Part shown: positions 1 to 64,000 of the stretch, piece by piece
How positions within the stretch are numbered: position 1 is the first letter of the stretch
Layout: the number at the start of each line of letters is the position of its first letter
Notes under the pieces: generated by a model
Seen by the model: the letters and a program-made list of their open reading frames with translations, nothing else
Told to the model about the DNA's origin: nothing
Databases searched by the model: none
Translations under genes and position numbers: made by a program
Assembly (NCBI RefSeq): GCF_030506325.1
Contig: NZ_CP120683.1
Location: forward strand, 6,762,501-6,826,500
DNA: 64,000 bases
From: Tunicatimonas pelagia
Lineage (GTDB): Bacteria > Bacteroidota > Bacteroidia > Cytophagales > Cyclobacteriaceae
Direction of reading: 5' to 3'

Positions 1-719
1 GTAAATAGTGTGCGTAACGAAGGAAGTTGGCTGGCCTGGTGAAATATATCTCCGAATCCATCATACACTCCGAAAGTAACGTAGGCACCTACCGCTATGA
101 AAGCGACCAACTTGAATAATGATTCAAAAGCAATGGCGGTAACCATTCCCTCATGACGTTCGGTAACATCTACGCGCCGGGTACCAAATAAAATGGCAAA
201 CCCAGCCAAGGCAATTGTAATAAATAGCGCAGGGTTACTAGTTAATCCGATTAAGGTACCCCGCTGGCTGGGACTATCTAGCAAAATATCAATACTGGCC
301 GCAATGGCTTTTAGTTGAATAGAGATGTAGGGCAGCACTCCTAAAATACATATTACGGTCACCAAAATACCCAGGCGAATATCGTTGCCGTATCGTACCG
401 AGATAAAATCGGCTAAGGTGGTAATTCGCTGTACTTTACAAATTCGGATAATCTTACGCAGTACCACCCACCAGAGCGGAGCCATGAGAGTTGGACCAAG
501 GTAGGTAGTTAGAAAAGTAACGCCCTGCTGGGCAGCCTGCCCTACACTTCCGTAGTATGTCCAGGCGGTACAAAAAACTGCTAGCGAAAGTGAGTAGATG
601 TAAGGGTTACTTACCAGACTACGGCCTCGTCGGGTTTGTCGCTCACCAAGGTAGGCAATTCCGAAAAGTAACGCCAGGTATAAGATCGAGCTTATGAGAA
701 TTAGCCACTGCAAACTCAT
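1..719 (-). CDS. Sodium/solute symporter domain, N-terminal part, probably of a symporter-histidine kinase (cut by window edge)
   Basis: Only the first 239 residues are in the window; the frame is open to base 1, so the C-terminus is missing. It starts at an ATG at 719 (MSLQWLILISS) and is strongly hydrophobic, with at least five membrane segments. Segments such as SLAVFCTAWTYYGSVG, YLGPTLMAPLWW and LADFISVRYG resemble the PutP-like sensor half of CbrA-type symporter-histidine kinases more than plain transporters. The kinase half is inferred, because it would lie beyond the edge. The gene follows a small membrane protein with a 3-bp gap, so the two are probably one operon. Its place beside the glyoxylate genes suggests sensing or uptake of acetate-like substrates. 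A stand-alone SSS transporter remains possible. Confidence 0.75.
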   Translation of the reverse strand, partial: MSLQWLILISSILYLALLFGIAYLGERQTRRGRSLVSNPYIYSLSLAVFCTAWTYYGSVGQAAQQGVTFLTTYLGPTLMAPLWWVVLRKIIRICKVQRITTLADFISVRYGNDIRLGILVTVICILGVLPYISIQLKAIAASIDILLDSPSQRGTLIGLTSNPALFITIALAGFAILFGTRRVDVTERHEGMVTAIAFESLFKLVAFIAVGAYVTFGVYDGFGDIFHQASQLPSLRTLF

Positions 720-722
720 AAG

Positions 723-926
723 CTACGGTTTAAGCCTGTTATTTTCCAGTAAAATTCCTAAGAGCACCGTCATCAGTACCCAAGTACCAAAAATGTAAAG
801 GTAAAGCTGCGGAATATCTAGCACGGTTGCTCTTTGATTAGCAATAGAAATCAGAGGGTACTGTAACAGTAGCAAAAATACTGTGAAAATAATAAGTAAG
901 GCTGATTTCAGGGTAGGTTGTTGCAT
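723..926 (-). CDS. Small two-helix membrane protein upstream of the symporter-type sensor
   Basis: The 67-residue protein has two clear hydrophobic stretches (about residues 8-28 and 40-60), a short basic N-terminus and a polar tail ending NNRLKP. It ends 3 bp before the start of the symporter-type gene, so translation is probably coupled. Small two-helix proteins often accompany SSS symporters (for example the DUF4212 type), but I do not recognise a specific family here. A role as accessory subunit is inferred from position only. Confidence 0.6.
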   Translation of the reverse strand: MQQPTLKSALLIIFTVFLLLLQYPLISIANQRATVLDIPQLYLYIFGTWVLMTVLLGILLENNRLKP

Positions 927-927
927 G

Positions 928-1127
928 TTAATGATTAGTGAGTAATGAATGATGATTAATAATCAATGAGCAGTGTGCAATTAAAAGTGAGCCATCGCAC
1001 GATGAATAATAGAAAATGAGAAGCATTTAGCAAGGAGCTTGCAGCAGAGAGTAATGCCTTTGGTTACCTCGCATCAGGAGCCCAGCCATTGAACAATTCA
1101 GCTATTAATCATTAATCATTATCCATT
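928..1127. repeat. Inverted heptamer-phased array
   Basis: From 928 successive 7-mers read TTAATGA, TTAGTGA, GTAATGA, ATGATGA, TTAATAA, TCAATGA, GCAGTGT, GCAATTA, AAAGTGA. A second 7-phased run lies at 1018-1052 (GAGAAGC, ATTTAGC, AAGGAGC, TTGCAGC, AGAGAGT). The right side, 1100-1127, carries the complementary orientation (AATCATT, AATCATT, ATCCATT). The right arm runs into the 3' end of the regulator gene and encodes its last residues. No protein-coding gene was seen in this gap. Confidence 0.6.
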
Positions 1128-2605
1128 ATCCGGTCGAGTTCTTTCTGTACCGCAGCTCTGCGCTTTTCCTTTTCGATGACAATGGGCGGAGCCATGCGTA
1201 CCTGACAATCCGCAATGGCGCAACGCTCGCAAGTAGTATGAACGGTTTTTGTCACTAAATTCGGGTCGCTCAAAAACTGAATCTGCTTTTTTAGCTTACT
1301 ATCAATCAAAAAGCCTACAGTTACGCTGATGCTTTCGTCGGGATTAGATTCATTCGATTTGGCAATAGAAAGGCACAAATACTGGTTCGCTGTTTTCCAG
1401 TACTTAGAGATTTGGGTGCCGGCCATTACGTGGTGGTTGGGCTGCAAACGCTGCTGACTACGTAAAGCTTTAATAATATTAATTGAAATCCACCGGTGGC
1501 AGTAGTGTTCATTTAGCTGATTCGCGTGCGGACTGTGAAACTGAGAGAGGTGCAACTCTTTGGTAAGCTCGTAGTTTGAAAAGTTATCAGTACCGACGAA
1601 GCGCAAGAAAAACACATTTTTAATACCGAAGTACGTTGGCAGAATATTGGTGAGCCGCTGGAACAACATTTCGGGCGTAGCCTCGTATTTTTTCAAGAAT
1701 TGAAGTAAAACAGCTTCATTCCACTTTCGCAAACGGGCAAAACGCGTAACATCCTGAATAACTACCTTTTTTTCCATCAGCAAGGCAGCAGCGAAGTAAG
1801 ATGCGCGGTAATTATTCAGTAGCTCTTCAAAGGTGCCCGGGGCTTGGGGCGGTGTTTCCTGCGGACGTTCTTCTATTGCTAAGTACTGAAATGCTAGCTC
1901 TCGGGCCATTAGAAAATTTTCTTGCGCCCGAGTAAGTCGCTGATTAATCAGCAGCAACTTTCGTTTAGTGTGGTACAGCGAACGAACGTGCTGAAGAATA
2001 GGGTGCTGGGTTAGCTCGGTACGGTCAATCTGTACCCCGAAGTGTTCCTTCAAAGCGATTTCCAGCGATTGTGATACCACAGGTACGGCAGTAGGGAAAG
2101 AGTATTCTACCCGAAATTGAGCTACGGATGCTTCTATATCCGGAAAGTAATTATCGTACAAGTCTTGGTAAGCCCGTAAAGCTACTCCGTAAAATTGCTC
2201 CGTTCGCATTTCGTAGTTTCGGGCCAACTGAAGCAGGGTGCTTAAGAAAGCGTTAATCTTTTCTGGTGCCGCAGAAATTAGTTCAATAATTTTTTGAGCA
2301 TCCAATCCAAACATCTCCAGCGGAAATTCGCGGAAGAATTCAGACTGCATTACGCGGACTATTGGTGCCAAACGTTTAGAAACCCGCAAGGAAACCAATT
2401 GATCGTATTCTACCCCCAATGCTTGAGCTAATTGCAAAATTTTATCACCCTTAGGGTACTTTTTACCCTTCTCAATTTCGCTTAAATAAGAAACAGACAG
2501 GCCAGTGGCGGCTGAAAGCTCTTGAAATGATAAATCATTTTCTAGACGTAACTCTCTGACTTTCAGTCCAAAAATAAATTTTAGGCTGCTTTGCTCATCA
2601 ATCAT
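1112..2605 (-). CDS. XRE-family regulator of the RamB/ScfR type, probable regulator of glyoxylate-cycle genes
   Basis: The 497-residue protein has an N-terminal Cro/XRE helix-turn-helix (about residues 14-70, with LSFQELSAATGLSVSYLSEI). A long middle region follows, matching the ImmA/IrrE-like part of RamB/ScfR proteins, and a C-terminal Cys cluster C-x2-C-x4-C (about 457-466) resembles the DUF2083 tail. Where IrrE proteins carry HExxH this protein reads AREL-AF, so both metal-binding His are gone and protease activity is unlikely. RamB and relatives control isocitrate lyase and malate synthase in response to acyl-CoA or acetate. Here the gene is divergent from aceB across 117 bp with palindromic sites, so local control of aceB/aceA is a strong inference. 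The last codons are built from the heptamer repeat. Confidence 0.85.
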   Translation of the reverse strand: MIDEQSSLKFIFGLKVRELRLENDLSFQELSAATGLSVSYLSEIEKGKKYPKGDKILQLAQALGVEYDQLVSLRVSKRLAPIVRVMQSEFFREFPLEMFGLDAQKIIELISAAPEKINAFLSTLLQLARNYEMRTEQFYGVALRAYQDLYDNYFPDIEASVAQFRVEYSFPTAVPVVSQSLEIALKEHFGVQIDRTELTQHPILQHVRSLYHTKRKLLLINQRLTRAQENFLMARELAFQYLAIEERPQETPPQAPGTFEELLNNYRASYFAAALLMEKKVVIQDVTRFARLRKWNEAVLLQFLKKYEATPEMLFQRLTNILPTYFGIKNVFFLRFVGTDNFSNYELTKELHLSQFHSPHANQLNEHYCHRWISINIIKALRSQQRLQPNHHVMAGTQISKYWKTANQYLCLSIAKSNESNPDESISVTVGFLIDSKLKKQIQFLSDPNLVTKTVHTTCERCAIADCQVRMAPPIVIEKEKRRAAVQKELDRIMDND

Positions 2606-2640
2606 ACTGAAAAATAAAGAAAATTTGTGAAAAAATATTA

Positions 2641-2693
2641 TTAGCGAAATTTCGCTGAATGAAAAAATTTACTATATTTGTATTGTTCGCTAA
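2641..2693. promoter_or_regulatory. Palindromic operator in the regulator-aceB intergenic region
   Basis: A perfect 14-bp palindrome, AGCGAAATTTCGCT, lies at 2643-2656. Counted as half-sites, TTAGCGAA is at 2641-2648, TTCGCTGA at 2651-2658, and a third copy TTCGCTAA at 2686-2693, downstream of the -7 box. The sites bracket the aceB promoter, so a bound dimer would cover the -33 element. The best candidate binder is the divergent RamB-like protein; this is inferred. Confidence 0.65.
2650..2680 (+). promoter_or_regulatory. Probable aceB promoter (Bacteroidota type)
   Basis: TATATTTG at 2673-2680 matches the TAnnTTTG -7 consensus. With a 19-bp spacer it is preceded by TTTC at 2650-2653, one base off the TTTG -33 consensus, inside the 14-bp palindrome. 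Transcription would begin near 2687 and give a leader of about 36 nt. Confidence 0.6.
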
Positions 2694-2722
2694 CTATTTA
2701 GAACTTAGAAAACTGAACCGTT

Positions 2723-4327
2723 ATGCAAGAGACTGTAGAAAATACCACCCACGAAGCCATGACCATTACTGCGAACATAACTAATGCTTATGCTGAAATT
2801 CTTACCTCGGAAGCTACTGAATTTTTAGTACAGCTACACCGTCAGTTCGATGCCGAACGACAGAGCTTATTAGCTAAGCGGGAAGAGCGACAAGCAGCGA
2901 TTGATGCAGGTACTTTACCTGATTTTCTTTCCGAAACCAAAGAAATTCGTGAGAGCGACTGGACGGTGGCGAAGCTGCCCGAAGACTTACTCGACCGACG
3001 GGTAGAAATTACTGGGCCAGTAGATCGGAAGATGATTATCAATGCGCTGAACTCCGGAGCCAATATGTTTATGGCTGACTTGGAGGATAGTAACTCACCC
3101 TCCTGGAAAAATATCATTGAAGGGCAAATCAATTTGCGCGATGCCGTTCGCCGAACTATTTCGTTCACTAACCCCAAAAATGGAAAAGAGTATTCCTTGA
3201 ACGATGAAGTTGCCACATTGCTGGTTAGACCGCGTGGATGGCACTTACTCGAGAAGAATATCTTGGTAGATTGCGAACCCATGAGCGGTAGCTTGGTCGA
3301 CTTTGGCCTGTATTTCTTTCATAATGCGAAGTATCTATTGGAAAATGGCAGTGGCCCGTACTTCTATCTTCCTAAGATGGAAAGCCACCTGGAAGCTCGG
3401 CTGTGGAATAAAGTATTTGTCTTTGCTCAAGACCATCTGAATATTCCGCAGGGCTCGATTAAAGCTACAGTGCTGATCGAGACTATCTTGGCCAGCTTTG
3501 AACTGCACGAAATTCTGTACGAACTACGGGAGCACTCGGCAGGACTAAATTGCGGTCGCTGGGACTATATTTTCTCCTTCATCAAGCGGTTCCGTAACCG
3601 TCCGGGCTTTGTATTGCCCGATCGTTCACAAGTTACTATGAGTGTATCGTTTATGCGAGCGTATTCGCTGCTGGTTATTCAAACGTGTCACCGTCGCGGC
3701 GTGCACGCGATGGGTGGAATGGCGGCTCAAATTCCGATTAAGAATGACGAGGAGGCCAACCAGCGAGCCATAGAAAAGGTTCGACAAGATAAACTTACTG
3801 AGGTGCAAAACGGTCACGATGGTACTTGGGTGGCCCACCCCGGACTAGTATCGGTAGCGAAAGAAATATTTGACGAGCATATGCCGACTGAAAATCAGAT
3901 TGGTAAAAAACGTGATGATCTCACTATTCAAGCCACAGATTTGATCGAGCTGCCCGAAGGTACAATCACCGAAAATGGGTTGCGAATGAATATTAACGTG
4001 GGCATTCTCTACGTGGAAAGCTGGCTAAGGGGCAACGGAGCTGCTGCGATCTATCATCTGATGGAAGATGCCGCTACGGCTGAGATTTCCCGAACCCAAA
4101 TTTGGCAGTGGATTAAGAATGAGGCAAAGTTAGACGATGGACGCACTATTACCTACGAACTATACGAGCAACTAAAAGCGGAAGAGCTAGAAGAAATTAA
4201 GGATTATCTAGGAAAAGAAGCGTACCACCAAGGTCGCTTCCCGGAAGCTATCGACATCTTCGATCGGCTTGTTTACAGCAAAGATTTTATTGAGTTTCTC
4301 ACCGTACCTGCTTACGAACTGATCTAA
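2723..4327 (+). CDS. aceB: Malate synthase A
   Basis: Condenses glyoxylate with acetyl-CoA to malate, the second step of the glyoxylate shunt. The 534-residue length is normal for the A isoform. The family signature [14 protein letters not shown] lies at about residues 270-284. The segments [12 protein letters not shown] (117-128) and RPRGWH (169-174, with the expected catalytic Arg) match the TIM-barrel active site. There is no peroxisomal-type SKL tail, as expected in bacteria. The start MQETVENTT fits the promoter upstream. It heads the aceB-aceA-pckA-fbp series and is probably repressed or activated through the palindrome at 2643-2656. Confidence 0.97.
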
Positions 4328-4362
4328 GCAGCCAAGTAAAAGTCGCTACTAAATGTAATAGT

Positions 4363-4405
4363 CAACGGAGCACATTTCCCTAAGCTGTGCCTGGGAGCTT
4401 CGTTG
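4363..4405 (+). other. Stem-loop between aceB and aceA
   Basis: CAACGGAGC (4363-4371) pairs with GCTTCGTTG (4397-4405) over nine positions with one G-T pair; GCACA/TGTGC can form an alternative inner stem. No T-run follows, so it is not a standard terminator. It may tune expression between the two cistrons or protect mRNA ends. Confidence 0.4.
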
Positions 4406-4415
4406 CAAAAATATA

Positions 4416-4452
4416 ATCGCTAAATCGGCGATACTGGGAATGGTATTTCCCA
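4416..4452. promoter_or_regulatory. Two inverted repeats upstream of aceA
   Basis: ATCGC-N7-GCGAT (4416-4432) is followed by TGGGAA-N6-TTCCCA (4435-4452). The first contains ATCGCTAA, one base from the TTCGCTAA half-site in front of aceB, so the same regulator may act here. No convincing TAnnTTTG box was found, so this is a candidate operator only. Confidence 0.4.
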
Positions 4453-4500
4453 TTTCTAAAATTACTCAATCAATTTAATACACTTTTAAACGTGAAAACT

Positions 4501-5778
4501 ATGGAAACCTCCAACACCCCCAATCTGCTGCAAGACTGGACTACAAACCCTCGCTGGAAGGGCATTGAACGCCCGTACACTGCCGAAGATGTACTAAAGC
4601 TACGGGGTTCGGTAAACATTGAGTACACGCTAGCCCGAAACGGCGCTGAGAAGTTCTGGAAAAAGCTAACCTCACAACCATTTATCGCCGGACTTGGTGC
4701 CCTCACTGGTAACCAAGCAGTACAGGAAGTAACCGCCGGACTGGAAGCAATCTACCTTAGTGGCTGGCAAGTGGCTGCCGATGCTAATCTGGCGGGTGAA
4801 ATGTACCCCGATCAATCATTGTACCCCGCCAATTCTGTTCCTAGCGTTGTAAAGCGAATCAACAATGCTTTGCTTCGTCGCGATCAGATTCAATCAGTAA
4901 CTGGCGAAAGCGATATTGATTGGATGGTTCCTATCATTGCGGATGCTGAAGCAGGATTTGGTGGAAACCTGAATGCTTTTGAATTGATGAAATCATTGAT
5001 AGAAGCGGGAGCAGCGGCAGCTCACTACGAAGATCAGTTATCCTCAGCCAAAAAATGTGGCCACTTGGGTGGAAAAGTACTGGTACCTACCCAAGAAGCC
5101 ATTAATAAACTGGTTGCTGCCCGCCTAGCTGCCGACGTAATGGGAGTTCCTACGGTACTTATCGCCCGAACGGATGCTGATGCCGCCACGCTAATTACTT
5201 CCAATATTGATGAGAGCGATCATCGTTTTATCACCGGAGAGCGCACTAGCGAAGGGTTCTTTCATGTGAACAATGGTATTGAGCAGGGTATTGCCCGCGG
5301 ACTGTCTTACGCCCCGTACTCCGATCTGATTTGGATGGAAACATCTAACCCCGATCTAGGGTATGCCCGCGAGTTTGCGGAAGCGATTCACGAAAAATAT
5401 CCGGGTAAAATGCTAGCGTACAATTGCTCTCCTTCCTTCAACTGGGCGGCCAATTTGAGTCAGGCCGAGATGGAAACGTTCCGAGAAGAGCTAGCCGAGA
5501 TGGGATACAAATTCCAGTTCATTACACTAGCTGGTTTCCACGCGCTGAATACTTCTATGTTTGAGTTATCCAAGGCATACCGAGAACGAGGTATGGCGGG
5601 CTACTCCGCACTACAAGAGCGGGAGTTCGCTCTGCAAGGAGATGGCTTCCGAGCCGTAAAGCACCAAGCATTCGTAGGAACGGGCTACTTCGATGCTATT
5701 CAAAATCTGGTACAAGGTGGAAAATCTTCTACCACTGCCATGGAAGGTAGCACCGAAACCGCTCAGTTTACCCAATAG
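4501..5778 (+). CDS. aceA: Isocitrate lyase
   Basis: Splits isocitrate into glyoxylate and succinate, opening the glyoxylate shunt. The active-site signature KKCGHLGGK with the catalytic Cys sits at about residues 183-191, and the metal-binding part of the barrel ([10 protein letters not shown]) precedes it. Length is about 425 residues, typical of the bacterial short form. An in-frame GTG lies nine bases upstream at 4492, but the ATG at 4501 ([10 protein letters not shown]) is the more natural start. It lies 173 bp downstream of aceB with hairpins between, so it could be co-transcribed or have its own regulated promoter. Confidence 0.97.
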
Positions 5779-5783
5779 AAAAT

Positions 5784-5907
5784 GAATGATGAGTAATGAA
5801 TAATGAATGATAAAGCAGTGGGCTTAGAGTAGGAGGGGGAGTCTCCTAGTATCAGTCCCATTGCTTACAGCCATTACTCATCAATCATCACTCACTATAC
5901 ACTATTA
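5784..5907. repeat. Hairpin element with inverted heptamer arrays (aceA-pckA gap)
   Basis: Left arm 7-mers: GAATGAT, GAGTAAT, GAATAAT, GAATGAT (5784-5811). Right arm: ATTACTC, ATCAATC, ATCACTC, ACTATAC, ACTATTA (5873-5907), in the complementary sense. The centre forms a tight hairpin TAGGAG-N7-CTCCTA near 5829-5848. The element fills nearly the whole gap between aceA and pckA. Confidence 0.65.
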
Positions 5908-5918
5908 AAGATATAACC

Positions 5919-7538
5919 ATGACTGATGTAATGAATTCTCCATCCGTAAAAGCGAATCGTGATGTAAGTCTTATTGAGCGAATTCCTCCGATTAATCTTC
6001 GCTATCAGCTTTCGCCTACTGAATTGGTAGAAGAAGCCTTGGAAAATAAGGAGGGACAACTAACGAGTACCGGAGCACTGATGTGCGACACTGGACAGTT
6101 TACTGGGCGCTCGCCCAAAGACCGTTACTTGGTTAAAGATGCAATAACCGAGAATGAAGTGTGGTGGGGCGACATCAATCAACCTTTTGACCCGGATAAA
6201 TTTGACAGCTTGCAACAACGTATGGTAAAGGAGTTGCAAAATAAGAAGGTGTACGTACGCGATGCTTACGCTTGTGCTGAATCGGCTTACCAACTCAACA
6301 TCCGGGTGTTTACTACCCAAGCGTGGCATAATCTGTTTTGCTACAATATGTTTCTCCGACCAACTGAAAGCGAGTTGCAGGCTTTTGTACCCGAGTTCAC
6401 TATTATTCATATTCCGGAATTCAAAGCTAACCCCGAGACAGACGGCACGCGACAGGAGAACTTTGCTATTATCAACCTGAAAAAGAATATGATTCTGATT
6501 GGGGGCACAGGCTACGCGGGTGAGATAAAAAAAGGAATTTTTTCGGTACTGAATTTTCGGTTGCCCCTACGAGAAAAGGTACTATCTATGCACTGCTCAG
6601 CTAATCAGGGTAAGAAAGGCGATACTGCGCTCTTCTTTGGCCTGTCTGGCACGGGTAAAACCACCCTTTCAGCTGACCCGGATCGCAACCTTATTGGGGA
6701 TGATGAGCACGGTTGGGCTGAAGACAGTATCTTTAATTTTGAAGGTGGTTGCTACGCCAAGGTGATTGATTTAACCCACAAGAAGGAACCCGAAATTTAC
6801 GATGCTATTCGCTACGGTGCCATTGTAGAAAATACCCGATTTCATACCGGCACCCGAGAAGTGGATTACGCCAACATTTCTGTTACACAGAATACGCGGA
6901 CATCCTACCCTATTCATCATATTGATAATGCCTTAACTCCTTCCACCGGAAGTATTCCTAATAATATTTTCTTCTTGACTTGCGATGCTTTTGGGGTGCT
7001 GCCGCCAATTTCCCGGTTAAGCAAGGGGCAAGCAATGTACCACTTTATTTCGGGTTACACGGCTAAAGTGGCGGGTACTGAGGAGGGGGTGAAGGAGCCT
7101 CAAACTACCTTCAGTGCCTGCTTTGGGGCTCCGTTTTTACCGCTACACCCTACCGTTTACGCCCGAATGCTGGGTGAGAAGATGGATGAAAGCCAAGTGA
7201 ATATCTGGCTAGTAAATACTGGCTGGTCAGGTGGTGCCTACGGAGTAGGGGAGCGAATCAGGCTATCGTATACCCGAGCTATGATTACCGCAGCGTTGAA
7301 CGGCGACCTAAATCAAGTAGGCTTTCGGAAACATACCATTTTTGGAGTAGAAATTCCGAACTCTTGCCCGGGAGTGCCGCATAAAGTACTAAGTCCCAGG
7401 GTAATGTGGAACGATGATGAAGTTTTTTATCAAACCAGTAACCGTCTGGCGCAAGCGTTTATAGATAATTTTGCTCAATACCAAGAATACGCCGACGACG
7501 AAATTATGTCAGGAGCTCCCCATCTTCATAATGAATAA
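5919..7538 (+). CDS. pckA: Phosphoenolpyruvate carboxykinase (ATP)
   Basis: Converts oxaloacetate and ATP to PEP and CO2, feeding glyoxylate-shunt carbon into gluconeogenesis. The 539-residue length is typical. The PCK P-loop GLSGTGKTTLS lies at about residues 241-251, followed by the metal/ATP motif LIGDDEHGW. The substrate-site segment GRSPKDRY (about 64-71) is present. The start ATG at 5919 comes 12 bp after the upstream repeat element. The last codons (HLHNE) run into an AATGAAT-type heptamer repeat. Confidence 0.97.
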   Translation: MTDVMNSPSVKANRDVSLIERIPPINLRYQLSPTELVEEALENKEGQLTSTGALMCDTGQFTGRSPKDRYLVKDAITENEVWWGDINQPFDPDKFDSLQQRMVKELQNKKVYVRDAYACAESAYQLNIRVFTTQAWHNLFCYNMFLRPTESELQAFVPEFTIIHIPEFKANPETDGTRQENFAIINLKKNMILIGGTGYAGEIKKGIFSVLNFRLPLREKVLSMHCSANQGKKGDTALFFGLSGTGKTTLSADPDRNLIGDDEHGWAEDSIFNFEGGCYAKVIDLTHKKEPEIYDAIRYGAIVENTRFHTGTREVDYANISVTQNTRTSYPIHHIDNALTPSTGSIPNNIFFLTCDAFGVLPPISRLSKGQAMYHFISGYTAKVAGTEEGVKEPQTTFSACFGAPFLPLHPTVYARMLGEKMDESQVNIWLVNTGWSGGAYGVGERIRLSYTRAMITAALNGDLNQVGFRKHTIFGVEIPNSCPGVPHKVLSPRVMWNDDEVFYQTSNRLAQAFIDNFAQYQEYADDEIMSGAPHLHNE

Positions 7539-7625
7539 TGAATGATGATGAATGCCGCCGTGGAACGGAGCAATTAGCAAATTTACGAGTTCTGAGTTTG
7601 GAAAAGCAGTGCATCAAAAATAAAT

Positions 7626-7683
<58 letters not shown>

Positions 7684-7710
7684 TATCTTTTCAACCACGT
7701 TCCGCAGCAG

Positions 7711-7738
7711 CCCAAAACCTAACCCCTAACCCCCAACA
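7711..7738. repeat. Degenerate heptamer array just upstream of fbp
   Basis: CCCAAAA, CCTAACC, CCTAACC, CCCAACA occupy 7711-7738 and end two bases before the fbp start codon, so the array provides the ribosome-binding region of fbp. Confidence 0.55.
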
Positions 7739-7740
7739 AA

Positions 7741-8784
7741 ATGAATGTATATCCAATAAAAACCGAAGCCAATTCTTCTCAGCAGCTAGGTCAGCCCGTT
7801 GGGGTGACGCTGGATAGATTTATTAAGCGAAAGGAAGGTGAGTTCCCTTATGCTAGTGGTGAGCTTTCTCAGCTCCTGCGGGATATTGCTTTGGCAGCGA
7901 AAATTGTTCACAAAGAGATCAGCCGTTCGGGATTACTCGGGATTGAAGGAGCCTTTGGACGAGAGAATGTGCAGGGGGAATCTCAGCAAAAGCTAGACGT
8001 AATTGCGAACATCCGCTTTACCCGCGCATTTCGCAATGGGGGAGAAGTCTGCGCCATGATTTCGGAAGAAGACGAATTACTCATTCCTATGAATCAGGAT
8101 GCTAGCTACATTGTCGCTATTGATCCGCTCGATGGTTCGTCTAACATCGACGCTAATGTTTCTATCGGGACCATTTTTTCTATCTATCGACGTAAGTCTC
8201 GCCGAGGTACGAAGGTGAAGAACGAAGACTTGCTACAGGCCGGAAGTGAGCAAGTAGCAGCGGGCTACGTACTCTATGGGTCATCTACCATGCTGGTGTA
8301 TACCACGGGCTGCGGAGTGAATGGGTTTACCTACGAACCCTCACTGGGTGAATTCTTTCTATCGCATCCAGATATTAAAACTCCCAAAGATGGAAAGTTG
8401 TATTCCATTAATGAAGGCAACTACCATCAGTTCGACCGGGGCATCCAGGAATACATCAAGTTTTGCTACCGACGGGAAATGTCATCACGGTATATTGGTT
8501 CGCTAGTTGCGGACTTTCACCGGAATCTGTTGAAGGGGGGCGTTTATCTGTATCCACCTACCCGTACGAACCCTGACGGTAAACTTCGCCTCATCTACGA
8601 GTGCAATGCGCTGGCATTTATTGTAGAGCAGGCAGGCGGACAAGCCACAGATGGTAAACGCCGGATACTAGATTTGCAGCCCAACTGTCTGCACGAGCGA
8701 ACGCCTCTCTTCATTGGCTCCGAACTGCTGGTGAATGCTCTCAAAAATTGCCTGATCACTGATCTACGGCCTACCGGAAGCTAA
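7741..8784 (+). CDS. fbp: Fructose-1,6-bisphosphatase, class I
   Basis: Hydrolyses fructose-1,6-bisphosphate to fructose-6-phosphate, the committed gluconeogenic step. The metal-binding sequence [18 protein letters not shown] lies at about residues 127-144, with ISEEDE upstream (about 109-114) and the substrate-site motif [16 protein letters not shown] near 283-298. The 347-residue length is normal for class I. It ends the two-carbon/gluconeogenic series aceB-aceA-pckA-fbp, although repeat arrays separate it from pckA and no promoter was recognised. Confidence 0.97.
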
Positions 8785-8822
8785 GCTCGCGAGATTTCTT
8801 TTTATAACTGCGTAACGTTAGT

Positions 8823-9557
8823 TTATAATTTACTTGCAACCCCGATTTCTTCTAGATCAGATTTAAGTCTGTCTATATCTTGTAAATCGGGATTTAACTC
8901 ATTCACTACCCCCTCAGTAATGGGCTGTTGATTATAGATGGATTTAAGCGATTCTAAATCTAATTCGTCTAATTCGTAGTACTCTATTGCCCAATCCCGG
9001 TAGGTAACTGGATCGCCATCTAGTAATGCCAACAGGTCTTTGGAACCATCAGAATAATCGTCTTCGGGAAAGGTAATATCTCCAATCGCCCATTCACGAT
9101 CATCACGACTCGCCCAAATACAAAAAGTGGTTCCTATACTTCGGACGGGTTCTCCAAATATAAATTCTTGAAATGCCTGGGGCAATCCACTAGTTACCCC
9201 GCTCCAAATATGTTGAATGCGTTCAGTCTTTGGCGGTGTTTTTCTGCCAATTATTCTTTGAAATAAGCTTTTCTTCTCCTCAGTTTCAAGCTGTTGCCAG
9301 CCATTCATAGAACTCTCATGGGCAAATCCATTGATTACCGTTCCCTGGGGACTAAAAAGAATGAGCATTTGATCTCCTTGACCGTTTCTTATTTCACAAC
9401 ACTCTTCCTTTTCACTCCACTGCTTTTGATAAGAAAAATATCTGTCCTCCCATTCAGGGCATAATATTGCTTCAATCGCTGATATTGACTTGCATATTCG
9501 TTGCAGTTCAGTCGGATTGGGTAAAGCATCCAAATTCTTTGTGGAAGGTCTTTGCAT
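8823..9557 (-). CDS. Hypothetical protein, possibly SMI1/immunity-like or housekeeping unknown
   Basis: I do not recognise a named family with confidence. The protein of about 244 residues is soluble, acidic and Trp-rich (ECPEW/RYFSY, FCIW, DREWAIGDITFPEDDYSDGS), with no signal peptide or membrane segment. A TTG 15 bases upstream is also in frame, but the ATG at 9557 (MQRPSTKNL) is preferred. The general look, including the pairing of a WEDRYFSY segment with a segment predicting gene-product handling of small acidic domains, resembles families annotated only as hypothetical in Bacteroidota. It is convergent with fbp and upstream of nothing obvious on its strand. Confidence 0.65.
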   Translation of the reverse strand: MQRPSTKNLDALPNPTELQRICKSISAIEAILCPEWEDRYFSYQKQWSEKEECCEIRNGQGDQMLILFSPQGTVINGFAHESSMNGWQQLETEEKKSLFQRIIGRKTPPKTERIQHIWSGVTSGLPQAFQEFIFGEPVRSIGTTFCIWASRDDREWAIGDITFPEDDYSDGSKDLLALLDGDPVTYRDWAIEYYELDELDLESLKSIYNQQPITEGVVNELNPDLQDIDRLKSDLEEIGVASKL

Positions 9558-9638
9558 AACTATTCTTATCAATTAATGGAATAACATCGCTATAAAATAC
9601 GTATCGTAACGAGAGAGAGTTTATAAGAAAAATTTCTA

Positions 9639-10328
9639 TTACCCCAGTAGTTGCCGATAGGTACGAACACCTCGTTGTTCGGCTTGCGCTAGTAGTTTTA
9701 ACAAAAGTTGGGCGGTGAGTAAGGCATCGCCGGCGGCAGTGTGCCGATCATTAGGAGCAATATCAAAACGTTGACAAAGGTGATCCAGGCTGTAGTGAGC
9801 TGGGTTTTGGGCTTCGGGTATGGTATTAAAGCGATCAAGGCGTTGAGCCAGTTGGGCGGTATCTAGTACCGTATTACGGAGTCGCACTTTGTACTGACCG
9901 AAATGACGGCGGAGTGCCTCATTGATAATCTGCTGGTCGAAAGCAGCGTGGTGGGCTACTAGAACCGAGTTCTCAATAAATAATAACCATCTTTGTAATA
10001 CTTCCACTTCTGAAATACCATCGGCCAGAAAATTCTGAGTGATACCGTGTACCGCCACTTGTGCGGAAATATCTACATCTTGGTGCCGAAGGGTAAACTC
10101 CAGGCTTTGATCAACCCAAATGGCTCGCTGCTGTACTATTACTGCTCCTAATGATAGCCAAGTATCTTTCTGTGGGTTAAGTCCGGTAGTCTCGGTATCA
10201 AATACCACAAAGCGGATTTCCCGAATAGACTGTTTAGTATCGAGCTTAGCCCGACTCGCTCGTTGGTACTGGACAATGAAGTCGGGTGGGGGAGTAGCTG
10301 GGAGGGATGAACGACGGAACCACTTCAT
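9639..10328 (-). CDS. DnaQ-like 3'-5' exonuclease (DEDDh)
   Basis: The 229-residue protein has the ExoI motif FVVFDTETTGL (about residues 41-51), the ExoII region with HHAAFDQQ (about 124-131) and the ExoIII H-x4-D pattern HTAAGDALLTAQLL near 196-209, all for the two-metal nuclease site. It is short and lacks a polymerase, so it is a stand-alone epsilon-like nuclease. Its start overlaps the stop of the cNMP/CBS/DUF294 gene by four bases (ATGA), showing translational coupling. This pair is often found beside acetate or SSS transporter genes in other bacteria, which fits the block at 1-8.8 kb. Confidence 0.88.
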   Translation of the reverse strand: MKWFRRSSLPATPPPDFIVQYQRASRAKLDTKQSIREIRFVVFDTETTGLNPQKDTWLSLGAVIVQQRAIWVDQSLEFTLRHQDVDISAQVAVHGITQNFLADGISEVEVLQRWLLFIENSVLVAHHAAFDQQIINEALRRHFGQYKVRLRNTVLDTAQLAQRLDRFNTIPEAQNPAHYSLDHLCQRFDIAPNDRHTAAGDALLTAQLLLKLLAQAEQRGVRTYRQLLG

Positions 10329-12244
10329 CGGCGAAAGTAGTCTAACTGGAAATGATGACGTAGCACTTGTTGAACATCTCGGATTATCCCAAAGATAGAT
10401 CGAAGCATTTCGCGTTCTAAGTGGCTTAATGCTGCTGGGTCAATGTAACGACCTGAATCATGTTGGCGAAAGCCTTCCCTCGCTCGAAGTTGCATCAGTT
10501 CGTTGTAAGCATTAACCGCTTCTTGGTAGAGTGTAGCGCGAGACGCATCAGTAGCTGCTACTTGTTCTAAGCGTTGTTGAGTGTTACTGGTATTGAGTAC
10601 TTGGGCTTCGTAAGCCAATACTCGGGCAGCATCAATGAGTGGCATCATCGCCCGTCGTTTAATATCGAAACTATCTTTGTGCTCTCCGCCCTTTTCTACC
10701 ATAAATTTTCGGAAGAAACTCAGCGGGGGTGGGTTGAGTAGCGCGTTATTGGCCATATGATGCATAAATAGTGATCGGGTTTCCATTTGGCTAAAAATAA
10801 ACTCCCGAAGATTATTAGCTAAAGTAACCTCTCCGGCAGTAGCCCGAAAGTCAAAGAAGATAGCGGCGTGCAGCAAAGCCTCAGTGTCAGGCACTTGAAT
10901 CCAGTGACCGAATTGCTTTTTCCAATCACTCAATGACATACACCACCGGGGGTTGCTCGCCATCATATCGGCTGGGCAAGGGGCAAAGCCACATTCTTGT
11001 AATGTATTTACTACCCGCTTAGCTAACTCCAGGTAATACGCACAGGTACTTACTGCCATTTCTCCTGAGGGATCTTCGTACACCAGCGCACTATCTTGGT
11101 CGGTGCGAAGTAACTGCTCTCCTCGGCCTTCACTGCCCAGAGAGAGCCAACAGAAACAAGCTCTTGGCTTAGAAAAACCCTCCTCGGCTAAAGCCACTTC
11201 TGCCCAAGCCACACTCTTAGCAATAAGCGTATCGTTAATAACCGTAATAAGAGAAGCTACCGTACGAATAGCTACGCCCTGCTTAATCTGCTGCTGTACC
11301 ATCATTTCGGCTCGTTCGCGCACGTCGATAAGGGCAGCAATATTCTCCGCCTTATGCACTTCTCGCTGAATAATGGCCGGATTATTTTCCTGAAGTAGGA
11401 GCAAATCGTGATTGGTTACCATTCCCACGGCTGGGCTATCCGTTGTGCCATCTTCAGTAATGCATATGTGGTGAACATTGTGTTGCATCATGCGGACGAG
11501 CACCTCGGCTACGCTCTGATGTTGCCCGGCAGTAACAACGGGTTGGCTCATCACATCGGATACCGGAGTCTCTAGTGGAACTTTTCCAGTTGCAACCCAG
11601 TCGCGTAGATCAGTATCGGTTACAATGCCGATGGGGTGTTGTTGAGCACTGCTAATGACGATGGAACCTACTCGCCAGCCTGACATTTGCTGAGCTGCGT
11701 ATTGTAAACTTTCGTTAGCAGAGCAGGTCAGTAATTGCTGAAACGAGGTGCGGGGAAACGGCTGGGCAAGCGGATCGGTAAAACCGGGAGCACTATCGGC
11801 AGAGAAGGCCAATTTATCTTTGGTGGCCGATGCGGTAGTTTGGTGAGCCAGCCCTGCTGCAAAGAATAACGCCACCTGAGGGTTATCAGTAAGAGCCGGG
11901 CGAAACTGCTCTACGGGAATAGCGTAGAGCAACGTTTCTTCTTGGGGCTGGGCACTGAGTGCATAGTTTTGCTGAGTGATGAGAGAACGTACTCCAAACA
12001 CGTCACCCTCCCCGCAGCGGTCAACCAATTCGTTTTTTTGCAATAGGTTCACGGCCCCTTGCTTTACCATAAAAAAGTGGGTGGCCGGCGAATCTCCTTC
12101 CTGAAAAATAATCTCCTCAGGTTGGTAGTACCGAATTTGCGTTAGACTAGCTAATTTCTTCACTAAATCGATTGAGCAGTAGCTGAACGGAGGATGTTCT
12201 TTAAGAAACTCATAGACCCGAAGTTGAATAGTGTTAGACGGCAT
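10325..12244 (-). CDS. cNMP-binding / CBS-pair / DUF294 nucleotidyltransferase-like protein
   Basis: Domains in order over 639 residues: a cyclic-nucleotide-binding-like domain (about 15-135, QPEEIIFQEGDSPATHFFMV), two CBS domains (about 170-285), a DUF294 GlnD-like nucleotidyltransferase core (about 330-440, with GSEGRGEQLLRTDQDSAL, keeping the GS-x-GR and D-x-D signature) and a helical DUF294 C-terminal domain. It is cytosolic, with no membrane segments. It is thought to sense nucleotides through the CBS and cNMP parts, but the transferred group and target are unknown. It is coupled to the downstream exonuclease by a 4-bp overlap. Confidence 0.88.
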   Translation of the reverse strand: MPSNTIQLRVYEFLKEHPPFSYCSIDLVKKLASLTQIRYYQPEEIIFQEGDSPATHFFMVKQGAVNLLQKNELVDRCGEGDVFGVRSLITQQNYALSAQPQEETLLYAIPVEQFRPALTDNPQVALFFAAGLAHQTTASATKDKLAFSADSAPGFTDPLAQPFPRTSFQQLLTCSANESLQYAAQQMSGWRVGSIVISSAQQHPIGIVTDTDLRDWVATGKVPLETPVSDVMSQPVVTAGQHQSVAEVLVRMMQHNVHHICITEDGTTDSPAVGMVTNHDLLLLQENNPAIIQREVHKAENIAALIDVRERAEMMVQQQIKQGVAIRTVASLITVINDTLIAKSVAWAEVALAEEGFSKPRACFCWLSLGSEGRGEQLLRTDQDSALVYEDPSGEMAVSTCAYYLELAKRVVNTLQECGFAPCPADMMASNPRWCMSLSDWKKQFGHWIQVPDTEALLHAAIFFDFRATAGEVTLANNLREFIFSQMETRSLFMHHMANNALLNPPPLSFFRKFMVEKGGEHKDSFDIKRRAMMPLIDAARVLAYEAQVLNTSNTQQRLEQVAATDASRATLYQEAVNAYNELMQLRAREGFRQHDSGRYIDPAALSHLEREMLRSIFGIIRDVQQVLRHHFQLDYFRR

Positions 12245-12322
12245 AAGGCGGCGTAGTAGTAACTGTTCTAGAAAGTAGTATAAAAAGGGTAAAGCTGCAA
12301 AGCAACTCTCTACTTATCTTCT

Positions 12323-12330
12323 TACATTTG
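12323..12330 (+). promoter_or_regulatory. -7 box of the dnaG promoter
   Basis: TACATTTG is an exact TAnnTTTG match 20 bp before the dnaG ATG. No good TTTG -33 element is seen at the usual spacing. Transcription would begin about 12 nt before the ATG, a very short leader. Confidence 0.45.
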
Positions 12331-12349
12331 GTCAGTAAATCTACGCTCT

Positions 12350-14335
12350 ATGATTCCGCAGGAAGTTATCGATGAAATCAAGTCGCGCACCGATGTGTTA
12401 GAGGTAGTCGGTGACTACGTGAACCTGAAAAAGAACGGGAGTAATTTTCGGGGCTACAGTCCTTTTAACAATGAGCGTACGCCGTCTTTCTACGTAGTGC
12501 CCTCCAAGGGTTTTTTTAAGGATTTTAGCTCCGGCAAAGCCGGTGATGCTATTACCTTTTTAATGGATGCTGAGGGGATGAGCTACGTAGAGGCAATCAA
12601 GCACCTGGCTAAAAAGTACGGCATTGATATTCCCGAAGAAGAAGCAACCGATGAAGAGCTAGAGGCTCGTAACGAACGCGATAGCGTGTTCATTGTGATG
12701 AAATACGCAGCGGAGTACTTCCAGAAGAATTTGTGGAAACACGAAGAAGGGAAGAGTATTGGCTTAACCTACTTGCGTGAGCGGGGTTTTAGCGATGAGA
12801 TTATTGAGACTTTTTCGCTGGGCTATAGTCTTGATCAGTGGGACGGACTGATGCAGTCGGCTCTGAAGAAGGGCTATCAAAAAGAATATCTGGCCAAAGC
12901 CGGGCTGATTATCCAGAAAGAAGAGAGTAATAAAGAATATGATCGCTTTCGGGGACGGGTAATGTTTCCGGTACACAATATTTCCGGGCGGGTGCTGGCC
13001 TTTGGCGCGCGAGTGCTCGGTAAGGCCGATAAGCAGCGGAATGCCGCCCAACCCAAGTACATTAACTCGCCCGAAACGCTGATCTATCACAAATCTGATG
13101 TGCTCTACGGGTTGTACCAAGCCAAGCAGTACATCCGGCAGGAAGATAATTGCTATCTGGTAGAAGGCTACACTGATGTTATCGCCCTCTATCAGGCCGG
13201 AGTGCGAAATGCGGTGGCTTCATCAGGAACTTCCCTTACGCAGGAGCAAATCCGGCTGATTGGTCGCTATACCCAGAACGTGACGGTGCTCTTTGATAGC
13301 GATCCTGCCGGACTGAAGGCATCTTTCCGTGGAATCGATATGATTTTGGAAGGAGGTTTACAGGTGAAAGCTGTTACTTTACCCGAGGGCGACGACCCCG
13401 ACAGCCTCTCCCGACGGATGAGTGCTACCGAACTACAAACGTATCTGAAAGAGCACCGTGCCGACTTTATCAGCTTTAAGACCCAAGTATACCAGCGCGA
13501 AGCTGAGCACGATCCAATCCGCCAAGCCGAACTAATTCGGGAGGTGGTTGCTAGCATTGCTAAAGTTCCCGATCCCATTCAACGGCAGGTGTACGTGAAA
13601 GCAACCAGCACTCAACTGGAGATTGATGAACAGACGTTGGTAACTGAGATGAACAAAATTCATCGTCAGCAGGCTCGCACCTCTCAACGCCGGGATATGC
13701 TGATGGAAGAGGAAACTCAATCTGTTCCGGAATCGGAATTAGTAGCACCTAAAAAAGACATTGCTAATGTTCAGCCCAGTATTTACTTTAAAGAACGAGA
13801 AATAATTCGGGTGCTGGTACTGTACGGACAGCAGCCCATTCAAGTGCAAGAAAGTGAGCCTGCTACTGAAGGTTCAGAAGAGGCCTTGGAAATTGTGAAG
13901 GTGTACGATTATATCTACTACGAGCTAGAAGACATAACAATACAAACACAAACATACGCTGAGATTTATCAGTTTTACCGAGAGCAAACGCTCGCCGGGG
14001 CTACCGTTACCGAAGCTTGGCTGGTGGAGCACGGCTCGGAAGAAGTCAAAAAGGAAGTAATAGATTTAGTGGTTGATCACTACGTACTCAGTGAAAACTG
14101 GGAGCTACTGCACGAAATCTTCGTGACCCGTGAACAAGACATTCTGCACCAAGTGATTCAACGGGGTATTCTAGAACTGAAGTTTGCGTATTTGGGGCAA
14201 TTAATGGGCGAGCAACGCCAGAAACTGAAAGAGACTACTGACGAAGTAGATCAGTTTCAAATTTTGAAGAACTGTCAAATGCTTAAGCAGTCGCAACAGG
14301 AAATTGCCAAGGTGCTGGGTATTGTAGTAGGCTAA
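12350..14335 (+). CDS. dnaG: DNA primase without zinc-binding ligands
   Basis: Makes RNA primers at the replication fork. The N-terminal CHC2-type domain is recognisable (YVNLKKNGSNFRGYSPFNNERTP at about 24-46), but all four zinc ligands are replaced: CPFH reads SPFN and CFGCG reads DFSSG (about residues 63-67). The Toprim core follows with LVEGYTDVIALYQAG (about 269-283) and FDSDPAG (about 312-318). The C-terminal region of about 250 residues would bind DnaB helicase. Length, 661, is normal. The loss is clean with the rest of the fold preserved, so it is a lineage trait rather than damage. It stands alone rather than in the rpsU-dnaG-rpoD arrangement. Confidence 0.95.
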   Translation: MIPQEVIDEIKSRTDVLEVVGDYVNLKKNGSNFRGYSPFNNERTPSFYVVPSKGFFKDFSSGKAGDAITFLMDAEGMSYVEAIKHLAKKYGIDIPEEEATDEELEARNERDSVFIVMKYAAEYFQKNLWKHEEGKSIGLTYLRERGFSDEIIETFSLGYSLDQWDGLMQSALKKGYQKEYLAKAGLIIQKEESNKEYDRFRGRVMFPVHNISGRVLAFGARVLGKADKQRNAAQPKYINSPETLIYHKSDVLYGLYQAKQYIRQEDNCYLVEGYTDVIALYQAGVRNAVASSGTSLTQEQIRLIGRYTQNVTVLFDSDPAGLKASFRGIDMILEGGLQVKAVTLPEGDDPDSLSRRMSATELQTYLKEHRADFISFKTQVYQREAEHDPIRQAELIREVVASIAKVPDPIQRQVYVKATSTQLEIDEQTLVTEMNKIHRQQARTSQRRDMLMEEETQSVPESELVAPKKDIANVQPSIYFKEREIIRVLVLYGQQPIQVQESEPATEGSEEALEIVKVYDYIYYELEDITIQTQTYAEIYQFYREQTLAGATVTEAWLVEHGSEEVKKEVIDLVVDHYVLSENWELLHEIFVTREQDILHQVIQRGILELKFAYLGQLMGEQRQKLKETTDEVDQFQILKNCQMLKQSQQEIAKVLGIVVG

Positions 14336-14406
14336 ACAATTTCGCCTCGGGCAGTCTTTCTTTACTGTATTCCATTTTTTGAACTAATCTGCTAGCAATT
14401 TGACAC

Positions 14407-15552
14407 ATGAAAGATGACCATAGCGATAAAAATTCACTTCTGAAGTTTCTGAGTAAAGCGGATGACATACTAGACCAAAAGAAGTTTGCCTTTAAAAAGC
14501 GGTTTAATCTGATTGATCCCGTAGCCATTCAACCCTACCGAGGCTTTGGTAATTCGGAGCAGATAACTATTAGTGGCCGGGTCTTAGAAGATGAAGGAAT
14601 TGGTGAGTCGCTTAAGACCGATACCAAGTGGCGTAACATGGTCTCTATGTACAAACGTTTCAATAGCGATGAAATTCCGTTTGCTCGTTTACGGGCTACC
14701 TTTCAAGGGCAAGAGCAGGAGGTGCAGTCTGATGGTGAAGGCTATTTTCACCTAAATTTTCCGGTAGATAGCACCAAGCTTGCGCCCAACGAACTTTGGC
14801 ATCCGGTGCAGTTGGAGTTGATGGATCAGATTGTGGAGAAGCAACCGGAAAAAGTAAAAGCCACGGGCGAGGTGCTAATTCCTGATGCCAAAACAGAGTT
14901 TGGCGTAATATCCGACGTAGACGATACTATTCTAATATCGGAAGTAAACCAGCTTTTTCGGGTAATTAAACTTTCTTTAACCGAAAATGCATTGACCCGC
15001 TCGCCATTTGAGGGAGCTGCTGCCTTTTATCGGGCACTAGCCAGGGGGCAAAGTGGCAACCGTCACAACCCGTTTTTTTACGTATCTAGCAGCCCTTGGA
15101 ACCTGTACGATGTGTTGGCAGATTTCTTCGAGGTGAATCGTATTCCGAAGGGGCCGATCATGCTACGCGATATTGGTATTGACCCTCGTAAATTCATTAA
15201 AGAATCACACCACGAGCATAAGCCCGTCAAAATTCGGAGTGTTCTGGATACGTATCCTCAACTAAAGTTCATTCTAATTGGCGATAGCGGCCAGCACGAT
15301 CCGGAAATATATAAACAGGTAGTAAAGGAGTATCCAGGCCGAATTTCAGCCATCTATATTCGGGATGTAACCAAAACTGGTCGTGATACCGAGATTGATA
15401 TTATTACTGAAGAATTGACTAATCACGGAGTTGAAATGCTGCGCTGTGCTGATACTGCCGCTGCGGCTCGCCACGCCGTAGAAAAAGATTTTATTCCCAC
15501 TTCGGTACTTACCAATATTAAGCAGGAAAAAGAAAAAGATCACTCAAGGTGA
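14407..15552 (+). CDS. App1-type phosphatidate phosphatase family protein (DUF2183)
   Basis: The catalytic domain begins with the HAD-like motif ISDVDDTI (about residues 165-172) and continues through FFYVSSSPWNLYD and LIGDSGQHDPEIY (about 289-301), the App1 family core that removes phosphate from phosphatidic acid in yeast. The N-terminal 150 residues look like an all-beta domain typical of bacterial DUF2183 proteins (ISGRVLEDEG, PFARLRATF). There is no signal peptide. The natural substrate in bacteria is not established. It follows dnaG by 71 bp on the same strand; the stop codon falls in a heptamer array. Confidence 0.88.
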   Translation: MKDDHSDKNSLLKFLSKADDILDQKKFAFKKRFNLIDPVAIQPYRGFGNSEQITISGRVLEDEGIGESLKTDTKWRNMVSMYKRFNSDEIPFARLRATFQGQEQEVQSDGEGYFHLNFPVDSTKLAPNELWHPVQLELMDQIVEKQPEKVKATGEVLIPDAKTEFGVISDVDDTILISEVNQLFRVIKLSLTENALTRSPFEGAAAFYRALARGQSGNRHNPFFYVSSSPWNLYDVLADFFEVNRIPKGPIMLRDIGIDPRKFIKESHHEHKPVKIRSVLDTYPQLKFILIGDSGQHDPEIYKQVVKEYPGRISAIYIRDVTKTGRDTEIDIITEELTNHGVEMLRCADTAAAARHAVEKDFIPTSVLTNIKQEKEKDHSR

Positions 15553-15590
15553 AGGGTAAAATAGTAGAGAGATAAGAAGTAGAAAGTGAG
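15548..15590. repeat. Purine-rich heptamer array at the 3' end of the App1-type gene
   Basis: GGTGAAG, GGTAAAA, TAGTAGA, GAGATAA, GAAGTAG, AAAGTGA run in 7-bp phase from 15548 and include the stop codon at 15550-15552. Only one orientation is present here. Confidence 0.5.
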
Positions 15591-15710
15591 TTCGTATTTT
15601 TAAATCAAAGGATAAAGCCTATTATCATACGTAGGTTATAATAAGTGTCTTTTTGAAACTGTAGGTTGTTACCGTGGTAGGAATGTTGTAAAGCCTTCTC
15701 ATAAACAAAA

Positions 15711-17237
15711 ATGAGAATGACAATCAAACAGGTCAGCCTATTTTGTATGACCATGCTACTCAGTATACTATCGTCTTGCGGAGATGATGATAGTGCGAAT
15801 CCATCCAGCGGTGGTCAAAGCTTACGTTTAAACGGAGAGACGGATATACAGCTCAATTATGCTGTATTGGAGGGCTTAATCTCTACAGGCTCTCATTATA
15901 GCTATATGCTTTCTCTCTTCGACCAGCAAATTGATTATCAGAATCTTGCTGCTGAATTACCTAATGTTCAGGCCTTTCTTCGTTTTAACTTCTTTTCAGC
16001 ATGTCCTGAAAGTATAGGTCTTGGTGAGTACAAGTTTGTTAGTACTTCGGACATGACGGTAGGAAGGCTACCGGAATCAGGATATTTTACAAGTTCAAGT
16101 GCCCTTACCCGATTGGACGATAATGGGACACCAACGCTGCTTCAGGTCAATGAAGGAACGGTACGTATATTGGCCAGTGAAGCAGTAGACCCTTCCAGCG
16201 ATCAAGCTAAACTGGAGGTTGAGTTTGATGTAGTACTTTCGGATGGGTCAACATTGGCGGGGACTTACCGCTCATCAGTAGAGCTTGCTACCGATGTGGA
16301 AATTTTAGAAGAAGGGGAATGTGAAGGCTCAGATACAAATACTGATGGGTCGGAAGGGTTTGAAGCTAATGGACAGCAGTTGAATATCATTGATGGTGTC
16401 ATATATGATCTAGGGGCAAATAGTACACATAAGGAATACTACGTATTGATGTCATCTGAGCAAATCGATCCAGACAATGCGGCATTTACTGAGGGAGAAA
16501 CCCATTTCGAACTTGTGTTATACAGCGAAAGCGAAACAGAGTTAAACGAAGGACGCTATGATTTCAGTGATGTAACAGTACCCCGAAACTATCTGGGAAC
16601 GGGTACGCTGTTACTAGACTTTGATCCACTAACCGCAGTATCGAGCGGATGGGTAAACATTAGCCGATCGGGTCAGCTCTATACGATAGAGGTGGATGTT
16701 GAGTTTGAAAGTGGGAGGGATGTAAGAGGTAGATTTACCCATGATTTCGAGTTAGTTGAAGACATACTTCCTGATAATTCTTTTACATGGAATGAAAGTG
16801 ATTTTGAGATTGAAGAGTTAGTTATTCAAGATGTAGGGTATAATGGGTCTGATTATCAGATTAATTTTTATCTGCTAACTGGAGATTACGAATCATTAAC
16901 TTCTGAGTCAGATTATCAAGGTGTTACTTTCACCACTTACTCTGTGAGTACCGAAGGGCTGGTTCCGGGCGACTTCAAACTCATTAATTCTTCGGATACC
17001 CCCCCGGCTACCGGAAACTTTGCCTTATCCTTGGTGTATGACAATCTTTCGGAGCGGGAGAATGAGGCCGTATCGGGCAATCTTGAAATTGATTATGATG
17101 CTGATTCGGATACTTTTAGACTCTTATTTACTAAAACTATATCCGAGAATAGCGTAGTTGAAGGTTACTACGAGGGGACATACACCGTAATACCACCAGA
17201 TGCCTCCGGTGGTAGAAAAATGACTTTTAGGAAATAG
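15711..17237 (+). CDS. Surface lipoprotein of three internal repeats, function unknown
   Basis: A signal peptide ends in a lipobox LSSC (Cys about residue 23), followed by the acidic GDDD stretch that favours surface export in Bacteroidota. The mature part has three similar beta-rich units of about 150 residues, starting near 38, 217 and 360. Each runs from a hydrophobic strand through a GxYxF segment (GLGEYKF, NEGRYDF, VPGDFKL) to a terminal GTYRSS-/GRFTHD-/GYYEGTY-type strand. I do not recognise the family. An alternative start is the second Met (15717). It is flanked by intergenic repeats and has no operon partner. Confidence 0.75.
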   Translation: MRMTIKQVSLFCMTMLLSILSSCGDDDSANPSSGGQSLRLNGETDIQLNYAVLEGLISTGSHYSYMLSLFDQQIDYQNLAAELPNVQAFLRFNFFSACPESIGLGEYKFVSTSDMTVGRLPESGYFTSSSALTRLDDNGTPTLLQVNEGTVRILASEAVDPSSDQAKLEVEFDVVLSDGSTLAGTYRSSVELATDVEILEEGECEGSDTNTDGSEGFEANGQQLNIIDGVIYDLGANSTHKEYYVLMSSEQIDPDNAAFTEGETHFELVLYSESETELNEGRYDFSDVTVPRNYLGTGTLLLDFDPLTAVSSGWVNISRSGQLYTIEVDVEFESGRDVRGRFTHDFELVEDILPDNSFTWNESDFEIEELVIQDVGYNGSDYQINFYLLTGDYESLTSESDYQGVTFTTYSVSTEGLVPGDFKLINSSDTPPATGNFALSLVYDNLSERENEAVSGNLEIDYDADSDTFRLLFTKTISENSVVEGYYEGTYTVIPPDASGGRKMTFRK

Positions 17238-17504
17238 ACCGTATATTAGAACGAAGTAGCTATTCGTAGCACATAAGAACCATGAAAGCTGTGGGTCACT
17301 ATGAAAGGGGCAGTAGTACTAACTACGCATTAAAATCAATTGATCCGCAGTTTTTTTATAATCTCCTAAGTACGCATATGCTGACGAACAAGGGTAGCTT
17401 TGATAGCTACTGAGTTCTATTGAGAATTCTATCTCATTATCTTAGCAAACCCAGGGGTGAAGGGTAGACAGTAAGAATAATAAATATACCCTTCAATTCT
17501 ATGA
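17238..17504. other. Intergenic stretch with a heptamer-derived hairpin
   Basis: No convincing gene. GAAGGGTA (17459-17466) and TACCCTTC (17487-17494) form a perfect 8-bp stem, with the left side in 7-bp phase (GGTGAAG, GGTAGAC, AGTAAGA, ATAATAA). A 43-codon frame from the ATG at 17283 to 17414 has nothing to support it. The hairpin may act as a terminator between the two facing genes. Confidence 0.45.
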
Positions 17505-17699
17505 TTAGCGGCGTCGGAATGCGGTAGTGTGGCGGTTAAATAGCTTGCGGAATTTACCAGTTTCCATTCCCGAGAAAGGAGTCGTACTTCGTCGTATTCC
17601 CAATCGCTCGTTCAGTTGTAGAGTGCTTTCGGAGTAGGGGATAGCAGCGAACTCAGTGTCAATTAATAAAGCGGGGTTGTTATTTACTTGCGTTGTCAT
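17505..17699 (-). CDS. Small basic hypothetical protein
   Basis: A 64-residue frame starts at MTTQVNNNP and ends with a basic tail (RKLFNRHTTAFRRR). The same frame is open farther upstream to 17822, but the upstream part reads as low-quality coding. I do not recognise it; the sequence GIRRSTTPFSGMETGKFRKLF is compact and balanced enough to be a real small protein. The 288 bp between it and the sugar kinase hold an inverted pair CTGTCC/GGACAG (about 17828-17869) and nothing else visible. Confidence 0.4.
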   Translation of the reverse strand: MTTQVNNNPALLIDTEFAAIPYSESTLQLNERLGIRRSTTPFSGMETGKFRKLFNRHTTAFRRR

Positions 17700-17987
17700 A
17701 ATTGTTAAATTTTTGGGTAAACGTTGAGACGTAAAATCTTGCGTCTTTGCAATAGTATGTTTCAACTGCTGTGCCAAACGCTCAGAAGTGCCTAAAACGG
17801 CTTTTTTAGCTGTTTTTACCAAATATGCTGTCCGTTATCGAACACATGGCGTGCATTCGTGGACAGGAAAGGTGGATGAATCTGAACTTTTACAGTTGAT
17901 ACAGCACAAACAAACGTTCGGGAGGCTTTGGCATCAATAGAATCTTTCGTTATTTCATCTTTTTAACCCTGAATCACCAGTATTTTT

Positions 17988-19010
17988 ATGAGTCGTGTAG
18001 TTTGTTTCGGCGAGGTTCTGCTTCGCCTTTCCCCTCTCAACGGCCACGAGCGAATTGCCCAAACCAATGAGCTGAAAGTAGAGTATTCGGGTGCGGAGGC
18101 CAACGTGGCGGCTTCGCTATCGCTGATGGGGCATCAAGTTAAGTTTATTACCAAGCTACCGTCGCACGTACTGGGCAATGCGGCTATTCGGGCCGTTCGG
18201 GAGTATGGAGTAAATATGAATGGAGTAGCCCGAGGCGGTAAGCGCATTGGCACATACTTTATTGAGCACGGCTCAACCATCCGACCTACCCGAATTATTT
18301 ACGACCGAGAGCACTCCGCCATCGCCGATTCTGAACCGAAAGATTTTGACTGGCCCGAGCTTTTACAAGAACAAGCGTGGTTTGTTTCCACCGGTATTAC
18401 TCCGGCTCTCTCCCCTAATTGTGCGAAAGCCTGTTCCGAAGCATTGATTACCGCCAAAGAGTTAGGTGTGACTACGGCCTTTGATTTGAATTTTCGGCGT
18501 AGCCTGTGGTCATTGGAAGAAGGTAGAGCAGTTTTGCAGCCGATGCTGGAACACGTAGATGTGCTATTTAGTAATATTGGTTCGTCGGCCGATGTGTTGG
18601 ACATTCACCCGACTAAGCGCGGTGAAAGTTGGGAAGATTTAGTTGCTTCAACCTGGGAGACAGCGGAGAAATTAATGGAACACCGGAAATTTAAATGGAT
18701 TGCCCTGACCGTACGAGCCCATCATTCGGCTACGGAAAACGATTGGGCTGGCATTCTTTACGATGGTACCCATCGCTATGAAAGTCGTAAGTATCGATTT
18801 CAAATTGTTGATCGTTTGGGAGGGGGGGATGCCTTTATGGCCGGAATTATTCACGGAATTAGCCAAAACTGGGACGGGCAAAAAACAGTGGAATTTGCGG
18901 CGGCAGCCTCCGCCCTCAAACATACTATTCCGGGCGATGTTAACATCTCCAGTGAGGAAGAGATTTTAGAAGTAGCCGAAGGAAATACATCGGGAAGAGT
19001 GAAACGGTAG
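17988..19010 (+). CDS. kdgK: PfkB-family sugar kinase, probably 2-keto-3-deoxygluconate kinase
   Basis: A 340-residue ribokinase-fold kinase. The N-terminus VVCFGEVLLRLSP and GAEANVAASLSLMG (about 36-49) match KDG kinases, and the C-terminal PfkB signature DRLGGGDAFMAG (about 272-283) carries the anion hole and catalytic Asp. It would phosphorylate KDG in uronate or alginate breakdown. No aldolase or other uronate gene lies nearby, so the substrate call is by family resemblance only; other PfkB substrates are possible. Confidence 0.82.
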   Translation: MSRVVCFGEVLLRLSPLNGHERIAQTNELKVEYSGAEANVAASLSLMGHQVKFITKLPSHVLGNAAIRAVREYGVNMNGVARGGKRIGTYFIEHGSTIRPTRIIYDREHSAIADSEPKDFDWPELLQEQAWFVSTGITPALSPNCAKACSEALITAKELGVTTAFDLNFRRSLWSLEEGRAVLQPMLEHVDVLFSNIGSSADVLDIHPTKRGESWEDLVASTWETAEKLMEHRKFKWIALTVRAHHSATENDWAGILYDGTHRYESRKYRFQIVDRLGGGDAFMAGIIHGISQNWDGQKTVEFAAAASALKHTIPGDVNISSEEEILEVAEGNTSGRVKR

Positions 19011-19012
19011 GG

Positions 19013-19112
19013 ACAGAGCGCAGAACGCGTGGGGTAGAAAAAAGAAGTTTACTTCAAGCATTTGCTCCACCCGCCTTGCCCCATGCCCCCAGCTCCTCGC
19101 CCACTGCTTGTT
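19013..19112. repeat. GC-rich inverted heptamer arrays before the M16 protease gene
   Basis: The right side reads GCTCCAC, CCGCCTT, GCCCCAT, GCCCCCA, GCTCCTC, GCCCACT, GCTTGTT (19064-19112) in strict 7-bp phase. The left side (19008-19042) is G-rich in the complementary sense. A short hairpin GAAGT-TT-ACTTC sits between them at 19044-19055. It creates a false N-terminal extension of the protease frame. Confidence 0.6.
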
Positions 19113-19208
19113 AACTTCCGTTACATCAGAATTAATCTTCTTCAAATACGTTCATTAGCAGAATGCTTTGTATCTTCAATAGATTATTTAATACCTAAAC
19201 TCAGAAAT

Positions 19209-22118
19209 ATGTTCAACAGACAAACAATGGGAGTATTGTCGGTTATTTTCGCTTGGGTACTCACTACGGGGTACGCACAGGAAGTAGCAATGACTAGCGA
19301 CCTGGAACTTTCTAACGAAATTCCAACCACCGATAAGGTGAAAATTGGTAAGCTAGACAATGGCTTAACCTACTACATCCGACAAAATAGCCGTCCCGAA
19401 AATCGGGTGGAACTGCGTTTAGCCGTAAACGCCGGGTCTATTCTGGAAAATGATAAACAACTGGGGCTAGCGCACTTCTTAGAGCATATGGCCTTTAACG
19501 GTACCGAGAATTTTGAAAAAAACGAACTAGTAAGTATTCTTCAGTCTGCCGGAGTTCGCTTTGGGGCGCACCTGAACGCCTACACCAGCTTTGATGAAAC
19601 CGTTTATATGTTGCGGCTACCTACCGTCGATACTACCTTAGAAAAAGGGCTACAGATTCTAGAAGACTGGGCCGGAGGGCTGAGTCTCGATGGGGAAGAA
19701 ATTGATAAAGAACGCGGAGTAGTTATTGAAGAGTGGCGAATTGGACAAGGTGCTCAGCAGCGAATGCGGGATGAGTATTTTCCTAAGCTGCTCTACGGTT
19801 CGCGCTACGCCGAGCGATTGCCAATTGGAACCAAAGAGGTGCTAGAAAACTTCGACTACGCTACCTTAGAAAGCTTCTACCAAGACTGGTATCGTCCTGA
19901 TCTGATGTCAGTAATTGTGGTGGGCGATATTGACCCGCAGCAAATGGAGCAGGAGATAACGGAGCGTTTTGGTGATTTAGAAAACCCGGCTCAGGCTAGA
20001 GAGCGCCAACTGTACGACATACCGTACCACAATGACACCAAAGTATCGGTAGTAACCGATCCGGAGGCTACCTTCAACCAAATTATTCTTTTTTATAAGG
20101 ATAAAGAAATGCCTGAAGAGCAGGAGACGATCCGGGATTTTCGGGAGTCATCCGTGCATAGTCTGTTTACTGGAATGCTTAACGAACGCTTGGCCGAGCT
20201 AACCCGCGAAGCCGATCCGCCTTTTATGAATGCCAGTGCCTATCACGGTACCGTACTGCGAACTAAAGAAGCGTATCAGTTATTCGCCATTGTGCCGGAA
20301 AATGGCATTGAGCGTGGTATGAAAACATTGCTGGAACAAAACGAGAAAGTGCGCCAGTACGGATTCACCCAAACTGAACTGGATCGATACAAGAAGCAAA
20401 TTCTCACTCGCTACGAGAAAGCCTACAATGAGCGGGAGAAAACCGAATCGGAACGCTACGCGGCCGAGTACATCCGAAACTTCTTACAAGATGAGCCGAT
20501 TCCCGGTATTGAATTCGAGTACGAGTTTATGAAAGAATATCTACCGGGCATCACGTTAGAGGAGGTAAATAAGCTGGCTGAAGAGTGGATAAATAATGAA
20601 AACCGAGTAGCTGTGGTAATGGCTCCGGAAAAAGATGGCGTAAGCGTTCCTTCGGAAGAAGAAGTACGCACCATTCTTCAGGAAATGGAAAATGCGGAAG
20701 TAACGGCTTACGAAGATGAGGCGGTGGCCAGCTCACTCATGGAAACTATGCCCGAAGCAGGAAGTATTACCGAAGAGAACGTGCTCGACAAAATTGGTAC
20801 TACCGAACTTACGCTTTCTAACGGAGTGAAAGTGGTGCTAAAACCTACCGATTTTAAAGATGATGAGATTCTGATGACTGCCTCTAGTCCCGGAGGTCAT
20901 TCGGTATATGACCTGGAAAAGTACTACTCAGCGGTAAATTCCGATGGGTTGGTAGCCCAAAGTGGAGTGAAAGATCTTTCCGCTACCGCACTAGATAAGT
21001 ACTTGGCTGATAAAAACGCTAGTGTTTCGCCGTTTATCGGAACATTAACCGAAGGTTTTTCGGGTAATAGTACTCCCAAAGATGTTGAAACCCTGCTTCA
21101 GCTTACGCACTTGTACTTTACTACTCCTCGTCAAGATCAGGAAGCTTTTCAGTCGTTCATCTCCCGTAATAAAGCAATTTATGCGAACCTGCTATCCGAC
21201 CCACGTTACTACTACCAAGATAAGTTATCGCGAATTCTGTCGCAGGATAATCCTCGGGGTGGGGGATTTCCTACCCAAGAAGATTGGGAAAAAGTAGAGT
21301 TTGAAGAAGCCTACGCAGCCTACAATGATCGCTTTGCCGATGCTAGTGATTTTACTTTTTTCTTTGTGGGTAAGTTTGATGTAGAAGAAATGAAGCCAAT
21401 GGTTGCTCAGTATCTGGGCAGCTTACCGGCTACCAATCGGGAAGAGAGCTGGAAAGATTTGGGCATTCGCCCTCCTTCGGGAGTAGTAGAAGAAAAAGTG
21501 TACAAAGGCACCGATCCCAAAAGCATGGTGAATATTACTTTTACTGGCGAGCTTGACTACAATCGAGAGGAGGCCTTTGAACTGAATGCCTTAGTGCAAG
21601 CCCTAAATATTAAACTAATTGAAGAGATACGGGAGAAGAAGAGTGGGGTGTACGGCATTGGAGCGAGAGCCAATCCTTCTAAATATCCCTACGAGCATTA
21701 TTCAATTACAGTGAGCTTCCCTTGTGCTCCGGAAAACGTAGAAGACCTGTCGGAAGCCGTATTTACCGAGATCAAGAAGATGCAGGAAAACGGTCCAATG
21801 GAGAAAGATTTGCAGAAAGTGAAAGAAACTCAACGGCGGGATATGGAAACTAATCTTAAAGAAAATCGCTACTGGTTACGAACACTTCAGCAAGCGTATT
21901 TTCGTGATCAGAATCCCGAAAAAGTGCTAGATTACGAGGAAGCAATCGATAGCTTAACTGCTGAAGGTTTGAAAGAGACGGCTAACAAGTACTTCAACTT
22001 CGATAGCTATATAAAAGTAGCCTTATTCCCGGAAGAAGGCACCTCATCGGATGATGCCCCATCGGATGATGCTGCTAGCGAAAGCACGGAGAAGAAGCCC
22101 GCTGGCTCCGGTCAGTAA
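19209..22118 (+). CDS. M16-family zinc peptidase (pitrilysin/insulinase type), secreted
   Basis: About 969 residues. The inverted zinc motif HFLEH is at residues 88-92, with the distal Glu in the ERGVVIEEW region (about 168-176). Two M16 halves follow in one chain, the second (inactive type) starting near residue 520 with LSNGVKVVLKPTDF. The N-terminus MFNRQTMGVLSVIFAWVLTTGYAQ is a signal peptide, so the enzyme is periplasmic or outer-membrane. The frame is open 49 codons further up, but that part is repeat DNA, so the Met at 19209 is chosen. It degrades peptides; the partner is unknown. A terminator follows. Confidence 0.92.
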   Translation: MFNRQTMGVLSVIFAWVLTTGYAQEVAMTSDLELSNEIPTTDKVKIGKLDNGLTYYIRQNSRPENRVELRLAVNAGSILENDKQLGLAHFLEHMAFNGTENFEKNELVSILQSAGVRFGAHLNAYTSFDETVYMLRLPTVDTTLEKGLQILEDWAGGLSLDGEEIDKERGVVIEEWRIGQGAQQRMRDEYFPKLLYGSRYAERLPIGTKEVLENFDYATLESFYQDWYRPDLMSVIVVGDIDPQQMEQEITERFGDLENPAQARERQLYDIPYHNDTKVSVVTDPEATFNQIILFYKDKEMPEEQETIRDFRESSVHSLFTGMLNERLAELTREADPPFMNASAYHGTVLRTKEAYQLFAIVPENGIERGMKTLLEQNEKVRQYGFTQTELDRYKKQILTRYEKAYNEREKTESERYAAEYIRNFLQDEPIPGIEFEYEFMKEYLPGITLEEVNKLAEEWINNENRVAVVMAPEKDGVSVPSEEEVRTILQEMENAEVTAYEDEAVASSLMETMPEAGSITEENVLDKIGTTELTLSNGVKVVLKPTDFKDDEILMTASSPGGHSVYDLEKYYSAVNSDGLVAQSGVKDLSATALDKYLADKNASVSPFIGTLTEGFSGNSTPKDVETLLQLTHLYFTTPRQDQEAFQSFISRNKAIYANLLSDPRYYYQDKLSRILSQDNPRGGGFPTQEDWEKVEFEEAYAAYNDRFADASDFTFFFVGKFDVEEMKPMVAQYLGSLPATNREESWKDLGIRPPSGVVEEKVYKGTDPKSMVNITFTGELDYNREEAFELNALVQALNIKLIEEIREKKSGVYGIGARANPSKYPYEHYSITVSFPCAPENVEDLSEAVFTEIKKMQENGPMEKDLQKVKETQRRDMETNLKENRYWLRTLQQAYFRDQNPEKVLDYEEAIDSLTAEGLKETANKYFNFDSYIKVALFPEEGTSSDDAPSDDAASESTEKKPAGSGQ

Positions 22119-22145
22119 ATCAGGCTTACTCAATTAATAACTATT

Positions 22146-22175
22146 CACCCGAGGCTCTGCTTCGGGTGTTTTTGT
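22146..22175 (+). terminator. Rho-independent terminator after the M16 gene
   Basis: CACCCGA (22146-22152) pairs with TCGGGTG (22162-22168), followed by TTTTTGTTT. Confidence 0.8.
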
Positions 22176-22251
22176 TTGCGGATAAGGTTCTTGCCTTACT
22201 ATTACTTGATTTTCCGCTGGGATGAATATCTTGCGGTTTAATTGAAATCTC

Positions 22252-25200
22252 ATGCTACGAACCACCGCTTCATTATCTTTTTTAGTCTTGCTGTTGTCGT
22301 TGCTTCCCGAACCAAGCAAGGCGCAACAGTACGATCCTGAAAAATTTCAGAACTTAGTCATTCGCAACGTAGGTCCCGCCAATATGAGCGGTCGCATTAC
22401 CGCGATTGATGTAGTGCGAGATGATCCTAAAACAATCTACGTAGGAGCCGCTTCCGGCGGAGTGTGGAAATCAGAAAACGGTGGTACGGCTTGGACGAGT
22501 GTTTTTGATGATGCACCTACCCAGAACGTAGGTGCCGTAGCGGTGCAGCCCGATAATCCGAACGTAGTATGGGTGGGTACCGGAGAAGGGAATCCTCGTA
22601 ATTCCATGAATCTGGGACAGGGACTCTTCCGAAGTCGTGATGCCGGAAAAAGCTGGGAGCTGGTTGGACTGGAAAAAACTAAAACCATTCACCGCATTCT
22701 GATTGACCCGAGCGACAGTAACGTAATCTACGTAGGGGCAATGGGCGATCCGTTTAGTCCAAATGAGCATCGGGGAGTGTACAAAACGACCGATGGCGGA
22801 CAAACCTGGAATAAAACGCTGTTTACCAATAATCAATCAGGAGTAGGGGATATGGTGATGGATCCCCGCAATCCTCAGAAAATATTTGCCGCTATGTACG
22901 AACACCGACGGACACCCTACAGCTTTACGTCGGGTGGGCTGGGTTCGGGACTGTTTGTGACGATGGACGGGGGTGATACTTGGCAGCAGCTGAGCGAAGA
23001 AAACGGTTTGCCTGCGGGAGAACTGGGGCGGATCGGTGTTGCCATAGCTCCGAGTAATCCTAACCGGGTGTACGCTAAGGTGGAAGCTCAGAAAAATGCG
23101 CTCTACCGTAGTGAGGATGGTGGATTCACTTGGGAGATGATCAATGACAATCCCAAATTTACCAATAACCGACCGTTCTACTTTCAGGAATTATCGGTTG
23201 ACCCGGCCGATGAAAATCGACTGTACAACATCTACCAACCGCTCAGCGTGAGCTACGATGGGGGCGAAAGCTTTGATCCGGTTCCCATGATTCCGGCGGA
23301 TGAAACCAAGGGCATCCACGCCGATTTTCACGCTTTCTGGATTGACCTTAACGATCCGGAGTTCTTCATTATTGGCGGAGACGGTGGGCTGGGTATTACC
23401 CACGACCACGGAAAAAGCTGGTACTTTCCTGAAACCATTCCGGTAGCGCAGTTTTACCATATTGCCGTGGATAATGAGATGCCTTATAATGTGTACGGAG
23501 GGATGCAGGACAACGGTAACTGGTCGGGACCGGGCTACGTCTGGAAGCGGGGCGGCATTCGCACGCTTTATTGGCAGTATCTGGTCGGTGGTGATGGTTT
23601 TTATATCTCGCCCGATTCGGCTAACGCTCGCTTTGGCTACGGCACCTCTCAAAACGGCGACCTGTACCGCTACGATAAGCTAACGGGCTACTACCAAAGC
23701 ATTAAACCAACTGCGCCCGATCTGGAAACCCGCTTGCGCTTCAACTGGAATGCCGGATTTGCCCGCGACCCCCAAGATCAGGATGTGACTTACTACGGCA
23801 GTCAGTTCGTGCATAAGACAACGGATAGAGGGGCTACTTGGGAAGTCATTTCTCCCGATTTAACGACTAATAATCCCGAGCAGCAGAAGCAAGACTACGG
23901 CGGACTAACGATTGATGCTTCTGGAGCTGAATTTTACAATTCTATCCTAACGATTGCCCCTAGTCCGCTGGAAGAAAAAACGATCTGGGTAGGTACCGAT
24001 GATGGGCAAATACAACTCACTCGTAACGGTGGAAAAGATTGGGAGAACATCACTGCTAACGTGATCGGTTTGCCCGAACAAGCCTGGATTGCTCAGATAC
24101 AAGCATCTCGCCACGATGCGGAAACCGCCTGGATGGTGGTAAACAATTATCGCCAAGGTGATTACGCCCCGTATCTGTTTATGACGCGTGACTACGGCGA
24201 AACCTGGCAGCAAATGGCGAATGCCAACGATGTGAGGGGATACGCTCTGTCGGTGATTCAAGATCCGGTAGAGCCGAACCTCGTATTTCTCGGTACCGAA
24301 AACGGACTGTGGATTAGCATGAATGAGGGTGGTAGCTGGACGCAGATGAAAAACGGTTTTCCGTCGGTATCAACCATGGACTTAGCCATTCAGGAGCGAG
24401 AATCAGCTCTGATTATTGGAACGTTTGGAAGAGCCATCTGGGTGCTGGATGATTTGTCCACATTACGCGAAGCCGCTGCCCAACGATTGAACGATGGTTT
24501 AACTGCGTTACCGATAAACGATGTAGTACAAGTAAAAGGCCTGTTCATCGCTCCGCCCGGCAACATCTGGACAGGTTTTCATACTACCTTTGAGGGCGAA
24601 AACCGCCCGTTTCAGAAAGTAGAGATTCCTTTTTTTGTTTCTGAGGTAACAGATACTACACAAGCGGTGGCTAGAATACTGGATGTCGAAGAAAATGAAA
24701 TTCAGTCAGTTACATCATCAGAAGTGATTTCTGGCTTGAATCATCTTACTTGGAAGTTGAACGAAGGAAACGCTGAGTTACCGGGGGCCTACGTTACCGA
24801 AGAAACCCGTCGCATCCCGGTATTACCTGGCGATTATACCATCGTGATTGACTATGCTGGCGAAACTGATACCACCCAATTGAAAGTCATTCCCGATCCG
24901 CGCTTCGAGTATCAGTCGGAAGTAGACGAAGCATTGTACGCACTACGAAAACAGTTAGACAAATCTGTGGCCTCCTTTACTCAGTCACTGAATCAACTGG
25001 CGGCTAGTGATACAACTGCTCAGAATGTGTTGGCGCAGATTGAAGAATCTGATAATCAGGAATACGGTGATTTAAAGCAGCAGTCGGGAAACATACGGGA
25101 GAAGATTAAGTTGCTGAATGACCTAGCGAAGGGTAAACGCTCCGAGAAGCAAGTAGGAGCTTGGCAGTCGTTTGAAACTACCGCGTACTCTAAAGTGTCT

Positions 25201-25386
25201 GATGCTCGTCAGGCGTTACAAGCTCGTTTGCGAATGCCTTCTCCGCAGGATAAAGCACTAGTACAGCATGCGGAGCAATTAGTGGGTGAATTTCAGGTAG
25301 AGGTTAAGAAGTTTTACCAAGAAGATTGGCAAATCTACCGTCAGATGGTTGAGCAGTCATCGTTGAGTGCCTCTTTAGAAGAGTAA
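22252..25386 (+). CDS. Secreted BNR/sortilin-type beta-propeller protein
   Basis: 1,044 residues with a signal peptide (MLRTTASLSFLVLLLSLLP...SKAQ). The first 750 residues hold about ten Asp-box/BNR motifs of the S-x-D-x-G-x-T-W type: SENGGTAWT, SRDAGKSWE, TTDGGQTWN, TMDGGDTWQ, SEDGGFTWE, THDHGKSWY, TTDRGATWE, TRNGGKDWE, TRDYGETWQ, SMNEGGSWT. This gives a VPS10/sortilin-like or xyloglucanase-like propeller. The C-terminal 250 residues are a beta domain plus a helical stretch. No catalytic site is evident, so a binding or structural role in the periplasm or at the surface is likely. It follows the M16 gene after a terminator. Confidence 0.85.
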   Translation: MLRTTASLSFLVLLLSLLPEPSKAQQYDPEKFQNLVIRNVGPANMSGRITAIDVVRDDPKTIYVGAASGGVWKSENGGTAWTSVFDDAPTQNVGAVAVQPDNPNVVWVGTGEGNPRNSMNLGQGLFRSRDAGKSWELVGLEKTKTIHRILIDPSDSNVIYVGAMGDPFSPNEHRGVYKTTDGGQTWNKTLFTNNQSGVGDMVMDPRNPQKIFAAMYEHRRTPYSFTSGGLGSGLFVTMDGGDTWQQLSEENGLPAGELGRIGVAIAPSNPNRVYAKVEAQKNALYRSEDGGFTWEMINDNPKFTNNRPFYFQELSVDPADENRLYNIYQPLSVSYDGGESFDPVPMIPADETKGIHADFHAFWIDLNDPEFFIIGGDGGLGITHDHGKSWYFPETIPVAQFYHIAVDNEMPYNVYGGMQDNGNWSGPGYVWKRGGIRTLYWQYLVGGDGFYISPDSANARFGYGTSQNGDLYRYDKLTGYYQSIKPTAPDLETRLRFNWNAGFARDPQDQDVTYYGSQFVHKTTDRGATWEVISPDLTTNNPEQQKQDYGGLTIDASGAEFYNSILTIAPSPLEEKTIWVGTDDGQIQLTRNGGKDWENITANVIGLPEQAWIAQIQASRHDAETAWMVVNNYRQGDYAPYLFMTRDYGETWQQMANANDVRGYALSVIQDPVEPNLVFLGTENGLWISMNEGGSWTQMKNGFPSVSTMDLAIQERESALIIGTFGRAIWVLDDLSTLREAAAQRLNDGLTALPINDVVQVKGLFIAPPGNIWTGFHTTFEGENRPFQKVEIPFFVSEVTDTTQAVARILDVEENEIQSVTSSEVISGLNHLTWKLNEGNAELPGAYVTEETRRIPVLPGDYTIVIDYAGETDTTQLKVIPDPRFEYQSEVDEALYALRKQLDKSVASFTQSLNQLAASDTTAQNVLAQIEESDNQEYGDLKQQSGNIREKIKLLNDLAKGKRSEKQVGAWQSFETTAYSKVSDARQALQARLRMPSPQDKALVQHAEQLVGEFQVEVKKFYQEDWQIYRQMVEQSSLSASLEE

Positions 25387-25428
25387 CGAAGAAATTTACC
25401 CATATAATAATACATAATTTAGCCCGAG

Positions 25429-25456
25429 GGCAAACTGCTCTCATCAGCAGTTTGCC
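25429..25456. other. Perfect 11-bp stem-loop after the propeller gene
   Basis: GGCAAACTGCT (25429-25439) and AGCAGTTTGCC (25446-25456) pair perfectly with a 6-base loop. There is no T-run, so it is either a rho-assisted end, an mRNA 3' stabiliser or a leader structure of the next gene. Confidence 0.6.
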
Positions 25457-25555
25457 TATGCCTTGGGAGCAGAATTTTGTTTTACCTACAAAAAAGAGCT
25501 ACTTGCCGAAGTACACGTGCATTGCCCTACACTTCTATTTGCAATTACAAATAAT

Positions 25556-26172
25556 ATGAAAAAATGTATGGTACTTACTTTTTGCAGTTTGTTATCGTGG
25601 CTTGGCTACTCTCAATCAGAAGATGATCAGGCAGCTACAAGCCTCAGGGAACAAATTTTTTTACCTGCACTGGAAATAGGCTATTTATACAACGGTGCTC
25701 AGTCTTTATCGGGAGGACTGTTGGTGAAGACATCCATAGAATACCGTCTAAAAAATAATAACGACGTATTTTTTCGTCTCAACTACGATACTTATGACAC
25801 AAAGTACAAACTTGAGAATATCAATGGCTTAACCAATATTATTAACGGTACTGCGTTTTTTTGGACCTAATACTAGGTGGAGGATATAGATTTGGAGGAA
25901 ACAAAACTCGTTTCTTTTTGCTACTCCAGTCAGGGGTGAAGTTCTATGACTATCCGGTAGCTACCCAAAGCGATAGCATCACTAGTATAAATCAAGATGG
26001 TAGGAGGATTTTTACTACTCGCGCCACATTTGGGGCTGAGTACTACCTCGATGATAAGAGGGCCTTTTCTATCGATTTATTTCAAAATCAGATTTGGCAA
26101 GAAAGAGACTTTTGGGATGATAAGAAAGCAGCTTGGGGAGTGTCAGTTGGTTTCATAACATCATTATTTTAA
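25556..26172 (+). pseudogene. Outer-membrane barrel-like protein, frameshifted in a T-run
   Basis: The first part starts at MKKCMVLTFCSLLSWLGYSQS (signal peptide) and ends at a stop at 25868-25870. The same product continues in the next frame from 25861 (DLILGGGYRFGGNKTRFFLLLQ) to 26172. The shift falls in a run of seven T at about 25856-25862: one more T would give TAFFLDLILGGGYRFG and a continuous protein of about 205 residues with alternating hydrophobic strands, ending in F (SLF), like an outer-membrane beta-barrel. Either a real frameshift, a phase-variable T-tract or a sequencing error. Confidence 0.7.
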
Positions 26173-26180
26173 CAATCAGC

Positions 26181-26591
26181 ATGAAGTTATTGAACAGGTT
26201 GCAAGGGGCTCTTTTCCCTGACGATACTAACGTGACCCCGGAAGTATTAGAGCACTACCGGAAGCACCCCGAAGATCTAGATTTGATCATCAATAAAGAG
26301 TACTTTCATTCAGTATTTCTTGGTATTTGTTTTGGACTAGGTATTATCATTACGTTTGGGGCTAGAATTATTCAGTACTACTACGGAAACGTGCTCGGTG
26401 GTTTTATCAATACCATAATTCTTGACATGATATCAGAACTGGGAATTGCTATTTTTGGTGGAGCAATTGTAGCTTATATGATTGAGTTTTTGAAAAAGCA
26501 ACAGTATCAGAAAAACTTAAAGTTTAGAAATTATATAAAGCGAGCTTTAGTGGAAAGTCAGAATGAAGTGATAGCCAAGCATGATACTTAG
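26181..26591 (+). CDS. Small membrane protein with two helices
   Basis: About 136 residues from MKLLNRLQGALFPDD. Two membrane segments (about residues 45-68 and 82-106) are followed by a charged cytosolic tail (KKQQYQKNLKFRNYIKRAL). The frame is open 16 codons upstream within the previous gene, but this ATG, 8 bp after its stop, is the natural start. No family recognised; expression probably follows the barrel gene. Confidence 0.6.
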   Translation: MKLLNRLQGALFPDDTNVTPEVLEHYRKHPEDLDLIINKEYFHSVFLGICFGLGIIITFGARIIQYYYGNVLGGFINTIILDMISELGIAIFGGAIVAYMIEFLKKQQYQKNLKFRNYIKRALVESQNEVIAKHDT

Positions 26592-26653
26592 CCTTCTACT
26601 CAAACGACTTCTGATTAGAATGCCTTTTGATAATACACTGTTGTAAGTGTTTA

Positions 26654-27025
26654 TTACTTCAGCCAAGTTGACCAAGGAATCAGAAATGGGAGTGCCAGCA
26701 CCCAGATGACGAAGAAGATCGCCATTCCGGTAGGAAAAGGCGCATCGTTTCTGATGGCGGGTAGCGCTACTACCAATAGCCAGGAACCTTTGTAGACTAA
26801 TTGAAGTAGAAGCACGGGCGAAAAAGTGATGGGTTTCCAGAGGCCAAGAATGGATAAAACAGTGATCCCCAACCATAGGCAGCCGACTAGTCGCATTACC
26901 TCTGTGGGAGGATAGGCACTGCCGAAAGTAGTAGTAGCCGCTCGAGCCGGATTGAACATCGCCGAAATAGCAATCTGTCCGGCTACGATGATATTGAGGA
27001 CGTAAATAATTCTCAGAGCAATCAT
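26654..27025 (-). CDS. Four-helix membrane protein, DoxX-like in build
   Basis: 123 residues with four hydrophobic segments and little else. It overlaps the preceding SRPBCC gene by 4 bp (27022-27025), so it is the last gene of a Crp regulator - SRPBCC - membrane protein operon. The size and layout resemble DoxX/DUF-type membrane proteins; function unknown. Confidence 0.7.
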   Translation of the reverse strand: MIALRIIYVLNIIVAGQIAISAMFNPARAATTTFGSAYPPTEVMRLVGCLWLGITVLSILGLWKPITFSPVLLLQLVYKGSWLLVVALPAIRNDAPFPTGMAIFFVIWVLALPFLIPWSTWLK

Positions 27026-27477
27026 GGGGTTGGCTGTTTATGCTGTTCGGCAAGTTGCTTAAAGTTTTCCATCACTTCTGGTAACGAAGCTTGAAAGCCT
27101 CGTCCCAGCACCACTCCAAAAACGTGTTTTAGGGCACCAGTAAACTGTACATCGTCAGTGAAATATGTTACCTGGTCTTGGTACGCTAATGCTCTTTTAA
27201 TGACTAAGTAGCCCACGGGCATTTTTGTGTTGAAGGTGTACGATTGTCCTGGGATAAGCTCGGAAATAAAAAACTTCAGCTTCGGGCCTTTCTTGGGAAT
27301 AAGTACTCCGGTTGCCTCCAGCGCGAACGCTTCGTTCAGATAAGATTCTTTAAGTTCCGTATCCCAAACTTTCCAGCGAGAAATATCTGTGAGCAATTCC
27401 CAGACTTCCGCTAGTGGTTTATCTACGGCTATGGTAGCAGAAAAATGATAGTTCTTCTGTTGATTTATTTTGAGCAT
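27022..27477 (-). CDS. SRPBCC (START-like) family protein
   Basis: About 151 residues from MLKINQQKNYHFSATI; the 14-residue extension upstream is unlikely. It has the helix-grip pattern with the typical opening VDKPLAEVWELLTDISRWKVWD (hydrophobic-ligand fold) and strands such as FTDDVQFTGALKHVFG. Family members bind lipids or carry polyketide/dehydratase activity; the ligand is unknown. It is translationally coupled to the membrane protein downstream and lies 63 bp after the Crp-type regulator gene. Confidence 0.8.
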   Translation of the reverse strand: MLKINQQKNYHFSATIAVDKPLAEVWELLTDISRWKVWDTELKESYLNEAFALEATGVLIPKKGPKLKFFISELIPGQSYTFNTKMPVGYLVIKRALAYQDQVTYFTDDVQFTGALKHVFGVVLGRGFQASLPEVMENFKQLAEQHKQPTP

Positions 27478-27540
27478 CTTGTAACAAATTTTAAGATGCG
27501 CAAAATTGGCAAAGCTCAACTAAAATCTACTGCACCTAGG

Positions 27541-28134
27541 TTAACTTCGGTGGCCAGCCATCACTTTTTTTCTGATTCTACTCAACGATTGAGGGGCAAT
27601 TCCCAGAAAAGAAGCCAGATGTTTCAAAGGAATTCTTTGCAGCAGTTCCGGCTGATGGTTTAGCAGTTTTATATAGCGATTCTCAGCTGTTTCGGTCTGT
27701 AGCTCTTCCAGGATTTCCTCAGTAAAAAACTGCACTTCCTGAGTAATTTTCTGGGCAAACTGATTCCAAGAGGTCAATTGAAGCAACCGTTGGTTTTCTC
27801 GGTAAGTAGTTTCCCAAATCACAGAATCTTCAATAGCTTGGATAGTCTCGCGCGCAGGAGCTTGGTTGTTAAAACTGTATTGCGAAGTAAAGAAGTAGGG
27901 GGCTACGGTAAAGAATTTGTTTTTCTCTTCACCATCTTTGACAATAAAGTATCGTAACAAACCACTTTCTAAAAAATACAGATGACGACAAACGTCACCT
28001 GATTCTAAGATTACCTCTCCGCGTTTCACTTGTTGTTGCCGAAAGCAGTCGGCAATTAGATGCCAATCAGTATCGGGTATGGCTAGGTAATTTTTCACGA
28101 ACTGTTTAAGGTGTACATCTCTTGTTTTTTTCAT
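27541..28134 (-). CDS. Crp/Fnr-family transcriptional regulator
   Basis: 197 residues: a cyclic-nucleotide-binding-like beta-roll (about 18-120, with VILESGDVCRHLYFLESGLLRYF), a linker helix, and a C-terminal winged helix-turn-helix in which IPLKHLASFLGIAPQSLSRIRKK (about 165-187) is the recognition part. No Cys cluster, so it is not an Fe-S Fnr. It heads the operon with the SRPBCC and membrane proteins and is divergent from the SSS transporter, with 140 bp between. It probably controls one or both. Confidence 0.88.
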   Translation of the reverse strand: MKKTRDVHLKQFVKNYLAIPDTDWHLIADCFRQQQVKRGEVILESGDVCRHLYFLESGLLRYFIVKDGEEKNKFFTVAPYFFTSQYSFNNQAPARETIQAIEDSVIWETTYRENQRLLQLTSWNQFAQKITQEVQFFTEEILEELQTETAENRYIKLLNHQPELLQRIPLKHLASFLGIAPQSLSRIRKKVMAGHRS

Positions 28135-28274
28135 GCCCTGCGTACTGATTTTCCTAAAATTAAAAATTCTAACCCGTATATTGCTGCCTTATTTAATGAA
28201 ATGGATGATAGAGCGAGTGAATAACGGATTACTATCTATCTAAGATTCATTACCAAATCAGATAATACTACTAC

Positions 28275-30044
28275 ATGCAACTTGCTACGCTCGATTGGGT
28301 CATTGTCGCGGCCTACTTTCTATTTGTGCTTATTGTCGGTCTCATCGTTTCCCGAAAAGCAGGGGATAATGTCTCGGAATTTTTCCTATCGGGGCGAAAT
28401 ATGTCCTGGTGGCTGCTCGGAGTTTCTATGGTGGCAACCACTTTCTCCGCCGACACCCCTAATCTGGTAACTGGACTAGTGCGGGTAGACGGAGTAGCAG
28501 GAAATTGGACTTGGTGGGCTTTTCTATTGACAGGTATGCTCACCGTTTTTGTATTCGCTAAGCTCTGGCGACGTTCTATGGTGCTAACCGATGTAGAGTT
28601 TTACGAACTGCGTTATAGTGGAAAAGCGGCGGCCTTTCTGAGAGGTTTTCGGGCATTGTACTTAGGACTAGTATTTAATGTGGTGGTAATGGGTGCAGTT
28701 TCATTAGCCGCTATCAAGTTCGGTGAGATTGTTTTAGGTATGCCCGGTTGGCTTACGCTGCTTATTGCGGGCTCAATCACTCTGGCTTACAGTGCCTTCG
28801 GTGGACTAAAAGCGGTAGTGATTACGGACTTTGTGCAGTTTATTCTGGCAATGATCGGCTCAATTTGGGCTTGCATCTACTTGGTGAACCATGAGCAGGT
28901 GGGTGGTCTGAGTGCTCTGCTAGCTGATGAACGGGTGCTGGAAAAAATCCAAATTCTTCCTGATTTTTCTAATCCATCAGTGTGGGTGCCAATACTGCTG
29001 GTACCCCTAGCCGTTCAGTGGTGGGCTTCCTACTATCCGGGGGCTGAGCCAGGTGGAGGAGGGTATATCGCCCAGCGGATGTTCTCCGCTAAAGATGAGC
29101 GAAATGCCATTGGTGCTACCCTGTTCTTCAATATTGCCCACTACGCTTTGCGTCCCTGGCCTTGGATATTAATTGCTTTAGCCTCTATCGTTGTATTTCC
29201 GGAGCTGACGGATATCCAGCGGGTATTTCCTTCGCTTTCGGCAGATAAGTTAGGCGATGATGTGGCCTATCCGGCTATGCTTACCCTACTTCCGGCGGGT
29301 TTATTGGGGCTGGTGGCAGCTTCGCTGATTGCGGCCTTTATGTCTACTATTTCTACGCAACTTAACCTGGGGGCTTCTTATCTGGTAAATGACTTTTATC
29401 AGCGGTTTTTTAACCCGAATGCCTCTCAACGGCAATTAGTTTGGGCGGCTCGGCTCATTACCGTACTTTCTGCTTTCTTAGGACTAGGTTTAGGATTACT
29501 GCTAACTGATGCCAGTCAGGCGTTTAATTTATTATTGCTACTCGGAGCCGGAACTGGGTTGATTTATATTCTTCGCTGGTTCTGGTGGCGAATTAATGCC
29601 ATGACTGAAATAGTAGCCATGATTGCTTCTCTGATTATTGCTGGGTTTTTTACTTTTGCCAAACATGGCTTAGAAAGCTGGCAAACGATTGTGATTGGCT
29701 CGTTGCTTACTACCGTCATTTGGATCGTTTCAGCCTTTATGACTCGTCCTACTGATGATGAAACGCTCTTCAATTTTTATCGAAAAATAAAGCCCGGTGG
29801 AAAAGGGTGGAATGCAGTTGTTGAAAAAGCAAAAGCCCAGGGAATAGCTTTGGAAAAAGTACCAGGGCAACTGCCCCTGGAGTTGCTTTGTGTATTGGTT
29901 GGATCAATTGCAGTATACTCTGCTCTATTTGCTACTGGAAACTGGGTTTATGGTAATACTAATTTAGCAGTAATTTTCACAATAGTAGCTGGGGGTGGAA
30001 TGGGGTTTCTTTTTTGGGCCTGGAAGCATTTACAGGCGGAGTAG
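28275..30044 (+). CDS. Sodium/solute symporter (SSS family)
   Basis: 589 residues with 13-14 hydrophobic segments. Family marks are FFLSGRNMSWWLLGVSMVAT (about 36-55), SADTPNLVTG and the SAFGGLKAVVITDFVQF segment (about 174-190), typical of Na+-coupled transporters. Unlike the gene at the left edge it is a full transporter without sensor features. Substrate cannot be read from sequence. It is divergent from a Crp-type regulator. Confidence 0.9.
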   Translation: MQLATLDWVIVAAYFLFVLIVGLIVSRKAGDNVSEFFLSGRNMSWWLLGVSMVATTFSADTPNLVTGLVRVDGVAGNWTWWAFLLTGMLTVFVFAKLWRRSMVLTDVEFYELRYSGKAAAFLRGFRALYLGLVFNVVVMGAVSLAAIKFGEIVLGMPGWLTLLIAGSITLAYSAFGGLKAVVITDFVQFILAMIGSIWACIYLVNHEQVGGLSALLADERVLEKIQILPDFSNPSVWVPILLVPLAVQWWASYYPGAEPGGGGYIAQRMFSAKDERNAIGATLFFNIAHYALRPWPWILIALASIVVFPELTDIQRVFPSLSADKLGDDVAYPAMLTLLPAGLLGLVAASLIAAFMSTISTQLNLGASYLVNDFYQRFFNPNASQRQLVWAARLITVLSAFLGLGLGLLLTDASQAFNLLLLLGAGTGLIYILRWFWWRINAMTEIVAMIASLIIAGFFTFAKHGLESWQTIVIGSLLTTVIWIVSAFMTRPTDDETLFNFYRKIKPGGKGWNAVVEKAKAQGIALEKVPGQLPLELLCVLVGSIAVYSALFATGNWVYGNTNLAVIFTIVAGGGMGFLFWAWKHLQAE

Positions 30045-30452
30045 TGTAACATATCCTTTTTTATGGTGAAATTATCATTACGTAAAATACATTGTTTTTA
30101 TAAGCAAAAACACTTTATTGCAAAAATTGGGGTTCGAGGAATACAGCTAAATACCACACAATTAATGATTATTTTACAAGCAAATAATTTAAAATTAAGT
30201 GAAAAAGGCATTTAGCATACTCACTCTAGAACATCGCTAACGATCAGGTTTTGTTTAAGTATTCTTTATTCACCCTGAAACATTGTATTGATTTGAGAAG
30301 AAAATTTGTCGTTTAGAGAAAAACGGTACTTAGTTCGAAAGTAACAATTGTGGCTTCCAACAAAGATCATACACACGTAATGTGTGTAAATTTTTGGTAT
30401 ACTTTTTTTGAATAAGTTTGAAGCTAAGAAGTTACCTAAGAGCAAAAGTAGA
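30045..30452. other. AT-rich intergenic region before the giant surface gene, with probable promoter
   Basis: No gene in about 400 bp. An inverted repeat ACACAC-GTAAT-GTGTGT is at 30371-30387. TTTG at 30393-30396 and TAAGTTTG at 30413-30420 form a -33/-7 pair with a 16-bp spacer, giving a start near 30427 and a leader of about 25 nt. This supports the ATG at 30453 as start of the giant gene. The inverted repeat just upstream of the -33 is a plausible operator. Confidence 0.5.
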
Positions 30453-33400
30453 ATGAAAAAGTACCGGATAATTGCTATCGTATTGCCTGTATGCCTAGCA
30501 GTATTTGCTAGCGCTAATGGCAAAGCTTTCTACGCGGATAATACGTTTCACCACCTTCCATTGCCGAGTAATAGTAATGCAGTACTATCAGCTGATACCG
30601 ACGGCGACGGGGTAGATGATGCTACGGATGTAGACGATGATAACGACGGTATTTTAGATACGGTAGAGGGGAATGGCGACCCCGACGGTGATGGTATTGC
30701 TAACTTACGTGACTTAGATAGTGATAACGACGGTATCCCCGACAATATTGAAGCTCAACCAACGGGTAGCTACGCGGCTCCAGCTAACGATGATGCCGCT
30801 ACCTACACTTCCAACAATGGTCTCAACTCGGCTTACCCCAGCGGGCTCACACCGGTGAATACCGACGGGGATAGTAACCCCGACTATCTGGATACTGATA
30901 GCGACAACGAAGGCGGAAACGATGCTATAGAAGCTGGCTTTGTGGAAGCTGCCAACACGAATGATGCCGACCAAGACGGTCTGCTGAACGACTACGAACG
31001 GGGTTCTATTAACGATGGCTACGTTGCTAATGACGGAGTAAACAACCCCGCCCTGGCCTACGCTGATAGTGATGGCGACTTAGGTATTGGTGGAGACTTA
31101 GATTACCGAGACGATACCGACGATGCCTCGGGCATTCAGTGTGGTCCAGTTAATACGTTGTACCAGACAAAAGGAGAAGGTTATCAATCTGGTAACCCTG
31201 ATCCAGATGTTGCGGCAGTCTATCGATATAACCCCTTCCTACAGCAGTATTTGAAGATAGCTGAATTGCCCGGTGTGACTAGCCGAGCGGCAACAAACTC
31301 CGCCTATAATGCAGTAACGCAGTACGTTTATTCTAATTATAATGGGGCTTCTGGTCAGGGACAGATACTTAGGGTATACGATCCGGCAGATAACTTCTCA
31401 CTGGTAGGTGAAATTACCATTACGGGAACCACAGAAACTTTCAACAATGTACTCTTCGCTCAAGGTAATTTGGTAGGTTTTGTCAAAAATAGCAAAATCA
31501 TAAAGTTTGATGTGAGCAGTGTTACGAGTTATCCGGCTACATTAACAGCTACTGAGGTAGCAATTACGGGTACTTTTTCCACTACAGCTGATTACGCACT
31601 GATTGGCGATTATATCTATGGGATCAACAATAACGGAAGTAATGCTCGGCTAGTCAAAATTCATGTTAATACGGGGGTATCCGATCGATTTAACTTGACT
31701 ATAGACAACACCCTAGACGGAGTGGCAGCTAGTAGCGGTTACGGAGCGGTTTGGCAAGATCGTTATGGTAACTTATACGCCTTTAATAACGGTAATATCA
31801 ATAACGGCACTAATGGTGATATCTACAAAATTGAGGATGTAGTAAACGCCACCAATGGTACCAGTTTCACTAAAATATTGTTGGCTGATCCCTCTGGTCG
31901 TAACGACGGCTTCGGCTGTGAACTCAACCCTGACCCACTGGATTGGGATGGTGATGGCGTACCCGACGATGCCGATGTAGACGATGATAACGACGGGATT
32001 TTGGACGAAGTAGAGGATACTAGAGCAGATGGTACCCAGCCTGATGGTGACAACAATCCCAAAACTAACTTTATTGATACCGACGGTGACAACATTCCCG
32101 ATGCCTATGATTTAGACTCGGATGGTGATGGTATTCCTGACAACATTGAAGCCCAGACTACAGCGGCCTATAAAGCACCAACGGGTACGTCCTACACGGC
32201 TGATGGACTAGATCATGCCTATACCACCAATGCTACTGGGGGAGCGTATCCAACCAACGGAATTGTTCCGGCAGACACAGATCCAAGTGCTGCTAACGGA
32301 GGCGACGATATTCCCGATTATCGTGACTTAGACTCGGACAATGACGGCACCTCTGACCTGATTGAGGCCAACCAAGTGCTATCCGGTAAAGATTTTGATG
32401 GTGATGGATTGGATAATAATTTAGATGCGACCACCGGCTTAGACGATCCCAACGGTAAACTCAATGCTCCCACCAACTTACCCAATACCGATGGCATAGG
32501 TGAAATTGACGTGCGCGATGCCAAAGATACCGATGGCGATAGTGTTTTAGATGTTGATGATTTTGATGATGACAACGATGGTATTCTAGATAATGATGAA
32601 GCTATTGGCAGTAACCAGCCTATTGGCGATGCCGACGGCGACGGAATTCCTAACTTTGCTGATGTGAATGATGGTGGCGGAACGGGTGATGGCTCTACCA
32701 CGAGCTACACTGATGCGGATAATAATGGCGTGCCAGATGTTTATGACGTGGATGGAGATGGTATTGCCAATCATCTGGACTTAGATAGTGACAACGACGG
32801 TATTTACGACGCCGTAGAAGCCGGGCACGGGGAAATACCTACCGACGGAAGAGTAGGTAGTGCCGGGACTGTGGGTACCGATGGTATTTTTGATGATTTA
32901 CAATCGCCTAGCGGGGTGAATAGCGGAGCTGTGGATTATACCTTGGCGGACTCGGAAGCTACTCCCGACGGTACGCCCGACTTTCTGGAGCTAGATGCGG
33001 ACGGCGACGGCTGTAACGATGTGCGCGATGCGGGTTTTACTGACGGTGATACGAATGGGTTCTTAGGCGATGGAACCTACAACGCCGGACTGCTGGTAGA
33101 TGCCAATGGAGTAGTGACCTCGGGTACTGATGGCTACACGGCACCCTCTGCCGATTACACCGATCATACCGTAGATGTGGGCTGTAATGAACCCCCAACG
33201 ATTACTGTACCAGGTGCCCAGACCACCGATGAAGATAATGATTTGGTATTTAATGCTACCAACAGCAACGTAATTTCTATGACCGATGCAGATGGCGATA
33301 CCCAAACCGTTACTATTACCACCACTAATGGCACTTTTACCCTATCGCAAACCACCGGATTAACTTCGGTGAGTGGAGATGGTACGAACAGTCTGAGTTT

Positions 33401-36400
33401 CGGTGGCAGCTTGACTGACATTAACAGCGCGCTGAACGGAGCTACCTTTAATCCTACGGCTGACTACAATGGTTCGGCTACTGTAACCATTGCGACCAAT
33501 GATGGCAATACAGGCACCGATTCAGAAACAGTTAGCATTACAGTGAATGCTGATAATGATGTTCCGGTAGTGGATTTAGATGCCAATGACGACAGCGGAG
33601 CTACTGGCTCTGCCTACGAAGGTAGTTTTACCGAAGATGGTGGTGCAGTGGCTATTGCCGATGATGATGCTGCAATCAGTGATGCGGATGATACCAACTT
33701 GGAAAGCCTCACCGTAGTAATCACGAATCTTCAGGATGGTACGGATGAAAGTCTGTTGGTAGGTGATTTATCATCATTGAACATTAGTAGTAGTTATGCT
33801 AGCGGTACGGGTACACTTACATTAACCGGAAGCTCTTCAGTAGTCAATTACCAGACTGCTTTGCGTCAGATTGTGTACAATAACAGCAGCAATAACCCGG
33901 ATGGCACAGCCCGTAGTATTACGGTGATAGCCAATGATGGGGATGGTAATAGTATGATTGCTACTACAACACTTAGTGTAAACGCGGCCAATGATCCGCC
34001 CAGCAGTAGTAATAACACCGTAAGTACGAATGAAGATACTGATAAAGTTTTTGTGGTTACCGATTTCCCATTCACGGATGTAGATGCGGGAGCAAGTTTA
34101 GATCATGTTGAAATTACGGCGCTGCCCACCGTTGGTACGCTTTTCTTAGATGCTGATAACGATGGCGAAGTAGATAGTGGGGAAACGGTATCCCTCAATC
34201 AAGATATTGCCGCCACTGATCTGACTGACCTGACTTTTAAACCAGCTACCAATGCCAATGGAACCGGGTACGCTAGCTTTACTTTCCGGGTGAACGACGG
34301 AACGGCTTATGCTGCTTCATCTAATACAATGACTATTGATGTAATGGCGGTGAATGACGCCCCGACGGCTACCGATAAAACACTAACTACCGACGAAGAT
34401 ACCCCGGTAATAATTGCCACGACTGATTTGGGTTATAGTGATACCGAAGGCGACGATTTAGCTAAAATCACCATAGACGCTATTCCGACCGATGGTACCT
34501 TGTTTATTGATTCGGATGGCGATGGTGAGATAGGTGGGGGAGAAGCCCTAGCTGATAATGACGAAGTAACCAAGGCACAACTCGATGCCAATGCACTCAA
34601 ATTTTTACCCGCTACCAATGGGAATGGTACTAGCTACGCCGAATTTGATTTTACGGTCAACGATGGAACAGTTGATGCCGCAGCCTCCAATACCATCACT
34701 TTTGATGTAACGGCCATCAATGACGCCCCGACAGCTACCGATGAAACATTAAGTGGAGACGAAGATGTTGCAGTCGTAGTGACTACCGCAGACTTGGGTT
34801 ACAGTGATGTTGATAGCGATCCGCTTAGCAAGATAACGATCACCAGTACTGCTACTGTGGGAACACTATTTTTAGATGGCGACGGTGACGGAGAGGTAGA
34901 TGCTGGCGAAGCTTTGGTTGATAATGATGAGATAACCAAAGCCAAATTAGATGCTGGCGAACTAAAATTTATATCGGCGGCTAACGGTAATGGCACTGGC
35001 TACGATAATTTTAACTTTCGGGTGAACGACGGCACTATCGATGCTACCGCCACGAATACGATCACCTTCAATTTAGCTGCGGTGAATGATGCCCCAACCG
35101 CTGCTGATAATACTGTTACTACTGACGAAGATACTGATTACACCTTTACAGCAACTGATTTCAATTACAGTGATACAGAAAGTAGTGCATTAGATCATAT
35201 TGAAATAACAACTTTGCCCTCCGAAGGAACCTTATTTTTGGATGATAACACTGATGGTATTATCGATGGTGGGGAAGTAGTATTAGCCAATCAGGATATT
35301 ACTGCCGGGGATATTGCTAAATTGAAATTCCGTCCAGCTTTAAACGAAAATGGTGCTAGTTACGATGATTTTGACTTTTTGGTGAATGATGGGTCAGCTT
35401 ATTCGGCTGTAGCCAACACGCTTACGATAGATGTTGATCCCGTAAATGATCCTCCGATAAGTAACAATGCTGATCCCGAAACAATTAATGCTGCCGAAGA
35501 GCAGACGGACGTCGTGCTTAATCTCTCCGCGCCCAGCGATGTAGATAATGACGACAATACATTGGCCATCACGGTTACAACGTTGCCATCATTGGGGGAA
35601 GTTACGCTAGCTGATGGCAATGCGCTTACCCTTAATCAAACTTTAACGATTGCCCAACTTACGAACCTACAGTACGATGCTCCGGCTGACTATAATGGTA
35701 CGGACAATGCCGGAGATTTTGAATATACGGTCAGTGATGGCACCACAACGATTACCCAGACTGTTAGTTTCAATCTATCGACAGTCAATGATGCTCCAAC
35801 GGCTGTTGATAAGACGTTGACAACCAATGAAGATACCCCCGTAGCAATTGCCACTACTGATTTGGGTTACGATGATGTGGATGGCGATGCCTTAGATAAA
35901 ATCACCATAAACGCTATTCCTTCCGATGGCACTTTATTCGTTGATGGCAATGGTAATGATGTGGTAGATGGTAGCGAGGCGTTGGTAGCTACTGACGAAG
36001 TAACCAAAGCACAACTTGATGCCAATGAATTGAAGTTTTTACCTGCTAAGAACGGGAATGGTACTAGCTACGCGGATTTTGATTTTACAGTTAACGATGG
36101 TACGGTTGATGCCGCAGCTTCCAGCACTATCACCTTTGATGTAACGGCGGTGAATGATGCCCCGACAGCTACCGATAAAACACTAACTACTGATGAAGAT
36201 ACTCCAGTAGTGATTGCCACCAGTGATCTAGGCTACAATGATACTGAAGGCAACAATTTAGCTAAAATCATCATAGATGCTATTCCGACCGATGGCACCT
36301 TATTTATTGATTCGGATGGCGATGGTGAGATAGGTGGGGGAGAAGCCCTAGCTGATAATGACGAAGTAACCAAGGCACAACTCGATGCCAATGCACTCAA

Positions 36401-38675
36401 ATTTTTACCCGCTACCAATGGGAATGGTACTAGCTACGCCGAATTTGATTTTACGGTCAACGATGGAACAGTTGATGCCGCAGCCTCCAATACCATCACT
36501 TTTGATGTAACGGCGGTGAATGATGCGCCTTCGGTTAGTGATGTGAGCAAACCAGCTGCCCAAGATAAAGAGACTGCTTTCACAGCGGATGATTTTTCCG
36601 ATCAGTTCTCCGATGTAGACAATAATACCTTAAGTAAAATTCAAGTAATGAGCCTGCCGGCTAACGGGAAGTTACAGCTCAATGGCGTAGATGTCGCTCT
36701 GAATGATGAAATTGCTGTCGCTGATTTAGGTAATCTGGTTTTTGTCCCTGACAGTGGCTTTACCGGCACTACCAGCTTTGGCTGGAACGGTAGTGATGGC
36801 ACCGTTTACGCGGCTACTCCGGCACAAGTCAATATTACGGTGTCTCCCCAGCAAGTTCCGGTGGTTTCGGACGTACAGAAGGCGGGCAATGAGGATGAAA
36901 CAATTACCTTCAATGCCACCGATTTCAGTAGCCAATTTACTGATGCTGATGCCGACACCTTGGTTCGGGTACAGATCGTTAGCTTACCTACCAACGGAAC
37001 ATTGCTGCTGGATGGGGATACCGTAGCGGTTAACGATGAAATCAGTGTGACCGAGCTAAGCCAGCTAACGCTGGTGCCTGCTGCCAATTTCAATGATACT
37101 ATCTCTTTTGCGTGGAATGGCTACGATGGCTTTCAGTATGCTGCTAGCGAAGCTAGTGTATCTGTGGTGCTGACTGATGTTCCCGATGCTCCTACTGTTG
37201 GTGCAGTAAGCAAATCTGGCGCAGTGAGCCAACCCGTTTCATTCGCCACTACCGACTTCACTAGCCAGTTTGCCGATGTGGATGGCGAGGCTCTACAGAA
37301 AATTCAGATCACCACGTTACCCGAAAACGGCACCTTGCTACTGAGTGGAGTAGCGGTCAATCTGGACGATGAAATATCGGTTGATTCGTTAGATCAGCTC
37401 ACCTTTGTTCCGGATGCTACCTTTAGCGGCACGATTACGTTCGGCTGGAACGGCAGTGATGGTACTCTTTATGCGGATACACCGAATACCGTATCAATGG
37501 TCATCATCGGGGGCGGGGCTACCACTACCGACAGCGATCAAGATGGTATTCCAGACGCAGTAGAAATCGGCGACGACCCTGCGAATCCACAAGATAGCGA
37601 TGGCGACGGCACCCCTGATTTCCAGGACATCGATAGTGACAATGACGGGATTCCTGATCGTATTGAAGCGGGTAGCAATCCTGCTCAGCCTACGGATACT
37701 GATGGTGATGGTACGTCCGACTACCAAGATACCGATAGTGATGGTGACGGTGTGCCCGACAGCGTAGAAGCGGGCAGCGATCCACAACAGCCTCGGGACA
37801 GCGATGGTGACGGTACGCCCGACTTCCAAGACACTGATAGCGATAATGATACGATTCCTGATAACGTAGAAGCAGGCGCGAACCCTAGCCAGCTCACGGA
37901 TACCGACCAAGATGGTACCCCCGATATGCTTGATACGGATAGCGATGGTGACGGGATCGCTGATTCTACCGAAGCGGGAGCTGACCCTACGAATCCGGTC
38001 GATACGGACGGCGACGGACTGCCCGATTTCCAAGATGCAGATAGTGACGGCGATGGAATTAGCGATACGGCTGAGGCTGGATCTAACCCTACCCAACCCG
38101 TAGATACCGACCAGGATGGTACGCCCGATTTCCAAGAAACTGATAGTGATAACGACGGTATCGCCGATGCCACCGAAGCGGGAGGCGATCCACAAAACCC
38201 GATTGATACCGATCAAGACGGTGTTCCTGATTTTCAGGAAACGGATAGTGACGGGGATGGTATTACTGATGCCACCGAAGCGGGTGATGACCCGCAGAAC
38301 CCGCGCGACAGCGATGGTGACGGCATCCCTGATTTTCAAGAAACGGATAGTGATGGGGACGGTATTGTTGATGGTGATGATGACGGCTTAATCATTTACG
38401 AAGGTTTTTCACCCAACGCCGATGGTAATAATGAAACTTGGTGGATTGAAGGCATCGAGAACTATCCTGATAATACCGTTCAGATTTACAACCGTTGGGG
38501 CAACAAGCTTTTTGAGGTGCAAGGGTATAATAATGAAGACCGCGCCTGGGGCAGTACTTCTAGTATCGGTCTAGTATTGGGCAATAAAGAAGTACCGGAC
38601 GGGACATATTTTTATATCATTGACTTAGGAGATGGCAGTAAGCCGCGCAAGGGCTTCATTACCATTCACCGATAA
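30453..38675 (+). CDS. Giant type IX-secreted surface protein (calcium-repeat and cadherin-like domains, gliding-type CTD)
   Basis: 2,740 residues from [21 protein letters not shown], a signal peptide. Order: Asp-rich thrombospondin type-3 calcium repeats (about 35-215); a beta-propeller-like region (about 230-485, [12 protein letters not shown]... RVYDPADNF); more type-3 repeats (to about 900); about twelve cadherin/Ig-like units of about 100 residues, most opening with VNDAPTATD and TDEDT (about 910-2,350); eight 34-residue type-3 repeats (2,360-2,631); and a C-terminal gliding-associated domain (CHU_C, type B CTD) with [15 protein letters not shown] and [12 protein letters not shown]. The CTD directs T9SS export and surface attachment. 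Likely an adhesin or stalk. The PorP/SprF-like and PorE-like genes follow directly. A TTG start at 30408 is rejected because it lies in the promoter. Confidence 0.93.
34503..34714 (+). repeat. 212-bp exact duplicate within the giant gene (copy 1)
   Basis: Bases 34503-34714 are identical to 36303-36514, exactly 1,800 bp (600 codons) downstream, while neighbouring cadherin-like units differ. Identity at every third position points to recent duplication or gene conversion. Confidence 0.9.
36303..36514 (+). repeat. 212-bp exact duplicate within the giant gene (copy 2)
   Basis: Second copy of the block at 34503-34714. Just upstream the two copies diverge (Ile/Met and Asp/Asn changes), and just downstream they differ again, so the converted patch has sharp edges. 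Confidence 0.9.
37530..38345 (+). repeat. Eight tandem 102-bp (34-residue) calcium-binding repeats
   Basis: Each unit reads [33 protein letters not shown], with two Asp-rich type-3 motifs per unit; a ninth partial unit leads into the CTD. Units differ at the DNA level, so the array is old, unlike the 212-bp block. It forms a rigid calcium-loaded spacer just before the anchoring domain. Confidence 0.85.
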
Positions 38676-38707
38676 TAAAACCACAAACAACTAATATTAC
38701 AAGGAAC

Positions 38708-39622
38708 ATGAAGCAGATAAGACCAGGGTTACTAGTGGCAGTTCTTTTGTTACTGTCGCTAGCGAGCTTCGCTCAGCAGCAAGCCATGTACACCCAATAT
38801 ATGTTCAACGGTCTGGCCATTAATCCAGCCTACGCTGGAAGTCAAGAGTCATTAACGCTGACTGCCTTGGGGCGCGAACAGTGGGCTGGTTTTGAAGGGG
38901 CCCCTAGCAGTCAGACGTTTTCGGCCCATGCTCCACTACGAAACAGAAAGATCGCCGTAGGGCTGCTCCTGACTCATGATGAGATCGGTATCACTAATCA
39001 GTACGGAGCCTATGCTATTTATGCTTACCGTATCCAGATGGCCAAAGGAACGCTTTCGGCTGGGCTACAGGCAGGTTTTAATAATTATCGGGCAGCCTTT
39101 AGTCAGGTAAACGTTCGGCAAAACGATGGCTCATTTGCGGCAGATGACCTGCAAGGGTTTTTACCTAACTTTGGAACCGGTTTATATTACAGCACTCAAC
39201 GATTTTATGTCGGCTTCTCGCTCCCACAGTTGTTAACCAATCCTTACCCGGGCTTTGATGGCTCCCGAGCGCAGCAGTATCGCCACTGGTTTTTATCATC
39301 GGGATACGTTATCGACTTAAATACTGACTTAAAGCTAAAGCCCAACGTACTGGTAAAAGCCGTAGAAGGCGCGCCTATTGAACTAGACCTTAATGCAAAC
39401 TTACTCATTCGGGAACTGATTTGGCTGGGAGTATCGTATCGCTCGTTCGATGCTATAAGTGGCTTGTTTGAGTTGCAGGTAACCCCGGGCTTTCGTATTG
39501 GCTACGCTTATGACTATACCCTGACTGATCTTCAGCAGTTTAATACGGGTAGCCATGAGCTATTGCTCAACTATCGCTTCCTGCGAAAGGATAAAAAAAT
39601 GCTGACCCCTCGCTATTTCTAA
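38708..39622 (+). CDS. PorP/SprF-family outer membrane protein (type IX secretion-linked)
   Basis: 304 residues with a signal peptide ending SFAQQ. The opening QAMYTQYMFNGLAINPAYAGSQ is the hallmark of PorP/SprF proteins, followed by beta-barrel strands and a terminal NYRFLRKDKK segment. In gliding Bacteroidota, SprF-like proteins are paired with individual CHU_C-tagged giants and are needed for their display. Here it lies 32 bp after the giant gene, so a dedicated pair is likely. Confidence 0.93.
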   Translation: MKQIRPGLLVAVLLLLSLASFAQQQAMYTQYMFNGLAINPAYAGSQESLTLTALGREQWAGFEGAPSSQTFSAHAPLRNRKIAVGLLLTHDEIGITNQYGAYAIYAYRIQMAKGTLSAGLQAGFNNYRAAFSQVNVRQNDGSFAADDLQGFLPNFGTGLYYSTQRFYVGFSLPQLLTNPYPGFDGSRAQQYRHWFLSSGYVIDLNTDLKLKPNVLVKAVEGAPIELDLNANLLIRELIWLGVSYRSFDAISGLFELQVTPGFRIGYAYDYTLTDLQQFNTGSHELLLNYRFLRKDKKMLTPRYF

Positions 39623-39634
39623 CCGAACGTAATT

Positions 39635-41860
39635 ATGAAACTTGGAAGTGTTTTACTCTGTGCTATCGGATTATTGTGGGGCGGGGAAATAGCCTGGGCT
39701 CAAAGCTCACTGATCCGGCAAGGCGACAAGCTCTACGAGCAAATGGCGTACATTCGTGCGTTGGATTTCTACCAAAAAGCCCATAAGAAAGATAGTCTCA
39801 ATCAGTTAGTGAAACTAAAGATTGCAGAAAGCTATCGTCATTTGAACGATCCTGCCAACGCCGAAACTTGGTACTCTCAGGTAATTAATGATTCGGTAGC
39901 TGCCACTGAGCACAAGCTCTACTACGCCGAAGCCCTGAGTAGCAATGGCAAGTACGAGCAAGCGCAGCAGTGGTTCGAGAGCTACGCCCAGGAGAGGGGA
40001 CAGGAACGAAGAATTCAGAATCGAGTGCAGGGGGTGAGTCAGTCAGAAGTGTTCTACCGTAACCAATCCTTTATCTCGGTGAACGAAGCGGCTTTCAACT
40101 CTCCGCAGTCTGATTTTGCCCCTACGTTCTACGACAGTGGTCTAGTATTCACCTCCGCTCGTCAGGGCAGTGGGCGCTTTGCCTGGGATGGGTCTAACTA
40201 CCTCGATTTATACCAGTTGCAGGGCGAACGGGATATTAAATCACTAAGTAAAACAATCAATTCCCGCTATCACGAAGGATCGGCTGTCTTTTTCGCTGAC
40301 AATACGAAGGTGGTATTCACCCGAAGCGATTTTAAGGACAAGAAGCTAGGAAAAAGTCAAGATGGGGTAAACAAACTGAAACTGTTCTACGCCGAAAAGC
40401 AAGAAAGCGGTAAATGGAGCAAGCCGGAGTTACTACCCTTCAACAGTGCGGAATACTCCTGTGGGCACCCAGCCATTGACCTAGACACCACACTATATTT
40501 TGTGAGCGACATGCCCGGTGGGTTCGGCGGCACCGACTTATACCGAAGTAATTATCACAACGGTCAGTGGCAAGCCCCGGTGAACCTAGGCTCAACTATC
40601 AATACGGAAGGAGATGAAATGTTTCCTTTTCTGCGGGTAGTTCAAGCTCAGCCGGATAAAGAGCTTTATTTTGCCAGTAACGGCCATCAGGGGTTAGGGG
40701 GCTTAGATGTGTTTGGTATTAATATTACGCAGGGTACCGATGGGCACATCACCAACTTAGGCTACCCAATTAATACCTCTATGGACGACTTCAGTTTGAT
40801 TGTCGATACTAAGAATCAAACGAAACGAGATCAGGCAACGTCGGGGTACTTTGCCAGCAACCGCGAAGAGGGTACAGGTAGTGACGATATTTATCATTTT
40901 ACTTCATTGAAACCACTGTTAGACCAGCCGATGGTAAAAGGAGTGGTGATGGATGAGCAGAGTAAAACCTTTATTCCTGGGGCTAAAGTGGTATTACGCG
41001 ACGCACAACAAAACGAGGTCGCTTCTACCGTGGCAGACGATGAAGGTAATTACTCTTTTGTAGTGGAGTTGGATAGGCAGTACGAAGTGGTGGCTCAGCA
41101 AAGTGAATATCTGGAGAATAAAACGCAATTTTCTACTACCGAAGAAAAAATAGCCTGGGAGGCTGACGTACTGCTAAGCAAAAACCATAGCTTTTCACTG
41201 TTTGGGCTTATTGCCGAAAATGATACGGGCGAACCCATCGATGGGGTGCAAGTAATACTTACCGATAATATGATTGGAAAGCCAGTACTGGACATTACTA
41301 CCGATACCAGAGGAACATTTTCTCACAGCATAGAAAATAAAGAACTTAATGACCGGATTAGCTACCAAATCCAATTGAGTAAAGAAGGCTACCTCAGCAA
41401 AATGGTAACGTTCAATAGTCAGTTAACCGAGCCGGGGCAAATTGATCTGCACGAGGTGTTAGATGTCCGTCTTGATAAAATTGACATTGGAACCGATATT
41501 GGGGCACTCATCGACATCCAGCCCATTTACTTCGATTTAGGAAAATACGTGATCCGACCTGACGCGGCGCAAGAGCTAGATAAAATGGTGGCTACTATGA
41601 AGGAAAACCCTGGTTTAGAAATTGAGCTAGGTTCGCATACCGATGCTCGGGGCAGTGCTTCTTCTAACCTTCGCCTATCGGATAAGCGAGCGAAGGCTTC
41701 CGCTGATTACATTGTTTCTCAGGGGATTAGCCGAAGTCGTATTGTAGGCAAGGGGTACGGCGAAAGCAACCTGATTAATCGCTGTGCCGACGGGGTATCG
41801 TGTTCGGAAGAAGAGCATCAACTCAACCGAAGGACAGAGTTTAAGGTAACAAAATTTTAG
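39635..41860 (+). CDS. PorE-like OmpA-family protein (TPR, PD40, carboxypeptidase-regulatory, OmpA)
   Basis: 741 residues with a signal peptide (to about residue 23). Order: TPR-like helices (about 25-130), a PD40/WD40-like propeller (about 150-420, with FTSARQGSG, FVSDMPGGFGGTDLYRS and ASNGHQGLGGLDVFGI), two carboxypeptidase-regulatory-like beta domains (about 430-600), and a peptidoglycan-binding OmpA_C domain (about 625-738) with GSHTDARGSASSNLRLSDKRAKA. This is the PorE architecture of T9SS. It ends the locus and is followed by a terminator. It may anchor the complex to the cell wall. Confidence 0.92.
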   Translation: MKLGSVLLCAIGLLWGGEIAWAQSSLIRQGDKLYEQMAYIRALDFYQKAHKKDSLNQLVKLKIAESYRHLNDPANAETWYSQVINDSVAATEHKLYYAEALSSNGKYEQAQQWFESYAQERGQERRIQNRVQGVSQSEVFYRNQSFISVNEAAFNSPQSDFAPTFYDSGLVFTSARQGSGRFAWDGSNYLDLYQLQGERDIKSLSKTINSRYHEGSAVFFADNTKVVFTRSDFKDKKLGKSQDGVNKLKLFYAEKQESGKWSKPELLPFNSAEYSCGHPAIDLDTTLYFVSDMPGGFGGTDLYRSNYHNGQWQAPVNLGSTINTEGDEMFPFLRVVQAQPDKELYFASNGHQGLGGLDVFGINITQGTDGHITNLGYPINTSMDDFSLIVDTKNQTKRDQATSGYFASNREEGTGSDDIYHFTSLKPLLDQPMVKGVVMDEQSKTFIPGAKVVLRDAQQNEVASTVADDEGNYSFVVELDRQYEVVAQQSEYLENKTQFSTTEEKIAWEADVLLSKNHSFSLFGLIAENDTGEPIDGVQVILTDNMIGKPVLDITTDTRGTFSHSIENKELNDRISYQIQLSKEGYLSKMVTFNSQLTEPGQIDLHEVLDVRLDKIDIGTDIGALIDIQPIYFDLGKYVIRPDAAQELDKMVATMKENPGLEIELGSHTDARGSASSNLRLSDKRAKASADYIVSQGISRSRIVGKGYGESNLINRCADGVSCSEEEHQLNRRTEFKVTKF

Positions 41861-41875
41861 TGCCCACGTCAGAAG

Positions 41876-41899
41876 GTCAGCAAAATGCTGGCTTTTTTT
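41876..41899 (+). terminator. Rho-independent terminator of the T9SS surface locus
   Basis: GTCAGCA-AAA-TGCTGGC (7-bp stem with one G-T pair) is followed by seven T. Confidence 0.85.
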
Positions 41900-41971
41900 A
41901 TACTTAAAGCGATAGGCCGATTGGTATATCAATAAGTATTTAAAAAATCTCGTTCGCTGAGAGAATATCGC

Positions 41972-41979
41972 TACTTTTG
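41972..41979 (+). promoter_or_regulatory. -7 box upstream of the thioesterase gene
   Basis: TACTTTTG matches TAnnTTTG 50 bp before the thioesterase ATG. TTCGCTGA at 41953-41960, just upstream, equals one half-site of the aceB operator; this may be chance. Confidence 0.4.
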
Positions 41980-42029
41980 CACCATAATCTTTTCTGCGAT
42001 TGAATTACTCAACGGTATCTTCTCAAGAT

Positions 42030-42572
42030 ATGCCTAACCAAAAAAACGCCCAAGAATCATTTACTACCATGACCGAAATGGTCTTTCCCAATGATACCAA
42101 CGGACTGAATGGTCTGATGGGAGGGAGGCTCTTGTATTGGATGGATATTGTAGCCGCCATAGCTGCTCAGAAACACTCCAACAGCTATGTAGTAACGGCT
42201 TCGGTAGATAATGTATCGTTTTCTCATCCAATAAAAATTGGTAATGTGGTAACGCTGAAGGCAAAGGTTACTCGAGCCTTTAATACTTCAATGGAGGTAC
42301 ACATTGAAGTGCAGGCGGAAGATGTGCCTAGTAGTCAAGTAGTTGAAAGTCATCGGGCATTTTTCACGATGGTGGCGGTCAACCTTCGGGGTAATAAAAC
42401 CAAAGTACCGGAGCTGATACCAGAGACAGAAGAAGAGCAACAACTATTTGCCGGTGCCCTTCGGCGGCGTCAGTTGCGGTTAGTGCTAGCCGGACGTATG
42501 AAGCCAGATGAGGCGAATGAGCTTCGCTCTATTTTTGATATTTCAGATGCCCCTAAACAAGAAAACGCCTAA
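42030..42572 (+). CDS. Acyl-CoA thioesterase (hotdog fold, BACH/YciA type)
   Basis: About 180 residues from the ATG at 42030 (MPNQKNAQESF); a TTG 30 bases upstream is less likely. The hotdog core shows MVFPNDTNGLNGLMGGRLLYWMD (active-site Asn/Gly region at about 18-40), ASVDNVSFSHPIKIGNVV and the helix-strand order of cytosolic acyl-CoA thioesterases. It hydrolyses fatty acyl-CoA to free acid and CoA; chain preference is not readable. The next gene starts 11 bp later. Confidence 0.88.
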   Translation: MPNQKNAQESFTTMTEMVFPNDTNGLNGLMGGRLLYWMDIVAAIAAQKHSNSYVVTASVDNVSFSHPIKIGNVVTLKAKVTRAFNTSMEVHIEVQAEDVPSSQVVESHRAFFTMVAVNLRGNKTKVPELIPETEEEQQLFAGALRRRQLRLVLAGRMKPDEANELRSIFDISDAPKQENA

Positions 42573-42583
42573 CTTCTCCGGCT

Positions 42584-43054
42584 ATGATAGATACGCAATC
42601 AGATTTTTTGCCCTTCTTCTTCCAAGAACCAGTCTATGTAGTTAACGAGACGCAAGATGAAACAGCATACCGACCGTTAGGCAGCAATCGCTGTAAAATT
42701 CTTTTGTTGGTAGAAGAGTTGCAAGAACTTCACCTGTCTGATTCGGGAAAGGAGTTACTAGAAAAAATTCTATTGGCTTTAGAGCTTTCGTTTGATGATG
42801 TGTGCTTAGTAAATGTTAGTCAATGCGAAACCCCCGACCACCTGGAAGGTGAATTAGACTTTAAGACCTGTATATCATTCGGAATGCCCCCAGAACCGTG
42901 GCAGTTCAGTAACTTCTCCAGAAAGTATGAGATAATAAGGGATGAGTCGCAACGAGCGTTTTTATGGGCTGACCCCCTAGCCGAGGTTGCAGCTGACGTA
43001 GAAAAGAAAAAAATGCTTTGGCTCAGCTTGAAAGCGTTATTCCTCAGTGAATAG
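42584..43054 (+). CDS. Hypothetical protein, possibly HolD-like (DNA polymerase III psi analogue)
   Basis: 156 residues, no signal peptide. The build (CKILLLVEELQEL, then a helix, LSFDDVCLVNVSQC, a middle strand, then ADPLAEVAADVEKKKMLWLSLKALF) parallels E. coli HolD, in which a short Rossmann-like unit ends in a similar Ala/Leu-rich helix with ALW. The similarity is by eye and unproven. It follows the thioesterase by 11 bp, which suggests co-transcription but says nothing on function. Confidence 0.5.
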   Translation: MIDTQSDFLPFFFQEPVYVVNETQDETAYRPLGSNRCKILLLVEELQELHLSDSGKELLEKILLALELSFDDVCLVNVSQCETPDHLEGELDFKTCISFGMPPEPWQFSNFSRKYEIIRDESQRAFLWADPLAEVAADVEKKKMLWLSLKALFLSE

Positions 43055-43076
43055 CTAAATTGCTGATCAGCCCACG

Positions 43077-43272
43077 GTCGATAGTCTACAGTCCACAGGT
43101 TTAGAAGCTTGAAATGTTGTGGTGTTAATGTTCAATTGTCCGATTGCTCAATTGTTGAATGGTTATTAGTCCACAAGTATTCAGATATTGGGAATTATTC
43201 ATCAATCATTATTCATTAGCTCGTTGGTTCCATCAACAATCGATTTTAAATTCTGTTCTCCGTTCTCCGTTC
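43077..43272. repeat. Composite gap of several different short-period arrays
   Basis: Within the 377-bp gap before gcvP four arrays follow each other: GTCGATA, GTCTACA, GTCCACA (43077-43097, period 7); TTCAATTG, TCCGATTG, CTCAATTG, TTGAATGG (43131-43162, period 8); ATTATTC, ATCAATC, ATTATTC, ATTAGCT (43194-43221, period 7); TTCTCCG, TTCTCCG, TTC (43256-43272, period 7), the last resembling the CCGGTCT array and also preceded by AAATT. No gene is present. Confidence 0.6.
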
Positions 43273-43373
43273 AAATTTCATATTTTCCCTGAACCTCTCG
43301 GTTACTTTTTAGGTTGGTAGAATAGCAAGAAAAAGTTCTAAGCTGAAGTTAGCAATCCTAGCTTTTTGGCTTG

Positions 43374-43381
43374 TATATTTG
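43374..43381 (+). promoter_or_regulatory. -7 box of the gcvP promoter
   Basis: TATATTTG is an exact TAnnTTTG match 50 bp upstream of the first gcvP ATG; the -33 is unclear. Its place argues against a coding start upstream at 43366. Confidence 0.5.
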
Positions 43382-43431
43382 AACTTTTAAAGCCACATCA
43401 ACCTGCGTTATTGTATTCACTCTTTAGTTTG

Positions 43432-46353
43432 ATGAATCAAATGTCCATGAAATTATCCGTACAATCGTACCTTCCTTTTGAAAAACGTCATAATAGTCCT
43501 GATAGTCAGCAAATTGCCTCTATGCTAGAATCCATAGGGGTTGAATCGTTAGAGGAGCTAATCAGTGAAACGGTTCCAGCTTCTATCCGGCTCAAAAAGC
43601 CGCTAGACCTGCCCACGGCTCAAACCGAAACGGAGTTTTTATCTCAGCTCAGAAAACTCGCTGAAAAAAACCGGGTAGCTAAATCGTATATTGGGCAGGG
43701 ATACTACAGTTGCCACACCCCAGCAGTAATTCAACGAAATATTCTGGAAAACCCTAGTTGGTACACGGCCTACACTCCGTACCAAGCTGAAATTGCTCAG
43801 GGAAGATTGGAAGCACTGGTGAATTTCCAGACGATGGTTATAGATTTAACGGGTATGGAAATAGCCAACGCTTCTTTGCTCGACGAAGCAACTGCTGCAG
43901 CCGAAGCCATGAGCATGTTTTATGGGCTGCGAAAGGGTGGGAAGAAAAAGGCGATGAAGTTCTTCGTAGACGACAACACCTTTCCTCAAACGCTCAATGT
44001 GCTACAAACCCGGGCTGAGCCATTAGAGATTGAATTGATCGTCGGTGCCCTAGCTGATCTGGACGTAACAGATGAAAATCTATTCGGGGTGCTGCTTCAG
44101 TATCCGGATGCTAACGGAGCAGTTCACGATCATAGTGCGCTAATTCAGTCGGCTCAAGAATACGGCGTAAAAGTGGCTGTAGCCTCAGATTTATTAGCCT
44201 TAACGTTATTGACCCCTCCGGGTGAAATGGGAGCCGACTGTGTGATAGGGACTACCCAGCGGTTGGGTATTCCAATGGGCTTTGGTGGTCCCCATGCCGC
44301 CTTTTTTGCCACACGGGAAGAATATAAGCGACAGGTGCCCGGACGCATTATTGGCGCATCAGTAGATGCTCAGGGAAACCCAGCGTTTAGAATGGCATTG
44401 CAAACCCGCGAGCAGCACATCAAGCGTGACCGTGCTACATCCAATATCTGTACAGCCCAGGTGCTGCTGGCTGTAATGGCTGGGATGTTCGGCGTGTACC
44501 ACGGCGCAGATGGTTTGAAAAATATTGCTCAGCGCACCCACGGACTGACCAAATTGCTGGCAAAAGGCCTGGAAGAACTAGGGCTAGAGCAAAGAAACGA
44601 ATACTACTTTGATACCCTAAAAATTTCGGTTCCTAACCAAGCTGCTCTGAAAGAAAAGAGTGAAGAGGGAAATATTAATTTCCGCTATTTCCCTGGCGGC
44701 GACATTGGAATTTCTTTGGATGAAACTACTACGTTGGCTGATGTAGACCAGACGCTCACGCTGCTTGCCTCGGTAGCTTCTCGGGTGAGTAATTTTGATT
44801 TGGAGCAAGAAGCCAAAAGTCTAGCATTAGACTGGCCCGATGCTTTGGTGCGAAAAAGTGATTACTTAACCCATCCGGTATTCAATAGCCACCATTCGGA
44901 ACACGAGATGCTGCGTTATATCAAGTGCCTGGAAAACAAGGATTTATCTTTGGTACACTCAATGATTCCTTTAGGTTCCTGCACCATGAAGCTGAATGCT
45001 ACTACTGAGATGATTCCGGTGACCTGGCCGGAGTTTGGGCAGCTACACCCTTACGCCCCTGCTAGTCAGACCGAAGGTTACCAAGAGTTAGTAACTAATC
45101 TGAAAGATTGGCTCTGCGAAATTACCGGATTTGCCGATGTTTCTTTACAACCGAATTCGGGTGCTCAGGGCGAGTTCGCCGGACTGATGGTCATTCGTAG
45201 CTACCACCGGGAGCGCGGAGAAGGTCACCGAAATATTGCTTTGATCCCAACCTCCGCTCACGGAACCAACTTCGCTAGTGCGGTGATGGCGGGGATGAAA
45301 GTAGTACTAGTAAAATGCGACGACCACGGAAATATTGATATTGCTGATTTACAGGAGAAGGCCGAGAAACACAGCGAGAACCTAGCCTCTCTGATGGTGA
45401 CGTATCCTTCTACCCACGGTGTTTTTGAAGAAGATATTCAGGAGATTTGTGCTTTGGTGCATCAGCACGGTGGGCAAGTCTATATGGACGGAGCCAACAT
45501 GAACGCCCAAGTGGGGTTAACCAGTCCGGCGAATATTGGAGCCGATGTGTGTCATCTAAACCTGCACAAGACATTTTGTATTCCGCACGGCGGAGGTGGG
45601 CCCGGTATGGGACCTATCGGGGTGGTAGAGCACCTTGCCCCGCATTTGCCTCAAGATCCAGTAAACTACAACGGTACGTTTAATGGTGCCATCTCGGCGG
45701 CTCCGGTAGGTAGTGCCAGCATTTTGCCGATCTCTTACGCTTACATTGCCATGATGGGCGGTGAAGGGCTGACTCGGGCGACGCAAATCGCTATCTTAAA
45801 TACTAACTATATCAAATTTCGCCTTGAGGGACATTATCCAGTGCTCTACACCGGAAAGAAAGGACGCAGTGCTCACGAGATGATTATTGACTGTCGGGAT
45901 TTTAAGAAAGCCAACATAGAAGTTACCGATATTGCTAAGCGGCTGATGGACTATGGCTTTCACGCGCCTACGGTATCCTTTCCAGTAGCCGGAACCATGA
46001 TGATTGAACCTACCGAGAGCGAAAGCAAAGCGGAGCTAGATCGCTTCTGCGATGCCATGATTGAAATTCGGCAGGAGATTCGTGATATTGAGAGCGGATT
46101 ATATGCCCCTCAAAACAACGTGCTAAAGAACGCTCCGCACACAATGGCCGTGGCTACGGCTAATGATTGGGACTACCCGTATTCTCGCGAGAAGGCTATA
46201 TTTCCTTTAGCGTATGTTCGGGAAAAGAAGTTCTGGCCATCTGTCAGCCGAATTGACGACGCTTACGGTGATCGCAACCTAATGTGCAGTTGCCTGCCAG
46301 TAGAGGTCTACGAAGCTACCGAGCAAGAGGAAGCTACCGCAGATGCGGTATAA
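43432..46353 (+). CDS. gcvP: Glycine dehydrogenase (decarboxylating), P protein
   Basis: P protein of the glycine cleavage system, which decarboxylates glycine on PLP and passes the aminomethyl group to the H-protein lipoyl arm. Length about 973 residues, the single-chain form with two aminotransferase-like halves. The PLP lysine lies in [19 protein letters not shown] (K713), and the N-terminal half has [18 protein letters not shown]. ATGs at 43432, 43441 and 43447 are all in frame. No gcvT or gcvH lies nearby. It converges with the ECF gene, 8 bp away. Confidence 0.97.
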
Positions 46354-46361
46354 TAATAAAC

Positions 46362-47606
46362 TTAGGCATTAACCATCTGTGCCCGCTTTTTCTTAAGATA
46401 CGCCTGCTCCAACTCGTTAGAAGATAGGGCAATAGCTTGATCTATCTGACTAAGTGCCGGTTGAATGCTGCCTATTCTAAAATAGTATTCCGCGTAGCTA
46501 CCGTGCAGTAGGTATTTTCGCTGACTTAAGTGGTTAGCTTCAACTTGGTCGAGCAACGCCTTCGCTCGGTCGAGCTGTCCTACCTGCAAATGTACCGAAG
46601 CCATTGAAAGCAATATAGTATCACCAGGCTGTAATTCGTATAGCTGCTGGTACAATTCCAAAATACGGTGCCAATCAGTGCTTTTAAAGCAGTCAGCTTT
46701 CAGGTGCTCGGCAGCAATCGCTGCTTCGTGGTGGTACGCCGAACGTTCGGTGTACTCGAGGGATTTTTGCATAGCATAGTTGCCCAGTACAATTAGTGGC
46801 TTGTACCAACGGGCGCGGTCTTGGTACTGAAGGTCAACTAGCTCATTGTTAGTACCTATCTTAGTTTCCAAACGAGAGGCATGAAAGCAGCAGAGGGCAA
46901 ACAAAGCGTATAAGCTACCACTGCGGAAGCGTTCTTTTGTTAGCAGCAGTTTGCACAGTCGTAAAGCTTCCCCGCACATATCTTTACTAATTAGCGAGCC
47001 AGATTTAGTAGAGTGAAAACCTTCGTTAAAAATCAAGTAGATTGCTTGCAATACTACTGCCATTCGGTCTTCAATTTCATGGGGTAGAGGGTATGCTAGC
47101 TTAACTTGTTGGTCTTTCATCTTCTTTCTAGCTCGAGCCAGACGCTTCTTAATCGCTTCCTCTTTCAGAAGCAGGGCAGCAGCGATCTCTTTCATGGAGA
47201 AGCCAGAGATCGTTTTCAGCGCAAAGGCAATCTGTTCTTCTCGGGAAAGTACTGGATGTCCGGCTACTAAAATCATTCGCAGCTGGCTATCTTCTACTTC
47301 ATGATCCAGAAAGAACTCACTAATCTCTAGAGCAATAGTCCCGTGGGGCACTTTCTGATGATGCTCATGCTTAACACTAATTCGTCGGAGAAGATCAATC
47401 ACTCGGTTTTTGGCCGCTTGGGTGAGCCATGCCTCTGGATTATCAGGCATACTGTTTCTCCATTGTAACGTAGCCTTCACAAAGGTATCCTGAATGGCAT
47501 CTTCAATGAGTTCCAAATGGGTAAGGCCAAAGATTCTGGATAAGATAGCAACCATCTTCCCATACTGATGCCGGAAAAGATGGTCTACTATTTTTCTGTG
47601 AGGCAT
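46362..47606 (-). CDS. ECF42-type RNA polymerase sigma factor with C-terminal TPR extension
   Basis: 414 residues. Sigma2 (about 15-80, HLELIEDAIQDTFVKATLQW and the helix-rich DNA-melting part) and sigma4 (about 115-170, SREEQIAFALKTISGFSMKEIAAALLL) are followed by a long helical DUF6596/TPR-like extension (about 185-410) that in this group is needed for activity. No anti-sigma gene is adjacent; ECF42 factors are usually linked to YCII/DGPF-type proteins, and exactly such a gene precedes this one by 1 bp. It is the last gene of the VOC-YCII-ECF run. Confidence 0.9.
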   Translation of the reverse strand: MPHRKIVDHLFRHQYGKMVAILSRIFGLTHLELIEDAIQDTFVKATLQWRNSMPDNPEAWLTQAAKNRVIDLLRRISVKHEHHQKVPHGTIALEISEFFLDHEVEDSQLRMILVAGHPVLSREEQIAFALKTISGFSMKEIAAALLLKEEAIKKRLARARKKMKDQQVKLAYPLPHEIEDRMAVVLQAIYLIFNEGFHSTKSGSLISKDMCGEALRLCKLLLTKERFRSGSLYALFALCCFHASRLETKIGTNNELVDLQYQDRARWYKPLIVLGNYAMQKSLEYTERSAYHHEAAIAAEHLKADCFKSTDWHRILELYQQLYELQPGDTILLSMASVHLQVGQLDRAKALLDQVEANHLSQRKYLLHGSYAEYYFRIGSIQPALSQIDQAIALSSNELEQAYLKKKRAQMVNA

Positions 47607-47607
47607 A

Positions 47608-47964
47608 CTATTCGTACTGGTCGAGCTTCATCACCTCCCGAATCTCAACGGAGCCATCTATATCGTAGTCCGGAAAGTCTTGGGCAATCTTTACTACTTC
47701 TTCAAAACTATTAGCCGCTACGGTGATATACCCACCAATTAGTTCTTTACTCTCTACAAACGGCCCATCCGACTCAATTCGGTTGGGTCCAACAACCCGT
47801 TTCACTTTGGCGTGCAAAGCTTCGCCACCTCGGAGTATGCCCTGCTGCTTTAGTTTTTCATCCCAAGTAAACCATTTTTCCATTCGGTGCTGTAGTTGTT
47901 CGGGTGAGAGACCTAGCTCTTCGTAGGCAGTGCCCCCGATAAAGATCATCATAAATTCTTTCAT
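47608..47964 (-). CDS. YCII-related (DGPF-type) protein
   Basis: 118 residues, a ferredoxin-like alpha/beta fold of the DGPF/YCII group; VESKELIGGYITVAANSFEEVVKIA is characteristic, and DGPF appears as SDGPFVESKE. Genes of this kind sit beside ECF42-type sigma factors in many phyla; their task is unknown. The stop is 1 bp from the sigma start, so the two are translationally linked. Confidence 0.9.
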   Translation of the reverse strand: MKEFMMIFIGGTAYEELGLSPEQLQHRMEKWFTWDEKLKQQGILRGGEALHAKVKRVVGPNRIESDGPFVESKELIGGYITVAANSFEEVVKIAQDFPDYDIDGSVEIREVMKLDQYE

Positions 47965-48004
47965 AATTCAAGGTACGTATTCGGTTGAAAAATGTAAACT
48001 CAGT

Positions 48005-48382
48005 TTAGTTTATGGAATGGATAGCCAGTTTATTTCCTTCGGTATCAATAAACTGTGCCATAAAACCGTGTTCACCAATGGATGTCTTCGGCATGACTAT
48101 TTTGCCACCTGCTTGCTCTACTCGAGATAAGGGAACTGATAAATTATCTCCACCATTCAGGTATACTAACGCTCCGGCTTCTGAGGGCTCGTATTCTGGC
48201 CCACTGATGATGCATCCCCCAATACCACCATCTTCCATATCAGCGGGAAGGAAGGCCATCGTACTTCCGGTTTCATCCGGTTCTTGCGGAGTAAGAGAAG
48301 CGTTGAATAATAGTTGGTAGAATGATTGCGCCCGGGCGAAATCCCGCACCGGAATCTCAAACCAATTGATTGCATGTTTCAT
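48005..48382 (-). CDS. VOC-superfamily (glyoxalase-like) protein
   Basis: About 125 residues from MKHAINWFEIPVRDF; an ATG four codons upstream is also possible. The paired beta-alpha-beta-beta-beta layout of VOC proteins is clear (FARAQSFYQLLF, GALVYLNGGDNLSVPLSRVEQAGGKIVMP, FMAQFIDTEGNKLAIHS). Substrate unknown. It leads the YCII and ECF42 genes on the same strand (40-bp gap), suggesting it belongs to the same stress unit. Confidence 0.88.
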   Translation of the reverse strand: MKHAINWFEIPVRDFARAQSFYQLLFNASLTPQEPDETGSTMAFLPADMEDGGIGGCIISGPEYEPSEAGALVYLNGGDNLSVPLSRVEQAGGKIVMPKTSIGEHGFMAQFIDTEGNKLAIHSIN

Positions 48383-48415
48383 AGTTGTAAACATTTAAAG
48401 GTTAAACTTACCCTA

Positions 48416-48492
48416 ATGACGAAGCGGATTTACCAGGAGGGGACAATCAATTAAAAAACGTATTCAGATATTTTGTGGCAACGTATTCAGAT
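48416..48492 (-). promoter_or_regulatory. Candidate promoter region of the VOC-YCII-ECF42 operon with a 13-bp direct repeat
   Basis: The 13-mer ATCTGAATACGTT (minus-strand sense) occurs twice, at 48480-48492 and 48457-48469, exactly 23 bp apart. Downstream on the same strand lie TGTCC (48441-48445) and CGTCAT (48416-48421), which resemble ECF-type -35/-10 elements, 34 bp before the VOC start. Autoregulation by the ECF factor is inferred; the repeats suggest an additional DNA-binding protein. Confidence 0.45.
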
Positions 48493-48594
48493 TTGAACCC
48501 TGCTAATTAATCAGTACTAACTGCAAAAGAACATTTCTTCTCCAGTAGGGTAAAGCAGTTTTCTCACTTTTGAGTTAAATAATGAATAATTTTA

Positions 48595-48622
48595 GTCATC
48601 AGTCATCAGTCATCAACGATCA
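48595..48622. repeat. GTCATCA heptamer repeat at the permease 3' end
   Basis: Three exact GTCATCA units (48595-48615) and a fourth degenerate unit ACGATCA (48616-48622) reach into the stop region of the permease gene. A weaker TTAAATA, ATGAATA stretch lies just upstream. Confidence 0.6.
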
Positions 48623-51043
48623 TTCTTCTCGCAAACTATTCACTGGATTACGCCGGGCTGCCGTAAGCGTTTGACTGCTGATGGTTAATAGCGTTAGGGT
48701 TAGGATAATTACCCCAGGTAACAATAGTAATCCTACACTGATGTCAATTGCGTAGGCAAAATTATTAAGCCACTCGGTAGCGAAGTAGTTAGCTACCGGA
48801 ACAGCGATAACTAATGCAATACCAATCAGCTTTAAATAATCAGTAGAAAGTAATACAATAAGATTGCTCACCGAAGCCCCTAACACCTTCCGAATTCCAA
48901 TTTCTTTGGTGCGTTGGGTCAGATTGAAGGAAGAGAGAGCTAACAGACCTAAACACGCAATAACTACCGCCAAGCCCGAAAATAACCGGAATAGTGCATT
49001 GAACTGACGTTCAGACTGGTACTGCCGATTAAAGAATTCATCCAAGAAGAAGTATTCAAACGGGCTACCCGGAAATAACGATTGATAGTTTTCTTGCAAC
49101 TGCTCTAAGGTTCGGCTGAGATTGTTAGTCTGCACTTTCACTGTGTAATAGTTAAACGTACTTCGGCTTTGGAATAAAATGGGTTCAATAGCTTTCTTTA
49201 GACTTTGGTGGTGAAAATCTTGAACTACCCCGATGATTTCTTCTTGTCGGCCATTTTGCTCGAGGGTTTTACCCAGAGCTTCTTGGGCATTATTAAAGCC
49301 TAGTAGCTTTAGGGCAGAATAATTAATCACTGTTTGGTGACCGAGAATGTCGCTAAATGTCCTTCCGGCCAGAATTTTTATGTCGTACTGCTGAAAATAA
49401 CTAGTGGCTACCTGTTGAATGGAAAATACACCGGACGTTTCCTCACCATTGACGGTAATTCGGTCGGCGTAATCGTAAATATTCTGTCCGGGCACGGTAG
49501 TGCTTCCTGATATATTTAGTACGCCGGAAGCAGCCGAGCTTGCCTGCTGAAAGCGGGTATAATTATTACCGTGACCGTAGTCAATCGCTTTAGGAGCTTT
49601 CAGTACTACGATCTGTTCTGGATTAAACCCTAAATCCTGCTGCTGCATAAAACGAACCTGCTGACTTGCTACCAGCGTGAGCGCAATAAACACAAACGCT
49701 AGGGCGAACTGCCCCACCACCAATACTTTACGCAGGGAAGAGCCAGCACTACTTTTCGTAAATTGACCTTTTAGCACTTTCACGGGTTGGTAGCCTGATA
49801 AAATCAGCGCGGGATAGAACCCGCTGCCAATCACTAGCGCTAGTAGCCAGAGGTTTCCACTGACCACCATCAGTACCGGAATATTGATGGTGGTGTCAGT
49901 ATCCAGCTCAAACTCTTCAGCTAAAATGGGAAACAATAGATATACTATGGCTGCTGCCACCGTTACGGCTATCAGATTGATGAGTAGGGTTTCTAGAAAG
50001 AATTGCCCAATGAGTTGGGTACGCTGTGCCCCTGCCACTTTCCGAATTCCAACTTCCCGGGCTCGCCGGAGAGCCTTTACGGTAGTTAGGTTTATAAAAT
50101 TGATGTAAGCAATTAGTAGGATGAGTAACGCTAAAGCAGCCAGCAGATATACGTACTGGGCATTTCCAGGAACGGAAGCCTCTACCGGAGCTTCGTGCTG
50201 CAAATCTGAGTGCAGATGAATACTGGGCAACGACTGGAGGCCAAACTCCCACTGGATGTTCGCCTCAGCAAATCGCTTTTCGTTAAACTGCTCCACAATC
50301 GGTGAGAATTCACGCTCTAGCGAGAGCGGGTCAGTACCTTCGGTAAGCTGAAGGTAAGTGTAGGTGTTATTCCAGTCCCAAGAGTCATCAAACTGGTGAC
50401 CGACAAACTCAAACAGCGTAGGGTAGGAGACCAGCACCCCCAGTCCGAGATGAGTGTTCTTCGGTATATCTGCCATTACTCCGGTTATTTCAAATTCTGG
50501 CGATTGCCCGTCAAAGTTTTCAGCATCGATGGTGATTGTTTCTCCCAAGGGGTTTTCCTGTCCAAACAATTGTTGGGCAGTACTTTCGCTAATCACGATA
50601 CTGAATGGCTCAATCAATGCGGTTCGCGGATTACCTTGCAACAGGGGAAAAGAGAAGACAGAGAAGAAAGACGAGTCAGCCAAGTAAATCAACTTTTCGC
50701 TGGCGTATTGGTCTTGATACGTTAGCACCCCATCGGGGCCGAGAACCACCAGACGGGTGTGGTTTTTTACAGTAGAAAAGTTATCCTGAAAGTTGGTAGC
50801 CACTGCCGGGGCCACCTGAGGGGTCTGAATATCGAGTTCACCATCTTTGTAGATACGCTGGTACACCCGATAGGTGTCGTCGGCAGATGCATGGAATTGG
50901 TCGTAGCTTAATTCAAAAGCCACGTAACGAAAAATCATCCATCCGGCAGCCATACCTAGAGCCAATCCTAGAATGGTAATTAGAGAAAATAGTTTGCTCT
51001 TCCACAGAGTACGTAGTGCGATTTTAAAGTAATTCCTTAGCAT
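48620..51043 (-). CDS. ABC transporter permease of the FtsX/MacB family
   Basis: About 807 residues from MLRNYFKIALRTLWKSK (an ATG four codons upstream is less typical). Two MacB_PCD/FtsX halves: N-terminal membrane helix (about 17-40) and large periplasmic part, three helices in the middle (about 285-420), a second periplasmic part and final three helices (about 680-800). The end NPVNSLREE is the family's usual tail. There is no ATPase nearby, as is common for this Bacteroidota group. It follows a LytS/LytTR pair on the same strand, an association known for stress or peptide-export permeases. Confidence 0.9.
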   Translation of the reverse strand: MLRNYFKIALRTLWKSKLFSLITILGLALGMAAGWMIFRYVAFELSYDQFHASADDTYRVYQRIYKDGELDIQTPQVAPAVATNFQDNFSTVKNHTRLVVLGPDGVLTYQDQYASEKLIYLADSSFFSVFSFPLLQGNPRTALIEPFSIVISESTAQQLFGQENPLGETITIDAENFDGQSPEFEITGVMADIPKNTHLGLGVLVSYPTLFEFVGHQFDDSWDWNNTYTYLQLTEGTDPLSLEREFSPIVEQFNEKRFAEANIQWEFGLQSLPSIHLHSDLQHEAPVEASVPGNAQYVYLLAALALLILLIAYINFINLTTVKALRRAREVGIRKVAGAQRTQLIGQFFLETLLINLIAVTVAAAIVYLLFPILAEEFELDTDTTINIPVLMVVSGNLWLLALVIGSGFYPALILSGYQPVKVLKGQFTKSSAGSSLRKVLVVGQFALAFVFIALTLVASQQVRFMQQQDLGFNPEQIVVLKAPKAIDYGHGNNYTRFQQASSAASGVLNISGSTTVPGQNIYDYADRITVNGEETSGVFSIQQVATSYFQQYDIKILAGRTFSDILGHQTVINYSALKLLGFNNAQEALGKTLEQNGRQEEIIGVVQDFHHQSLKKAIEPILFQSRSTFNYYTVKVQTNNLSRTLEQLQENYQSLFPGSPFEYFFLDEFFNRQYQSERQFNALFRLFSGLAVVIACLGLLALSSFNLTQRTKEIGIRKVLGASVSNLIVLLSTDYLKLIGIALVIAVPVANYFATEWLNNFAYAIDISVGLLLLPGVIILTLTLLTISSQTLTAARRNPVNSLREE

Positions 51044-51066
51044 AACGTTATACAATTAACGAGGTG

Positions 51067-51128
51067 CAATGAGCATTTAGCAATTGTTCACTGCGCCTGG
51101 TGCCCGGCACATTACTAAATGTTCATTG
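51067..51128. repeat. Hairpin element with inverted arms upstream of the permease
   Basis: CAATGAGCATTTAG (51067-51080) and CTAAATGTTCATTG (51115-51128) are inverted with 13 of 14 matches, enclosing a GC-rich centre with TGCGCC...GCCCGGCA. The sequence is largely in 7-bp phase (GTGCAAT, GAGCATT, TAGCAAT ... TACTAAA, TGTTCAT). Confidence 0.65.
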
Positions 51129-51134
51129 TTTAAG

Positions 51135-51173
51135 TTATTCATTTCGTAAATTATCTACTGGGTTTAGGAAGTG
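51135..51173 (-). pseudogene. C-terminal remnant of a second FtsX-type permease
   Basis: The short frame HFLNPVDNLRNE-stop (51135-51173) is the usual C-terminus of this permease family, close to NPVNSLREE of the intact neighbour, and is preceded by an in-frame TAG. A duplicate permease gene between the regulator and the present permease seems to have been lost, leaving only its tail. Confidence 0.6.
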
Positions 51174-51299
51174 CTACTTTTTGCAGCCAATAACCGTATG
51201 AGTGCAGTGAATGAATGTGAACGTGGAGAGGCTCCATCTTTTTGATGAAGTTGCAGAAGTGCATTGAGAAAGAAGGTTAGTTGAACAAATGATTGTAAT

Positions 51300-52091
51300 T
51301 CAACTATTGATTAAACTCTTAATCTGCTCGCGGTAGCTTCGGCTGCTGTTAAGTGTGTGGCTCGTAGTGAGGGTGAGCTGGTACTCATTGCCGTGAGGTT
51401 GGGGAGCAATTTCCTGAAGAAAATTTTGATTTACAATACTGGATTTATGGATACGTACAAAGGGCGGGTTGGGTAAACTCACTTCCATCTTTTTTAAGCT
51501 ATCTCTCAGCAAATAAAACCGTTCCTTTACATGAATCTTTACATAATAATCGTAGGCTTCAATCCAGGCAATTTCTGAAAAGGGGAGAAAATGAATTTTT
51601 CCATCTACTTTCACGGTGAGCCGTTCCGAAGCGGATGCTTCAGTGTTAATCAATTGGCTAGATTGACTGGTTTTTAGCTGCGACTGAATGAAGCCAGACA
51701 CTTGTTGGTTGGAGGTGCTTCTTTGCTCAATGATCTGCTTGGCATGATTCAGTGCGGCGTAGAAGCGTTCATCGGTAAAGGGTTTTAGCAAATAGTCGAT
51801 GGCGTGTACCTCGAAGGCTTTCAGGGTATACTCGTCGTAGGCGGTGGTGAAAATTGTGGCGGGCAAATACTCTTCAGCGATGCTATTTAGCACTTCAAAC
51901 CCGTTAACCTGCGGCATTTGAATATCCAGAAACAACAATTCCGGATGGTACTCTCGAATGGCCTGAATGGCTTCAATGCCATTCGCACAAATAGCCACTA
52001 CGTTAATCTGCTGATCTCGAGCAAGTAGCTCGGCCACTCCGTTTCGGGCTTCCAGTTCATCATCTACAATAACCGCTTTTATCTTTTCCAT
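51300..52091 (-). CDS. LytTR-family response regulator
   Basis: 263 residues: receiver domain (about 5-120) with the acidic pair at DDELEARNG, phosphoacceptor Asp in LLFLDIQMPQVNGFEV (about 56) and Thr/Lys switch residues in IFTTAYDEY and YLLKPF; then a LytTR DNA-binding domain (about 165-260) with INEIAWIEAYDYYVKIH-type strand pattern and VRIHKSSIVNQ. It pairs with the sensor kinase upstream, 29 bp away. LytTR proteins bind two direct repeats spaced by one 21-22-bp step; such repeats lie upstream of the kinase gene. Confidence 0.93.
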   Translation of the reverse strand: MEKIKAVIVDDELEARNGVAELLARDQQINVVAICANGIEAIQAIREYHPELLFLDIQMPQVNGFEVLNSIAEEYLPATIFTTAYDEYTLKAFEVHAIDYLLKPFTDERFYAALNHAKQIIEQRSTSNQQVSGFIQSQLKTSQSSQLINTEASASERLTVKVDGKIHFLPFSEIAWIEAYDYYVKIHVKERFYLLRDSLKKMEVSLPNPPFVRIHKSSIVNQNFLQEIAPQPHGNEYQLTLTTSHTLNSSRSYREQIKSLINS

Positions 52092-52120
52092 GAAGTATCA
52101 AGATACCAAAATGCTCGGAA

Positions 52121-53230
52121 TTATTGTGCTTTATTTGTCTGAGGTAACACAATTCTTACCAGCACCCCGTCTTCCCGCTCAGTAATCTGAAATTTGAAGT
52201 TACCTTGGTAGAGCTGCATCAGCCGATTTACCGTATTACCCAAACCAATTCCCTGGTGACTGACAAAATTCCAATCGTCGGGAAGCTGGTTTCCGGTATT
52301 AAATACTTCCATCACTAGTTGGTCAGGTTCCAATTGAGCCGATATGGTGAGCCGAGCGGCTTGTAAGCTTTGCGAAATCCCGTGTTTAAACGCATTTTCC
52401 ACAATAGGCTGTAGAATTAAGTTAGGCACTTTTACCGCTAAAGCTTCGTCCTCAATAGTTTGCTCTACCGTGAGCCGATCTTGGTAACGGGATTTTTCAA
52501 TAGTCAAGTACTGATCGATGAGTTGTAGTTCGTCTTTCAGCGGTACAAATGCTTGGCGATTTTGGCTTAGGCTATTTCTGAGCATCTCACTGAGGCTACT
52601 CAGCATGGTTATTGCCGCGGGCTGATCGTTTTTCCGAACCATCATGGCAATGGTATTCAGGGCATTAAACAAAAAATGAGGTTGCATCTGTAACTTCATC
52701 TGGTCTAACTGACCCTCGGAAAGCTGATTTTGTAGCTCGCGGGAAATAAGCCGCTCACTATGGTACCGATGGCGGTTTTCTAACGCCAGCAATACCAGTA
52801 GTATAATCCAATAGACCGTTACGCCTACAAAAATATCGAACCAAGTTTGTTCCCATAGCGCAATCAGTTCTTGCCAGGTCTTAGATTCTTGAGGTAAGAA
52901 TAGCCGCTCTAGTAGCAAACCACTGAGGTAGCTTAGTGCTTTATGAGTAGCACCAAATACTAAGCTGATTCCGAAGTGAAACACTCCGAACCACCGCTTA
53001 GGGTAATGACGTGTGGCTAAAAACAGATCGAACACTACAAAGCTGAGTATCCAGAATGATAACACAGTGGCCAATGGGTGCCGAATGCTGCTGCGAAGAT
53101 TATACGCAGTATTCCAATCCGATGCTAGCGAGTAATACCACAGCAGGCTGATGAGTCCGACAATTAGCCACACTCCGGCGTTGTAAAGCAAAAAATATTT
53201 AATCTGAAATATTCGGGACAGCCGCGACAT
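52121..53230 (-). CDS. LytS/YehU-type sensor histidine kinase
   Basis: 369 residues. Four membrane segments in the first 150 residues form a 5TM-like sensor; then the kinase core with QMQPHFLFNALNTI (phospho-His about 184) and the ATPase motif PNLILQPIVENAFKHGI (about 275-291). A short coiled linker ESEQLRDQLS-like region joins them. It precedes the LytTR regulator by 29 bp. Signal unknown; regulation of the nearby permease or of the short transcript at 53.4 kb is likely. Confidence 0.92.
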   Translation of the reverse strand: MSRLSRIFQIKYFLLYNAGVWLIVGLISLLWYYSLASDWNTAYNLRSSIRHPLATVLSFWILSFVVFDLFLATRHYPKRWFGVFHFGISLVFGATHKALSYLSGLLLERLFLPQESKTWQELIALWEQTWFDIFVGVTVYWIILLVLLALENRHRYHSERLISRELQNQLSEGQLDQMKLQMQPHFLFNALNTIAMMVRKNDQPAAITMLSSLSEMLRNSLSQNRQAFVPLKDELQLIDQYLTIEKSRYQDRLTVEQTIEDEALAVKVPNLILQPIVENAFKHGISQSLQAARLTISAQLEPDQLVMEVFNTGNQLPDDWNFVSHQGIGLGNTVNRLMQLYQGNFKFQITEREDGVLVRIVLPQTNKAQ

Positions 53231-53328
53231 ACCTGGTAGCGTAGTTCTGGGGAAAGATACAGATTCTTAGTGAAGTACTCGCCAGTAGGCTTCGGAATGA
53301 TGAATAGAAGAAGCTGCTAGCAAGCTAC

Positions 53329-53388
53329 AACGAGTGTGATGAGCCACTGAACGAGCTATTTCAGCCACTGAACGAGTTTGGCGAGCCA
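53329..53388. promoter_or_regulatory. 21-bp-phased direct repeats, probable LytTR binding sites
   Basis: AGCCACTGAACGAG occurs at 53342-53355 and again at 53363-53376, 21 bp apart; AACGAG alone repeats three times at that spacing (53329, 53350, 53371) and AGCCA recurs at 53384. The core GCCACTGA is near the known BtsR (LytTR) site ACCRCTYA, which also occurs as two repeats with 13 bp between. The repeats lie upstream of a -7 box on the plus strand and about 110 bp upstream of the kinase gene. They could alternatively be a three-unit version of the 7-bp arrays. Confidence 0.55.
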
Positions 53389-53404
53389 AGCCGCCTGCGC
53401 CCCG

Positions 53405-53412
53405 TATATTTG
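53405..53412 (+). promoter_or_regulatory. -7 box of a short plus-strand transcript
   Basis: TATATTTG is an exact TAnnTTTG match, 29 bp after the second direct repeat copy. No TTTG -33 lies at normal spacing, as expected if an activator such as a LytTR protein is needed. The transcript would run about 120 nt to the terminator at 53504-53538. Confidence 0.5.
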
Positions 53413-53451
53413 TAGTGTAAGGTTGTTAAAAAAGAGTGTTTAGAGATTAAG

Positions 53452-53505
53452 ATGCATAGGTTGAAGTTGCGCCCTCAGCGGCGTGACAAGGTTGTTGTGA
53501 AGTAA
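53452..53505 (+). CDS. 17-residue basic peptide ORF in a short transcript
   Basis: ATG at 53452, stop TAA at 53503-53505, encoding MHRLKLRPQRRDKVVVK (net charge strongly positive). It ends at the first bases of the terminator hairpin and lies about 35 nt after the predicted transcription start. No family known to me. It may be a translated leader, a signalling peptide or no gene at all, in which case the transcript would be a small RNA. Confidence 0.35.
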   Translation: MHRLKLRPQRRDKVVVK

Positions 53506-53538
53506 AAACCGCGGATTGGTGTCCACGGTTTTTCTTTT
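53504..53538. terminator. Bidirectional terminator
   Basis: AAAAACCGCGGA...TCCACGGTTTTT forms a 12-bp stem with one mismatch, followed by CTTTTT on the plus strand and flanked by A-tracts that become T-tracts on the minus strand. It can end both the short plus transcript and the GIN-domain gene from the other side. Confidence 0.8.
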
Positions 53539-53598
53539 TACCGAACCTAGTATCGTTATCCTGAAGGCAACCTATGCAGATAAAAATTTACAATGCCA

Positions 53599-54195
53599 TC
53601 ACAGTGAATAACTAAGTCCGCCTGGACTATTTCCGATGATTACCCACGGTACTACCTTCAACATATCACTAGCTACCTGACGGAAATTAAGCTTATTGTT
53701 ACCGTACTCCTTTACTCTTAGCACGGTTACTTTTCCCTTTCCGACCGAAAATCTATTTTCGCCGTAGAAGGCTGCTTTCCATTTTCTGGCTTGTACTTCT
53801 TCTAAAAAAACGTCATTGCTTCCGAAGGAGCGTAATACAAATCTATCAGATTTTATTGGACTGTTATTGACTACATGACTGCTGCCAATCACGGTTAACT
53901 CTTTAAGGGTGGCATACGTAACGTAGGCAGTCACCTGAGCACCCTCAACGGGTTGTGCGTTTGTATCCAGGTAAATAGTTAGCTTGTTACCTTTATTCTC
54001 AGTAATAATTGAGCAAGGGTCAATTCCGTGGTATTCTAGCTGTAGCTTCGGGGTTTCTCCTTGTTGTAAAACAAGATCTATTTCATCTAATACTTCAACT
54101 CGAGTAAAAGGAGAGATTTCACGATCGTGTTGCGTTTGGGCAAAACAGACGTTTACGAAAACTAAGATGTAAAAAAGAGTGGCTGCTAGTTTCAT
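53599..54195 (-). CDS. GIN-domain protein (DUF2807), periplasmic
   Basis: 198 residues with a signal peptide (MKLAATLFYILVFVNVCFAQ). The head-GIN pattern is clear: FTRVEVLDEIDLVLQQG, then a right-handed series of beta strands (LKELTVIGSSHVV, RFVLRSFGSNDVFLEEVQ). The family is abundant in Bacteroidota and thought to be adhesin-like, but function is unknown. Shorter than the usual 230-250 residues. Confidence 0.85.
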   Translation of the reverse strand: MKLAATLFYILVFVNVCFAQTQHDREISPFTRVEVLDEIDLVLQQGETPKLQLEYHGIDPCSIITENKGNKLTIYLDTNAQPVEGAQVTAYVTYATLKELTVIGSSHVVNNSPIKSDRFVLRSFGSNDVFLEEVQARKWKAAFYGENRFSVGKGKVTVLRVKEYGNNKLNFRQVASDMLKVVPWVIIGNSPGGLSYSL

Positions 54196-54246
54196 AGGAG
54201 TATGTTTATAGCAAGATGCAGCAACTCACATAAAGGTTGCTTCTAT

Positions 54247-54864
54247 TTACTCGGAGGCAGTAGAATCTGGTGGAGTGGTGCCGTTATAAACTTGGTTTAA
54301 TCCTTCTACCACCTGTTGGGTAATATCCAGGCTATCGTCGGCGTAGAGCACACCGCTGTTTTTAGTGTAAGTGAGCACTAGTTTGAAGTCTTTGTTTTTG
54401 CCGTAGTCTTCCAGAAAATTAGAAACCCGCTCGTACAAATCGTCGTTCACTTTGCCTTCTTCTTCTAGTAATTGGCTACTCAGGTTTTGCTGGTACTGGA
54501 GTAGATTTTGCTGCTTCTTTCGTAGGTCTTCTTCCACCGCCCGGGCTTGGTTCATGGTCATACTCCCGGCATTCTGTTGGAAGTTGCTAATTTCATTCTG
54601 TAAACCTCTCGCTCGGTTTTCGTACTCTTTTTGTAAGTCTTCGGCCCGCTTCTCTAGCTCTACTCGTTTGGTCTGGAAAAACTCGTAGTTTTCAAGTAAG
54701 GTGTCAGAGTTGACGTAGGCTATCTGGGGAATAGCGCCTGAGGCAGTTCCATCAACCGCAGCTTCGGCAGGAACCACATCACCGTTCTGGCTGAAGTGAA
54801 GAACGTAGAGGTAGATGACGGCAATGGCTAGTACGATATTTAAAACGAGGGATGCAATTTTCAC
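54247..54864 (-). CDS. OmpH/Skp-family periplasmic chaperone
   Basis: 205 residues with a GTG start and an N-terminal signal/anchor (KIASLVLNIVLAIAVIYLYVLHF). The core IAYVNSDTLLENYEFFQTKR opens the OmpH domain, followed by a long coiled coil (about 70-135, EKRAEDLQKEYENRARGL) and a closing beta-strand section (KLVLTYTKNSGVLYADDSLDIT). It holds unfolded outer-membrane proteins. No bamA lies nearby here. Confidence 0.88.
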   Translation of the reverse strand: MKIASLVLNIVLAIAVIYLYVLHFSQNGDVVPAEAAVDGTASGAIPQIAYVNSDTLLENYEFFQTKRVELEKRAEDLQKEYENRARGLQNEISNFQQNAGSMTMNQARAVEEDLRKKQQNLLQYQQNLSSQLLEEEGKVNDDLYERVSNFLEDYGKNKDFKLVLTYTKNSGVLYADDSLDITQQVVEGLNQVYNGTTPPDSTASE

Positions 54865-54926
54865 AGTGTTATAAGTTCTATTGGTAGATTAAGTAATAAA
54901 TAAGCGGCAAAGATAAAGTATTTTTT

Positions 54927-54961
54927 GGGTATTGGATATTGGGAGTTGGGTTTTGGAATAG
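54927..54961. repeat. G-rich heptamer array
   Basis: GGGTATT, GGATATT, GGGAGTT, GGGTTTT, GGAATAG in strict 7-bp phase. Four to five G-runs at regular spacing could form a two- or three-layer G-quadruplex. It lies upstream of the OmpH gene, between it and the MFS gene. Confidence 0.6.
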
Positions 54962-55066
54962 AAAACGGTTTTTAATGTGACGGCGAGTTTTACTGGATAC
55001 CGTATTGCTACTTCTTATTTCACATCTCTCATCCCGGAACAAGTCCGGAATAGGTTCTCACATTTC

Positions 55067-56317
55067 TTAAGCAAGTTTAGACTCCGGTATGGCTTGGGAG
55101 GTTTGCGCTTTAATCTCTTCGGTGGGTTGTTTAGTCTGTTTTTCTCGGAAGAAAATGGTGAATAGCAGTAAAACGATGGCTGAGAGCACCGCCGGAATCA
55201 GCCAAATTTTATCCCAAAGATACGTTGACTGGTCAACTGTATAATTTTCGGCAATAACTCCCGAAAGTACGCTGCCGATGAACATACCAACGCCGTAGGT
55301 GGCGAAGGTAATCAGTCCCTGAGCAGCGTTCTTAATATTCTTTGGGGCGCGCTCGTCTACGTAGATTTGTCCGGTTACAAAGAAGAAGTCGTAGCAGATG
55401 CCGTGCAAGATAATACCGCCGTACAGCATCCAAACTAAGCTGCCCGGATCGCCAAACATAAACAGTACGTAGCGTAAAGCCCAGCATGCCATACCGATCA
55501 TCAGCATCTTTTTATACCCCAAGCGTTTAAAAAAGAACGGCATCAGCAACAGAAACAGAATTTCCGACATTTGCCCCATTGTCATTTTGCCTGCGGCGTT
55601 TTCTACCCCAATATTGTTCAGGAACAAATTAGCAAAGCTGTAGTAGAATGATAGCGGAATACAAATGAGTAGGGAGGCGATGAACAATACGGCGAACGAA
55701 CGATCTTTCATTAGCTTCAGGGCATCCAAGCCAATAATATCTTGCCAACTGGCTTTTTCGCCTTTGCTTTTGGGAGGTGTGTGCGGCAATGTAAAACTGT
55801 ACAACCCCATGACCACCGACATTCCGGCAGCAATTACAAGGGGAGTTGCCTGATCCTCAATGCTTAGGTATCCAACAATGAGTCCGGCAATAATCCAACT
55901 GATGGTGCCCAGCACCCGCACACCCGGAAATTCTTTACCCGGATTATCCATATGGTGAAAGGAAAGCGAATTGGTTAGCGCAATAGTGGGCATGAAGCAC
56001 AGCGTGTAAGCGATGATAAGCGGGTAAAATAAACCAAAATCGGTAGTTTGGGATAAGAAGTAGAGCAAGAATGCCCCTACCAGATGAAGTACACCTAACA
56101 CCCGCTCAGTGGGAAAGAAGCGATCTGCTACCATTCCTACAAAAAAGGGGGAGATCATGGCTGCAATGGCAAACGCCCCGTAGGCCAATCCAATTTGTGT
56201 TCCTTCAAACTGAAGGGTGGTTCCCAAATACGTTCCTAAGGTTACGTACCAGGCTCCCCAAACAAAGTATTCCAGAAACATCATGCCCGATAGCTGGGCG
56301 CGGGTGCGAAAATTCAT
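55067..56317 (-). CDS. MFS transporter, nucleoside-permease-like
   Basis: About 416 residues from MNFRTRAQLSGMMFLEYFVWGAWYVTLGTYL; the 14 residues further up come from repeat DNA. Twelve hydrophobic segments. The LSGMMFLEYFVWGAWYVT opening and KMTMGQMSEILFLLLMPFFFKRLGYKKML are typical of NupG/XapB-type nucleoside:H+ symporters found widely in Bacteroidota. Substrate is not certain. Confidence 0.88.
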   Translation of the reverse strand: MNFRTRAQLSGMMFLEYFVWGAWYVTLGTYLGTTLQFEGTQIGLAYGAFAIAAMISPFFVGMVADRFFPTERVLGVLHLVGAFLLYFLSQTTDFGLFYPLIIAYTLCFMPTIALTNSLSFHHMDNPGKEFPGVRVLGTISWIIAGLIVGYLSIEDQATPLVIAAGMSVVMGLYSFTLPHTPPKSKGEKASWQDIIGLDALKLMKDRSFAVLFIASLLICIPLSFYYSFANLFLNNIGVENAAGKMTMGQMSEILFLLLMPFFFKRLGYKKMLMIGMACWALRYVLFMFGDPGSLVWMLYGGIILHGICYDFFFVTGQIYVDERAPKNIKNAAQGLITFATYGVGMFIGSVLSGVIAENYTVDQSTYLWDKIWLIPAVLSAIVLLLFTIFFREKQTKQPTEEIKAQTSQAIPESKLA

Positions 56318-56332
56318 AAAGAAGTGAATATT

Positions 56333-56409
56333 GACTGATGGCTGATGAGTGATGAACAATGCTGAACATCAGCAATATAATAAATCATTACTCATTAATC
56401 ATTACTCGT
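56333..56409. repeat. Hairpin element with inverted heptamer arrays (HlyD-MFS gap)
   Basis: Eleven consecutive 7-mers: GACTGAT, GGCTGAT, GAGTGAT, GAACAAT, GCTGAAC, ATCAGCA, ATATAAT, AAATCAT, TACTCAT, TAATCAT, TACTCGT. The sense reverses halfway, where GCTGA-ACA-TCAGC forms the centre. The right arm encodes the last residues of the HlyD-family protein. Confidence 0.7.
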
Positions 56410-57747
56410 TCCACCATTCTGGGTGATTTCAACCCGGCTACTGTCTTTGAGCTGATTAGAGATAGCAATGTATGGCCCGGAAACTATCTCATCTCCGGTT
56501 GTTAGCCCGCTGAGTATTTCAATAAACTCGTAATCACTAATGCCAGTTTCTACAATAACCTTCTCCACTCGCTCTTCATCAACTTTCCTGAAAACAACTT
56601 CATCTAACGTCTCTCCACTGCCGAAAGAGTCTTGACCAGCATCGGCAGTTGGCTCATTCTTATTTTCTTTGTTTCGGGTAGTGACAGCCGAAAGCGGTAC
56701 TGACAGCACATCTTCCTTCCGGTTGGTGAGTACATCTACACTGGCCGTCATACCGGGGCGAAAGGGAAACGGACCGCGGGTTTCCAGCAATTTTTGGTAA
56801 GATGAGTTTAGCAGACGAATACGCACCTCAAATTCCGTAACGGCTTCATTGGTTAATTTTTCGTTAGCTGTATTGGCAATTGAAGTAACCACTCCCTGAA
56901 ATCGATAATTATCGTAACTATAAGCATCCACCTCGATAGATGCTGTATCGCCCAGTGCTACCCGGATAATATCGTTTTCGTTAACATCCACTCGCACTTC
57001 CATTTTACTCAAATCGGCTATGCGAAGCATTTCGGTACCCGCCATCTGTGAGGTGCCTACCACCCGCTCACCTTGCTCTACATCCAGTTTAGACACAATG
57101 CCAGCCATAGGGGCGTAAATACTGGTAAGCGAAAGGTTCTCACGAGCTTCTTCCACCGAAGCTTCGGAAGAGCGAACCGCGTAGCGAGCTGCTTCTACAT
57201 TTTGCCGAGCCGACTCGTAGCTCTGCTGGGCTACCTGAAAATCACTCTGAAATTGCTCAAAATCAGCGTCGGAGATCACCTGATCGTCGTACAGTTTTTG
57301 GTTTCGCTCAAAGGCGAGCCGAGCTCGTTCCAGTTGGGCTTCGGCACTAGCTGCTTGGGCCTGCATTTGAGCTAAGGCTGCTCGTTGCTGGTTCAAGTTA
57401 GCCTGGGTGCGAGAAAGGATTGACTCAAAATTATCGGGGCGAATACGCACTAGTAGTTGATCTTGCTGTACCGAGTCACCTTCCTCCACATTTAGCTCGA
57501 TGATTTCTCCCGGTACTTCGGGAGAAATTTTCACTTCGGTCACCGGCTGTATGGTACCGGAAGCACTCACTCGCTCAATAATTGTGTGTGGTTCTACTGA
57601 GGCAAATCGTACCTCAACGGCTTTTTCGCCACCAATCCATTCGAGCTGACGGGCAATGAGTAATAATACTAAGAGGGTGCCTACTACAATAGCGATAATC
57701 AGAATCGGATTGCGCTTCTTTTTTTTAGTGCGGGCGGTGGTTGGCAT
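56395..57747 (-). CDS. HlyD/RND-type membrane-fusion protein
   Basis: 450 residues. A short basic N-terminus and single membrane segment (about 13-32) are followed by the biotinyl-lipoyl halves (EVPGEIIELNVEEGDSVQQDQLL near 77-99 and SIYAPMAGIVSKLDVEQG), a long coiled coil (about 105-195) and beta-barrel region (about 225-330), the MFP layout of MacA/RND adaptors. It bridges inner and outer membrane. No efflux pump is adjacent: the downstream gene is the MFS transporter, separated by a repeat element, so its partner lies elsewhere. Last residues (NGGTSND) come from repeat DNA. Confidence 0.9.
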   Translation of the reverse strand: MPTTARTKKKKRNPILIIAIVVGTLLVLLLIARQLEWIGGEKAVEVRFASVEPHTIIERVSASGTIQPVTEVKISPEVPGEIIELNVEEGDSVQQDQLLVRIRPDNFESILSRTQANLNQQRAALAQMQAQAASAEAQLERARLAFERNQKLYDDQVISDADFEQFQSDFQVAQQSYESARQNVEAARYAVRSSEASVEEARENLSLTSIYAPMAGIVSKLDVEQGERVVGTSQMAGTEMLRIADLSKMEVRVDVNENDIIRVALGDTASIEVDAYSYDNYRFQGVVTSIANTANEKLTNEAVTEFEVRIRLLNSSYQKLLETRGPFPFRPGMTASVDVLTNRKEDVLSVPLSAVTTRNKENKNEPTADAGQDSFGSGETLDEVVFRKVDEERVEKVIVETGISDYEFIEILSGLTTGDEIVSGPYIAISNQLKDSSRVEITQNGGTSND

Positions 57748-57810
57748 GGTGCGTTTAAGGTAAATAAGAGGTTTAGAATGTTGTAAGGTTGAAAGTTAAG
57801 GAAACCTGTA

Positions 57811-57860
57811 ACTTTTAGCTTATGATCTTCAACTTTTAGCTTATGATCTTCAACTTTTAG
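57811..57860. repeat. Tandem 21-bp repeat, 2.4 copies
   Basis: The 21-mer beginning ACTTTTAGCTTATG is repeated exactly at 57811-57831 and 57832-57852, followed by eight bases of a third copy. 21 is three times seven, and inside each copy CTTTTAG, CTTATGA, TCTTCAA are in 7-bp phase. Confidence 0.85.
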
Positions 57861-57879
57861 AAATAAAGCAAAAAGTACT

Positions 57880-57910
57880 ATTGTCTTTCTACGCACCAAA
57901 TGTATATTCG
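57880..57910 (+). promoter_or_regulatory. Probable promoter of the sirtuin gene
   Basis: ATTG (57880-57883), a 19-bp spacer, and TATATTCG (57903-57910) fit TTTG-N19-TAnnTTTG with one mismatch each. Confidence 0.5.
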
Positions 57911-57927
57911 TTCTGGTTAACATTGAA

Positions 57928-58623
57928 ATGATTATGCGAAAAAGGATAGTGGTTTTAACTGGGGCTGGAATTAGTGCTGAAAGTGGTATTCCTACCTTTC
58001 GGGATGCGGATGGGTTATGGGAAGGGTATGATGTAATGGAAGTGGCTACCCCCGAAGGCTGGAAGAAAAATCCGGCGTTGGTGTTAGACTTTTATAATCA
58101 GCGGCGCAAAGCAGCCTTGCAGGTTAAACCTAATGCTGGTCATCAAGCACTGGTTGACTTGGAAACAGATTATGAAGTAGTAGTTATTACCCAAAACGTA
58201 GACAATCTGCACGAACGAGCGGGTTCTAGTCGAGTTATTCATTTACACGGTAGTCTGTTTGAATCGCGGAGTACGGCTGATGAGTCGTTAGTTTACGATA
58301 TTGATGGTTGGGAGCTAAAACTGGGTGATGTCTGCAAAAAAGGCGCGCAGTTACGTCCCAATATTGTCTGGTTTGGTGAGATGGTTCCGATGATGGAAGT
58401 CGCTCAGCGAGAAGCCACCCGAGCTGATATTTTTATGGTAATCGGTACTTCGCTACAAGTGTATCCGGCTGCCGGATTATTGTACGATGTTCCCGAAGGT
58501 ATTCCAATCTACATTATTGACCCTAGCATTCCTGATTATCACCCACAGCCCAATATTACTGCCATTGTTGAACCAGCCAGCTTGGGAGTACCGAAAGTAG
58601 TGCAACAACTTGTTGAAGAGTAG
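57928..58623 (+). CDS. cobB: Sir2-family NAD-dependent protein deacylase without zinc cysteines
   Basis: 231 residues, single Rossmann-type domain. GAGISAESGIPTFRDADGLW (about 12-31) and QNVDNLHERAGS with HLHGS (catalytic His) fit the sirtuin core, and IGTSLQVYPAAGL the NAD pocket. The usual four zinc Cys are absent: the region between HLHGS and LRPNIVWFGE has one Cys only (GDVCKKG). Such zinc-less short sirtuins occur in Bacteroidota. It removes acyl groups from lysines, with acetyl-CoA synthetase as a classical target, but acs is not in this window. The second ATG (57934) may be the real start. Confidence 0.9.
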   Translation: MIMRKRIVVLTGAGISAESGIPTFRDADGLWEGYDVMEVATPEGWKKNPALVLDFYNQRRKAALQVKPNAGHQALVDLETDYEVVVITQNVDNLHERAGSSRVIHLHGSLFESRSTADESLVYDIDGWELKLGDVCKKGAQLRPNIVWFGEMVPMMEVAQREATRADIFMVIGTSLQVYPAAGLLYDVPEGIPIYIIDPSIPDYHPQPNITAIVEPASLGVPKVVQQLVEE

Positions 58624-58715
58624 GATGGTAGAGGGTAGAATAGTAAAAGGTAGAAGGGTGAAAGGGCGTACAGACCATCCACCTTTAACCCTCTACCCTC
58701 CAACCTTTCTACCCC
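58624..58715. repeat. Hairpin element with inverted heptamer arrays (sirtuin-helicase gap)
   Basis: Left side: GGTAGAG, GGTAGAA, TAGTAAA, AGGTAGA, AGGGTGA, AAGGGCG (58628 on). Right side: ACCTTTA, ACCCTCT, ACCCTCC, AACCTTT, CTACCCC (58681-58715). GGTAGAAGGGTGAAAGG and CCTTTAACCCTCTACC pair with a single bulge. It overlaps the 3' end of the helicase gene and may terminate both converging genes. Confidence 0.65.
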
Positions 58716-60166
58716 TTGCCATTCTTAAAGTATTTGTCTGGAAAGTCAATAAGATAGAGTTCTTGGGTGGCACGAGTGCAAGCGGTGTAGAGCCATCGGA
58801 TAGTTTCCGAGGATGGAGCTTGTCGCTTCAAGTATCCCGGATCAACGAAGATCACGGGCCACTGCCCTCCTTGGGCTTTATGACAAGTGAGCGCGTAAGC
58901 GAATTTCACCTGTAGGGCATTTAGATACGGATCTTTCCGAATGGCTTTTAGTTGCTTGGATTTCTGAGGAATGTCGGCGTACTGTTCAGCTATCGCATCG
59001 TACAACTGCCGATTATCTTTGCTGCTGAGGGTAGGGGAGCTGCTGTGCAATGTTTTGGTCAGCACTTTACTTTCAAAGGGCGGTTGACGCGGATGGTCTA
59101 CTAGTTTCAATTTCAAAGTAACAAAGTGAAAGTTGAACTTACGTTCATCTTCTTGTACCTCAAGAATCTCTACAAACTCACCGTTCGCTAAAAATCCTAC
59201 TTTGGAAGATTTGGGGAGTACTCGATAGTTATTTCGTACCACCATCAGTAAATCACCCACTTCTAGCTCCTGCTGGCGGTGCAGAATATGCTGACGAATT
59301 AGCTGGTTGTAGTGAGTGGCTTCTTGGTTAGAGGCACAGATCAATAGTGTTTGCTGTAAGCCATACTTAAGGTAAGCATAACTCAGTCCTTGCTTAATTT
59401 TAGCAGACTGCATACGGTAAATGTCGGGGTAGGGATGGGTATCAAGCTGTGGAAGCGAAGTTTCTGCGTGGAGCGTGTTTCTTAGTGCCGTCGCGTTATG
59501 CAGAATGCCCTTTCGTTTTTGCTGCCGTATAACCTGGGTTAATTCATACGCAGCCACTGATAAACCGTAGGCATGACGCAGAATCTCGGCATTCAGAGCC
59601 ACACTCAGAGAGTGCCCTACGGGCGGAAGCTGTGCCCGGTCGCCAATAATAATCAGCTTATTTCCAGGATGCTCAAAAACGTATTCTAGCAAATCTAGCA
59701 ACATGGTTCGCTCAGTGCTCCGGTTATCTCCGCTTTCGTCTTCGTGACTAATCATGGAGGCCTCGTCTACCATAAAGATAGCTCTTTTCTGATAGTTCTT
59801 CCGTCGTTTAAATTCAATATTTCCTGAATACGGGTGCTGTACCTGCTTATAAATTTGACGATGAATCGTGTATGCCTTTCGCTTGCTGTACTTTGCCAGC
59901 ACCTTCGTCGCTCGTCCGGTGGGGGCAATTAAAACGGTGCGATAACCATACTTGCGGACGGTCTTGGCTAAGGACTGGATAATGGTAGTTTTTCCGGTGC
60001 CCGCGTAGCCCATTAACAAAAAAGTAGCCTTCGGTATGTTTTGGTCTTCAATAAAATTTTTGAGCTGTTGAAATAGCGCGTCTTGCTCTTCCGTAGGTGG
60101 AAATTTGAAATACTTTTTCAACCAATGGTAGGCCGTAGTTTCTACGGATGTTAACTCAGAATCCAT
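58709..60166 (-). CDS. RecD-like ATP-dependent DNA helicase (SF1)
   Basis: 485 residues with Walker A GYAGTGKTT (53-61), Walker B-type MVDEASM (about 131-137), motif III GDRAQLPPVG (about 176-185) and the UvrD-type C-terminal motifs CHKAQGGQWPVIFVD (about 435-449) and WLYTACTRATQEL. It lacks the long N-terminal region of RecD2 and is short enough to be a stand-alone helicase. Function in recombination or repair is likely. Confidence 0.9.
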   Translation of the reverse strand: MDSELTSVETTAYHWLKKYFKFPPTEEQDALFQQLKNFIEDQNIPKATFLLMGYAGTGKTTIIQSLAKTVRKYGYRTVLIAPTGRATKVLAKYSKRKAYTIHRQIYKQVQHPYSGNIEFKRRKNYQKRAIFMVDEASMISHEDESGDNRSTERTMLLDLLEYVFEHPGNKLIIIGDRAQLPPVGHSLSVALNAEILRHAYGLSVAAYELTQVIRQQKRKGILHNATALRNTLHAETSLPQLDTHPYPDIYRMQSAKIKQGLSYAYLKYGLQQTLLICASNQEATHYNQLIRQHILHRQQELEVGDLLMVVRNNYRVLPKSSKVGFLANGEFVEILEVQEDERKFNFHFVTLKLKLVDHPRQPPFESKVLTKTLHSSSPTLSSKDNRQLYDAIAEQYADIPQKSKQLKAIRKDPYLNALQVKFAYALTCHKAQGGQWPVIFVDPGYLKRQAPSSETIRWLYTACTRATQELYLIDFPDKYFKNGKG

Positions 60167-60224
60167 ATCCGAAATAGCTGAAAATCAGGCAATAATGAAA
60201 GCAATAAAAGAAATTTTGATTTAT

Positions 60225-60264
60225 GTTCTTATTTTAAGAACTTGTGTTCTTTATATACGTATAT
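60225..60264. promoter_or_regulatory. Two palindromes between the helicase and the phage-like gene
   Basis: GTTCTTA-TTT-TAAGAAC (60225-60241) is perfect with 7-bp arms; ATATACGTATAT (60253-60264) is a perfect 12-bp palindrome overlapping a near-consensus -7 box TATATTTA (60260-60267) for the plus-strand gene. They look like operator sites of a dimeric repressor in this divergent, AT-rich gap. Confidence 0.5.
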
Positions 60265-60376
60265 TTAGATGAGTAGAAATTGAACTGATAATTTTTATCT
60301 AACTGATTACCAATAAATTATCTGCGTTAAAAATTGTTAATAAATGCACCTTTCATAAGTACTAACTGTTATTATC

Positions 60377-61273
60377 ATGAACACGAAACAAAAGCAAATG
60401 AACACCTCTACTAACGGGAAAGAATCAGCAACTACCGCCGAGCACAAGAAAAATATTGATAGCTACGATATTGCTAATTCTTACGAAACCATGCACTTGG
60501 CGCAGGATTTGGCTCGTTTCATTAAAGAAAACAAACTTTTCCATCATATACAGGGCAAAGCCTACGTTAATGTAGAAGGATGGCAGTACGCTGGTTCTCG
60601 CTTGGGTATCCTGCCGGTAATTGATGATTTGGTAAATATTAGCCTCGATAATAGTGAGACTAAGTACCAAGCAAAGGTGCGCCTACTCAATCTGAAAACT
60701 CAACAGACTGTTGGGTCTGGTTTTGCCATATGCAGCAATCGCGAGAACGGAAAACGTAATTACCAAGAATTTGCTATTGCATCTATGGCGCAAACTCGTG
60801 CTATTGGCAAAGCGTACCGTAATATTCTGGCTTGGATTATTCGAGCTGCGGGCTACGAACCAACCCCCGCCGAAGAGATGGACTACATGGCAGCGGACCG
60901 CTCCACTGAGCCTTCGGGTGAGCGAGGAAACAGACGAAAATCACGAATTTCGTCATCTTCAGAACAAACGGCTACTAAAAATTCGAAAAAAACTGACAAT
61001 AAAAACCTGCAAATAAGCGAAAATAAAGCGGATAACGGAGAAAAAAGCGAGGAAGTTGTTAAAAAAATGGCAACCGTGAAACAGAAAACCGAGTTATTGT
61101 TGTTACTTAATAACAAAGCGATTACGAACAATGAAAAAAACAAAATGATTGAGGGGATAAATAGCTTAGATTCCGTAAGAGCTTCGAAAGCAATTCAGAA
61201 AATAAAGAAAGTTATTGAAGATCGTGAGTCGAACCGCCAATCGCAAGAAAGCATTGAGACTCACGCAGCATAG
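60377..61273 (+). CDS. Phage-flavoured hypothetical protein with charged C-terminus
   Basis: 298 residues. The N-terminal half (about 30-175) is a compact domain with FAIASMAQTRAIGKAYRNIL and IIRAAGYEPTPAEEM, a wording common in phage-encoded proteins of recombination or ssDNA-related loci (a TRAI-xRA-xR element and an ATPAEEM-type end). The C-terminal half is very polar, Lys/Asn/Glu-rich. No catalytic motif is seen. It is a single gene in an AT-rich surrounding between housekeeping genes and has its own terminator, which suggests acquisition. A role in DNA binding is a guess. Confidence 0.55.
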   Translation: MNTKQKQMNTSTNGKESATTAEHKKNIDSYDIANSYETMHLAQDLARFIKENKLFHHIQGKAYVNVEGWQYAGSRLGILPVIDDLVNISLDNSETKYQAKVRLLNLKTQQTVGSGFAICSNRENGKRNYQEFAIASMAQTRAIGKAYRNILAWIIRAAGYEPTPAEEMDYMAADRSTEPSGERGNRRKSRISSSSEQTATKNSKKTDNKNLQISENKADNGEKSEEVVKKMATVKQKTELLLLLNNKAITNNEKNKMIEGINSLDSVRASKAIQKIKKVIEDRESNRQSQESIETHAA

Positions 61274-61300
61274 TTTGGTTTGGTTAGTTTAGTAGGAAAG

Positions 61301-61328
61301 CCTGGAGATGTTATCTTCAGGTTTTTTT
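61301..61328 (+). terminator. Rho-independent terminator after the phage-like gene
   Basis: CCTGGAGAT-GTT-ATCTTCAGG (9-bp stem with one G-T pair) and seven T. Confidence 0.88.
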
Positions 61329-61473
61329 GTTTTCAGCACTGAGTGCCGGACAAAGGTATTTAAAACCACATTAAAGTCCATAGTTCGCACAAAAATACTT
61401 GATTTTATTTTTTTACACTGGTTTCTCGCTTGGTGAGGTTGGCACTTTGTCGGTGATTATATAATTTTTTGGG

Positions 61474-61481
61474 TATGTTTG
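61474..61481 (+). promoter_or_regulatory. -7 box upstream of the OPT transporter gene
   Basis: TATGTTTG is an exact TAnnTTTG match 27 bp before the start codon. A TTTG occurs upstream at a longer-than-usual spacing of about 24 bp. Confidence 0.4.
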
Positions 61482-61508
61482 CTGGCAACCTAACGTACTC
61501 GCATCACT

Positions 61509-63503
61509 ATGATTGAGGAAAAGCCTATTATCGACCAACAGGAGGAATCTGAGCAGCCCTATATTGGTGCCAAAACCAAGTTACCGGAACTTACCCTGAA
61601 AGCTATTTTGCTGGGAGCAGCCCTATCAGTAATTCTTTCGGCGGCCAATGCTTACTTTGGTCTTTTTGCCGGACTAACGGTTTCGGCTTCTATTCCGGCT
61701 GCGGTTATTTCAATGGCAATTTTAAAGCTTTTCCGCAACTCCAATATTCTGGAAAATAATATGGTGCAGACGGCTGCTTCGGCGGGAGAGTCTTTAGCGG
61801 CTGGGGTAATCTTTACCATTCCGGCCCTCATCATCATGGGCTACTGGGAAGAATTCAACTACTGGGAAACTACACTTATTGCCATGACCGGGGGTATTTT
61901 AGGCATCTTGTTCACCATACCGCTCCGAAATGCGCTTATTGTGAAAGAGAAACTTAAGTTTCCTGAAGGGGTAGCCACAGCGGAAGTACTCAAAACCGGG
62001 GCGAGTGGTGGCGAATCGGTCAAGTACCTGATTTGGGGAGGATTAATCGGGGGCTTATTCAAGTTGAGCGACTCTGCTCTAAACCTGTGGAGCGGACTGT
62101 TCGAGAAGGCCGCATTACTTGGTCAGAGGTTTTATCTCTACTTTGGATTGAATCTATCGCCAGCACTAGTGGCTGTTGGTTATATTGTCGGGCTTAATAT
62201 TGCATTCTTAGTATTTCTAGGAGGAGCCATCAGTTGGTACATTGCTATACCCATTTACATGGCAACTGTCGGCGTGCCCGAAGGAGCGGGTAGTGTTGAG
62301 TCAATGGGAATTAGCGTATGGAGCAGTCAAATCCGATATCTGGGGGTAGGGGCAATGGTAGTGGGAGGATTATGGGCTTTACTAAGCTTACGAAAATCTC
62401 TAGTGACGGCCTTTAAATCAGGGGTAGAGGCATTCCGGGGTAGTGGTCAGCGTCTGGAAAAAATTCGTACTGAACTGGATACTCCCATGTCGTGGGTACT
62501 GATTGGCATTGGAGTATTGATTGTTCCGGTCTTTGTGCTTTATTTACGAGAGATTGAGCAGGTTGCTGTTACCGGATTGATGGCAGTAATTATGGTTATT
62601 GCCGGTTTTCTATTCTCTGCTGTGGCAGGTTACATGGCGGGGCTAGTAGGCAGTTCTAATAATCCGATTTCGGGAGTGACCATCGCTACCATTCTGGCCA
62701 CAGCTCTTCTGTTAGCTGCGCTGATGGGTACTGACGATCCCGGTAGGGGAGCGGCTGCCACAATTCTAGTAGGGGCAGTCGTCTGCTGTGCGGCGGCCAT
62801 TGCTGGGGATAATATGCAAGACTTGAAGGCTGGTCATGTGCTAGGGGCAACACCCTACAAGCAGCAGGTGATGCAGGTAGTTGGGGTCGCTGCCGGAGCC
62901 TTAGCAATTGCTCCGGTACTGAATAATCTATTAATTGCTTACGGTATCGGCACTCCAACGGCTGATCAGCCCAATGCATTAGCTGCCCCTCAGGCTACGC
63001 TGATGCAAAGCGTGGCCGACGGAATTTTCCGAGGGGGGCTGCCTTGGACGATGGTAGCCATTGGAGCAGTGATTGCTGTGGTCATTATTGCCATTGATGT
63101 TTATTTGAAAAACCGAAATTCCGATTTCAGGATGCCGGTATTGGCTGTAGCGGTAGGACTATACTTACCATTGGAGTTAGATACGTCCATCTTTGTGGGT
63201 GGATTAATTGCCTGGGCGGTAGAACGATACATGCGAAAGCAGAGTAGTTCATCTTCATCTCAATTTGCTGAAGCAAAAAGTAAAGCAGCTAAGGCGGGGT
63301 TACTGCTAGCTTCCGGCCTAATCACTGGCGAAGCTCTGATGGGGATATTAATTGCAATATTGATTGTGGCAATTGGTCCCGGGCAATTTCAGATCTTTGA
63401 AGAAGCCCCAGCTGGTAGCCTACCCGGTTTGACTTTGTTAATTATTATTGTTTTTGGTATTTATCGTACCGTAAAAAGCGTATTCGATAAAGCTGATAAA
63501 TGA
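61509..63503 (+). CDS. OPT-family oligopeptide transporter
   Basis: 664 residues with about 15 membrane segments. The OPT signatures are at the N-terminus (ELTLKAILLGAALSVILSAANAYFGLFAGLTVSASIPAAV, residues 28-67, with the family's NAYFGL run), EGVATAEVLKTG (about 155-166) and later a GDNMQDLKAGHVLGATPYKQQ segment (about 436-456). These carriers import peptides or metal chelates by proton symport. It stands alone, followed by a two-sided hairpin terminator. Confidence 0.93.
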   Translation: MIEEKPIIDQQEESEQPYIGAKTKLPELTLKAILLGAALSVILSAANAYFGLFAGLTVSASIPAAVISMAILKLFRNSNILENNMVQTAASAGESLAAGVIFTIPALIIMGYWEEFNYWETTLIAMTGGILGILFTIPLRNALIVKEKLKFPEGVATAEVLKTGASGGESVKYLIWGGLIGGLFKLSDSALNLWSGLFEKAALLGQRFYLYFGLNLSPALVAVGYIVGLNIAFLVFLGGAISWYIAIPIYMATVGVPEGAGSVESMGISVWSSQIRYLGVGAMVVGGLWALLSLRKSLVTAFKSGVEAFRGSGQRLEKIRTELDTPMSWVLIGIGVLIVPVFVLYLREIEQVAVTGLMAVIMVIAGFLFSAVAGYMAGLVGSSNNPISGVTIATILATALLLAALMGTDDPGRGAAATILVGAVVCCAAAIAGDNMQDLKAGHVLGATPYKQQVMQVVGVAAGALAIAPVLNNLLIAYGIGTPTADQPNALAAPQATLMQSVADGIFRGGLPWTMVAIGAVIAVVIIAIDVYLKNRNSDFRMPVLAVAVGLYLPLELDTSIFVGGLIAWAVERYMRKQSSSSSSQFAEAKSKAAKAGLLLASGLITGEALMGILIAILIVAIGPGQFQIFEEAPAGSLPGLTLLIIIVFGIYRTVKSVFDKADK

Positions 63504-63505
63504 CA

Positions 63506-63531
63506 AAGCCCCGTTCAACTGAACGAGGCTT
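63506..63531. terminator. Bidirectional hairpin terminator between OPT and receptor genes
   Basis: AAGCCCCGTTC (63506-63516) and GAACGAGGCTT (63521-63531) pair over 11 positions with one mismatch. It begins two bases after the OPT stop codon. T-runs are weak on either side. Confidence 0.65.
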
Positions 63532-63555
63532 CCAGGTATATCGCTCTAAGCAGCC

Positions 63556-64000
63556 TTATAAACTAAAACTGGCACCGATAAGAATCATTCTGCCAATACG
63601 ATCGGTTCGGTAGTATTCCCGGCTATCATTACCCAGTAGATTACGAACGTTAATATAAACCTTCAGTGGGTCAACCACTCGGTACGAAATTTTGCTATTT
63701 AGTAACAACTTACTGTCAATTTGTACAGCTTCGTCTAAATCATCCTGAGCCATGTACAACGTATGTGAGTCAAAGTAATATCCGCTAAGATTCGCTTGCA
63801 AGCGAGAAGTAAACGACCCATGGGCAAAAAAGCCTCCGTATACCCGAGGAGTACTCAAAAGCTCAGTATCAATTCCATTATCAATAGTATTTAAGTTTAC
63901 CAGTGGATTTTCAGCAGTAGGGGTGGGATTAAGCGGTAGCGCATTATAGTCCAGCGGCAAGTCTTCGGCTTGAGTTCGCTGAATCGTGATAAACGGTTTG
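63556..64000 (-). CDS. TonB-dependent receptor-like outer membrane protein, C-terminal fragment
   Basis: The frame is open from the right edge of the window to the stop at 63556, giving the last 148 residues. The segments RLQANLSGYYFDSHTLYM, NSKISYRVVDPLKVYINVRNLLGNDSREYYRTDRIGRMILIGASFSL are typical for the final strands of TonB-dependent receptors, including the closing aromatic/hydrophobic residue pattern. The plug domain and substrate lie outside. The in-frame TTG at 63960 is not the start. Confidence 0.8.
   Translation of the reverse strand, partial: KPFITIQRTQAEDLPLDYNALPLNPTPTAENPLVNLNTIDNGIDTELLSTPRVYGGFFAHGSFTSRLQANLSGYYFDSHTLYMAQDDLDEAVQIDSKLLLNSKISYRVVDPLKVYINVRNLLGNDSREYYRTDRIGRMILIGASFSL

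What the first reader, a model, noticed from the sequence alone, without database searches (positions are those of the whole stretch)
928..58715. Family of intergenic arrays that conserve a 7-bp period but not the sequence
At least a dozen gaps or gene ends hold runs of 7-mers in strict phase: TTAATGA-type (928-990), GAATGAT (5784), CCGGTCT (7627), CCTAACC (7718), GGTAAAA (15555), GCCCCAT (19078), GTCTACA, ATTATTC and TTCTCCG (43077-43272), GTCATCA (48595), GGGTATT (54927), GACTGAT/TAATCAT (56333), a 21-mer (57811) and GGTAGAA/ACCCTCT (58628). Unit sequences are unrelated, but period, intergenic location and often an inverted layout around a central hairpin are shared. Sequence-conserved MITE or REP families would not look like this. 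It suggests a process that writes or expands 7-base units locally, such as replication slippage with a 7-nt step or templated copying, or selection for helical phase or a structure. I know of heptamer repeats in cyanobacteria (STRRs) but not a description of this mix.
Basis: partly seen in the sequence, partly recalled or inferred. Interest (0 to 1): 0.8.

Follow-up and report, generated by a model that had tools for sequence, protein, structure and literature searches.

The report
Degenerate seven-base word arrays between genes
The gaps between genes of this Bacteroidota genus carry arrays of a loosely spelled seven-base word that keeps its core and spacing but lets one letter vary freely, which points to recognition of the word rather than simple copying errors.

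Summary
The period-7 signal is real and intergenic: 882 gaps (1.91 Mb of the own genome) hold 67 lag-7 arrays, against 2, 1, 13 and 0 at lags 5, 6, 8 and 9; shuffles give about 0.5. But the units are not unrelated: 57 of 67 fall into four word families, 41 into one degenerate word, TRRTGAN. Two things are mixed. (1) Word arrays, chiefly TRRTGAN: core and spacing kept, free letters random; neighbouring units are no more alike than chance, so slippage did not leave them as they are. They mostly point inwards in pairs, the arms are not co-complementary, and 4 of 6 are kept at the same junction in a sister species. (2) Perfect arrays such as CCGGTCT (7626-7683), slippage-like, at the edge of a modular repeat amplified in this species, to which 43050-43272 also belongs. 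Nearest published parallel: the convergent GGGANTN heptads of Xanthomonas, another word in another phylum. Best reading: binding-site arrays read in 7-bp steps; the binding protein is inferred, not found.

The parts
928..979 (+). TRRTGAN word array, left (inward) arm
   Evidence: lag-7 segment 928-979; degenerate arms in G003 and G002 by eye
1104..1131 (-). TRRTGAN-type word array (reads TCAYYAN on +), right arm of the 928 pair
   Evidence: (ATTAATC, CATTATC rows)
5782..5814 (+). TRRTGAN array directly after the isocitrate lyase-like gene, left arm
   Evidence: G003 has a TRRTGAN array after the same stop codon, G002 a GC hairpin instead; gene name
5878..5913 (-). TRRTGAN array, right arm of the 5782 pair (TCATCAATCATCACTCACTA)
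7528..7560 (+). TRRTGAN array overlapping the end of the PEPCK gene
   Evidence: present with substitutions in G003
7551..7625 (+). dispersed repeat module leading into the CCGGTCT array
   Evidence: other copies at 80-93% identity in the own genome and 89-90% in G001
7626..7683 (+). perfect CCGGTCT array, 8.3 copies
   Evidence: three units in a row at 116 overlapping places in the own genome, 0 for the reversed pattern
7718..7737 (+). CCTAACC, 2.9 copies; partly kept in G003
43050..43272 (+). modular dispersed repeat: GTCNAYN words, TCAYYAN words (43194-43218), conserved module, CCGTTCT words (43255-43272)
   Evidence: stretches 79-89% identical to other own-genome gaps, over non-repeat sequence too; not seen in the G003 orthologue (by eye)
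48594..48615 (-). TRRTGAN-family array (AGTCATC x3.1)
54925..54956 (+). degenerate TTGGGNN array; different spellings in G003 and G001
56332..56355 (+). TRRTGAN-type array (TGACTGA row), left arm
56377..56410 (-). TRRTGAN array (TCAYYAN on +), right arm, overlapping the end of an HlyD-like gene
57810..57860 (+). 21-bp tandem repeat x2.4 (3 x 7); no match elsewhere in the 1.66 Mb sample; not seen in G003 or G002
58624..58708 (.). GGTAGAA-type and ACCCTCT-type runs facing inwards between convergent genes; not seen in G003 or G002

Best explanation
Most of the arrays are runs of one degenerate seven-base word, TRRTGAN, placed in intergenic regions and often as two arrays that point towards each other from the two ends of the gap. 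The core letters (T, TGA) and the 7-bp spacing are kept while the R positions and above all the seventh base vary. I infer that the word is recognised in unspaced 7-bp steps by an oligomerising nucleic-acid-binding protein, the way a ribbon-helix-helix protein reads heptad arrays, so that selection acts on the core and the step and not on the free letter. A second, separate class (perfect CCGGTCT-type arrays) is most simply made by replication slippage and lies at the edge of a modular repeat amplified in this species. Shown: word family, phase, random free letter, no slippage signature, inward layout, retention at several orthologous sites. Inferred: the binding protein and any function.
For: TRRTGA pairs in own gaps lie 7/14/21/28/35 bp apart in 197/132/75/32/15 cases; other spacings have 0-5 except 3, 10, 11 and 17 (28, 16, 9, 14); the reversed motif gives 8/5/4 at 7/14/21 and coding DNA 15/8/14. 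In lag-7 arrays of this word the adjacent-unit change rate is T .12, R .43, R .22, T 0, G .10, A .05, N .69. Free positions agree between neighbours as often as composition predicts: 57/108, 82/108, 24/108 against .53.79.27; 3 of 57 chains of three or more units are uniform. Inward orientation in 27/27 convergent, 86/107 tandem, 14/24 divergent unit pairs; in tandem gaps alike at 3' (43/54) and 5' (43/53) gene ends (summed). Of 6 own gaps with an array, 4 have one in G003; of 35 without, none; one more is kept at L065:13242. Substitutions 4/91 at core and 12/63 at free sites, p 0.006. Arms not co-complementary, p 0.88. Precedent for unspaced 7-bp steps, direct and inverted: parS of plasmid pSM19035, WATCACW (PMC9499535, passages).
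Against: No binding protein was found: the Omega_Repress search was empty, but its control did not ring either, and no other DNA-binding family was searched. Other words, one with period 8, would need further readers. The core is fixed by the regular expression, and the arrays (26 arrays, 107 units) were kept only if at least half of their units read T..TGA and not all were alike, so core constancy is partly by choice; the randomness of N is not. Orientation counts are adjacent unit pairs, not independent arrays. Orthologue data are few, come from regions chosen because they hold arrays, and the eight arm alignments were picked by eye. Arrays are lost or replaced within the genus (L076:3020 not seen in G001 and G002; 5779 not in G002; L065:4857 in none of three relatives).
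Confidence: 0.4

Rival explanations
1. Replication slippage with a preferred 7-nt step, followed by point mutation (the published view of heptanucleotide repeats, Mrazek et al. 2007 as cited in the papers seen).
For: CCGNTCT chains are uniform (7 of 7 chains of three or more units; 51/51 neighbours agree at the one position left free, 0.83 expected) and 5 of 41 TRRTGAN arrays and 5 of 10 unassigned arrays are perfect; heptamers dominate over 5, 6, 8 and 9; at L238:18475 own and G003 right arms differ by what looks like one whole 7-bp unit; GTGTTNNN neighbours agree slightly more than expected at two of three free positions (15/34 each, 0.33 and 0.39 expected).
Against: TRRTGAN neighbours agree no more than chance and GTCNAYN neighbours less (3/23, 8/23, 6/23 against .31.50.43); variation sits at particular positions; GTGTTNNN has period 8.
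Confidence: 0.2
2. The arrays are arms or remnants of dispersed mobile elements (MITE or BOX-like), spread by an unknown transposase or by recombination between the arrays.
For: A modular element occurs at 18 own-genome places besides the query at 75-90% identity over 120 bases or more (60 matches in all, many of them only the array; 40 of 207 candidates were scored), with word arrays in it; only partial matches of 31-72 bases in 3 of 10 relatives, none in G003 (40 candidates scored per larger genome); not seen, by eye, in the orthologous gap of the one or two relatives compared at each of five own loci.
Against: Simple TRRTGAN pairs have different centres by eye; no target duplication or clean empty site was seen; partners in a pair are no more alike than partners from different loci; arrays are retained in G003 at 4 of 6 gaps.
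Confidence: 0.25
3. Hairpins: the inverted arms act as terminators or mRNA 3' stabilisers.
For: Two relatives have a GC-rich hairpin where own has an array or the modular element (G002 at 5779, G001 at L243:10190); convergent gaps have the highest rate, 9 of 81.
Against: Own arms are not more complementary than arms of other loci (12.9 against 13.5, p 0.88); arrays also occur in 8 of 156 divergent gaps against 31 of 457 tandem ones (genes called only as long ORFs).
Confidence: 0.1
4. Stop-codon cassettes: TRR-TGA-N gives a double stop that shifts frame with each unit.
For: TAA, TGA and TAG make 280 of 286 TRR triplets; TGG 6 seen against 11.1 expected.
Against: Equally frequent in antisense at gene 5' ends (43/53) with similar spelling there.
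Confidence: 0.05

Closest known systems
GGGAATC / (GGGANTN)n heptad arrays of Xanthomonas and GGGGA(C/T)T of Nostoc (PMC4692102; passages and section 10 seen)
   Same: 7-bp units with fixed and free positions, 186 and 183 arrays per genome, 89% and 93% intergenic, 70 and 75 cases of two arrays in convergent orientation, mostly between the same genes in two species
   Different: G-rich and discussed as G-quadruplex; TRRTGAN has no G-run. Here arm complementarity and neighbour similarity were tested as well.
TAACTGA direct repeats of Beggiatoaceae, Cyanobacteria and five Bacteroidetes (PMC4679880; abstract, passages, section 12 seen)
   Same: intergenic heptamers, stop codons in all frames on one strand, patchy distribution, mixed heptamer assemblages in some Bacteroidetes
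   Different: one exact unit with related heptamers rare as repeats, mostly just upstream of start codons in the main species; here a degenerate word, facing pairs, both gene ends
parS heptads WATCACW of plasmid pSM19035, bound by the RHH protein omega/ParB (PMC9499535; passages seen)
   Same: unspaced 7-bp units, direct and inverted, one dimer per unit
   Different: word differs (TCAC core against TCAYYAN), few sites on a plasmid, no omega homologue found here (control silent)
BOX elements of Streptococcus (PMC3049150; passages seen)
   Same: modular non-coding dispersed repeats of variable size, spread in one lineage (compare the modular class here)
   Different: BOX has terminal inverted repeats and target duplications; neither was shown here
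Heptanucleotide simple sequence repeats of bacterial genomes (Mrazek 2007, seen only as cited in PMC4679880 and PMC4692102)
   Same: 7 the favoured unit length; CCGGTCT class fits
   Different: TRRTGAN arrays are mostly not runs of identical units

Membership tests
Slippage-type heptanucleotide SSR | neighbouring units are copies of each other | tested here: not met
   TRRTGAN: N 24/108 identical, 0.27 expected; 3 of 57 chains uniform. Met for CCGNTCT: 7 of 7 chains uniform
Slippage-type heptanucleotide SSR | unit length 7 over-represented between genes | tested here: met
   67 against 2, 1, 13, 0 at lags 5, 6, 8, 9
Xanthomonas-type degenerate heptads | fixed and free positions within a 7-bp unit | tested here: met
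   with the selection caveats stated
Xanthomonas-type degenerate heptads | convergent array pairs between genes | tested here: met
   27/27 (convergent gaps) and 86/107 (tandem gaps) unit pairs inward; 18 pairs listed
Xanthomonas-type degenerate heptads | G-tracts able to form quadruplexes | tested here: not met
   consensus TRRTGAN has no G-run
TAACTGA repeats | unit TAACTGA | tested here: not met
   consensus and unit lists
omega/parS heptads | unspaced 7-bp repeats in direct and inverted order | tested here: met
omega/parS heptads | WATCACW sequence | tested here: not met
   word is TCAYYAN on that strand
omega/parS heptads | cognate Omega-type RHH protein | tested here: inconclusive
   PF07764 in 0 of 4 genomes, control rang in 0 of 14
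MITE / BOX (modular class only) | dispersed sequence-conserved copies | tested here: met
MITE / BOX (modular class only) | terminal inverted repeats and target site duplication | tested here: inconclusive
   none seen by eye; no clean empty site in the compared gaps
MITE / BOX (modular class only) | mobilising transposase with matching ends | not tested
   not searched

The most novel reading that the evidence does not exclude
This genus uses a small vocabulary of degenerate words (TRRTGAN, GTCNAYN, TGARATR at 7 bp; GTGTTNNN at 8 bp), each with its own fixed step, written inwards from both ends of many gaps and read by unknown oligomerising proteins as a genome-wide boundary code; words can be swapped at the same gene junction between species, and the Xanthomonas GGGANTN heptads are an independent instance of the same architecture.
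Probability: 0.22. Interest if true: 0.85.

Novelty: new variant of a known kind. Interest (0 to 1): 0.57.

Why it matters
Heptamer arrays between bacterial genes have been explained by polymerase slippage or, in Xanthomonas and Nostoc, discussed as G-quadruplexes. Here a large family has neither a slippage signature nor G-runs, yet has the same convergent layout.

Tried and rejected
Hairpin selection was tested by comparing each array with its own partner and with partners of other loci: no excess. Stop-codon cassettes were considered because TRR is nearly always TAA, TGA or TAG; disfavoured because the arms are as common in antisense at gene 5' ends. Terminators only: disfavoured because divergent gaps carry arrays too. 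Known RNA families: none in the window, L149, L150 and L076 at the gathering threshold. Omega repressor: no hit, but the control was silent. The polarity 'G-rich left, C-rich right' for other words was looked at; it also holds weakly in most halves of gaps without arrays, so it was not used as evidence.

Limits and rows dropped. In some searches, segments that also fit a shorter period were dropped (for the shuffles they were not). Gaps under 40 bp or 60 bp were left out; one search also left out gaps over 600 bp and gaps over 330 bp. Genes were called only as long ORFs, so contexts are approximate. The own sample is 80 stretches of 20 kb (79 spaced evenly, one shifted), the window, and 14 stretches near the window and near L076. 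The family expressions are partly loose.
Full report
Setting. The window is G000:C1:6762501-6826500 of a 7.29 Mb genome. A DnaG search names two uncultured Flammeovirgaceae MAGs (83 and 91% amino-acid identity) and a Cyclobacteriaceae MAG (46%) as relatives, so the host is most likely a Bacteroidota bacterium. Three held genomes share its genus: G001, G002, G003.

The observation. In the window's intergenic DNA, exact runs occur at lags 7, 14 and 21 and singly at 16 and 23. I took 80 stretches of 20 kb and later 14 more own stretches. In 882 gaps, tolerant arrays number 67 at lag 7 and 25 at lag 14, against 2, 1, 13 and 0 at lags 5, 6, 8 and 9; 20 dinucleotide shuffles of nearly the same set give means of 0.25 to 0.75. 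In the first 1.66 Mb, 54 of 65 such arrays were intergenic.

The units are related. Of the 67 arrays, 41 belong to the word TRRTGAN, 9 to GGAGACC/CCGGTCT, 4 to TGARATR, 3 to GTCNAYN, and 10 to none of these. Two TRRTGA hexamers in a gap stand 7, 14, 21, 28 or 35 bp apart in 197, 132, 75, 32 and 15 cases; other spacings have 0 to 5, except 3 (28), 10 (16), 17 (14) and 11 (9). The reversed motif gives 8, 5 and 4 at 7, 14 and 21, and coding DNA, eight times larger, 15, 8 and 14. Three units in a row occur 367 times (overlaps counted) in the own genome and 58, 63 and 149 times in G001, G002 and G003, with 0-2 for the reversed pattern; 21 of the other 94 genomes have some, usually few, and in several of these (such as G056, G077, G091) the reversed pattern is as frequent or more so. 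CCGGTCT x2 is likewise a word of this genus: 150 hits in own, 9, 0 and 26 in G001, G002 and G003, and 1 hit in each of 3 of the other 55 genomes.

Two kinds of array. In TRRTGAN arrays found by lag-7 similarity (kept if at least half of the units read T..TGA and not all were alike), the change rate between neighbours is 0.12, 0.43, 0.22, 0, 0.10, 0.05 and 0.69 for T, R, R, T, G, A and N (26 arrays, 107 units). With chains picked by the core, the free positions of neighbours agree as often as composition predicts (57/108, 82/108, 24/108 against 0.53, 0.79, 0.27), and 3 of 57 chains are uniform. GTCNAYN neighbours agree less than expected (3/23, 8/23, 6/23 against 0.31, 0.50, 0.43; 0 of 14 uniform). 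GTGTTNNN neighbours agree as expected at one free position and slightly more at two (15/34 each against 0.46, 0.33, 0.39; 1 of 20 uniform). CCGNTCT chains are all uniform (7 of 7), agreeing 51/51 at their one free position against 0.83 (all). Slippage therefore suits the CCGGTCT class but not TRRTGAN. GTGTTNNN repeats at 8 bp (87 pairs at 8, 48 at 16, 26 at 24; 16 at 23 and 14 at 15), so 7 is a property of some words, not a universal step.

Layout. TRRTGAN arrays occur in 31 of 457 tandem, 9 of 81 convergent and 8 of 156 divergent gaps. Counted as adjacent unit pairs, they read inwards in 27 of 27 (convergent), 86 of 107 (tandem) and 14 of 24 (divergent) cases; in tandem gaps alike at 3' ends (43 of 54) and 5' ends (43 of 53). 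This speaks against pure terminators and against stop-codon cassettes. Eighteen pairs with two or more units per arm were compared: own partners are no more complementary than partners from other loci (mean 12.9 against 13.5, p 0.88).

History. Between own and G003, 41 orthologous gaps were found in regions chosen around the window and L076; 6 carry TRRTGAN arrays in own and 4 of these in G003 as well (W:720 is degenerate there, L076:5596 lacks it), while none of the 35 others does. Two further own gaps were compared by small fetches: L065:13242 is kept in G003 but holds other words in G001 and G002; L065:4857 has no array in the G001 and G002 pieces or in either G003 piece, the G003 junction being interrupted by about 3 kb. 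So 5 of 8 are kept in G003. In eight ungapped arm alignments chosen by eye, 4 of 91 core and 12 of 63 free sites differ (p 0.006). Arrays are also lost or replaced: L076:3020 is kept in G003 but not seen in G001 and G002, and G002 has a GC-rich hairpin at the 5779 gap. At window 18980 own, G001 and G003 all have facing purine- and pyrimidine-rich runs with different spellings (by eye).

The modular class. The CCGGTCT array and the 43050-43272 arrays lie in longer dispersed repeats: words, a conserved module ending ...TTTTAAATTC, CCGGTCT units, sometimes a further module. A query with one long copy gives 60 matches in the own genome, of which 18 besides the query cover 120 bases or more at 75-90% identity and many only the array; 40 of 207 candidates were scored, so this is a lower bound (17 copies shown). 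The core gives only partial matches of 31-72 bases in 3 of 10 relatives, none in G003, again with 40 candidates scored in the larger genomes. It was not seen, by eye, in the orthologous gap of the one or two relatives compared at W:43055, W:7539, L076:15904, L243:6845 and L243:10190; G001 has a GC-rich hairpin at the last. It has no Rfam match, and I saw no target duplication.

Mechanism. Shown: a degenerate word with kept core and step, random free letter, inward layout, retention with substitutions mainly at free sites. Inferred: recognition of the core in 7-bp steps by an oligomerising protein. The model is the heptad parS of pSM19035, WATCACW, bound in direct or inverted order by an RHH protein (PMC9499535, passages). 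The Omega family search was empty but uninformative. I give this about 0.4, dispersed-element arms 0.25, slippage 0.2.

What is known. PMC4692102 (passages and section 10) describes 186 and 183 GGGAATC/(GGGANTN)n arrays in two Xanthomonas species, mostly intergenic, with 70 and 75 convergent pairs, mostly between the same genes in both species but with much length and sequence variation. PMC4679880 (abstract, passages, section 12) describes TAACTGA repeats, also in five Bacteroidetes, and cites the idea that 7 nt reflects polymerase contact. PMC4060949 (passages) surveys 4-11 bp repeats as normal or weakly over-represented in most genomes. Full-text searches listed no description of TRRTGAN or of this layout in Bacteroidota; most subscription papers are not in that library. 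Cyanobacterial STRRs are recalled from memory apart from the Calothrix mention in PMC4692102. I file this as a new variant of a known kind: same architecture as the Xanthomonas heptads, different word, and a G-quadruplex cannot be the common reason.

Noticed in passing
L045:10906, L049:18233, L039:17055 and others: A second degenerate word family with period 8, GTGTTNNN (87 pairs at 8 bp in own gaps; arrays listed), also inside the modular repeat.
   Followed up: partly
window 37598-38373: 102-bp tandem repeats (70% matches) inside the 2755-aa ORF 30408-38675; a coding repeat.
   Followed up: no
G003 gap orthologous to window 61274-61508: An insertion of some 250 bp or more with inverted ends (GGTGCTTGGAGCCGG ... 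CCGGCTCCAAGCACC), MITE-like, not seen in own or G002 (by eye).
   Followed up: no
G003 gap orthologous to L065:13242: A short GC-rich insertion (CCGCGCGGCGGCCGC) inside a TRRTGAN arm, absent from own.
   Followed up: no
G003 gap orthologous to window 14336-14406: A run of GGTGAAA units where own has a plain 70-bp gap: a heptamer array present in one species only.
   Followed up: no
window 4492-8784: The arrays at 5782 and 7528-7737 separate isocitrate lyase-like, PEPCK and fructose-1,6-bisphosphatase genes, a gluconeogenesis-like cluster.
   Followed up: no
L069:5980-6128: A near-perfect array of about 21 GAACCCA units, the highest-scoring one listed (score 142), at the border of a called gene.
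   Followed up: no
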